NCBI GenBank assembly: GCA_938002835.1 | Contig: CALKZS010000058.1 | Location: forward strand, 1-36,588 | Direction of reading: 5' to 3' | Origin: an uncultured Dokdonia sp. | GTDB taxonomy: Bacteria; Bacteroidota; Bacteroidia; Flavobacteriales; Flavobacteriaceae | DNA: 36,588 bases | Part shown: in pieces, positions 1-36,588 of the stretch | Position numbering within the stretch: position 1 is the first letter of the stretch | Layout of the letters: each line of letters opens with the position of its first letter | The notes under the pieces: model-generated | The model's database searches: none | What the model was told of the DNA's origin: nothing | What the model saw: only the letters and a program-made list of their open reading frames with translations | Program-made: the position numbers and the translations under genes

Positions 1-618
1 AAGGCATATTGAGAAAAATAAGAAAGAAATCTTTACAGGGGATATAAAAACCTTTGTAATACATTACTTAGTGCAAGATTACAGTCCAGAACAAATAGTT
101 GGTTATGCTAATAGATTAGGCAAGCCTTGTGTCTCAGTTGAGCGGATATATCAGTTTGTCTGGGAAGATAAAAAGAATGGAGGCTCACTCCATAAACATC
201 TAAGAATTAAAGGGAGGAAGTATAAAAAACGAGGCAACTTAAACAATGCAAGAAGTCAAATAGTGGGTAGCGTAGATATCACCCAAAGACCTAAAGTAGT
301 TGAGAAAAAAGAACGTTTTGGAGACTTGGAGATAGATTTGGTAGTCGGCATAAATCATAAAGAAATTGCTGAGCAATTTAATATTGATTTCTTCTTTGCT
401 AAACCCTATTATAGCTGGCAAAGAGGAGCTAATGAAAATTTAAATGGATCAGTCAGACAATTTTTTCCAAAAAAAACTAACTTTGATCTCATTCAAGAAA
501 ATCAAGTCGAAAAAATACTAAACAATAGACCCAGAAAGAGGTATAATTACTTAACACCAAATGAAGTATTTGTTAACGCAATTAACAACAACGGAGTTGT
601 TGCGTTTATGACTTGAAT
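1..618 (+). pseudogene. IS30-family transposase remnant (copy 1, cut by window edge)
   Basis: An open frame runs from base 2 to the stop at 614-616 and reads as the middle and C-terminal parts of an IS30-type DDE transposase. The first catalytic Asp region (GDLEIDLVVG) is followed immediately by EIAEQFNIDFFFA. The roughly 50-residue stretch that normally separates them, including the second Asp (TDNG), has been removed by an in-frame deletion. The C-terminal block with SWQRGANEN (catalytic Glu region), RQFFPKKT and NNRPRKR is present. The element's right terminal repeat is at about 596-618 and matches, inverted, the left end of copy 2 at 27374. The N-terminal HTH lies outside the window. With one catalytic Asp lost it should be inactive. 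Confidence 0.85.
596..618. repeat. Right terminal inverted repeat of IS30-like copy 1
   Basis: GTTGTTGCGTTTATGACTTG and the following AAT match the reverse complement of 27374-27395 at about 20 of 22 positions. This marks the element's right end just past the transposase stop. Confidence 0.7.
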
Positions 619-713
619 CCACCCAGTATTTATATGAAGTTTTCAAAAAATTAACAACTTTACTATCCTAATTTACATACAACACCCTTCATTAGAATTC
701 CTACCTTTATATT

Positions 714-2828
714 ATGAAAAAAAATACCGTAACAGAGCAGTTACTTTTTGATCTTTTAAAGAAAAATTTTGGTTATGATCACTTCAGAAACAATCAAAAA
801 GACATTATCACTACTATTTGTGATGGTAATGATGCTCTTGTTATTATGCCTACTGGTGGAGGAAAGTCTTTATGTTTTCAATTACCTGCAATTACTCTAG
901 AAGGAACAACTCTTGTAATTTCTCCTCTTATTGCTCTTATGAAAGATCAAGTAGATGCCTTAAGAGCAAATGGCATTGCTGCTGCATATTATAACAGCAC
1001 GCAACCTTTTGAAGAAACACAACAAGTTTTAGAAAACCTTAATGCTGGCAAACTAGATCTTATTTATGTAGCTCCAGAAAGTTTACAGCTACTAGATGCA
1101 CATCTCACCGCTATCACTATAAATCTTATTGCTATAGACGAAGCACACTGCATCTCTTCTTGGGGTCACGATTTTAGACCTGCCTATACCCAACTAGGAT
1201 ATCTTAAGAAGCGATTTCCAGAAACGCCACTTATTGCACTTACAGCTACCGCAGATAGATCTACCCAAGACGATATTGCAGAGCAGTTAGGCATTGCTCA
1301 CGCTCAAAAATTTATTTCTTCTTTTGACAGACCTAATTTATATCTAGATGTACGACCTGGCCAAAAACGTAATGAACAAATACTTGCTTTTTTAGATAAA
1401 CATCCTTTTGAAAGTGGTATTATTTATTGTTTATCACGAAAAAGCACTGAATCCTTAGCAGAAAAACTTCGTTCTAAAGGCCATACCGCTCAAGCCTATC
1501 ACGCAGGAATGTCTCCTGAGCAACGCAGCAAAGTGCAAGAAGATTTTATAAATGACACCACCCCTATCATAGTGGCAACCATCGCTTTTGGTATGGGCAT
1601 AGACAAAAGCAATGTGCGCTGGGTAATACACTACAATATGCCTAAAAACTTGGAGGGATATTATCAAGAAATAGGTCGTGCAGGACGTGATGGATTACCA
1701 GCACATACCGTTCTTTTTTACAGCTATGCAGATACTATCCAACTACGCAAGTTTATTGATCAATCGTCTAATGTAGATTATCAAACCGCAAAGCTAGATC
1801 GTATGCAACAATATGCAGAAGCACTGAGTTGTAGAAGAAAAGTATTGATCAACTACTTTGGCGAATTCTTACAAGAAGACTGTGGCAATTGTGATGTTTG
1901 TAAAAACGCTCCAGAATACTTTGACGGCACAGTATTAACCCAAAAAGTACTCTCTGGAGTTGCTCGCATAAAAGAGCAAGAAGCTATGGGAACAGTAATA
2001 GATGTACTACGAGGTTCTCAAAATGCTCAAGTGTATGACAAAGGCTATCAACACATCAAAACATACGGTGCTATAAAAGATGTTTCTTGGAGAGATTTAC
2101 AGCAATATGTAATACAAATGATTAACCAAGGGTTGTTAGAAATACGCTTTCGCGAAAGCGGACGCCTACTACTAACCCCTCTTGCTAATGATGTGCTATT
2201 CAAGGGCAAAAAAATACAACTAGCAAAGCTCGCACAACCTAAAGCTGAACCTATTGTAAAAGAACGTAAACCTAAAAAACCAAAAGGCACACTCTTTGAA
2301 AAACTACGCGACTTAAGAGCTGAGCTTGCTCGTGATGCAAATGTGCCAGCATATATTATTTTTTCTGACGCCAGCCTTAAAGATATGGAAGATCAAGAAC
2401 CGCAAACGGTAAAAGAATTTCTAGAAATACAAGGTGTAGGACAAGTAAAGAGTGATAAATATGCAGCAGATTTTCTTAAGATCATAAAAGCTCATTTACA
2501 CAAACCAAAACCTAAAAAACCAAGTAAAACTTTTGAAGAAACACGTAGTTTTATAGAACAGGGTTTATCTCTTGAAGAAATTGCAGAAGCAAGACAGCTT
2601 ACCGTATCTACAATTTACAATCATTTAATAAGACTACACGAAGAAGGTATTGAGATAGATTTTTATCAATTTATCCAACCTGTAGAAATTGATCAAATCA
2701 ATGCTGCCACTTCAAAACTAGAAGAGCCCGAAAAGCTCAAATCATATTTTGATTTTTTTAAAGAAGATATTCCTTATTGGAAGATTAAATTGGCTTTATT
2801 TCTTTCTAAAAAAACTGAAAAAAACTAG
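714..2828 (+). CDS. recQ: ATP-dependent DNA helicase RecQ
   Basis: A 3'-5' DNA helicase of recombination and repair, 704 aa. Visible parts: Walker A TGGGKS (residues 47-52), DEAH box 142-145 followed by CISSWGHDFRP, the second RecA lobe with AYHAGM and the QEIGRAGRDG arginine-finger motif, a four-Cys zinc site ending in CGNCDVC, a winged-helix RQC region, an HRDC domain (about 535-600, GVGQVKSDKYA), and a C-terminal HTH-like domain (about 610-665, SLEEIAEARQLTVSTIYNHL) as in long Bacteroidota RecQ proteins. A perfect copy of the window-wide palindrome at 2145-2160 encodes RFRES (478-482) in the RQC part. Its stop overlaps the stop of the convergent JmjC-like gene by four bases (CTAG). Its start is preceded by TACCTTTA with a four-base gap. 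Confidence 0.97.
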   Translation: MKKNTVTEQLLFDLLKKNFGYDHFRNNQKDIITTICDGNDALVIMPTGGGKSLCFQLPAITLEGTTLVISPLIALMKDQVDALRANGIAAAYYNSTQPFEETQQVLENLNAGKLDLIYVAPESLQLLDAHLTAITINLIAIDEAHCISSWGHDFRPAYTQLGYLKKRFPETPLIALTATADRSTQDDIAEQLGIAHAQKFISSFDRPNLYLDVRPGQKRNEQILAFLDKHPFESGIIYCLSRKSTESLAEKLRSKGHTAQAYHAGMSPEQRSKVQEDFINDTTPIIVATIAFGMGIDKSNVRWVIHYNMPKNLEGYYQEIGRAGRDGLPAHTVLFYSYADTIQLRKFIDQSSNVDYQTAKLDRMQQYAEALSCRRKVLINYFGEFLQEDCGNCDVCKNAPEYFDGTVLTQKVLSGVARIKEQEAMGTVIDVLRGSQNAQVYDKGYQHIKTYGAIKDVSWRDLQQYVIQMINQGLLEIRFRESGRLLLTPLANDVLFKGKKIQLAKLAQPKAEPIVKERKPKKPKGTLFEKLRDLRAELARDANVPAYIIFSDASLKDMEDQEPQTVKEFLEIQGVGQVKSDKYAADFLKIIKAHLHKPKPKKPSKTFEETRSFIEQGLSLEEIAEARQLTVSTIYNHLIRLHEEGIEIDFYQFIQPVEIDQINAATSKLEEPEKLKSYFDFFKEDIPYWKIKLALFLSKKTEKN
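2145..2160. repeat. Palindrome copy inside recQ
   Basis: CGCTTTCGCGAAAGCG, read in frame as RFRES (residues 478-482). Confidence 0.95.
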
Positions 2829-3676
2829 TTTTTATGTGTATTTACAATCGCCCTCTCATTCTTTTCATCTATCCAAGCTTGACCTTTTCGGCGACGCATA
2901 AAATTATCATAGTGTCTCATATAAAAAACATTATATAATGCATAGCGCAAGTGTTTAAAGCGTCTTGGTAATGCTCGTAAACTCATACTAAATCCTGGAG
3001 TTATATATTTCATATAGTGCCAATAGCCTTCTGGCATATATAATGTCTCTCCGTGATTGAGATTGCAAATAAACCCTTCTGCCTTTTTAAGTGCTGGGAA
3101 TTTTTTATAATCTGGAGCATCAAAGTCTATATCTTCTCTAGTGATTAAAGAATAAGGCACCTTATACAAATGTTTTGTCTCACTAGGCGGAAAAAGTATC
3201 ACTTGTTTTTTTCCTTCAAAATGAAAGTGTAAAATATTTGCCCAATCTATATCGTGATGCATAAACACCTTACTTCCTTCACCTCCAAAAAACAACATAG
3301 GTATTTGCTTTAACAGCCGTAAACCCATTTTTGGGAATTTAAAATCTGTTTTTAAAGAAGGTACTTCTTTCATTAAATTATAAAGAAATATCCTATAATC
3401 TGTAGGTTCTTTTTTAAGTAAATCAATGTACTCACTCATTTGCATTGTAGCGTGAGCCTCATTAAAACCTTCGTCGTGCTTTACGGGTCTATCATCATAA
3501 AGAGGTACTATTTTATCTCCTGCAATTTTCTTAATATAAGATAAATTCCATTTTTTATATGCTTCCCAATCATCTATTAAATGCTCAATAACAACTGGTT
3601 TTTGCTTTTTTACATAGTCTCTTACAAAGTCTTCTTTTGTAATACTTTTTACTCTATGAATTTCTTTTAATCGCAT
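2825..3676 (-). CDS. Cupin-like / JmjC-domain protein, putative Fe(II)/2-oxoglutarate oxygenase
   Basis: Cupin_8/JmjC-like protein. I place the start at the ATG at 3676 (283 aa) rather than the TTG six codons upstream. An HxD metal pair is at H140/D142 (HHDIDWANILHFHF), and the distal His is in PEGYWHYM (about H220). The ILFPP segment after the HxD strand is typical of the JmjC fold (FIH/hydroxylase-like), so it probably binds Fe(II) and 2-oxoglutarate and hydroxylates a protein or small molecule. The substrate cannot be read from sequence. It is monocistronic and convergent with recQ with a four-base stop overlap; the neighbouring bioB lies just upstream on the same strand. Confidence 0.85.
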   Translation of the reverse strand: MRLKEIHRVKSITKEDFVRDYVKKQKPVVIEHLIDDWEAYKKWNLSYIKKIAGDKIVPLYDDRPVKHDEGFNEAHATMQMSEYIDLLKKEPTDYRIFLYNLMKEVPSLKTDFKFPKMGLRLLKQIPMLFFGGEGSKVFMHHDIDWANILHFHFEGKKQVILFPPSETKHLYKVPYSLITREDIDFDAPDYKKFPALKKAEGFICNLNHGETLYMPEGYWHYMKYITPGFSMSLRALPRRFKHLRYALYNVFYMRHYDNFMRRRKGQAWIDEKNERAIVNTHKN

Positions 3677-3751
3677 TGTACTACAATAATACAAAATGAA
3701 AAAAGATCATCACAAAGTGACAGTCTTTCTAATATATTTTTAAATGCTTTG

Positions 3752-4849
3752 TTATTGTTTTACAGCTTTACCCGCAAGTTTTGCTGCTTCATTACGCTCT
3801 ATTTTGTGACCAGGTCTAGACCATTTAGGTTTTTCTCCTAGCGGTTGTAATTTAGAATCTTCTGCCTCTACAGTTTGTGGCTGTGCCTTTTTAACAAAAG
3901 GTTTCATAGGTTTTAATCCTAACAATTTAAACATCTTCATATCTTCATTTACATCAGGATTAGGCGTTGTAAGTAACTTGTCTCCTGCAAAAATAGAATT
4001 TGCTCCTGCAAAGAAACACATTGCTTGCCCCTCTCTACTCATATCTGTTCTCCCAGCACTTAATCTAACCTGTGTTTGTGGCAATACAATTCTTGTAGTT
4101 GCCACCATACGTATCATTTCCCAGATAGAAATAGGCTCTATGTCTTCCATAGGTGTACCTGGTACAGCTACAAGTGCATTAATAGGTGTAGATTCTGGTT
4201 GCGGATCTAATTTTGCTAATGCTACAAGCATTCCTGCTCTATCCTTAACAGCTTCTCCCATACCAATAATACCACCGGAACAAACAGTTACATTTGTCTT
4301 ACGCACATTAGAAATCGTGTCTAAACGATCTTCAAAAGCACGAGTAGAAATTACATCTTTATAATAATCTTCAGAAGTGTCGAGGTTGTGATTATATGCA
4401 TATAATCCAGCTTCGGCAAGACGCTCTGCTTGATTTTCAGTCACCATTCCTAGTGTACAGCAAACCTCCATATCTAGTTTGTTGATAGTGCGCACCATTT
4501 CTAACACATTATCAAACTCTGGTCCATCTTTTACATTTCTCCAAGCTGCTCCCATACACACGCGACTACTTCCAGATGCTTTTGCGCGTAAAGCTTGCGC
4601 TTTTACTTGTCGTACAGACATTAAATCATTTCCTTCTATATCTGTATGATATCTTGCTGCTTGTGGACAGTATCCACAATCTTCTGGACAACCTCCTGTT
4701 TTTATAGAAAGCAAGGTAGATACTTGTACTGTATTAGGGTCGTGATATTCACGGTGTATTGTTGCAGCTTTATACAGCAACTCCATAAGCGGAGTGTTAT
4801 AAATCTCTAGTACTTCTTCTTTAGTCCAGTCGTGTCTTAATTCTGTCAT
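3752..4849 (-). CDS. bioB: Biotin synthase
   Basis: Radical SAM enzyme that inserts sulfur into dethiobiotin, the last step of biotin synthesis. The [4Fe-4S] motif is C54-x3-C58-x2-C61 (GGCPEDCGYCPQ). Other BioB signatures are SSRVCMGAAWR, MEVCCTLGM, YNHNLDTS, CSGGIIGMGE and LSAGRTDM. At 365 aa it is somewhat longer than the usual 320-350, owing to a Lys/Pro-rich tail from about residue 320. It lies 165 bases downstream of the ketoacyl synthase on the same strand and probably has its own promoter: TATTTTTG at 4854-4861 ends only four bases before the ATG. Confidence 0.97.
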   Translation of the reverse strand: MTELRHDWTKEEVLEIYNTPLMELLYKAATIHREYHDPNTVQVSTLLSIKTGGCPEDCGYCPQAARYHTDIEGNDLMSVRQVKAQALRAKASGSSRVCMGAAWRNVKDGPEFDNVLEMVRTINKLDMEVCCTLGMVTENQAERLAEAGLYAYNHNLDTSEDYYKDVISTRAFEDRLDTISNVRKTNVTVCSGGIIGMGEAVKDRAGMLVALAKLDPQPESTPINALVAVPGTPMEDIEPISIWEMIRMVATTRIVLPQTQVRLSAGRTDMSREGQAMCFFAGANSIFAGDKLLTTPNPDVNEDMKMFKLLGLKPMKPFVKKAQPQTVEAEDSKLQPLGEKPKWSRPGHKIERNEAAKLAGKAVKQ

Positions 4850-4853
4850 ATCT

Positions 4854-4861
4854 CAAAAATA
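4854..4861 (-). promoter_or_regulatory. Putative -7 element of bioB (TATTTTTG)
   Basis: Exact match on the minus strand to the Bacteroidota TAnnTTTG box, ending four bases before the bioB ATG, which predicts a nearly leaderless mRNA. I see no clear -33 TTG partner. Confidence 0.35.
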
Positions 4862-4966
4862 TGAAATAGTGAGTAGTCCGTGATAAGAGGCTCTATATTT
4901 TTTTAAACTAAAAAGTTAAAAAGAGTTATAATAATACCTTTAGATCAAAAAAGAGTATCATTTTTA

Positions 4967-4982
4967 TGCTTTCGCGAAAGCG
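4967..4982. repeat. GCTTTCGCGAAAGC palindrome, intergenic (bioB / ketoacyl synthase)
   Basis: Perfect 14-bp palindrome in the 165-bp gap, 118 bases upstream of the bioB start. It has no U-tract on either strand, so it is not a typical terminator. Confidence 0.95.
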
Positions 4983-5014
4983 TAATTATAATTATTATTA
5001 GACCAATAAAGAGC

Positions 5015-6169
5015 TTATGCTTTTTCCACTATAACACTTACCGCATTACCTCCAAAACCTACAGCATTAATCATAATTTTTTTGAGCGTTTTTGGAGCTG
5101 TTCTTTCTTTAAGATAAGAAACTCCTATAAATGTTTGTGCTTGTAACATCTGTACAGCAAGCTCAAGACTTAGTAGCCCACTAGCTCCGAAGGTGTGTCC
5201 TATCTTCCATTTATTTGTAGTAAGTAACGGGGGCTTATCTCCATACATCGCTTTTATAGCTTCCATCTCAGAGTCGTCTCCTTTCATAGTACCTGGTGCG
5301 TGCATAACAATAGCATCTATCTCTTTAGGATTTGTATCTCCAAGTGCCATTTTCATAGATTTTGTAAAACAATCTCCTGTGCTAGATAAAGATACCGCGT
5401 GATCTATAATTTCTGTAGCATATCCTACACCTGTTACATATGCAAGTGCGTTTTTCTTTTTTCCCACTTCTAAGCAGGCAGCTGCAGCACCTTCTCCTAG
5501 CACCATTGTATTCTTTTTCTTAAAAAGGTTGAGTGCTTGGCTAGGGTATAATGCATTTGCATCTTCTCCAGGAGTGAGCTTCATAGCTTGCATTTGCGCA
5601 ATAGTAAATGGGGTAAGTGCTGCCTCAGAACCTCCTACAAGAAATTTTTCTGACATCCCAGATTGTAACCACGCAATTCCATTTAACAATGCGTGTAATG
5701 CAGTACTACAGGTGATAGAATGTGAAATATCTGGGCCTGTACTCTTTAAATCTTGTGCTAACCACGATGAGATATTACCCAAAGTAGTAGATGGTGAGGT
5801 GAGTGTGGGTGTGATATTGCGCTTTTGAAAAGCTTCAAAATATTTTTCAAAAAGCTGTGTTGCTCCTCTCGAAGAACCGACATTAATTCCAAAATCTCCA
5901 TCTTTCCAACCTGCTTGAGCAACAGCTTCTCTACCTACTATAATTGCATATAATACTGATGGGTCTAATCGCAAATAGGTAGTGTCTTCTTTTTTGAGTG
6001 CTTGTACTTTTGCCTTTGCATCCGGAGAAAGTTTTGCTGTAAAAGCATTTAGCTTTTCATCCCAAATTATACAGGTTCTTTTTTCTAAATATCTATCCCA
6101 CTGATCTTCGGCAGTGACACCTAGAGGGGAAATAGAATTTAGACCTGTTATTGCTATGGGAGTTTTCAA
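5015..6169 (-). CDS. Beta-ketoacyl-ACP synthase (FabF/KAS II-like) in the biotin cluster
   Basis: A thiolase-fold condensing enzyme of 384 aa. The Cys-His-His triad and support Lys are visible: C154 (SITCSTALHA), H290 (VMHAPGTMKGDDSE), K320 and H325 (NKWKIGHTFGASG). It would extend an acyl-ACP by two carbons. The position between bioA and bioB suggests a role in making the pimeloyl precursor; no bioC, bioH, bioW or bioI lies in the window. The only start in frame is TTG at 6169, because an in-frame TAA lies five codons upstream; homologues begin at this point. The promoter is probably TATTTTTG at 6198-6205, with the palindrome immediately upstream. That it is a general lipid or polyketide KS cannot be excluded. 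Confidence 0.88.
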   Translation of the reverse strand: MKTPIAITGLNSISPLGVTAEDQWDRYLEKRTCIIWDEKLNAFTAKLSPDAKAKVQALKKEDTTYLRLDPSVLYAIIVGREAVAQAGWKDGDFGINVGSSRGATQLFEKYFEAFQKRNITPTLTSPSTTLGNISSWLAQDLKSTGPDISHSITCSTALHALLNGIAWLQSGMSEKFLVGGSEAALTPFTIAQMQAMKLTPGEDANALYPSQALNLFKKKNTMVLGEGAAAACLEVGKKKNALAYVTGVGYATEIIDHAVSLSSTGDCFTKSMKMALGDTNPKEIDAIVMHAPGTMKGDDSEMEAIKAMYGDKPPLLTTNKWKIGHTFGASGLLSLELAVQMLQAQTFIGVSYLKERTAPKTLKKIMINAVGFGGNAVSVIVEKA

Positions 6170-6197
6170 AGTGGGAAAGCGTTATATATTTATGATG

Positions 6198-6205
6198 CAA
6201 AAATA
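6198..6205 (-). promoter_or_regulatory. Putative -7 element of the ketoacyl synthase (TATTTTTG)
   Basis: Matches TAnnTTTG on the minus strand, 28 bases before the TTG start. The perfect palindrome 6206-6221 abuts it on the upstream side, where the spacer to a -33 box would lie. Confidence 0.4.
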
Positions 6206-6221
6206 CGCTTTCGCGAAAGCG
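6206..6221. repeat. CGCTTTCGCGAAAGCG palindrome, intergenic (promoter spacer of ketoacyl synthase)
   Basis: Perfect 16-bp copy directly adjacent to the TATTTTTG box of the KS gene. Confidence 0.95.
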
Positions 6222-6554
6222 TATAACTAATAATTTGTTAAAAATTATCTTTCTTTTTCTCTAATATGGAATCATAGATACGTAACATCCATTAATTCAA
6301 TAACAAATACTTGAAAATAATAACGCAAAAAAGAGTTAATTATAAGGTATATTCCTTTTGTAAGACACCTCAAAATTATCATTTTTGTGCACTTTATATT
6401 TAGAAATAAACTCTTTACAACAACAAATGAAATAATTGCAGTTCTGGTAGCTAAAGCAACAAAGACTCAAAATGGCAATTAATTTGAATTATTTACAATA
6501 TCTAATGACAGTATAGGATAAATTATCGATCTTGTAGGTAAAATAACTAATCAT
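6222..6554. other. AT-rich intergenic region without a gene
   Basis: About 330 bases between the KS promoter and the first Coa1-like gene. I found no open frame with recognisable sequence, no tRNA and no strong hairpin. It presumably holds divergent promoters. No TAnnTTTG box is obvious near 6555. Confidence 0.6.
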
Positions 6555-7004
6555 ATGGAAAACAATAACGAACATACAAAACCTAAATCTTGGTTTAAAC
6601 GCAACTGGATATGGGCTCTTCCTGCTGGAGGTTGTTTAACAGTAATTATTATTACAATTGTTCTAACAGTGGTAGGTATATCTACTTTTTCTGATGATAT
6701 CGAAGCAGGTATTAAAAATCAACAGCAAATAGTTAACAAAGCATTATTAGATGCAGAACAAAATCAAGAAGTTATAACCATTCTGGGAGAACCATTAGAA
6801 AGTACTGGCTCAAAAGATTTTAGGAGTTCTTTAGATAATGGTGTCAGAAATTCTACATACGCTATTCCAATCACTGGACCAAAAGGGAGTGGTTCCATAC
6901 AAATAATTACTCACGGAAGTGGCGAAGAAACTGTGTATGACCTATATATGGTGACTATTGATGGTAGTAGTGCGGCAATAGATCTCAAAGTAGCATTAGA
7001 ATAA
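6555..7004 (+). CDS. Coa1-like single-pass membrane protein (paralogue 1)
   Basis: 149 aa. A basic-aromatic N-terminus (SWFKRNWIWALPAGG) leads into one transmembrane helix (about residues 22-43). A C-terminal soluble domain of about 90 residues follows, containing VITILGEPLES and ITGPKGSGSIQI. This pattern matches the cytochrome-oxidase assembly Coa1/Tim21-like family common in Bacteroidota; the family call is from memory of the pattern. It is a tandem duplicate of the next gene, with similar TM and GEP/GPKG motifs. The plus-strand pair interrupts the minus-strand biotin genes. Function beyond membrane anchoring is not evident. Confidence 0.7.
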   Translation: MENNNEHTKPKSWFKRNWIWALPAGGCLTVIIITIVLTVVGISTFSDDIEAGIKNQQQIVNKALLDAEQNQEVITILGEPLESTGSKDFRSSLDNGVRNSTYAIPITGPKGSGSIQIITHGSGEETVYDLYMVTIDGSSAAIDLKVALE

Positions 7005-7109
7005 AAATGATTGAAATTAGAAATAGTCTAATGTCTTTTTTATGTAACACTGACTCATAAACAATTAACGTTTGTTGTTTTAAAAATATACAAGTAAAAT
7101 AATAATCAA

Positions 7110-7553
7110 ATGGATAATAATAATGAACTCATAGAAAGACCTAGCTGGTGGAAGCGCAACTGGAAATGGGCAATGCCAGTAGGTGGATGTCTAACAGTTA
7201 TTATCATTACTATTATTTTATTTGTAGGAGGCATCTTTGCTCTTGCAGATCAAATTAAAACATCAACTGGTAGTGATGAAGCATTACTTGATGCTCAACA
7301 AAACCCAGAAATCATTGCAATTCTAGGAGAACCTATAGAAAGTAATGGTTTTGGACAATTTAATGTATTTATCAATAACGGTGTTAAAACATCTAATTCT
7401 TTAACACCTATAAAAGGCCCAAAAGGCGAAGGTGTGATACAAATTAGTAGTCGAGAAGAAAATGGTAAGACCGTGTATGATCTTTACATATTTACTGCAG
7501 AAGGCAGTGATGAAGTAATAGATCTAACTCCTAGAAAAGATGCTATAGAATAG
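7110..7553 (+). CDS. Coa1-like single-pass membrane protein (paralogue 2)
   Basis: 147 aa, the same architecture as the upstream gene: SWWKRNWKWAMPVGG, a TM helix (about 21-43), then IIAILGEPIES and PIKGPKGEGVIQI. The divergent middle section suggests an old duplication. It lies 105 bases after the first copy, and no terminator is visible between them. Its stop is two bases from the convergent bioA stop. The linker after the TM is shorter than in paralogue 1. No catalytic motif is seen. Confidence 0.7.
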   Translation: MDNNNELIERPSWWKRNWKWAMPVGGCLTVIIITIILFVGGIFALADQIKTSTGSDEALLDAQQNPEIIAILGEPIESNGFGQFNVFINNGVKTSNSLTPIKGPKGEGVIQISSREENGKTVYDLYIFTAEGSDEVIDLTPRKDAIE

Positions 7554-7555
7554 GT

Positions 7556-8821
7556 CTAAAAATGATCTAACACCTCCATAATCACGTCATATATTTTTTG
7601 TAACTGTGCCTCTGTAATCACATACGGAGGTAGGATATATATAGTATTTCCTAAAGGTCGTAATGCTACACCTCTGTCTATAAAAAACTGATAGAGTTTA
7701 TCTCTTAGATTTCCGTAACGATCCATAGATATCGTGAGATCTAAGGCAAATACGACTCCTTTTACACGTACATTTTGAACCTTAGAATGTCCCGCTATAC
7801 CTTTTGCAAAGTCTTGATGGCACTCTTCAATCCATTTTCTGCTTTCTGTTATTTCTGAACTTTTTAACAAACCTATACTCGCAATAGCAGCCGCACAACC
7901 TACAGGATGTGCACTATATGTATGCGCGTGAAAAAACCCTTTATGCACTTCATCACTTAAAAAAGTATCAAATATTTCCTGTGTACAGCTCGTAATACTC
8001 AACGGAAACATACCAGCTGTAAGTGCTTTACTAAGACACATAATGTCTGGGGTATATTCCAGTTGATCACAGGCGAAGTTTGTACCTGTTTTTCCAAAAC
8101 CAGTCATAATCTCATCTGCAATAGTGAGTACATCATTTTTATTACATATTTCAATGAGATGATTAAGTCCATTTGCACTATGAAACTTCATACCTGCAGC
8201 ACCTTGAACAAGAGGTTCAAAAATGAAAGCCGTGCATTTATGCTCTTCTATAATTTGTTCAAGTTTATTACAAACTTCTTCTAGATTATCTTCTTGCGGC
8301 ACCGGAATACGAACCACATTTAATAAAAACTCTTCAAAAGGACCGTTATATGAACTTAGTCCTGAGACACTCATTGCCCCAAAAGTGTCACCGTGAAAAC
8401 CATTTTCAAAAGCAATAATGGTATCACGTTTATCTTCTTTATTGTGATAATATTGTAACGACATTTTAATAGCAGCCTCTACCGCTGTAGATCCGTTATC
8501 ATTAAAAAAAACTTTCTTCTGGTTTTGAGGTAAAATTTCTAATAACGAACTTGCTAACTCAACAGCTGGTTTATGAGTAAAACCACTAAACATCACAAAG
8601 TCTAGTTGTTTCATTTGCTCGTGCATTGCATTTATGATATACTCATTACCGTGACCATACATACAGGTATACCAGGATGCTATGCCATCTATATATTCTT
8701 TACCATCTTCTGCATATAAAATAGCACCTTTTGCTTTTGCAATAGCAATAGGAATACTAGCCGTTTTATGCTGCGTAAGTGGGTGCCAGATATGAAGATT
8801 GTCTTTTTCTTGAATGGTCAT
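7556..8821 (-). CDS. bioA: Adenosylmethionine-8-amino-7-oxononanoate aminotransferase
   Basis: PLP class III aminotransferase converting KAPA to DAPA with SAM as amino donor, 421 aa. IWHPLTQH near the N-terminus (residues 11-18) and SWYTCMYGHGN are BioA-specific. D236 (IADEIMTGFGKTG) holds the PLP ring nitrogen and K265 (CLSKALTAG) forms the Schiff base. The start at 8821 lies 31 bases after the bioD stop, so bioF-bioD-bioA reads as one operon. Confidence 0.97.
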   Translation of the reverse strand: MTIQEKDNLHIWHPLTQHKTASIPIAIAKAKGAILYAEDGKEYIDGIASWYTCMYGHGNEYIINAMHEQMKQLDFVMFSGFTHKPAVELASSLLEILPQNQKKVFFNDNGSTAVEAAIKMSLQYYHNKEDKRDTIIAFENGFHGDTFGAMSVSGLSSYNGPFEEFLLNVVRIPVPQEDNLEEVCNKLEQIIEEHKCTAFIFEPLVQGAAGMKFHSANGLNHLIEICNKNDVLTIADEIMTGFGKTGTNFACDQLEYTPDIMCLSKALTAGMFPLSITSCTQEIFDTFLSDEVHKGFFHAHTYSAHPVGCAAAIASIGLLKSSEITESRKWIEECHQDFAKGIAGHSKVQNVRVKGVVFALDLTISMDRYGNLRDKLYQFFIDRGVALRPLGNTIYILPPYVITEAQLQKIYDVIMEVLDHF

Positions 8822-8852
8822 AATTTTTCTAAAAATAATAATACATCAATCA

Positions 8853-9482
8853 TTATAAATTGTGCAGAGCTTCTTTAAATTGATCTGCATAATCTGCAAC
8901 AACATTTTCATCTATGTAAGGTTCTTGATCTATGCGACCTATCACAACTACTCCTGTCATTTTTGTAATAATAGATTCGGTTGTAGGATGCTCATCGCCA
9001 GAAAAAACAATTCCTGCGATATTGATGTTACGAGTTTTGAGGTATTCTATCGTGAGTAATGTGTGATTGATACTTCCTAAGTAATGCCTAGAGAGCACTA
9101 TTACTTTATCTGTAGGCTCAATTAAATCTACAATAGTTTCGGTTTCATTAATAGGCACTAACAATCCTCCAGCACCTTCAATCACAAGATTATTTGATGT
9201 TTTAGGACGTTGTATCTGAGACACTTTGATTTGAACACCATCTATAGCTGCCGCTGCGTGCGGACTCATAGGCGTATGTAATTTAAATGCATTATCGTGA
9301 TATTGCGTTATATCATTTTTTATATACCTCTTTACTTTATGAGTATCACTATTATCTAGGTCTCCTGCTTGTATAGGTTTCCAATAGTCTGCTTCTAAAG
9401 CTTGTGCAACGATAGCTGCTGCAACTGTTTTCCCTACATCTGTAGATATACCTGTGATAAAATATGTATTGTTATTTTTCAT
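8853..9482 (-). CDS. bioD: Dethiobiotin synthetase
   Basis: ATP-dependent carboxylase closing the ureido ring of dethiobiotin, 209 aa from the ATG at 9482. The longer frame begins at a TTG six codons upstream, but the ATG is preceded by AAAGAGG, one of the few Shine-Dalgarno-like sequences here, and gives the standard N-terminus. The P-loop GISTDVGKT (11-19) is diagnostic, followed by YWKPIQAG and VIEGAGGLLVPI. It lies between bioF (27 bases upstream) and bioA. Confidence 0.96.
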   Translation of the reverse strand: MKNNNTYFITGISTDVGKTVAAAIVAQALEADYWKPIQAGDLDNSDTHKVKRYIKNDITQYHDNAFKLHTPMSPHAAAAIDGVQIKVSQIQRPKTSNNLVIEGAGGLLVPINETETIVDLIEPTDKVIVLSRHYLGSINHTLLTIEYLKTRNINIAGIVFSGDEHPTTESIITKMTGVVVIGRIDQEPYIDENVVADYADQFKEALHNL

Positions 9483-9509
9483 AAAAAACACCTCTTTCAA
9501 AGTTAGGCT

Positions 9510-10673
9510 TTAGATATTTTCTTTAATTAATCTCAGCAACTCATCCATCTCTTCCCTTGTGTTATATGCGTGAAGACAGATACGTAGTCTTTCTTCTCCT
9601 TCTTTTACGGTAGGAGATAGTATGGGTTTTACATCAAAATTGTTGTTTTTTAGCTTTCGCGAAAGCGTTTTTACATTTTCATTACCCGCAATTATAGTAC
9701 AATGTATTGCAGAATTACTGGTTATAAAATGTGACGCTAAATTATATTTTGTTAGTTTTTGAGTAAAATAATCTATAGTAGATCTCAACTTTGTAATTGA
9801 TGTACTATCATTTTTAAGCAGTTGCTCATAGCCTGCTATAACCGTAGCAATGCTATGCGGTGGCAATCCTGTAGTATAGATAAAAGAGCGTGCATAATTT
9901 ATCAAGTAGTCTTTTAAATCAGTACTCCCTAAAATAACTGCACCGTGTGCTCCCATTGCCTTTCCAAAAGTTACTACTCGTGCAAATACTTTTTCTTCAA
10001 GTTTTAATTCTGGAACAAGACCATTACCATTACACCCCAAAACTCCTGTGGCGTGTGCCTCGTCTACAACCAGATGTGCATCATATTTTTCACAGAGATT
10101 TGCGATTGCGGTAAGATCTGGACTATCACCATCCATAGAAAATACAGACTCTGTTACTACATATATTACTTGTTCTTGAACGGTTAAATTACTAGTATAC
10201 TTCTTAAGCAAACTCTCTATATCTGAGAGATCATTATGTAAAAACTTATAACTTTTTGCAAGACTCAGTTGAAGTCCGTCACGTATACTCGCGTGAATAT
10301 ATGAATCATATAAAATCACATCATTGCGCTGTGGCACACTTTGAAAAAAACCAATGTTTGCATCATATCCACTATTGAAAATAAGTGCTGTTTCACTATT
10401 ATGAAAATGAGACACTGTTTTTTCTGCAAGAGCATATAAAGAGTGATTCCCTGTTAAAAGTCTGCTCCCCGTTGCTCCATTTGCTGTTGTCTTATAATCT
10501 TGTAATATCTCTTGGGTACGATTAGAAATAGCCTTTGCATATACTAGATTATTTGAAAAACCCAAATAGTCATTAGAAGAAAAATCTACTAAGTCAGAAG
10601 CCATAGGCAACACACGCAAGGCATTTGCTTGCTGACGTTTTTTGAGCTTCTGTTTTAATTTTTTGGGTAACAT
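9510..10673 (-). CDS. bioF: 8-amino-7-oxononanoate synthase
   Basis: PLP alpha-oxoamine synthase condensing pimeloyl-ACP/CoA with L-alanine, 387 aa. Visible motifs: NDYLGF (34-39), TGSRLLTGNH, the cofactor-binding DEAH (204-207) and the PLP lysine K238 in VTFGKAMGAHGA. A perfect palindrome at 9653-9666 is embedded in the C-terminal domain and encodes TLSRK (336-340). It is first in the bioF-D-A operon. TATCTTTA (minus strand, 10679-10686) ends five bases before the ATG. Confidence 0.97.
   Translation of the reverse strand: MLPKKLKQKLKKRQQANALRVLPMASDLVDFSSNDYLGFSNNLVYAKAISNRTQEILQDYKTTANGATGSRLLTGNHSLYALAEKTVSHFHNSETALIFNSGYDANIGFFQSVPQRNDVILYDSYIHASIRDGLQLSLAKSYKFLHNDLSDIESLLKKYTSNLTVQEQVIYVVTESVFSMDGDSPDLTAIANLCEKYDAHLVVDEAHATGVLGCNGNGLVPELKLEEKVFARVVTFGKAMGAHGAVILGSTDLKDYLINYARSFIYTTGLPPHSIATVIAGYEQLLKNDSTSITKLRSTIDYFTQKLTKYNLASHFITSNSAIHCTIIAGNENVKTLSRKLKNNNFDVKPILSPTVKEGEERLRICLHAYNTREEMDELLRLIKENI
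9653..9666. repeat. Palindrome copy inside bioF
   Basis: GCTTTCGCGAAAGC, read in bioF as LSRK within TLSRKL: a different phase from the recQ copy. Confidence 0.95.
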
Positions 10674-10759
10674 CGAGGTAAAGATACTTTTTGATTTTGA
10701 CTTATACGTATGGTCAGACTGTACTTTGTTATGTACTTTTAATATCTAAAATTTATACT

Positions 10760-12532
10760 ATGCGTTTTCTTCTTTTTGTATTGCTTTTAAGCACTGTTTC
10801 ATATAGTCAAACAAATATCTATAAGATCTCTTTTGATAATGCTGTGCATCACGAAGCGCAAATAAATATTACATTTCCTGCCATAAAAAAACGATCGGTT
10901 ACTGTGCGTATGAGTCGCACTTCTCCTGGGAGGTATGCTTTGCACGAGTTTGCAAAAAACGTATATGGATTTAAAGCTACAAACAGCAAAGGCGAAGCAC
11001 TTTCTGTGACTAGACCAGATCCCTATTCTTGGGAAATTACGGGTCACGATGGTACTGTAAATGTGAATTATACTTTATTTGCAAATCGTGGTGACGGTAC
11101 CTACTCACAGGTAGATGAGACCCACGCTCACCTTAATATTCCTGCAACTTTTATGTATATGGAAAGTATGGAAGAACGACCTATCAAAATTACATTTAAC
11201 ACCAGAAAAGATCTCAATTGGAAAGTGGCAACACAATTAAAACCTATTTCTGAAGCTACATTTTATGCACCTAATCTGTACTATTTTATGGATAGTCCTA
11301 CAGAAATTAGTGATTATAAATTACGAGAAACAACAATAGATGGTCAGCAAATAAGATTTGCATTACACAGTCCAGATACTGATGCAGACCTAGACACGTA
11401 TTGGCATAATGTAAAAGCAATTGTAATGCAAGAAAAAGCAGTTTTTGGTGAGTTGCCTACATTTGATTATGGCACTTATACTTTTCTAGCCTGTTATCTT
11501 CCTAATGTGTCTGGCGATGGGATGGAACATCGCAACAGTACCATACTTACCGATAAAGAAACCTTAGCAAATGGCGGAATGGCTGGAAATATAGGCACTG
11601 TTTCTCACGAGTTTTTTCACGCTTGGAATGTAGAGCGCATTCGTCCGGCAGATCTTGAGCCTTTTAACTTTACCGAAGCAAATATGAGTGAAGGTCTTTG
11701 GTTTGCAGAAGGTTTTACTAGTTATTATACTGGTCTTATGATGGCTCGTGCTGGTGTGATTACAGAGGAAGCATATGTAAAAAGTCTCAACAGGACGTTT
11801 AACTATGTATGGAATTCTCCTGCTCGAGACTATTTTAATCCTATCGAGATGAGTTATCAAGCTCCTTTTGTAGATGCCGCAACTTCTGTAGATCCCGTAA
11901 ATCGCGGTAATACATTTATTTCTTATTATTCCTATGGAAGTGTTCTTGGTTTAGCATTAGATCTTTCTTTACGAGAAAAAGGACTTAATCTGGATGATTA
12001 TTTTAAGTTAGTATGGCAACAACTAGGTAAAAATGAAATTTCCTATACTATGGAAGATCTAGAACGCTTACTGGGGGAGTATGCTGGTGACGCTTTCGCG
12101 AAAGCGTATTTCTCTTCATATATATATTCTAGTAATATGCCAAACTATACCCAATTACTAAAATCTGTAGGACTCTTTCTACAAAGAGATCCCGATAAAG
12201 CATTTATAGGTGTATCACTTGAAGCCTCTCAAAATGGATTAAAAATCACACAAACGCTCAACCAAAATACTCCTGGATACAATGCAGGGTTGGAAAAAGA
12301 TGATCTTATCACAGCTATAAATAGCACACCAATTACAACAGTAGAAGATTATGATCATTTTTTAGCCTCTAAAAAGCCTGGAGAAAAAATTGATGTCCAA
12401 TATGAACGTTTTGGAACTACTAAAACTGTTAATGTAGCATTAACTCCAGACCCTACCTATACAATCTCTATAGATCAAAAAGCTTCTAAAAAAGCAGAAA
12501 AGGCTAGAAAGGCTTGGTTAGAAAAAAAGTAA
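10760..12532 (+). CDS. M61-family metallopeptidase with PDZ domain, secreted
   Basis: 590 aa from the ATG at 10760, which begins a clean signal peptide (MRFLLFVLLLSTVSYSQ); the longer frame from 10691 lacks a sensible N-terminus. The zinc site is HEFFH at 283-287 with the downstream Glu in WFAEGFTSYY, typical of M61 glycyl aminopeptidases. A PDZ domain is near residues 480-560 (FIGVSLEAS, GYNAGLEKDDLITAIN). It is probably periplasmic or cell-surface and cleaves peptides. A perfect palindrome at 12091-12106 encodes AFAKA (445-449). It is divergent from bioF with an 86-base gap. Confidence 0.92.
   Translation: MRFLLFVLLLSTVSYSQTNIYKISFDNAVHHEAQINITFPAIKKRSVTVRMSRTSPGRYALHEFAKNVYGFKATNSKGEALSVTRPDPYSWEITGHDGTVNVNYTLFANRGDGTYSQVDETHAHLNIPATFMYMESMEERPIKITFNTRKDLNWKVATQLKPISEATFYAPNLYYFMDSPTEISDYKLRETTIDGQQIRFALHSPDTDADLDTYWHNVKAIVMQEKAVFGELPTFDYGTYTFLACYLPNVSGDGMEHRNSTILTDKETLANGGMAGNIGTVSHEFFHAWNVERIRPADLEPFNFTEANMSEGLWFAEGFTSYYTGLMMARAGVITEEAYVKSLNRTFNYVWNSPARDYFNPIEMSYQAPFVDAATSVDPVNRGNTFISYYSYGSVLGLALDLSLREKGLNLDDYFKLVWQQLGKNEISYTMEDLERLLGEYAGDAFAKAYFSSYIYSSNMPNYTQLLKSVGLFLQRDPDKAFIGVSLEASQNGLKITQTLNQNTPGYNAGLEKDDLITAINSTPITTVEDYDHFLASKKPGEKIDVQYERFGTTKTVNVALTPDPTYTISIDQKASKKAEKARKAWLEKK
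12091..12106. repeat. Palindrome copy inside the M61 peptidase
   Basis: CGCTTTCGCGAAAGCG, read as AFAKA: the third possible phase. Confidence 0.95.
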
Positions 12533-12570
12533 CACTCTTTAATTTAATTTTTTAAAAAAAATTATTTTAT

Positions 12571-12600
12571 TATTGTTTTTCGATAATTTTTATATATTTG
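12571..12600 (+). promoter_or_regulatory. Promoter of the DUF2975-HTH operon
   Basis: A TATTG (-33-like, 12571-12575) is followed after 17 bases by TATATTTG (12593-12600), a full TAnnTTTG box. It is the best two-part Bacteroidota promoter in the window, 36 bases before the ATG. Confidence 0.7.
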
Positions 12601-12617
12601 TTATCGTAAAACGATAA
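12601..12617. promoter_or_regulatory. Operator palindrome TTATCGTAAAACGATAA
   Basis: A perfect 7-3-7 inverted repeat that begins on the base after the -7 box, so it covers the transcription start. A half site (CGATAA) lies upstream near 12581. The likely ligand is the small HTH protein of the same operon, giving autorepression (inference). Confidence 0.7.
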
Positions 12618-12636
12618 TAATATAAAGATTATATAA

Positions 12637-13152
12637 ATGAAATTCTTTGGAAAAAAATCACTCTCATCCCTACTTTTCTGGTTTAGTACTATATGTATTC
12701 TAGGGTTTGTACTATTATCATTGTTCATTTTTATCTCAATACTATTTAATAACTATTCTATTGACACTAACAATGAGTTTAGCATAGCCCTACCATTTAC
12801 AGGCTCTTTTATTAAAGGTGATTACAACCTTTATATTTTCTTGGCAATTTTTGCTTTTCTAATCTTTTATGGATTATTCTTTTACCTGTTACGTAGTATT
12901 TTCAAAGCTTTTAGTCAAGAGAAATTGATTTTTACAAAAAAGACCATTAACTATATTAGAAAGTTTGCCTTATTAAATATCTTCTTACCACCATTAGGAA
13001 TTATCGCAGCATATATTCTCAAAAATGGAATTGATGTTGAAACTATTATACAAGGAGGATTACTTGTTCTTTTGGGCATCTTTAGTCTTTTTGTTGTCGC
13101 CGTATTTAAGGAAGGTATCGTACTACAAGAAGAAAATGACCTAACAATATAA
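12637..13152 (+). CDS. DUF2975 membrane protein
   Basis: 171 aa with four predicted transmembrane helices (about 12-35, 60-83, 105-125, 130-155). The arrangement, plus the HTH gene starting four bases after its stop, matches the widespread DUF2975-YozG/HTH pairs. Its molecular role is unknown; such pairs behave like small membrane-sensor/regulator modules, with the regulator possibly held or released by the membrane partner (inference). Expression is from the promoter/operator at 12571-12617. Confidence 0.8.
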   Translation: MKFFGKKSLSSLLFWFSTICILGFVLLSLFIFISILFNNYSIDTNNEFSIALPFTGSFIKGDYNLYIFLAIFAFLIFYGLFFYLLRSIFKAFSQEKLIFTKKTINYIRKFALLNIFLPPLGIIAAYILKNGIDVETIIQGGLLVLLGIFSLFVVAVFKEGIVLQEENDLTI

Positions 13153-13155
13153 GTT

Positions 13156-13362
13156 ATGGCAATTATTATAAACCTAGATATCGTATTGGCAGAACGCAAG
13201 ATGAAAAGCAAAGAACTTGCAGAAATCGTAGGAATTACTACCGCAAATCTTTCTATTCTAAAGTCAGGCAAAGCAAAAGCAGTTCGTTTTTCTACACTTG
13301 AAGCCATTTGCAAAGCATTAGATTGTCAGCCAGGAGACATTCTAGAATACATCGAAAATTAA
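13156..13362 (+). CDS. Small XRE/YozG-like HTH transcriptional regulator
   Basis: 68 aa, nearly all of it a Cro/C1-type HTH: ELAEIVGITTANLSILKSGK is the helix-turn-helix, followed by RFSTLEAICKALDCQPGDILEY, the standard end of this family. It is translationally close to the DUF2975 gene (three-base gap) and likely binds the TTATCG palindrome at 12601. Short proteins of this type dimerise through the C-terminal helix. Confidence 0.92.
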   Translation: MAIIINLDIVLAERKMKSKELAEIVGITTANLSILKSGKAKAVRFSTLEAICKALDCQPGDILEYIEN

Positions 13363-13390
13363 ATCATTCATCAATTAAAATTCAATCATT

Positions 13391-13825
13391 ATGAAATTAT
13401 TATTCACATTTACTATTTGCATTTTTTCATTCACATTTTTAACAGCACAAGAACTAACAAAAGACACTTTTCTTGCTTTTAAAGCAGATAATGTATCATC
13501 CTTAAAGAGTCACATAAGTGATAAAGATTTAAATGCGTGTTTTGAAGTCAATGAAGCACAATACACTCTACTTTCTATAAGTATCAAGATGGGAGCTTCT
13601 AAATGTTTTGAGTATTTACTTAATCAAGAGACTATTGAGTTAAATAAAACCTGCGGAGGAAAAACTGCTGCTCAATATACTGCCAAATACGGTAAACTAG
13701 AAATGCTTAAACAACTTAAAAAAGCAGGCGCAAATTTGTCAAATACTATTAATGATAAATCTGTATTAGATTATGCAAAAAAATATAAGCAGGAAGAAAT
13801 TATCACGTACTTATCTGATAACTAA
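13391..13825 (+). CDS. Secreted ankyrin-repeat-like protein
   Basis: 144 aa with a signal peptide (MKLLFTFTICIFSFTFLTAQ, cleavage about residue 20). The mature part has two or three degenerate ankyrin-type units, for example TLLSISIKMGASKCFEYLL, GKTAAQYTAKYGKLEMLKQL and SVLDYAKKYKQEEIITYL. It follows the HTH gene by 28 bases and may be the third gene of that operon. It is probably a periplasmic protein-interaction module; no enzyme motif is seen. Confidence 0.75.
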   Translation: MKLLFTFTICIFSFTFLTAQELTKDTFLAFKADNVSSLKSHISDKDLNACFEVNEAQYTLLSISIKMGASKCFEYLLNQETIELNKTCGGKTAAQYTAKYGKLEMLKQLKKAGANLSNTINDKSVLDYAKKYKQEEIITYLSDN

Positions 13826-13879
13826 AAAGGCTTAAATATATCAGGATTCTCATAATTAGATAAATATTATCTACATCTT

Positions 13880-13895
13880 TGTGATTCAAATCACA
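13880..13895. promoter_or_regulatory. CRP/FNR-type palindrome TGTGATTCAAATCACA
   Basis: A perfect TGTGA-N6-TCACA site ending five bases before the acetyltransferase ATG at 13901. This is the classic half-site arrangement of CRP-family regulators. Its place at the start codon would suit repression of the polyamine locus, if it is used at all. Confidence 0.45.
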
Positions 13896-13900
13896 ACAAT

Positions 13901-14434
13901 ATGATCACCTACAAACGCGCTACATCAGATAGTGAGCTATATCAAATTCTAGAAATCCAAAAACGAGCATTAAAAACAAATGTTTCTCTAGCTGAGCAAA
14001 AAAAGCAAGGCTATATTACCGTACCACATACTTTTGATATCTTAAAAAAGATGAATGATGCTTGCCCTCACATTCTTGCTATAGATGGAGATCAAGTTGT
14101 TGGGTATGCATTAGTAATGTTAGAGAGTTTTAGATTCGAAATGGATGTACTAACACCTATGTTTGAAACAGCAGATAGTCTATTACCTGATAAAAACTAT
14201 GTTGTAATGGGGCAAATATGTATTGATAAACCCTATCGAGGTAAAGGTATCTTTAAAGGATTATACTACTATTATCAATCTGAATTATCTCATACATACG
14301 ATTGCCTATTTACAGAAGTTGCTACTTTAAACACGCGCTCTATAAATGCACATCTTGCAGTTGGCTTCAAAATAGTACACACCCAAATAACAGATGGGAC
14401 TAGCTGGGAAATGGTGTGTTGGGATTGGAAATAG
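13901..14434 (+). CDS. GNAT-family N-acetyltransferase
   Basis: 177 aa with the acetyl-CoA binding motif QICIDKPYRGKGIFKGLY (about residues 106-123) and the C-terminal strand pair ending in SINAHLAVGFKIV. The substrate is not fixed by sequence. Because speD starts 28 bases downstream on the same strand, an acetyltransferase acting on a polyamine or an amino-group product of this locus is possible (inference only). It is complete, with an ATG just after the CRP-like palindrome. Confidence 0.85.
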   Translation: MITYKRATSDSELYQILEIQKRALKTNVSLAEQKKQGYITVPHTFDILKKMNDACPHILAIDGDQVVGYALVMLESFRFEMDVLTPMFETADSLLPDKNYVVMGQICIDKPYRGKGIFKGLYYYYQSELSHTYDCLFTEVATLNTRSINAHLAVGFKIVHTQITDGTSWEMVCWDWK

Positions 14435-14450
14435 TCCCTAATAAATCAAT

Positions 14451-14458
14451 TATATTTG
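14451..14458 (+). promoter_or_regulatory. Putative -7 element of speD (TATATTTG)
   Basis: A full TAnnTTTG match ending four bases before the speD ATG. It predicts a nearly leaderless internal promoter in the polyamine locus. Confidence 0.35.
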
Positions 14459-14462
14459 AGTA

Positions 14463-14855
14463 ATGAAAAATCCATATCTAGGCTATCAAAAAACTATAGA
14501 TTTTTATGATTGTGATACTCATATTATAAATGATTGTGACATCATTGAAACTACTCTTCTCGAGGCTGCTAAAATTATGGAGCTTACTGTAGTAAATACA
14601 ACTATTCATTCCTTTTCGCCCATAGGTGTGAGTGGTGTTATTGTGATTAAAGAGAGTCATATTGCCATACATACTTGGCCAGAACACGGTTATGTTGCCA
14701 TAGATATTTTTACCTGTAGTCCTGATCACACGCTTGATAACGGTATTTCGTTCTTACAAGAACGCTTTAAGGCAAGTCGCATCACTCAGAAAGAAATATT
14801 AAGAGGAAACCTGAGCCAAATTAAAAACACTAATCCTATAAAAAATGAGTTTTAA
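14463..14855 (+). CDS. speD: S-adenosylmethionine decarboxylase proenzyme
   Basis: Class 1B (SpeH-type) pyruvoyl enzyme making decarboxylated SAM, the aminopropyl donor for spermidine synthesis; 130 aa. The self-cleavage site is Glu64-Ser65 in VIKESHIAIHTWPE, Ser65 becoming the pyruvoyl group. H70 and C85 are the expected proton-donor residues, and FSPIGVSG precedes the site. It overlaps the start of the ion-channel gene by 11 bases, which implies translational coupling. Confidence 0.95.
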   Translation: MKNPYLGYQKTIDFYDCDTHIINDCDIIETTLLEAAKIMELTVVNTTIHSFSPIGVSGVIVIKESHIAIHTWPEHGYVAIDIFTCSPDHTLDNGISFLQERFKASRITQKEILRGNLSQIKNTNPIKNEF

Positions 14856-15633
14856 AAAACGTATTTATAATTTATTGGACGAAGAACGTGGCAATCAAAA
14901 AGGTGATGGTTTAGTTCATTACTTTATTTCAAGTCTTATTATTATTAATGTCATCACACTATTCTTAGAATCTTACAATGATATTAATAAAGAATATGGA
15001 GATTTATTTAAATTTATAGAATTATTTTCTATCATCGTCTTTTCTATAGAATATATTTTACGATTATGGGTTGCAGATTATGCTTTCGCGAAAGCGGGAC
15101 CCGTAAAATCTCGTCTCAAATATATGTTTTCATTTATGGGAATTGTAGACCTACTATCTATACTTCCATTCTATCTTCCTTACTTTATTAGTATAGACTT
15201 GAGAGTTATAAGAGTACTCCGTTTATTTAGACTATTACGATTATTTAAACTTAACAGACACAGTAAAGCATTACGTCTTATAGTTACCGTTTTTAAAAAG
15301 ACCAAAAGTGATATTCTAGTCACTGTCTTTATTGTCTCTTTTTTACTTATTATGGCATCAACACTAATGTATGATATTGAAAATGAAGCTCAGCCAGATG
15401 CCTTTGCAAATATTGGAGAAGCACTATGGTGGTCTGTTGCAACATTAACCACTGTAGGATATGGAGACATTTATCCCATTACTGGACTAGGAAAATTATT
15501 GAGTGGTATTATTGCACTATTAGGTATAGGTATTGTAGCGCTTCCTACTGGAATTATAAGCTCTGCTTATATAGAAGAGGTTCAAAATAGAAATAAAACC
15601 ATTCAATGCCCACATTGTGGAAAACCACATTAA
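14845..15633 (+). CDS. Voltage-gated potassium channel subunit
   Basis: 262 aa, six-helix Kv-type channel. The S4 sensor carries Arg at every third position (R120, R123, R126, R129, R132 in DLRVIRVLRLFRLLRLFK). The selectivity filter is TVGYGD (203-208) between S5 and S6. A C-terminal CPHCGK (255-260) could be half of a zinc knuckle, unusual for this family, and might bind metal between subunits (inference). A perfect palindrome (15081-15096) encodes A80-A84 in the S2-S3 region. Its ATG lies inside the speD coding sequence. Confidence 0.93.
   Translation: MSFKKRIYNLLDEERGNQKGDGLVHYFISSLIIINVITLFLESYNDINKEYGDLFKFIELFSIIVFSIEYILRLWVADYAFAKAGPVKSRLKYMFSFMGIVDLLSILPFYLPYFISIDLRVIRVLRLFRLLRLFKLNRHSKALRLIVTVFKKTKSDILVTVFIVSFLLIMASTLMYDIENEAQPDAFANIGEALWWSVATLTTVGYGDIYPITGLGKLLSGIIALLGIGIVALPTGIISSAYIEEVQNRNKTIQCPHCGKPH
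15081..15096. repeat. Palindrome copy inside the K+ channel gene
   Basis: TGCTTTCGCGAAAGCG, containing the perfect 14-mer at 15082-15095; encodes AFAKA. Confidence 0.95.
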
Positions 15634-15645
15634 AAACATAGACTA

Positions 15646-16131
15646 ATGTTTGGAAAGAAAGAAACACATAATTTAATGCAACTGCGAGAAGGGTACACCC
15701 TAAAAACACAAGGTGATAGTTGGAGCATTAAAGAAATAACAGATTATGATTGGGGCGTAGACGGAAAAAGTATTGAGTATACAATTGTATCAAATAATGG
15801 ACAAAAAGCATACTTAGAAGTAGAACGCTATGATGGTGATTTTGAAATAATGTTTACTGTACCCGCAAGCTTTACATCAATGACACTAGAAGAGGCTATA
15901 AACACAAAATCTATTATCTATAATGGAGAGTTGTTTGAACTGGAAGAACAATATCAAGGAGTCACAAAAAATCAAACACTACAAACTTCTTGGGAAAATG
16001 TAAAAAACTATATTTTCTACAATAAAGATGAAGTTATGATTGTTATCGAAGCCATTATTGGAAAAGAATATAATGCTTGTTACAGTCAGACTATTAAAGA
16101 AAAAGAAATCAAAAATATTAAAGCACCTTGA
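15646..16131 (+). CDS. DUF4178-family protein
   Basis: 161 aa, soluble, mostly beta. The pattern REGYTLKTQGDSWSIKEIT, then IEYTIV, AYLEVERYDGD and a final FELEEQYQGV fits DUF4178. Members of this family are often encoded near AdoMet decarboxylase and spermidine-synthase-like genes in other phyla (from memory, not checked). It starts 12 bases after the channel stop, in the same run. No catalytic residues are recognised. Confidence 0.7.
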   Translation: MFGKKETHNLMQLREGYTLKTQGDSWSIKEITDYDWGVDGKSIEYTIVSNNGQKAYLEVERYDGDFEIMFTVPASFTSMTLEEAINTKSIIYNGELFELEEQYQGVTKNQTLQTSWENVKNYIFYNKDEVMIVIEAIIGKEYNACYSQTIKEKEIKNIKAP

Positions 16132-16199
16132 TAATGCTCTTATTTACTAATTAAATAGTAATTTACACCACATCATCATTAATCTAAAATAAAAAGAGT

Positions 16200-16997
16200 A
16201 TGCTAACCACAACTTATTCAACTGTTTTAAGAAAGGTATTTCCTTTTATAGTGGTTATTGTATCAATATTACTCACTACTTCTTGTGGAAATTCTAATGA
16301 TAGTATTACAACAAATAGAGAACCTACAGATTTATTAATTGCAGAGCTAGGAAATACAGAGTATTCTATTGTTTTAAATGATATGAATGTATCTGATTTA
16401 AATAGCAAAACGCACTACCAACATAAATACCATATTCTTAAACTAGAAAAAGACTCTCTTGTAGTAGACTCTATGGACTGGCAAACAGTAAATAGAAGTT
16501 ATTTTGAAAAACACGAAAATGACCTTGGGATGGAAGTGGTTTCTAACCATAATGGCTCATTATCAAAAGTAGCAAGACCTGTCGGATTTGGCTGGGCTAT
16601 AGGTAATGAAAAATATGGAGAGTGGGAACCTGTATCAAAAGATAGTACTTCTACTGCTTCTAATTCTAATAATAACTCGCAAAGACGATGGAGGTCTAAT
16701 GGGTCAAGCTTTTTATTTTGGTACTGGATGTTAAGAAGACCTGCTTACCAAAGAGATTACAACGGCTATAGAACTGCTGCCGCTTCAGGAAAGTCGTATT
16801 ATGGAACTCAAACTAATGGACAAAGCAAGTACGGAACAAATAGCTCTTATCAACGTGGTAAAAGATCTTCTTTTTTCTCACGTAAAAGCTCTAGCAACTC
16901 TTGGAAAAGCCACACACAACAAAAAACAAAACGAAGTTCTTCTAGATATAATAACAGTTCTTCTACAAGATCACGCTCTGGAGGTTTTGGAAAATAG
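16200..16997 (+). CDS. Putative lipoprotein with Ser/Arg/Tyr-rich basic tail
   Basis: 265 aa. The hydrophobic N-terminal segment (about 12-27) ends in LLTTSC-GN, a plausible though not canonical lipobox with Cys29. Residues 40-135 look folded (TEYSIVLNDMNV, YHILKLEKDSLVVDSMDW). After a WYWMLRRP aromatic patch, about the last 85 residues are low-complexity Ser, Arg, Lys, Tyr, Gly and Asn, ending SGGFGK. A basic Gly-Phe-Gly tail resembles that of YgiB/YjfM-type and DUF4247-type proteins found beside polyamine/ATP-grasp genes; family membership is not proven. It lies 13 bases before the synthase gene. Confidence 0.65.
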   Translation: MLTTTYSTVLRKVFPFIVVIVSILLTTSCGNSNDSITTNREPTDLLIAELGNTEYSIVLNDMNVSDLNSKTHYQHKYHILKLEKDSLVVDSMDWQTVNRSYFEKHENDLGMEVVSNHNGSLSKVARPVGFGWAIGNEKYGEWEPVSKDSTSTASNSNNNSQRRWRSNGSSFLFWYWMLRRPAYQRDYNGYRTAAASGKSYYGTQTNGQSKYGTNSSYQRGKRSSFFSRKSSSNSWKSHTQQKTKRSSSRYNNSSSTRSRSGGFGK

Positions 16998-17010
16998 GCT
17001 TATTTCTTAA

Positions 17011-18546
17011 ATGTCATCAAATAAAAGAAAATCCTTTGTCTTAAAACTAGCTCTTTTTGCTACAGGATTTAGTGGTATTGTCGCAGAGTACATACTCTCT
17101 ACACTTGCTAGTTACTTTATAGGGAATGCTATTTTACAATTTACGTTAATTGTATCTATAATGCTATTTTCTATGGGATTAGGAAGTAGATTGAGTAAAG
17201 TTTTTACAAAACAAATTGTTTTTTATTTTGTTATTGCAGAGCTCATACTATCCATTCTAGTATCATTTTCTGCTATTACTTCTTATATCATTTTTGGAGT
17301 AACTAACAACTCGTGGATTATTATTTACTTTCTCTCCATTGCTATAGGGCTACTCATAGGTTTAGAGATTCCGTTTGCAACACGCATTAATAATAAGTTT
17401 GAAGAACTGCGTTTTAACATCTCAAACATACTTGAAAAAGACTATTATGGTAGTCTCGCTGGTGGGCTTTTCTTTGCCTTTATAGGACTTCCTTATTTAG
17501 GATTAACCTATACTCCTTTTGTTTTAGGATTTATAAACCTTCTTGTCTCTTTCTGGTTGTTTTATACATTACGCAATAATATTTCAAATAAGTTACAACT
17601 ACTTTTATATATACTCTACGGTATTGTATTTGCTATTATTTTAATAGGAACCATATTTGCAAAGCCTTTAGTGATGTTTGGAGAACAGGCTAAGTATAAA
17701 GACAAAATAGTATTTACTAAACAAACCAAATATCAAAAAATAGTCATCACTTCCTGGAAACAATGGCATTCTCTTTATATAAATGGCAATCAACAATTAT
17801 CTACTTTTGACGAATATCTATATCACGAACCTATGGTTCATACAGCTGCCGGAATTACAGATTCTAAAAAGAATATTCTCATATTAGGTGGTGGAGATGG
17901 TTGTATTGCTAGAGAACTTTTAAAATATCCTGATGTAAAAAAAATAACACTTGTAGATCTAGATCCTACAATGGTAGAAATAGGAAAAACACATCCTGTA
18001 TTTAAAAATCTCAATAACAATGCTCTTAATAATGTAAAAGTTAAAACTGTCACAGCAGATGGTTTTACTTTCTTAGAAAATATTAACGAACAATATGATC
18101 TCATTCTAGCAGATCTACCTGACCCTAATAATGTAGATCTTAATAAACTGTACACAAAAGAGTTTTACACCCTTTGTTATCAAGCACTAACCGACAATGG
18201 GACTTTTATCACACAATCTGGAAGTCCTTACTATGCTACAAAAGCATTTTATTGTGTAGAAAAAACATTACGCGCTGCAAACTTTAATACGCTCCCTATA
18301 CACAACCAAGTATTAACACTTGGGGAATGGGGGTGGATTATTGCAAAAAAAAGTACTTTAAGGTCTAAAGACATTGAAAATATCTCTTTAGAGAACCTCT
18401 CTTTAAAGTGGCTCTCAAAAGAATCTTTACCTGCACTAACTCATTTTGGGAAACCTCTAGTAGACACTACAGGATTAGAAATCAATACTATTTTCACCCC
18501 AACACTATATACATATTATAAAGCAGGTAATTGGGATTTGTATTAA
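17011..18546 (+). CDS. Membrane-anchored spermidine-synthase-like aminopropyltransferase
   Basis: 511 aa. The N-terminal half has about seven transmembrane helices (residues 10-220). The C-terminal half is a spermidine-synthase fold: DEYLYHEPMVH (267-277), the dcSAM loop LGGGDGCIARELL (292-304), acidic VDLDP (315-319), D350, and the catalytic-site segment LADLPDP (366-372), which replaces the usual DSTDP. It should transfer aminopropyl groups at the inner face of the membrane, using dcSAM from SpeD of the same run. The substrate (putrescine, another amine or a membrane-linked amine) is unknown. It ends just before an aminotransferase remnant. Confidence 0.88.
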   Translation: MSSNKRKSFVLKLALFATGFSGIVAEYILSTLASYFIGNAILQFTLIVSIMLFSMGLGSRLSKVFTKQIVFYFVIAELILSILVSFSAITSYIIFGVTNNSWIIIYFLSIAIGLLIGLEIPFATRINNKFEELRFNISNILEKDYYGSLAGGLFFAFIGLPYLGLTYTPFVLGFINLLVSFWLFYTLRNNISNKLQLLLYILYGIVFAIILIGTIFAKPLVMFGEQAKYKDKIVFTKQTKYQKIVITSWKQWHSLYINGNQQLSTFDEYLYHEPMVHTAAGITDSKKNILILGGGDGCIARELLKYPDVKKITLVDLDPTMVEIGKTHPVFKNLNNNALNNVKVKTVTADGFTFLENINEQYDLILADLPDPNNVDLNKLYTKEFYTLCYQALTDNGTFITQSGSPYYATKAFYCVEKTLRAANFNTLPIHNQVLTLGEWGWIIAKKSTLRSKDIENISLENLSLKWLSKESLPALTHFGKPLVDTTGLEINTIFTPTLYTYYKAGNWDLY

Positions 18547-18549
18547 ATA

Positions 18550-18565
18550 CGCTTTCGCGAAAGCG
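18550..18565. repeat. Palindrome copy at the junction synthase / aminotransferase remnant
   Basis: CGCTTTCGCGAAAGCG beginning four bases after the synthase stop. It either lay in the lost gene (RFRES phase) or marks the deletion breakpoint. Confidence 0.95.
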
Positions 18566-18618
18566 GCATCTCTGTAGGTATACGTGGTAAAGCAATACGT
18601 GTTGCACCTCATTTGTAT

Positions 18619-18658
18619 AACACAGAAGCAGATTTTGAAAAACTGCTTCTGTGTTTTA
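18619..18658. terminator. Bidirectional terminator hairpin
   Basis: AACACAGAAGCAG at 18619-18631 pairs with CTGCTTCTGTGTTT at 18643-18656, with an 11-base loop and T-rich flanks. It overlaps the 3' end of the aminotransferase remnant and serves the convergent synthase and deacetylase genes. Confidence 0.75.
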
Positions 18659-18720
18659 CGTAGAAAGGAAATTGATATAATAGACTATTAGTTTATATCC
18701 TTATTTTAATTCTTCTAATC

Positions 18721-19623
18721 TTAAAAATAAATGTGCTGCGCTTCTCTAAATGTGTTTGCGTGCGCATCTACTATCACTTTTATATCTGGAGAATAGCCGC
18801 CACCCATACTACATTGTACAGGGATGTGATGGTCTTTGCATAGTTGTAATACATATCGATCACGTTCTTTACAACCTTCTATAGAACATCCTAGTTTGCC
18901 TAATTTATCACTACTCAAAATATCTACACCACACAGATAAAAAATAAAATTGGGTTGTTGCTCTGCTATTAGTGTAGGTAATGTATCCTTCAATATATTG
19001 AGATACTCCTCATCAGAACAATTGGTTTCTAAAGCAATATCTAGGTCTGATATTTCTTTTTTAAAAGGATAGTTTGCTTTGCCGTGCATAGAGAAAGTAA
19101 ACACGGTATCATCTCCTTTAAAGATTTGAGCAGTGCCATTACCTTGATGCACGTCTAAGTCAACAATTAATATCTTTTGAGCAAGTTTGTGTGCTTGTAA
19201 ATAACGTGCTGCAATCGCTTGGTCATTTAATAAACAAAACGCTTCTCCGTGATCTGTATATGCGTGATGTGTGCCTCCTGCAATATTCATCGCAATGCCA
19301 TTTTCTAATGCATATATACAGCCATCTATGGTTCCTTGGGCAATAATGAGTTCGCGATCTACCAGTTCTTGTGATAATGGGAAACCTGTTTTTCGTTGTG
19401 CACGAGGGTCTATCTGTAAACTCTTAAGATTGGTTAAATATTCTTTTGTATGACATCTCAAGACATCTAGATCGCTCGCTTTTGAAGGTTCAAAAAAGTG
19501 ATCTTCTGTACAAGTTCCTTCATATACCAATTGTCTAGGCAGCAAATCATATTTCTCCATTGGGAAGCGATGCCCTTCTGGAAGTGGGTGTTTATAGATA
19601 GGGTGATAGGCTATTTTGAGCAC
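18721..19623 (-). CDS. Histone-deacetylase-family deacetylase (possible acetylpolyamine amidohydrolase)
   Basis: 300 aa class II HDAC-like zinc hydrolase. H119-H120 (GGTHHAYTDHGEAFC) is the catalytic His pair, and the zinc ligands are D157, H159 (DLDVHQGNG) and D234 (CGVDIL). The usual Tyr region is replaced by SMGGGYSPD. Bacterial members deacetylate acetyl-lysine, acetoin-related or acetylpolyamine substrates. Convergence with the polyamine locus makes acetylpolyamines worth testing, but this class is common in flavobacteria near unrelated genes. The start is GTG at 19623, as an in-frame TAA sits three codons upstream. Confidence 0.9.
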   Translation of the reverse strand: MLKIAYHPIYKHPLPEGHRFPMEKYDLLPRQLVYEGTCTEDHFFEPSKASDLDVLRCHTKEYLTNLKSLQIDPRAQRKTGFPLSQELVDRELIIAQGTIDGCIYALENGIAMNIAGGTHHAYTDHGEAFCLLNDQAIAARYLQAHKLAQKILIVDLDVHQGNGTAQIFKGDDTVFTFSMHGKANYPFKKEISDLDIALETNCSDEEYLNILKDTLPTLIAEQQPNFIFYLCGVDILSSDKLGKLGCSIEGCKERDRYVLQLCKDHHIPVQCSMGGGYSPDIKVIVDAHANTFREAQHIYF

Positions 19624-19645
19624 TAGGTTACAATAGATCTTTATA

Positions 19646-19653
19646 CAAAGATA
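19646..19653 (-). promoter_or_regulatory. Putative -7 element of the deacetylase gene (TATCTTTG)
   Basis: TAnnTTTG match on the minus strand, giving a leader of about 20 bases before the GTG start. Confidence 0.45.
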
Positions 19654-19759
19654 TAGTGTAAGTCATTTTTAGTCTACTGAGCAATAAAATTAAATAAGAT
19701 TATTTCTGTTTTTGAGTTTCTTGTGTGATCTCTCCTAAAGTCGAGATGACATCTTTTTA

Positions 19760-19847
19760 GTCATTTCGAGCTTGCCGAGAAATCACATCACAGTAAGAAC
19801 GCAATGATGAATCTCTTTGTGCGACCTCTCGGCAGGCTCGAGGTGAC
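19760..19847. repeat. REP-like palindromic repeat, copy 1
   Basis: Arms GTCATTTCGAGCTTGCCGAGA-type at 19760-19780 and its near-complement at 19827-19847 (three mismatches) flank a 46-base centre. The same 88-bp unit recurs at 20210-20297 beyond the GIY-YIG gene. An extra arm, TCGAGATGAC, lies just upstream at 19741-19750. Confidence 0.9.
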
Positions 19848-19894
19848 AATGTAGTTGTAATAAATAATGTTATTTTTATGAAAAATAATAACCC

Positions 19895-20194
19895 GTGTTT
19901 ACTAATTACTTTGTTTACATCACTACAAATCAATATAGAACTACGGTGTATATTGGAGTGACAAATGATTTACAAAGAAGAATAAGTCAACATTATTTTG
20001 ATTCTCAAAATGCCAAAAAATCCTTTGCAGGAAAGTATAATTGTTATGATATGGTATACTATGAAGGGTTTCAATATGCAAAGGATGCCATTGCTCGAGA
20101 GAAACAACTAAAAAAATGGAGCAGACAGAAGAAAAACCAATTGATAACTTCTTTTAATCTAAAATGGGAAAGTTTGAATAATCAGGTGTTTTAG
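19895..20194 (+). CDS. GIY-YIG endonuclease domain protein
   Basis: 99 aa, single GIY-YIG domain: YFVYITT, then VYIGVTNDLQRRISQH with the catalytic Tyr and Arg, then AREKQLKKWSRQKK and a final Asn-containing segment. The start must be GTG at 19895, because TAA precedes it in frame; no ATG is usable. It is bracketed by two copies of a palindromic repeat (19760-19847 and 20210-20297), the second starting 16 bases after its stop. This layout is like REP-associated transposases, suggesting that the nuclease acts on, or spreads, the repeats (inference). Confidence 0.88.
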   Translation: MFTNYFVYITTNQYRTTVYIGVTNDLQRRISQHYFDSQNAKKSFAGKYNCYDMVYYEGFQYAKDAIAREKQLKKWSRQKKNQLITSFNLKWESLNNQVF

Positions 20195-20209
20195 AGATGA
20201 CATTTTTTA

Positions 20210-20297
20210 GTCATTTCGAGCGTGTCGAGAAATCACATTACAGTAAGAACGCAATGATGAATCTCTTTGTGTGACCTCTCGGCAAGCTCGAGGTGAC
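20210..20297. repeat. REP-like palindromic repeat, copy 2
   Basis: The same 88-bp unit in the same orientation, with arms at 20210-20230 and 20277-20297. Its central 46 bases are nearly identical to copy 1 (CAGTAAGAACGCAATGATGA shared). It ends 11 bases before the tex stop codon and may also act as a terminator hairpin. Confidence 0.9.
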
Positions 20298-20307
20298 AGA
20301 AAACAAC

Positions 20308-22431
20308 TTATTTCTCCAACTTCAACTGAATACGCTTCCTTGCAATATCAACTTCTAACACTTTTACAATCACTTGTTGCTGCAAACTTACGTGTGCGCT
20401 CACATCACTCACAAAACCATCGGCTAGGTTTGAGATATGTATCAGTCCACTTTCTTTAATTCCTATATCTACAAAGGCGCCAAAAGCAGTGACATTATTT
20501 ACAATACCAGGAAGTAATTGCCCGGGTTGCACATCTTCTATCGTTCTGATGTTTTGATTAAAAGTAAAAACCTTTGCTTTTTCTCGTATGTCAAGTCCTG
20601 GTTTTTCTAGTTCGCTCACAATATCTGTAAGTGTTGGTAAACCTACTTCTTCAGAGACATATTTTTGAAGATCGAGGGCTTTAAGTACAGTTGTATTCCC
20701 TATCATTTGATCGACAGAAATTTGCTGTTCTTTGGCTATTTTTTGAACGAGTTTATAGCGCTCTGGATGTACAGAAGAATCATCCAGCGGATTTTCGGCA
20801 TCCTTTATTCTTAAAAAACCAGCGGCTTGCTCATATACTTTTGATCCCAATCGCGGGACTTTCTTAATGGCAATTCTTGAGATGAAAGGACCTTCGCTTT
20901 CGCGAAAGCGTACAATCCCTTCTGCTAGTTTTGAACCAATACCGGAGACATAACTAAGTAGCGGAGCACTTGCTGTATTGATATTAACACCTACGGCATT
21001 TACACAATTTTCTACCGTTTGATCCAATGATTTTTGGAGTGCTTTTTGGTCTACATCGTGTTGATACTGTCCCACACCTATAGATTTTGCATCAATCTTG
21101 ACAAGCTCTGCCAATGGATCTTGCAATCTGCGTCCTATAGAAACGGCACCACGTACTGTTACATCATAATTAGGGAACTCATCACGCGCAATTTTACTAG
21201 CACTGTAGATAGAAGCGCCAGCTTCACTCACGACAAAGACCTCAATGGCATTTTTAAAATGAATGCGTTTTATGAGACGTTCTGTTTCCCTACTTGCGGT
21301 ACCGTTGCCTATTGCGATGGCTTCTATTTTATAGGCATCTGTAAGACTTGATATCTTTTTGATTGCTCCTTTATCATCATTTTTTGGCGCGTGGGGATAG
21401 ATAGTTTCATTATGTAATAATTGTCCTTGAGCATCTAGACAAACCACTTTACAACCCGTTCTAAATCCTGGATCTATGGCAAGTGTGCGTTTTTCTCCCA
21501 GTGGTGATCCTAATAATAGTTGTTTAAGGTTTTTAGTAAAAACCGCAATAGCCGTCTCATCTGCTTTTTGTTTTGCTTGTGATAATGACTCGTTTGCTAA
21601 TGCTGGTAGGAGTAACCTTTTATAAGCATCGTTAATAGCTAGTATAATTTGATGTGCTGCCTCACCGCTTGAACGAAGGATCTTTCGTTCTATATTATCT
21701 AATGCGCGGTCATCATCTATTGTGATTTTAACACGTATGTAGCCTTCGTTTTCGGCTCTTAAAATGGCGAGTAATCTATGAGAAGGAATACGTTGTAATG
21801 ATTCTGACCAATCAAAATAATCACGAAATTTTTGAGCCTTTTCGTCAGTTGCTTTTGCCTTGACTACTTTGGTTTCGATGGTCGCAAATCGCTCTAACTG
21901 GCAACGTAGATTGTTTCTAATATCTGTGCGCTCATTGATCCACTCTGCGATAATGTGTCTAGCTCCTTCTAATGCACTCTCTGCATCTGGTACATTATTA
22001 TTTGTATACCGTTGCGCTAAGCCTTCTGGATCTTGGGCATTCTGAGCCATTATGATTTTGGCAAGAGGTTCTAGTCCATTTTTTCTAGCAACTTCTGCTT
22101 TGGTCTGGCGTTTCTTTTTATAGGGTAAGTATAAATCTTCTAATGTGGTGAGATCTAAAGTTGCTTCTACTTTTGCGTGCAAATCACTAGTAAGCACATC
22201 TTGCTCTTCTAGAGATTTGAGAATTGCTTTTTTACGCTTTTCTAATGCCTCAAATTGTTCTTTGAGTTCAATGATCTTCCCTATTTCGACTTCGTCTAGT
22301 CCTCCTGTTGCTTCTTTACGATACCGAGCGATGAAAGGTAGAGTACAATCTTCTTTTAGAAGTTCTAATGTCGCTTTTACTCCTTTTTCTAGTAATCCAG
22401 AAGATGAAGTAACATAATTGAGTAATTGCAT
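20308..22431 (-). CDS. tex: Tex-family RNA-binding transcription accessory protein
   Basis: 707 aa. An N-terminal helical region (FIARYRKEATGGLDE) is followed by a YqgF/RNase-H-like domain (TLAIDPGFRTGCKVV at about 328-342), helix-hairpin-helix repeats (YVSGIGSKLAEGIVRFRES) and a C-terminal S1 domain (about 635-705, LPGIVNNVTAFGAFVDIGI). It binds RNA and transcription complexes. A perfect palindrome at 20895-20910 encodes RFRES (508-512) in the HhH part. It starts four bases after the metG stop, so the two genes are co-transcribed. Confidence 0.96.
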   Translation of the reverse strand: MQLLNYVTSSSGLLEKGVKATLELLKEDCTLPFIARYRKEATGGLDEVEIGKIIELKEQFEALEKRKKAILKSLEEQDVLTSDLHAKVEATLDLTTLEDLYLPYKKKRQTKAEVARKNGLEPLAKIIMAQNAQDPEGLAQRYTNNNVPDAESALEGARHIIAEWINERTDIRNNLRCQLERFATIETKVVKAKATDEKAQKFRDYFDWSESLQRIPSHRLLAILRAENEGYIRVKITIDDDRALDNIERKILRSSGEAAHQIILAINDAYKRLLLPALANESLSQAKQKADETAIAVFTKNLKQLLLGSPLGEKRTLAIDPGFRTGCKVVCLDAQGQLLHNETIYPHAPKNDDKGAIKKISSLTDAYKIEAIAIGNGTASRETERLIKRIHFKNAIEVFVVSEAGASIYSASKIARDEFPNYDVTVRGAVSIGRRLQDPLAELVKIDAKSIGVGQYQHDVDQKALQKSLDQTVENCVNAVGVNINTASAPLLSYVSGIGSKLAEGIVRFRESEGPFISRIAIKKVPRLGSKVYEQAAGFLRIKDAENPLDDSSVHPERYKLVQKIAKEQQISVDQMIGNTTVLKALDLQKYVSEEVGLPTLTDIVSELEKPGLDIREKAKVFTFNQNIRTIEDVQPGQLLPGIVNNVTAFGAFVDIGIKESGLIHISNLADGFVSDVSAHVSLQQQVIVKVLEVDIARKRIQLKLEK
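20895..20910. repeat. Palindrome copy inside tex
   Basis: CGCTTTCGCGAAAGCG, encodes RFRES on the minus strand. Confidence 0.95.
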
Positions 22432-22435
22432 TTGA

Positions 22436-24508
22436 TTAACTTATCATCTTCCCATTCCCAACACCATCTGTATCAGGATTTAAAAACACTAATTTTCCAG
22501 TAAGATCTTCGGTCATTAAAATCATTCCTTGACTTTCTACACCTCGCAATGCTCTAGGAGCTAGATTTACAAGCACCGTTACTTGTTTACCTATTATTTC
22601 TTCTGGTGTAAAGCTCTCTGCAATACCAGATACAATAGTGCGCACATCGATACCCGTATCTACTTTAAGAATGAGAAGTTTTTTAGTTTTCTTCATTTTC
22701 TCTGCTTCGATAATGGTGCCTACACGCATATCGAGTTTTGTAAAATCATCAAAATTGATGGTCTCTTTTTGAGGCTCTATCACTTGATTTTCGGCAGCAG
22801 CTTCTGCTTCGTTTGCAGCTTTGCTAGCTTCTAGTTTATCAAGTTGTTTCTGAATCTGGTCGTCCTCTATTTTTGAGAATAAAAGCTCAGATGTATTAAT
22901 TGTATGATGAGGATCTAAAAGTCCTTTTTGTTCTGTTATAGCAATTGAAATGTCACTCCACGAGAGTTTTTTAGTATTTAAAATACTCTTTAATTTTGTG
23001 CTAGTATATGGTAATAAAGGCTCGCTAAGAACAGCAAGTGCAGTAGCTATTTGAAGTGCTACATACATCACTGTTTTTGTACGTTCTTCATCGGTTTTAA
23101 TGGTTTTCCACGGTTCTTCGTCTGCTAGATATTTGTTTCCTAAACGAGCGAGGTTTATAAGCTCTGTTTGGCTTTCGCGAAAGCGGTATTTTTCTATAGA
23201 GCTTCCTATAACGGCAGGATATGCTTTTAATGCATCTAATGTTTCTTTATCAAGCTTATTAAATGCCGAAGGTTGCGGTACTACCCCGTCATAATATTTA
23301 TGAGTGAGAACGGTGACACGATTTATAAAATTACCAAAAATGGCAACGAGTTCGCTATTATTTCTTGTCTGGAAATCTTTCCAAGTAAAATCATTGTCTT
23401 TAGATTCTGGAGCGTTTGCCGTGAGTACATAACGCAATACATCTTGTTGACCAGGAAATTCTTCTAGATACTCGTGTAACCATACGGCCCAATTTTTAGA
23501 GGTAGAAAGCTTGCGGCCTTCTAGATTCAAAAACTCGTTTGCAGGGACATTATCTGGTAAAATATAGTCGTCGTGACCTTTTAACATTGCAGGGAAAATC
23601 AAACAGTGAAAAACAATATTATCTTTCCCGATAAAATGTAAGAGCTTGGTGTTTTCATCTTTCCAATACGGTTCCCAATCTTTATCTTCACGAGCGGCCC
23701 ACTCCTTAGTAGATGATATATACCCTATAGGTGCATCGAACCATACGTATAACACTTTGCCATCTGCTCCTTCTACTGGAACAGGAATTCCCCAATCTAG
23801 ATCTCTAGTTACAGCTCGTGGTCGTAATCCATCATCTATCCAAGATTTGCACTGGCCATATACATTGGTTTTCCAGTCTTTTTTATGACCTTCAATAATC
23901 CATTCTTTAAAGAAATCATTGTATTGATCTAATGGTAAAAACCAGTGTTTTGTTTTTTTTAATGAAGGAACGGCTCCAGAAATTGTACTCTTAGGATTGA
24001 TAAGATCTGTAGCATTATGTGAGGTCCCACAACTCTCACATTGATCTCCATAGGCTTCTTCATAGCCACATTTAGGACAAGTTCCTGTTACAAAACGATC
24101 TGCTAGAAACTGTTTTGCCTCTGCATCATATAACTGCTCGTTTGTCTCTTCGATAAACTTGCCTTGGTCATACATATTCTTGAAAAACTCAGAAGCAGTC
24201 TCGTGATGTATTTGAGCAGATGTGCGAGAATAATTATCAAACGTAATCCCAAAATCTTGAAAAGATTTTTTGATAATTGCGTTGTATTTATCTACGATAT
24301 CTTGAGGGGTTACGCCTTCTTTTTTTGCCTTAATAGTAATGGGTACACCGTGCTCATCACTACCACAAATAAATGCAACATCTGCTCCTTGTAGTCTTTG
24401 ATAACGGGCATAAATATCTGCAGGAACATATACTCCTGCAAGGTGACCTATGTGTATGGGACCATTTGTATACGGCAAAGCCGCTGTAATCGTAAATCTT
24501 TGTGACAT
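22436..24508 (-). CDS. metG: Methionyl-tRNA synthetase with C-terminal tRNA-binding domain
   Basis: 690 aa class I synthetase. HIGH signature 19-22 ([10 protein letters not shown]), zinc knuckle C144/C147/C157/C160, KMSKS variant KLSTS at 333-337, a helical anticodon domain, and an EMAP/Trbp111-like OB domain at about 585-690 ([15 protein letters not shown]). A perfect palindrome at 23171-23184 encodes part of RFRES (442-446). It is first in the metG-tex operon, with promoter box TACTTTTG at 24527-24534. Confidence 0.97.
23171..23184. repeat. Palindrome copy inside metG
   Basis: GCTTTCGCGAAAGC, RFRES phase on the minus strand. Confidence 0.95.
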
Positions 24509-24526
24509 TTCTTGCGTTTAAAGCCA

Positions 24527-24534
24527 CAAAAGTA
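24527..24534 (-). promoter_or_regulatory. Putative -7 element of metG-tex (TACTTTTG)
   Basis: Exact TAnnTTTG on the minus strand, 18 bases before the ATG. No convincing -33 box is seen at the expected distance. Confidence 0.5.
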
Positions 24535-24760
24535 GGAATTTGATCTCTAAGCTGTACAGCATCTCAAGAAGTTTACAAATCAAAAAGAAAATAATATTTA
24601 AAATACTGGTTTTAAGAATATTAATATGTATTGTTTAAATATCTATTGGTTAGATAAAACACCTATCTCATTTTGAGATTTCTGTTAAACAGGTTTAAAA
24701 GAACGTCACTATTGCATAGCATTACTAAATAATGGTATATTGACTTTGAAAAATTATGAG

Positions 24761-25660
24761 ATGATAACACCACCTTTTCTAAAACCAGGAGACAAAGTAG
24801 CAATTGTAGCGACTGCTCGTAAAATTTATCTCAAAGATCTAGATGACGGCATCGCTTTACTCAAAAGTTGGGGACTTGTCCCTGTAATCGGAAAAACGAT
24901 AGGTTTAAGTGACAATCAGTATGCTGGTACAGACGCGCAACGCGCTCAAGACATACAACAGATGCTGAATGATCCAGAAATAAAAGCTATCTGGTGTGCA
25001 AAAGGAGGTTATGGGACGGTACGTATTATAGATCAATTAGATTTTTACAAATTTGTAAAATACCCTAAGTGGATTGTAGGGTATAGTGATGTAACGGTTT
25101 TACATAGCCACCTTCATAAAATAGGATTTAAAACTTTGCACGCTATAATGCCTCTGTCGTTACGGGATAATACCGCTTTTGCGAAAGCGTCCCTAAAACA
25201 ATCTCTTTTTGGCGAAAAGCCAAACCTTAGTTATAACACACAGCACTCACTCAACAGAACAGGAAAAGCAAAAGGAGAACTTGTAGGGGGTAATCTCTCT
25301 ATTTTATATAGTCTTTGTGGAAGTAGTTCTGGTCTTGATACAGAAGGTAAGATCCTATTTATAGAAGACCTTGATGAATACTTATATCATATAGACCGTA
25401 TGATTCTCAATTTAAAACGTAACGGGATGTTAGATCATCTTAATGGTCTTGTTGTAGGAGGAATGACAAAGATGCACGATAATAGAATTCCTTTTGGAAA
25501 AACAGCACAAGAGATTGTGATAGATGCTGTTCAAGAGTGTACATTTCCTGTAGCATTTGATTTTCCAGCAGGTCACCTAGATAATAACAGTGCCTTAATT
25601 TTAGGGAGCGAAGTTACACTAGAAATAAGTGACACAAAGACAATAGTAACCTATGTTTAA
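24761..25660 (+). CDS. LD-carboxypeptidase (peptidase family S66)
   Basis: Peptidoglycan-recycling or muropeptide L,D-carboxypeptidase, 299 aa from the ATG at 24761; an upstream TTG at 24740 would add seven unsupported residues. The Ser-Glu-His triad is visible: S109 (WIVGYSDVT), E202 (LFIEDLDEYLYHIDRM) and H272 (FPAGHLDNN). The oxyanion segment KGGYGTVR is at 81-88. No signal peptide, so it is cytoplasmic. A one-mismatch palindrome at 25174-25189 encodes AFAKA (139-143). The YraN gene follows after nine bases. Confidence 0.93.
   Translation: MITPPFLKPGDKVAIVATARKIYLKDLDDGIALLKSWGLVPVIGKTIGLSDNQYAGTDAQRAQDIQQMLNDPEIKAIWCAKGGYGTVRIIDQLDFYKFVKYPKWIVGYSDVTVLHSHLHKIGFKTLHAIMPLSLRDNTAFAKASLKQSLFGEKPNLSYNTQHSLNRTGKAKGELVGGNLSILYSLCGSSSGLDTEGKILFIEDLDEYLYHIDRMILNLKRNGMLDHLNGLVVGGMTKMHDNRIPFGKTAQEIVIDAVQECTFPVAFDFPAGHLDNNSALILGSEVTLEISDTKTIVTYV
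25174..25189. repeat. Degenerate palindrome copy inside LD-carboxypeptidase
   Basis: CGCTTTTGCGAAAGCG, one C-to-T change from the perfect form and synonymous in the AFAKA phase. Confidence 0.7.
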
Positions 25661-25669
25661 ATAGATATA

Positions 25670-26029
25670 ATGACCCCAAAAGAACTAGGAGAATATGGAG
25701 AAGAGCGAGCCGCTTTGCACCTTATAAAAGAAGGCTACAAGATCTTGCATCGTAATTGGTTTTTTGGAAAAAATGAGATCGATATTATTTGCCAAAAAGA
25801 AAAAGGTGTTCTTGTAATTGTAGAAGTAAAAGCACGTAATTCAGATTTTTTTGGAGACCCGCAGAGTTTTGTGTCTACAGGGAAACAAAAAACAATTGTT
25901 GCTGTTGCAAATGAATATGTCTTAGAATATGATCTCGATGTTGAGGTGCGCTTTGATATTATAGGTGTTTTAAAAAATAATAAAGAAGAACGCTTGGAGC
26001 ATTTTGAAGATGCTTTTTACTTTTTTTAG
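25670..26029 (+). CDS. YraN-family (UPF0102) putative endonuclease
   Basis: 119 aa with a restriction-endonuclease-like core: GEYGEERAALHLIKEGYKIL, then the metal-binding pattern EID (36-38) and EVKAR (52-56) and the distal QK. It is probably a DNA-processing or Holliday-junction-type nuclease; the family's role is unsettled. It is cotranscribed with the carboxypeptidase gene, nine bases upstream. Confidence 0.9.
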   Translation: MTPKELGEYGEERAALHLIKEGYKILHRNWFFGKNEIDIICQKEKGVLVIVEVKARNSDFFGDPQSFVSTGKQKTIVAVANEYVLEYDLDVEVRFDIIGVLKNNKEERLEHFEDAFYFF

Positions 26030-26070
26030 GGTATGAATGTATACGCACACACTTCTTAAGAGATTAATAA

Positions 26071-26277
26071 TAACGTGAGTTCGATATAAGAAAACAAGAT
26101 AATCATCTGATTATTAGTCGTTTTATGTCTTTGTTACTTGTTGTTTATTGAAATGTAAGTCAGATTTTTACGTTTTTAATTAATTAAAACTCATTTTTTA
26201 TAATCAAAGTAAGCTTGTAAGTTGATTTGTTTTATAATTAATTGAGATACAACAAGTTTTATATCGAACTCACGTTA
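26071..26277. mobile_element. MITE-like element with 19-bp perfect terminal inverted repeats
   Basis: TAACGTGAGTTCGATATAA at 26071-26089 is repeated as an exact reverse complement at 26259-26277. The 207-bp unit between yraN and rsmI has an AT-rich interior with no reading frame. Size and ends fit a non-autonomous MITE mobilised by an IS with the same ends; no such IS is in the window. Target duplications are not clear. Confidence 0.8.
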
Positions 26278-26342
26278 ACTAATATGATTACATCGTAAAG
26301 TAAAAATACTTTGTATGCTTTTATGGAGTATATTTATTATTG

Positions 26343-26358
26343 CGCTTTCGCGAAAGCG
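26343..26358. repeat. Palindrome copy downstream of rsmI
   Basis: CGCTTTCGCGAAAGCG, ten bases beyond the rsmI stop. It could form a hairpin but lacks a T-run on the rsmI strand. Confidence 0.95.
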
Positions 26359-26367
26359 TATAAACAA

Positions 26368-27042
26368 TCATTTCATTTTACTGCTCACAATAATCACAAT
26401 CTCACCTTTGGGAGGTTTGTTTGTATAATGTGTAAGCACTTCTGTTGCAGTCCCGCGTATGGTTTCTTCGTGTAGTTTTGTGATTTCTCTAGAAATAGAA
26501 ACAGGTCTTTCGGCACCAAAATATTCTATAAAATGTGCAAGTGTTTTTACAAGTTTATGAGGAGACTCATAAAAGATCATAGTGCGTGTTTCTTCCTGAA
26601 GTTTTAGGAAACGGGTTTTTCTACCTTTTTTAACAGGTAAAAAACCTTCAAAAACAAATTTGTCATTTGGGAAACCACTATTTACTAATGCTGGCACAAA
26701 AGCAGTAGCTCCCGGCAGGCAGTCTACTTCTATACCTGCCTCTACGCAAGCACGGGTGAGTAAAAAACCTGGATCTGATATTGCTGGGGTTCCTGCATCA
26801 CTAATACAGGCTATGGTTTCTCCTGCTAGGATGCGATTTACAATAGTATCTACTGTTTTATGCTCATTATGCATATGGTGGCTCATCATTTGTGTGCTTA
26901 TCTCAAAATGTTTGAGCAATTTACCACTAGTACGGGTATCTTCTGCTAGGATAAGATCTACTTCTTTGAGCACACGTATGGCTCTGTAAGTCATATCTTC
27001 TAGATTACCAATAGGTGTCGGGACAAGGTAGAGTTTAGACAT
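26368..27042 (-). CDS. rsmI: 16S rRNA (cytidine1402-2'-O)-methyltransferase
   Basis: SAM-dependent tetrapyrrole-methylase-fold enzyme that modifies C1402 in the 30S decoding centre; 224 aa, the short flavobacterial form. Diagnostic motifs: LYLVPTPIGNLEDMTYRA at the N-terminus, ILAEDTRTS, CISDAGTPAISDPG (SAM loop, about 82-95), PGATAFVPAL, FVFEGFLP and SREITKLHEE. TAACTTCG-CATT-ATG precedes the start (box at 27047-27054). Confidence 0.96.
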   Translation of the reverse strand: MSKLYLVPTPIGNLEDMTYRAIRVLKEVDLILAEDTRTSGKLLKHFEISTQMMSHHMHNEHKTVDTIVNRILAGETIACISDAGTPAISDPGFLLTRACVEAGIEVDCLPGATAFVPALVNSGFPNDKFVFEGFLPVKKGRKTRFLKLQEETRTMIFYESPHKLVKTLAHFIEYFGAERPVSISREITKLHEETIRGTATEVLTHYTNKPPKGEIVIIVSSKMK

Positions 27043-27373
27043 AATGCGAAGTTAAGGATTATTGGTTTTTATATGCTTACCAATACATCACATTTGACAG
27101 GAGTATCTATTTTGTTATGCTTACCTAGTTAGTTTTACTTTCGGGAGGTAAAGTATCATTGAACAGGCTTAGTTTCTCTAGAATTATTTTGGCTTCGTTA
27201 TATGATATCCTAAAGGTTTTAATGAAAGCATTATGTTTTTACCATCTGCATTTATTTGAAGCGTGTCGTTAGTGCCTTTATAATGAATAGACGCTATGAG
27301 ACTGTTGCAAAAGGCTAGTTAGACTAGGAGGTTTCTTGTTTTTTATTTTTTTCATTCAAAACTTAGTTCTTAA
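27043..27373. other. Gene-poor segment with decayed sequence
   Basis: Between rsmI and the IS30 copy 2. It contains a short minus-strand open fragment (27184-27300) and the sequence GACTGTTGCAAAAGG near 27300, which looks like an IS end. No intact gene is seen. Confidence 0.5.
27184..27303 (-). pseudogene. Unrecognised C-terminal gene fragment
   Basis: About 37 codons on the minus strand reading GTNDTLQINADGKNIMLSL and ending ITKPK-stop at 27184. The upstream end runs into the GACTGTTGCAAAAG junction. It has the look of the tail of a truncated protein, but I do not recognise the family. Confidence 0.3.
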
Positions 27374-27903
27374 ATTCAAGTAATAAACGCAACAGCTTGC
27401 TGTTGAAAAAAGCCTAAACCTTCATACTTTCGGGTTGTAAAACTCAAAAAAATAGGTCACATTTAACGTTATCACAAAGGTATGAAATTGCTATTCTCAA
27501 TGAGCAAAACCTGCCCAAGTCAGTTATAGCAGAAAGGATTTGGAAAAATACCTCTACAATTTATAGAGAATTAAGAAGAAAATCAGAGGGTCGTAGTGGT
27601 CTATACAAGGCAGAACCAGCTCAAAGGAAGTGTGAATCAAGGCATATTGAGAAAAATAAGAAAGAAATCTTTACAGGAGATATAAAAACCTTTGTAATAC
27701 ATTACTTAGTGCAAGAGATCATCCAAAGACCTAAAGTAGTTGAGAAAAAAGAACATTTTGAGACTTGGAGATAGATTTGGTAATCGAGGCAAATCATAAA
27801 GGAGCACTCTTAACTATAAATGATAGCGCGACAGGAATGCTTAAAATGAAGTATTTGTTAACGCAATCAACAACAACGGAGTTGTTGAGTTTATGACTTG
27901 AAT
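27374..27903 (+). pseudogene. IS30-family element remnant (copy 2)
   Basis: Left terminal repeat at 27374-27395 and right at 27881-27903. The frame begins with the IS30 HTH region (SHLTLSQRYEIAILNEQ, then AERIWKNTSTIYRELRRKS). Bases 27639-27716 match window bases 1-78 with one mismatch. A deletion then removes what corresponds to 79-273 of copy 1. A one-base loss near 27761 shifts the frame, and a second large deletion joins NHKGALLTINDSATGMLK to the extreme 3' end. It is dead, but it keeps the N-terminus that copy 1 lacks in this window. Confidence 0.88.
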
Positions 27904-28056
27904 CCACCTTTGCATAACTATCTGAATTGGTTCTTAGTACTTGAAAAGATTAAAAACTCAATTACTAGAATTACTACTGTAGCTGCTATAGCTTTTGCAT
28001 CAAATACTACGTGGATGGAATTTAAGAACATAGCAGCAAATCATATTCTTTTTTAG
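27904..28056 (+). pseudogene. Possible C-terminal remnant of a second transposase
   Basis: Immediately after the IS30 right end, about 49 codons read LHNYLNWFLVLEKIKNS, then TTVAAIAFASNTTW, ending at a TAG at 28054-28056. The LNWF..LEKIKNS style looks like the end of a DDE transposase, so the IS30 copy may have inserted into another IS. The family assignment is uncertain. Confidence 0.35.
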
Positions 28057-28063
28057 AACTTAG

Positions 28064-28402
28064 CTTAAAATTATAGCCACTATTGTTATTTCTGAACTTA
28101 TGGATGATGAGTATAAAGATGTAAAATGGCTTACTCAATCTATACATAACTTATATATACACAGACTTGCTGTGCATCCGGATTTTCAAAATCAAGGAAA
28201 AGCACGTGAGATGATGGACTTTGCACTTGCACTTGCGCGAAGTAAAAAAACGTCTTTTTTGCGTCTAGATACGTTCTCTAAAAACAATCGTAATCTCACA
28301 TTTTACGAAGCTAGAGGATACAAAAGATTGGGCAACATCTATTTTCCGAAACAAAGTGAACATCCTTTTTACTGTTATGAAAAAGTGTTGACTTATGAAT
28401 AA
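28064..28402 (+). pseudogene. 5'-truncated GNAT acetyltransferase
   Basis: The C-terminal two-thirds of an acetyltransferase: ATIVISELMDDEYKDVKWL, then the CoA motif YIHRLAVHPDFQNQGKAREM and NLTFYEARGYKRLG. An ATG at 28100 would give 100 aa, but recognisable sequence continues upstream of it in frame to a TAG at 28061. The first methionine is therefore internal and the N-terminal 50-60 residues are missing. It borders the mobile-element remnants. Confidence 0.75.
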
Positions 28403-28450
28403 AATAAATTTCTATAGTATAAAATAACACATATCCATCTATGGTTACTG

Positions 28451-28458
28451 TACTTTTG
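28451..28458 (+). promoter_or_regulatory. Putative -7 element of the MATE transporter gene (TACTTTTG)
   Basis: Exact TAnnTTTG, 18 bases before the ATG at 28477. Confidence 0.5.
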
Positions 28459-28476
28459 TTCTTCTAAAAATACAAA

Positions 28477-29820
28477 ATGTCTTTATCCAAAATAGATATT
28501 TCATTTAAACGTATACAACAACTTGCTATTCCTGCTATTATTGCAGGTATTGTAGAGCCTGTATTATCTAGCACAGATGCTGCTGTTGTGGGTAATCTGA
28601 CAGAAAACAGTGTTCAGTCGCTTGCTGCTGTTGGTATTGTAGGTTCTTTTCTGTCAATGCTTATTTGGATTTTGGGACAAACACGTAGTGCGATCTCCGC
28701 GATTATATCTCAAAATCTTGGTGCAGGAAAACTAGAAGACATTAAAGTACTACCCGCACAAGCCATTTATTTCAACATTATTTTAAGTGTTATTGTTTTA
28801 GGTAGTACTTACTTTTTTGTGACAGAAATATTCACACTCCTAAAGGCAAAAGACCTTGTGCTAGACTTAAGTATCGATTATTACAATATTCGTGTTTGGG
28901 GTTTTCCTTTTACTCTTTTTACACTTGCTGTTTTTGGGGTTTTTAGAGGATTACAAAATACGTTTTGGCCTATGATTGTCGCGATTATAGGAGCATCTAT
29001 AAACGTACTCTTAGACTTTGTTCTTGTATATGGTATAGAAGGATATGTTCCTGAAATGGCTGTAAAAGGAGCTGCTTGGGCAAGTCTAATATCTCAAGCT
29101 ATAATGGCCATAATGGCTCTCATACTATTACTCACAAAAACAGAGGTGTCACTTAAATTAGTGTTACCGTTACATCCAGAAATTAAACGCCTTTTTACAA
29201 TGAGCTTTAATTTATTTGTGCGTTCGTTTTCTCTCAATATTGCATTAATTCTTGCCATAAGAGAGGCTACAGCCATAAATGATCAGACAGCTGCTGCTCA
29301 TACTATTGCTGCAAATATCTGGTTATTCACTGCCTTTTTTATAGATGGGTATGGTGCTGCTGGAAATTTATTAAGTGGTAGATTACTTGGGGCAAGTGAT
29401 TATAAAAACTTATGGCTTCTCACAAAAAGAGTAATCAAATATAACATTATTGTAGCCCTATTACTAATGATTGTTGGTAGTATACTATATACTCAATTAG
29501 GACTGCTTTTCAATCGTAAACAAGAAGTGTTAACTATTTTTTATAGTGTCTTTTTTATGGTGATTATAATGCAACCTATTAATGCGTTTGCTTTTACTTT
29601 AGATTCTATTTTTAAAGGCTTGGGAGAAATGGCTTGGTTGCGCAATACTCTTTTAATAGCTACGTTTTTAGGGTTTATTCCTGTTCTTTATGTGTCTAAA
29701 TTTTTAAACCTTGGGATCTTAGGTATTTGGATTGCATTTGTGGTCTGGATGTTATTTCGCGCAAGCGCACTCATCTATTTTTACCATAAAAAGTATTATA
29801 AACTTGCTATTGCAAAATGA
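28477..29820 (+). CDS. MATE-family multidrug/metabolite efflux transporter
   Basis: 447 aa with about twelve transmembrane helices in two similar halves. The N-terminus carries LAIPAIIAGIVEPVLSSTDAAVVG (written here as its key parts: IPAI, EPVLSSTD, VVGN), typical of the DinF branch. Further on: GVFRGLQNTFWP and, in the second half, DGYGAAGNLLSGRLLGA. It exchanges Na+ or H+ for cationic drugs or metabolites. Its stop is 11 bases from the convergent antiporter stop. A weak palindrome relative (TTTCGCGCAAGCG, about 29755-29767) lies near the end. Confidence 0.92.
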   Translation: MSLSKIDISFKRIQQLAIPAIIAGIVEPVLSSTDAAVVGNLTENSVQSLAAVGIVGSFLSMLIWILGQTRSAISAIISQNLGAGKLEDIKVLPAQAIYFNIILSVIVLGSTYFFVTEIFTLLKAKDLVLDLSIDYYNIRVWGFPFTLFTLAVFGVFRGLQNTFWPMIVAIIGASINVLLDFVLVYGIEGYVPEMAVKGAAWASLISQAIMAIMALILLLTKTEVSLKLVLPLHPEIKRLFTMSFNLFVRSFSLNIALILAIREATAINDQTAAAHTIAANIWLFTAFFIDGYGAAGNLLSGRLLGASDYKNLWLLTKRVIKYNIIVALLLMIVGSILYTQLGLLFNRKQEVLTIFYSVFFMVIIMQPINAFAFTLDSIFKGLGEMAWLRNTLLIATFLGFIPVLYVSKFLNLGILGIWIAFVVWMLFRASALIYFYHKKYYKLAIAK

Positions 29821-29831
29821 CCTCTTTACTT

Positions 29832-31727
29832 CTATGATTTATCATCGCTTAGCATTTGGTTTTCTTGTTGTAAAAGCTTTGTTTTTAAATCGTTTATAGC
29901 ATTATCTACAAGAGGCTTTCCTAAATAAACGATATGGCAACCTTCAAAAGACTTTAATTCTAAATCTTGTACAAAAGAACTTATAATATCTATTGTTTTA
30001 TCTTTTTCCTTTACAAATAGCGGGATCATCTCAGGATCATCCTCCATTAATTTTGAGATTGTGTGATACTCTTTTGAGCTGTTTATAGCTACCTCATTTA
30101 TGAGAGGATATTGACTGGTTACCTCTGCCATATTACCAAAATCATCTGTAGCAGAAAACAAACCTTCGTTAGGAAGTTTTGCATTATTTTCTATTTCTCC
30201 TTTAGAAATAAGTCTATATGCGCCATTCTCACCAAACTGTTTTTTAAATCTATTAATAGCATATTTATTAATGTCACTATTTCCTGTAAGAGACATTAAA
30301 TACCCTATATCACTAAGTTCAATATCATCGGTGAGATTATCGGCATATATATTTGCCTGTAACGCTGTAAGCCCGTTTTCTTTTGCTATTCTTACATTAT
30401 TAATATTACTATCCATAAGAACAACGTGACGTCCATTTTTTTGTAAATATTTGGCAATGAGCCTTGGCATTTCTGAAGCTCCAATGATTAATATCCCTTC
30501 AGACTTTGTTAGAAAAACACCTGCTATTTTTGCAAATATTCTAGCTGTTGTTGCATTAAGAAGTACCGTTCCCAGTACGATCATAAAAACAAGTGGGGTA
30601 ATATACTCTGCTCCTGGTTCTCCTTTTAAGAGTAGTTTTGATCCAAAAAGCGAAGCAATACCAGCAGCTACAATGCCTCGAGGGCCTACCCAAGAAATAA
30701 ATAGTTTTGCCCCTGTAGATAAATTAGAACCTGCAGTACTTAAAAAAACACCTAAAGGTCTCACTAAAAAGACAACCACTAAAAAAAGTCCTAACGTCTC
30801 CCAACGATATAAAAGCTCAAGATCTACCAGATTCATATTTGCAGATAACAGTATAAAAAGCACAGAAATTAAGAGTACACTCAAAGATTCTTTAAAATAA
30901 AGTAACTCTTTTAAATTGGGTAAATTTATGTTTCCTAATACCATTCCCATTACAACCACCGCAAGTAAACCAGACTCGTGTGCAAATTGATCAGACATCA
31001 CAAACACTCCTAAAACAGCGGCAAGTGTAAACACATTCATTAAATAATGTGGTACTAGTTTTTTCTTTATTATTAATGCGAGTCCGTGAGCAAAAGTAAA
31101 TCCAAAAGTGCCTCCAAAAAGCACAATTTTTCCAAACTCAATAAGTGCTGTTTTTGTAAAGGCAGCACCTTCTCCCACAGATATAAACTCATACATTAAT
31201 ACCGCAACAAGCGCTCCTATGGGGTCTATCAAAATACCTTCCCATTTTAGAACTGCAGAGATGTCTCGCTTTACAGGAACGTTGCGCAATATAGGTGAGA
31301 TTACTGTAGGTCCTGTTACAATGATAAGCCCAGAAAACAATAATGACATTTGTAAACTAAGTCCAAAAATCCAGTAGGCGGCAAATCCTGCTCCCAGAAA
31401 CGTAACCAGACTTCCTATAGATATTAATTTTGTAATTACAGGTCCTACATTACGTATTTCGTCACGCTTAAGAGTAAGTCCTCCTTCAAAAAGTATAATA
31501 GAGATCGCTAGAGAAACAAACCAGTATAAAGACTCTCCTGGAAAAAGTCCTTTCGTGCCATTCCAGATAGGTTCTATCCACTTAGAACCATCTTCAGAAA
31601 TTAACGTAGATACAGGTCCTACAAAAAGGCCTATAAGTAATAATGGTAAAATCGCTGGTAACTTAAGTCTCCACGCGGCCCATTGTGCAATAATTCCTAA
31701 AATTATAATTCCGGCCAGTTCTAACAT
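29832..31727 (-). CDS. CPA1-type Na+(K+)/H+ antiporter with RCK/TrkA-N domain
   Basis: 631 aa. About twelve membrane helices fill residues 1-400, with antiporter motifs GLLAVVVMGMVLGN and SVLLISVLFILLSANM and the conserved acidic segment around LKWEGILIDPIGAL. A cytosolic Rossmann/RCK domain follows (about 415-520, GILIIGASEMPRLIAKYL and VVLMDSNINNVRIAKENG), then an alpha-beta tail. It exchanges Na+ or K+ for H+ under nucleotide control (family knowledge). The gene is monocistronic. Confidence 0.93.
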   Translation of the reverse strand: MLELAGIIILGIIAQWAAWRLKLPAILPLLLIGLFVGPVSTLISEDGSKWIEPIWNGTKGLFPGESLYWFVSLAISIILFEGGLTLKRDEIRNVGPVITKLISIGSLVTFLGAGFAAYWIFGLSLQMSLLFSGLIIVTGPTVISPILRNVPVKRDISAVLKWEGILIDPIGALVAVLMYEFISVGEGAAFTKTALIEFGKIVLFGGTFGFTFAHGLALIIKKKLVPHYLMNVFTLAAVLGVFVMSDQFAHESGLLAVVVMGMVLGNINLPNLKELLYFKESLSVLLISVLFILLSANMNLVDLELLYRWETLGLFLVVVFLVRPLGVFLSTAGSNLSTGAKLFISWVGPRGIVAAGIASLFGSKLLLKGEPGAEYITPLVFMIVLGTVLLNATTARIFAKIAGVFLTKSEGILIIGASEMPRLIAKYLQKNGRHVVLMDSNINNVRIAKENGLTALQANIYADNLTDDIELSDIGYLMSLTGNSDINKYAINRFKKQFGENGAYRLISKGEIENNAKLPNEGLFSATDDFGNMAEVTSQYPLINEVAINSSKEYHTISKLMEDDPEMIPLFVKEKDKTIDIISSFVQDLELKSFEGCHIVYLGKPLVDNAINDLKTKLLQQENQMLSDDKS

Positions 31728-31890
31728 AATATCTCTTTTGGTTGTATAATACTCTTCTTTTAGTATCAGAAATTGTCGTGAAGTTACAATTCTTTGTTAA
31801 AAACAAGGAATTGTTAGGTTTGAAAATTGTCATTTTTGCTATTTTGCAGCTTCTGAGAGGCTTTAGGTATAAAATATATAATAGTATATA

Positions 31891-31906
31891 CGCTTTCGCG
31901 AAAGCA
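31891..31906. repeat. Palindrome copy, intergenic (antiporter / MBL hydrolase)
   Basis: The perfect 14-mer is at 31892-31905; the outer pair is broken (CGC...GCA). It sits in the divergent promoter region, 37 bases before the MBL start. Confidence 0.93.
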
Positions 31907-31931
31907 TAATACCTTTTAAAACCTCAATCTT

Positions 31932-31939
31932 TACATTTG
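31932..31939 (+). promoter_or_regulatory. Putative -7 element of the MBL-fold gene (TACATTTG)
   Basis: Exact TAnnTTTG ending three bases before the ATG at 31943, suggesting a leaderless mRNA. Confidence 0.35.
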
Positions 31940-31942
31940 TTT

Positions 31943-32803
31943 ATGAAAATTTACCCTATAGAAGCTGGCAATTTTAAACTAGATGGCGGCGCTATGTTTG
32001 GTGTTGTTCCTAAATCTATCTGGAGTCTAACCAACCCTGCAGATTCAAATAATCTTATCGATATTGCAGCGCGTTGTATGCTTATAGAGGATGGAAAACG
32101 CTTAACCCTTGTTGATAACGGAATGGGAGATAAACAGTCTGAAAAATTCTTTGGTTATTACCATCAATGGGGAGATCACTCAATAGACAATTCGCTCAAA
32201 AAATATGGTTTTCATCGTGATGATATTACAGACGTTTTTATGACTCATCTTCATTTTGATCACGTGGGTGGTGCTATACAATGGAACAAAGATAGAACAG
32301 GTTATGAACCTGCTTTTAAAAACGCACATTTCTGGACTAATGAAAATCACTGGCAGTGGGCAATAAAACCTAACAACCGCGAGAAAGCAAGTTTTTTGAA
32401 AGAAAACCTCATCCCAATGCAAGAAAGTGGGCGGTTACAGTTTATTAATCGCTCAGGAAAATCTTATCAAGATAAAACAGAATTAAATTTTGGTATCTTG
32501 TTTGCAGATGGACATACAGAAAAACAAATGTTACCCCACATTCAAATTGATGGTAAAACCATTGTGTTTATGGCAGATTTATTACCCACAGCAGGACATC
32601 TTCCTATCCCGTATGTAACAGGATATGACACAAGACCATTACTATCTATAGACGAAAAAGAACAATTTTTAAGTACCGCTGCCGATCAAGAATATTATCT
32701 TTGGCTAGAGCACGACGCCCATAATGAGATCATAACTGTCCAGCATACAGAAAAAGGTGTGCGATTAAAGGATGTGTATACATACAATGAATTATTTAAT
32801 TAA
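31943..32803 (+). CDS. Metallo-beta-lactamase-fold hydrolase
   Basis: 286 aa from the ATG at 31943; the longer frame adds only a TTG-TTT. The metal motif is THLHFDH (H102, H104, D106, H107), followed by FADGHT, MADLLPTAGHL and the late HDAH. The N-terminal GGAMFGVVPKSIW resembles the lactonase/AHL-acylase-like branch, so a lactone or ester hydrolase is likely, though substrate is unknown. The protease gene starts two bases after its stop. Confidence 0.9.
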   Translation: MKIYPIEAGNFKLDGGAMFGVVPKSIWSLTNPADSNNLIDIAARCMLIEDGKRLTLVDNGMGDKQSEKFFGYYHQWGDHSIDNSLKKYGFHRDDITDVFMTHLHFDHVGGAIQWNKDRTGYEPAFKNAHFWTNENHWQWAIKPNNREKASFLKENLIPMQESGRLQFINRSGKSYQDKTELNFGILFADGHTEKQMLPHIQIDGKTIVFMADLLPTAGHLPIPYVTGYDTRPLLSIDEKEQFLSTAADQEYYLWLEHDAHNEIITVQHTEKGVRLKDVYTYNELFN

Positions 32804-32804
32804 G

Positions 32805-34481
32805 ATGATGACTATAAAAAATTTAAAACCTATTCTAGTTGCTGCTATTGCAGGAACACTTATAACCGCTTGTGATACGCCTTCTGCGCTCGTTACAGTA
32901 CCTGTAGAAAATGTAGATAATAATCCGCTTAAAATAAGTGCGCTTACAAAAACACAAGAACAAGGTTGGAGCCATCTAGACCTTAAAACAGACACTATCC
33001 CCGGGATGAGTGTAAATCGTACCTACTCAGAAATACTTCCTGGTAAAACAGGACAACAAGTTATTGTTGCGGTAATAGATTCTGGTATCGATATAGAACA
33101 CGAAGATCTTAAAAACAAAATCTGGACTAACTCTAAAGAAATTGCAGGTAACGGAAAAGATGATGACAATAACGGCTACATAGACGATATACACGGTTGG
33201 AATTTCTTAGGAGATGTAAATGCAGAACAATTAGAATTTGTACGTATCATTAAGAGGTATGACTCAGAATTTTCTGGAAAAACGCTTGCTACAATTCCGG
33301 AAGCTCAAAAAGAGATCTTCTTACAATATCAAAAAGCAAAAGGAGAATATGATTCTAAAGTAATTGAAGCGCAACGAAACAAAACGCAGTATACCCAAAT
33401 TGCTAATCAACTAGAAATCTCTCATAAAATTGTAACTGAGAAATTAGGCAAAGAAGATTATACAACAAAAGATCTTGCTGGTATTGAAAATCCAGATGCA
33501 GAAATGCAAAATCACATAGGTTTTCTATCTCAAATGTTAGGATATGCAGATACGATTCCAGAATTTATCAAAAACATAAACGAAGGTGTAACGCATTTTA
33601 CGGAGCAGCTAGAGGCAAACTACAATAAAGATGCAGACTTTAGAGGTCCTTTAGGAGACAATCCATACGATATTAAAGACATTTCTTACGGTAATAATAA
33701 TGTGTATGGTCCTGATCCAGATGGTGCAAAACACGGAACTCACGTAGCAGGAATTATTGCTGCCGAACGTGATAATGGAAAAGGAATGAATGGTGTTGCA
33801 AATAAAAACATCAAGATTATGGCGCTACGTGCTGTTCCTAATGGAGATGAGTATGATAAAGATATCGCACTTGCTATACGTTATGCGGTAGACAATGGTG
33901 CAAAAGTGATCAATACCTCTTTTGGAAAATATTATGCACAAAATCCAGAATGGGTATATGATGCTATTAAATATGCTGCAAAAAACGATGTCCTTATTGT
34001 AAATGCCGCTGGTAATGAAGGTTTGAGTCTTGATGATCCTGCAAATAGAGTATACCCTAATGACCAGTTAGATAATATTTCTGAAATGTCTGATACCTTC
34101 TTAACCGTAGGAGCACTTGCTCCAAAATATGGTAGTGAGATGATTGCAAATTTTTCAAATTATGGACAGTCTAATGTAGATGTATTTTCTCCTGGAGTTC
34201 AGATTTATTCAACAACTCCTGAGAACACCTATGGATACCTTGATGGTACTTCTATGGCATCACCTAACACAGCTGGAGTTGCTGCAATGATACGTAGCTA
34301 CTACCCAAAATTATCTGCTGCGCAGGTAAAAAAGATTATAATGAGAAGTGGGCTTACAACAAACACTTCTATCATTCTAGGAGGTAATCAAAACAAGCAA
34401 GCTCGTTTTAATGAGATTTCTAAATCTGGCGAAATGGTAAATATGTACAATGCCTTTAAACTCGCCTCATTACAGAAATAA
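32805..34481 (+). CDS. Subtilisin-family (S8) serine protease, lipoprotein
   Basis: 558 aa from the ATG at 32805, right after the MBL stop; the longer frame overlapping the MBL gene lacks a proper signal. Signal peptide with lipobox LITAC-D (Cys23). Catalytic triad D92 (AVIDSGID), H310 (HGTHVAGI), S483 (DGTSMASP), with oxyanion N404 (AAGNEG). A roughly 175-residue charged, coiled insert (about 132-305) separates Asp and His, replacing the short loop of classic subtilisins. It is probably anchored to the outer or inner membrane. Confidence 0.93.
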   Translation: MMTIKNLKPILVAAIAGTLITACDTPSALVTVPVENVDNNPLKISALTKTQEQGWSHLDLKTDTIPGMSVNRTYSEILPGKTGQQVIVAVIDSGIDIEHEDLKNKIWTNSKEIAGNGKDDDNNGYIDDIHGWNFLGDVNAEQLEFVRIIKRYDSEFSGKTLATIPEAQKEIFLQYQKAKGEYDSKVIEAQRNKTQYTQIANQLEISHKIVTEKLGKEDYTTKDLAGIENPDAEMQNHIGFLSQMLGYADTIPEFIKNINEGVTHFTEQLEANYNKDADFRGPLGDNPYDIKDISYGNNNVYGPDPDGAKHGTHVAGIIAAERDNGKGMNGVANKNIKIMALRAVPNGDEYDKDIALAIRYAVDNGAKVINTSFGKYYAQNPEWVYDAIKYAAKNDVLIVNAAGNEGLSLDDPANRVYPNDQLDNISEMSDTFLTVGALAPKYGSEMIANFSNYGQSNVDVFSPGVQIYSTTPENTYGYLDGTSMASPNTAGVAAMIRSYYPKLSAAQVKKIIMRSGLTTNTSIILGGNQNKQARFNEISKSGEMVNMYNAFKLASLQK

Positions 34482-34507
34482 AAACATCTATTTAAATTTA
34501 AGTTTAT

Positions 34508-36355
34508 ATGAAGTATCGTCTTAAGATCGTGGTAATAATGGTGTTTGTGTTCGCTTTCGCGAAAGCGAATGCCCAAAACAACACCCCATACTGGCAACAG
34601 CACGTAGATTATACAATGGATATTGATATGGACGTAACATCCTTTCAATACGACGGCAAACAAACGCTGGTGTATACAAACAACTCACCAGAAACATTAG
34701 ACCGTGTGTACTATCATTTGTATTTTAATGCATTTCAACCGGGTTCTGAGATGGATGTACGATCTCGTACTATTGCAGATCCAGATGGTCGTGTAAAAGA
34801 CCGTATCAGTAAACTATCTCCAGATGAGATAGGATTTATTAAAGTACATAAACTCACACAAGATGGTAAAAAGCTCAACTATGAAGTTGCAGGTACTGTA
34901 CTAGAAGTAGAACTAGCGAACCCTATTGCTCCTGGAGCTACTACTACTTTTAAGATGGACTTTAAAGCGCAAGTACCTCAACAAATACGTCGCTCTGGTC
35001 GTAATAATAAAGAAGGAGTTGCGCTATCTATGACACAGTGGTACCCAAAACTGGCCGAGTATGATTTTGAAGGATGGCACGCAGATCCGTATATCGCACG
35101 TGAGTTTCACGGGGTTTGGGGCGATTTTGATGTAACCATACATATTGATAAAGAATATACGGTAGGTGGTACAGGTTATCTTCAAAACCCAGAAGAAATA
35201 GGTCACGGCTATAATGGTCCCTCTATGATGCCTGGAAAAGGGAAAAAAGGAAAACTCTCTTGGCATTTTAAAGCGCCAAATGTGCACGATTTTACCTGGG
35301 CTGCAGATCCAGAATACCTACACGATATCATTAAAGGAGAAAACAATGTAGACCTTCATTTTATCTATAAAGATAATAGTAGCATAAAAGAGAATTGGGA
35401 AAAATTACAGCCCTTAACCGCAGATCTTCTTTCTTATTTTAATAAAAATGTAGGAACATACCCCTACAAACAATATTCTGTTATACAAGGAGGAGATGGT
35501 GGTATGGAATATGCAATGTGTACATTAATTACAGGAGAACGTAAGTTTGGTAGCTTATTAGGAGTAACCGCTCACGAGATGGCGCATACTTGGTTTCAAT
35601 TCTTGCTAGCCACTAACGAAGCAAAGCACGAGTGGATGGATGAAGGCTTTACAACCTACATTTCTACACTGGCAGAGCAAGCAGTGACTAACAAAAACAA
35701 CGCAAATCCACTCGCTGGAGCATACCGTAGTTATTATGGACTTGTTGCTTCTGGTAAAGAACAACCGCAAACCACACACGCAGACCGTTACAATGAGAAT
35801 AGACCATACAGCATTGCTGCATATAGCAAAGGAGCTGTTTTCTTATCTCAATTAGGGTATGTTATTGGTAAAGAAAACTTAGATAAAACACTTAAAAAGT
35901 ATTTTACAGACTTCTCTTTCAAGCACCCTACTCCTAATGATATCAAACGCACTGCAGAAAAAGTTTCTGGTATAGAATTAGACTGGTACTTAACAGACTG
36001 GACACAAACTACAAATACAATAGATTATGCCATTACAGCCGTTGCAGCAGATGGTGATAAAACCAAGGTGACGCTTTCGCGAAAAGGACTAATGCCTATG
36101 CCCATTGATCTATATGTAGAAAACACAGATGGATCACTACAATCATACTATATCCCACTACGTATGATGCGTGCAGAAAAAGAAAACCAAACACCTAATA
36201 TCTCTAGAAAACAACTAGCAGACTGGCCGTGGACAAACCCAACCTATACATTTACAATAGATGCACCATTATCTAAAGTAAAATTAATGACCATAGATCC
36301 CACAAGACTTATGGCAGATATTGCTCAAAATGATAATACTTGGGTTAAGAAATAA
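34508..36355 (+). CDS. M1-family (gluzincin) aminopeptidase, secreted
   Basis: 615 aa with a signal peptide (MKYRLKIVVIMVFVFAFAKA, then NAQ; cleavage about 23). Aminopeptidase motif GGMEY (331-335), zinc site HEMAH (356-360) plus E379 (WMDEGFTTY). A beta-rich N-terminal domain and a helical C-terminal domain are typical. A perfect palindrome (34552-34567) encodes AFAKA of the signal peptide, and a degenerate copy (36072-36086) encodes TLSRK near residue 522. It starts 26 bases after the protease stop, so the MBL-S8-M1 genes may be one operon. Confidence 0.94.
   Translation: MKYRLKIVVIMVFVFAFAKANAQNNTPYWQQHVDYTMDIDMDVTSFQYDGKQTLVYTNNSPETLDRVYYHLYFNAFQPGSEMDVRSRTIADPDGRVKDRISKLSPDEIGFIKVHKLTQDGKKLNYEVAGTVLEVELANPIAPGATTTFKMDFKAQVPQQIRRSGRNNKEGVALSMTQWYPKLAEYDFEGWHADPYIAREFHGVWGDFDVTIHIDKEYTVGGTGYLQNPEEIGHGYNGPSMMPGKGKKGKLSWHFKAPNVHDFTWAADPEYLHDIIKGENNVDLHFIYKDNSSIKENWEKLQPLTADLLSYFNKNVGTYPYKQYSVIQGGDGGMEYAMCTLITGERKFGSLLGVTAHEMAHTWFQFLLATNEAKHEWMDEGFTTYISTLAEQAVTNKNNANPLAGAYRSYYGLVASGKEQPQTTHADRYNENRPYSIAAYSKGAVFLSQLGYVIGKENLDKTLKKYFTDFSFKHPTPNDIKRTAEKVSGIELDWYLTDWTQTTNTIDYAITAVAADGDKTKVTLSRKGLMPMPIDLYVENTDGSLQSYYIPLRMMRAEKENQTPNISRKQLADWPWTNPTYTFTIDAPLSKVKLMTIDPTRLMADIAQNDNTWVKK
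34552..34567. repeat. Palindrome copy inside the M1 signal-peptide coding region
   Basis: CGCTTTCGCGAAAGCG, read as FAFAKA at the end of the hydrophobic core. Confidence 0.95.
36072..36086. repeat. Degenerate palindrome copy near the M1 C-terminus
   Basis: CGCTTTCGCGAAAAG: the left arm is intact and the right arm has decayed. Confidence 0.55.
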
Positions 36356-36379
36356 AACTACATTTTTTATAAAATGAGT

Positions 36380-36408
36380 AAACCCTTAGTTAAAAACTAG
36401 GGGTTTTT
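36380..36408 (+). terminator. Rho-independent terminator of the M1 gene
   Basis: AAACCCTTAG (36380-36389) pairs with CTAGGGGTTT (36397-36406, one mismatch) and is followed by a T-run. Confidence 0.8.
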
Positions 36409-36588
36409 ACTTTTTACATCATTAGCGTTTAAATATATTAATGTCTGGTGTTACGCACTAAATCATCAAAAATTTAACTTTGTTGTTAATAAGTATTTAA
36501 ACTGCTGATTACTATAAATTTAGAAATAAATGTCTACTTAGATTTATTAATCGATTAGATAACAGTTGACATATTTAATGACTAAGAC
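36409..36588. other. Intergenic end of the window
   Basis: 180 AT-rich bases without a gene or a clear motif. Confidence 0.5.

Follow-up and report, generated by a model that had tools for sequence, protein, structure and literature searches.

The described systems that come closest to the palindromic word analysed here are the uptake sequences (DUS/USS) of the Neisseriaceae and Pasteurellaceae, the iterated palindromes (HIPs) of cyanobacteria, the Chi sites of RecBCD/AddAB and the parS and Noc sites. USS have extended flanks, the Chi sites so far known are short and act directionally, methyltransferase genes often transfer between lineages, and Riemerella columbina belongs to the same order as the flavobacteria considered below. 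Transformation of R. columbina favours its own DNA, according to an excerpt of the source (PMC7965970). Uptake sequences are evenly spaced and over-dense outside genes, but less even than a role in compaction needs, and the L20 genome holds 438 exact and 947 one-mismatch copies of its uptake sequence, as given in part of the cited paper (PMC1939737). HIP1 and the alternate HIPs are described, in the portion of the source used, as iterated palindromes with cognate methyltransferases (PMC4390886).

The motif of the present Dokdonia locus shares with DUS/USS an even spacing, a raised density outside genes (in Dokdonia and Nonlabens) and the riding on transferred DNA; however, DUS/USS lack palindromic symmetry and occur with many near-misses, whereas the Dokdonia motif is palindromic, has far fewer near-misses and is not tracked by a pilus ATPase. 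A palindrome, very many copies and a lineage-specific occurrence are common to the motif and to HIP1 (GCGATCGC) with the alternate HIPs, and the Dokdonia-type motif lies within genes in any frame as well as between genes. Unlike HIP1, it is a 14-bp core in a ~52-bp element, sharp, evenly spaced and found in Bacteroidota, and it has no methyltransferase link in the sole class tested (PF01555). It resembles Chi in its frequency of one per few kb and in the presence of AddB-like proteins, but it is palindromic and far longer, and its one-sided sites are without significant polarity. With parS and Noc it has in common a palindrome with TTTC and GAAA, though its centre is two bases shorter and its copies run to hundreds, uniformly spread, in genomes with one ParB each and, among those listed, ordinary parS-like words as well. 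No description of an iterated palindrome or uptake-type sequence this strong in Bacteroidota was found in the open-licence literature searched, and the 14-mer itself was absent from the matches listed for it and three of its sub-words.

Sites in the Window and Structure of the Element

The window, i.e., the whole stretch of 36,588 nucleotides analysed here, contains 12 exact copies of the 14-mer GCTTTCGCGAAAGC (no strand assigned), with the starts that an earlier note on this DNA had given. Exact copies were located within the RecQ gene (2146..2159, the whole element covering ~2127-2178), a BioF-like gene (9653..9666), the gene of a protein with a PDZ-like region (12092..12105), a potassium-channel-like gene (15082..15095), an S1-domain gene that we take to be Tex-like (20896..20909) and MetG (23171..23184), where the site is read as RFRES, while the copy at 34553..34566 is close to the 5′ end of an aminopeptidase-like gene. 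The others are intergenic, between BioB and a ketoacyl-synthase-like gene (4968..4981), at 6207..6220, directly after a SpeE-like gene (18551..18564), adjoining an RsmI-like gene (26344..26357) and at 31892..31905. Two near copies that had been placed at 25174 and 36072 are real, but each starts one base later: the one at 25175..25188, within a carboxypeptidase-like gene, has one mismatch, and the one at 36073..36086 has two and has lost one GC arm, which is the one-sided form. Allowing up to three mismatches to GCTTTCGCGAAAGC, the window gave 16 matches, against a mean of 0.91 and a maximum of 4 in 100 dinucleotide shuffles. Compared over 52 bases each, the 14 window sites are mutually unlike outside the 14-mer save for a composition bias, with wrong-side C/G at 6.1% of flank positions versus 17–18% window-wide.

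The 10-bp core TTTCGCGAAA carried at least one GC arm in every instance (363/363), and the 5′ flank is C-poor on both strands from −3 to −19 (~17 positions), giving a symmetric ~52-bp element around the 14-mer. This 5′ flank is G/T-rich over ~17 nt and the 3′ flank is A-rich; T follows a 3-nt rhythm in the 5′ flank of Dokdonia (P 0.008 intergenic, 0.004 coding), and Nonlabens shows no significant rhythm (P 0.26). One-sided sites make up 59 of the 363, and their flank bias persists mainly beside the intact arm. The Dokdonia sites are sharp, with 212 exact against 19 one-mismatch copies, 12 of the latter being changed at the outermost base pair; the corresponding numbers are 27 versus 5 in Nonlabens and 22 versus 5 in the motif-rich genome G190. 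Our best guess is that a genome-wide DNA tag, read as duplex DNA, is centred on this palindrome.

Distribution among Genomes

A genome-wide count, as suggested by the earlier note, gave 610 exact copies of GCTTTCGCGAAAGC in the genome of origin (Dokdonia, 3.1 Mb, 196 contigs) and none of the reversed control, a vast genome-wide excess that involves all frames. Among 397 genomes of the family, six carry 408–857 copies (two Dokdonia, three Nonlabens and one of another genus), and the remaining 391 carry at most 19 each. On the ParB tree the motif-rich branches require two changes, which amounts to a patchy lineage distribution. Among the matches listed, comprising at least 120 viral and at least 109 genome stretches, shared copper-resistance islands in other genera bear sites with C-poor flanks, as does at least one kind of phage. 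Two phages of a Nonlabens-group host, ~35.7 kb each, contain no site; the two are near-identical.

Other words were also tried. Palindromes of 12 or 14 bases with at least three copies were found in none of 19 neighbour genomes (15–100 kb sampled each). The word CTTCGGAA exceeds expectation ~9–28 fold in nine groups of samples from related genera, is less enriched in the others, and lies under expectation in the motif-rich genera. It was rejected as a neighbour dialect and is not taken as the same kind of element, because 152 of its 162 copies are in ORFs and its spacing is random (CV 0.99).

Spacing, Placement and Conservation of the Sites

Even spacing was seen in three genera. The CV of spacing was 0.52, 0.52 and 0.54 in three Dokdonia samples (random 0.98, 0.99 and 0.88), 0.38 in Nonlabens (random 0.86) and 0.68 over the first 100 sites of G190 (random 0.99), where none of 99 gaps is below 1.3 kb. 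The density is about one site per 3–7 kb, with few neighbours <1 kb apart, and stays even all the way from parS to the pole opposite it (r 0.11 over 20 bins). One-sided sites showed no significant polarity relative to replication, 17 lying with the fork and 28 against it (P 0.14).

With genes called by a simple ORF rule, 103 of the 224 Dokdonia sites are intergenic, though intergenic DNA is ~9% of the sequence, and 121 are within ORFs; the pooled Dokdonia samples include ~2,500 masked bases, and their sites are partly non-independent since the samples from G400 and G397 cover orthologous DNA. Convergent intergenic regions are the densest in Dokdonia (29 sites in 13.0 kb). The intergenic share is 13/27 in Nonlabens, and no enrichment was detected in G190 (1/22). 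Where Dokdonia positions could be aligned, 48 of 51 sites are conserved, against 25% for the control. All three reading frames are used, as the earlier note had it, with AFAKA 58 times, RFRES 34 and xLSRK 29 among the 121 coding sites of the Dokdonia samples, window included.

The MetG site is common to 17 of 18 Dokdonia genomes at the same place, and the codon alignment there is gap-free against seven site-free genera, so that the site was gained by point substitutions and not by insertion; the gain came with an A-to-S change. This speaks against a mobile palindrome, REP or MITE at MetG, the sole site examined, where the mobile palindrome considered in the earlier note would have left an inserted segment. 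The proposal of that note that it is the DNA, and not the encoded peptide, on which selection acts is upheld, because all frames are used, intergenic DNA is enriched in Dokdonia, sites are conserved and an amino acid changed along with the site in MetG.

ParB and parS-Like Sites

The resemblance of the core to ParB/Noc-type sites had suggested a segregation protein, a reading that the genomes do not favour. Each of nine motif-rich genomes has one ParB_N match. Among the genomes listed, the parS-like pair GTTCCACGTG[A/G]AAC, ~1.9 kb apart, occurs in four motif-rich genomes (G397, G400, G403 and G190), and a pair of the same type occurs in four motif-poor ones (G302, G078, G087 and G335). In its DNA-binding region, the ParB of Dokdonia and G190 is almost the same as in motif-poor genera, and the ParB of Nonlabens differs there at a few positions. 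With a single ParB and so similar a DNA-binding region, a dedicated ParB/Noc paralogue or an altered ParB specificity was rejected.

Discussion

A possible reading, somewhat less likely than not, is a new kind of genome-wide tag, a ~52-bp element (invariant core, at least one arm and strand-asymmetric C-poor flanks) with a predicted horizontally shared reader that would have driven hundreds of evenly spaced sites into two flavobacterial lineages. That it may be a horizontally shared self-DNA tag of the uptake-sequence type, by analogy with Neisseria and Haemophilus, is our best guess as to its function and is put forward with slightly more reserve. Given the dyad symmetry, the element would be read by a dimeric sequence-specific protein, and the patchy distribution suggests that the reader gene may have moved between the Dokdonia lineage and Nonlabens, the alternative being common ancestry with many losses. 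DNA fragments with a site would be preferentially taken up or exchanged, so that drive would multiply the sites up to about one for each exchanged fragment, after which further copies would add nothing. We count for this tag model the even spacing, the intergenic enrichment in Dokdonia and Nonlabens, the patchy lineages, the sites on islands and a phage, the site-free Nonlabens-group phages, the gain at MetG, the uniform density from parS to pole and the preference of R. columbina for its own DNA. Against it stand the palindromic nature of the site, the few near-misses in Dokdonia, the lack of intergenic enrichment in G190 and the pilus ATPase, which does not track the motif; pilus-based uptake was rejected, the type IV pilus/secretion ATPase PF00437 being over the cut-off in 3 of 9 motif-rich and 2 of 14 other genomes. 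No support for competence of Dokdonia and Nonlabens was found in the literature searched.

The dyad and the flanks symmetric to ±19, the scarcity of sites within ~1 kb of each other, the density uniform outward from parS and the conserved positions would also suit a dimeric nucleoid protein, not ParB, that binds along the whole chromosome and bridges or anchors it in few-kb loops, in which case the regular spacing would itself be the function. Such an organiser seems rather doubtful, as it hardly accounts for hundreds of sites arising in two separate lineages, does not easily explain phage and island sites, leaves one-sided sites (59/363) with a flank bias mainly beside the intact arm, and ParB/Noc itself is unsupported. 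It is unlikely that the site is made and kept by an orphan DNA methyltransferase recognising part of it together with mismatch repair linked to methylation. The frequent transfer of such genes speaks for this model, but the N6/N4 class PF01555 passes the cut-off in 2 of the 9 motif-rich and 6 of the 14 other genomes; it does not track the motif and was set aside, and for this class the methyltransferase of the earlier note finds no support. The model predicts neither even spacing nor a bias in the flanks as far out as 19 bases, though the cyanobacterial HIPs are a precedent and, in the part of the source used, the concentration of one-mismatch variants on the outermost base pair is a pattern reported for HIP1 (PMC4390886).

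An AddAB-type helicase-nuclease might instead be altered at the site, with RecA loading on the 5′ flank and the palindrome serving breaks from both sides. An AddB-like protein is found in 23/23 genomes (PF12705) and RecC in 0/23, so RecBCD, which does not track the motif, was rejected. RecA binds in triplets and prefers GT, and the 5′ flank has its G/T richness and, in Dokdonia, its T rhythm; in Nonlabens this rhythm falls short of significance, the Chi sites known elsewhere are short and act in one direction, and the one-sided sites lack significant replication polarity. The AddB tree puts the nine motif-rich rows on one side of a branch (86/94), but this may be long-branch attraction (Dokdonia–Nonlabens distance 1.25), and diagnostic columns number only 3 in ~900 versus 2 in MetG. 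AddB and AddA appear faster relative to MetG within Dokdonia (7.3 and 7.5) than in motif-poor pairs (4.1 and 4.9), with saturation uncorrected; overall, the tree groups the motif-rich rows, and distances and diagnostic columns do not single AddB out as an altered reader. A large AddA-like ORF lies beside the AddB-like gene in 19 of 22 regions read and in none of three Nonlabens (AddA family assignment checked in G403 and G190 only), the AddB-like proteins score under the NCBIfam AddB cut-off, and AddB had no sequence match among solved structures. We consider this Chi-like signal improbable. A hairpin-forming element of the kind of a REP-like repeat or a transcription terminator is very improbable: the palindrome is able to fold and convergent intergenic regions are densest, but more than half of the sites (121/224) are inside ORFs, the A-rich 3′ flank has no T run, so that an intrinsic terminator was rejected, and the MetG site arose by substitution.

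The same palindromic word, held over evolution in hundreds of evenly spread copies in two flavobacterial lineages, points to a predicted protein that reads a genome-wide tag. The length, sharpness and even spacing of the site mean that one pull-down might reveal its reader. Culture collections hold named strains of both main lineages. Once the reader is identified, the long-standing puzzle of genomes that become crowded with a single DNA word could be tested in a new system.

Copy Number and Distribution

The palindromic 14-mer GCTTTCGCGAAAGC was counted at 12 exact copies in the window, the number that the earlier note had given, and its two near copies were also recovered, at 25175 (one mismatch) and 36073 (two mismatches). 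The genome-wide count suggested in that note yielded 610 copies in the 3.1-Mb genome and none of the reversed control. At least one copy was found in 80 of the 397 family genomes, of which only six carry hundreds, namely two of Dokdonia (610 and 857 copies), three of Nonlabens (578, 664 and 609) and G190 (408), the single genome of its genus in the set compared; the next highest counts were 19, 17 and 16. Among the matches listed, the named public loci with several copies per 8 kb belong mostly to Dokdonia and Nonlabens. G190 groups with Dokdonia (90/93) in a ParB tree of 23 rows, with Nonlabens far from both, and the starred branches require at least two changes of the motif-rich label.

The sites are sharply defined: the 800 kb sampled across three genomes of Dokdonia contained 212 exact, 19 one-mismatch and 43 two-mismatch copies, against 0, 0 and 2 expected from a second-order Markov model. 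Nonlabens samples contained 27 exact and five one-mismatch sites, those of G190 22 and five, and motif-poor samples neither kind. Spacing is also even in Dokdonia: the mean gap is 3.4–3.6 kb, the gap CV in the three genomes is 0.52, 0.52 and 0.54 vs 0.98, 0.99 and 0.88 for random placement, and 3–5% of gaps fall below 1 kb compared with 23–26% at random. The CV was 0.38 in Nonlabens (27 sites, 19 gaps; shortest gap 1.9 kb) and 0.68 over the first 100 sites of G190, where none of 99 gaps was below 1.3 kb; evenness was borderline in its smaller sample (22 sites, 17 gaps, P 0.054). In G403, site density was independent of distance from parS (20 bins, r 0.11).

The 8-mer CTTCGGAA is enriched about 9–28 fold in the genomes G287, G302, G284/G073, G039, G063, G254, G198, G078 and G101, mostly within genes and randomly spaced in these neighbour genera, and is below expectation in motif-rich genera. 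In the G190 samples TTGATCAA is enriched 8.5 fold, and GCCTGCCGGCAGGC was seen three times in 140 kb.

Anatomy and Conservation of the Sites

Beyond the 14-mer, the consensus reads TTAC-[14-mer]-GTAA. Flank profiles of 224 Dokdonia and 57 Nonlabens sites showed that, 5′ of the site on either strand, C is scarce at positions −3 to −19 and climbs at −20. The C-poor flank was seen in Dokdonia both when intergenic sites (143) and when coding sites (155) were profiled separately, and the bias is weaker in G190. A 3-nt rhythm of T was detected in Dokdonia flanks (P 0.008 and 0.004) and was not significant in Nonlabens (P 0.26). Among 363 occurrences of the 10-bp core TTTCGCGAAA in the Dokdonia set, 304 have both GC arms, 59 have one and none lacks both. 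Where one arm is missing, the bias of the flanks is stronger beside the intact arm (G at 0.081) than beside the broken one (C at 0.128). Though ORFs cover about 91% of the Dokdonia sequence, 103 of 224 sites lie between them and 121 inside, and 13 of 27 Nonlabens sites are likewise intergenic; however, only one of 22 sampled G190 sites lies between ORFs and 21 are in genes.

Of the 51 sites that could be aligned between the Dokdonia genomes G400 and G397 (168 kb aligned, 84% identical), 48 are exact in the two genomes alike, compared with 25% for random and 26% for GC-matched 14-mers. The ninth exact site of the window, in MetG, occupies the identical position in 17 of the 18 Dokdonia genomes, has one mismatch in the remaining one, and also occurs in G190 and one of three Nonlabens. 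Seven site-free genera have RFREA or RFREG there in a gapless alignment, so this site probably originated through substitutions that altered an amino acid and was gained or lost more than once.

Sites on Islands and Phages

We examined 13 regions surrounding clustered sites in genera other than these; nine of the regions (L372–L375, L377, L379–L382) share homologous operons. The gene content of L372 and L381 (RND pump, outer-membrane efflux protein, multicopper oxidase and P-type ATPases) suggests copper resistance for all nine. With proteins up to 100% identical across genera and Dokdonia-type sites, they are apparently transferred islands, and their 26 sites retain C-poor flanks (0.077). The share of one-mismatch copies (five) is not above that of Nonlabens or G190 and therefore does not demonstrate decay after transfer.

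The flank C ratio is about 1 in GC-rich viral contigs, and in those of 31–43% GC it is 0–0.6 in some and 0.7–1.5 in others. Two of the contigs with a low ratio, L337 and L358, encode portal, head or tail proteins and, having the same ORF lengths, appear to represent a single kind of phage. Two near-identical Nonlabens-group phages contained no sites. In another site-bearing viral contig, L333 (2841145138_000001), a DNA methyltransferase adjoins a protein of 1005 aa that belongs to a phage family with no assigned function.

Candidate Readers and Possible Function

Both the dyad and the footprint-like flanks point to a protein that reads duplex DNA; no such reader was found among the candidates checked (ParB, RecC, AddB/AddA, PF00437 and PF01555). 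ParB_N has a single match in each of nine motif-rich genomes, and the ParB DNA-binding region of Dokdonia and G190 is almost unchanged, with slight differences in that of Nonlabens. Two parS-like words, GTTCCACGTG[A/G]AAC, separated by about 1.9 kb, probably mark the region of the origin; among the matches listed the pair is present in motif-rich (G397, G400, G403, G190) and motif-poor (G302, G078, G087, G335) genomes. The presence of PF00437 and PF01555 does not follow the motif.

RecC was absent from all 23 genomes and an AddB-like protein was present in all 23, scoring under the NCBIfam AddB cut-off in the three tested; a large AddA-like ORF, its family checked in two regions, adjoins it in 19 of 22 regions and in none of three Nonlabens. 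The nine motif-rich rows group together in the AddB tree (86/94), and neither rates nor diagnostic columns singled AddB out. A Chi-like signal and HIP1-like methylation are judged equally unlikely; a 2018 paper reportedly treated HIP1 selection and periodicity. A uniform chromosome organiser ranks second and is itself doubtful.

Few near-misses in Dokdonia, and a pilus ATPase that does not match the motif distribution, count against an uptake-type tag. The comparison drew on PMC4390886 (HIP1), PMC1939737 (uptake sequences) and PMC7965970 (Riemerella columbina transformation). The even spacing, the occurrence in two separate lineages and on transferred DNA, and the excess of intergenic sites in Dokdonia and Nonlabens most resemble uptake sequences, and we therefore tentatively place first, as a possibility short of even odds, that the site may serve as a self-DNA tag of the uptake-sequence type.
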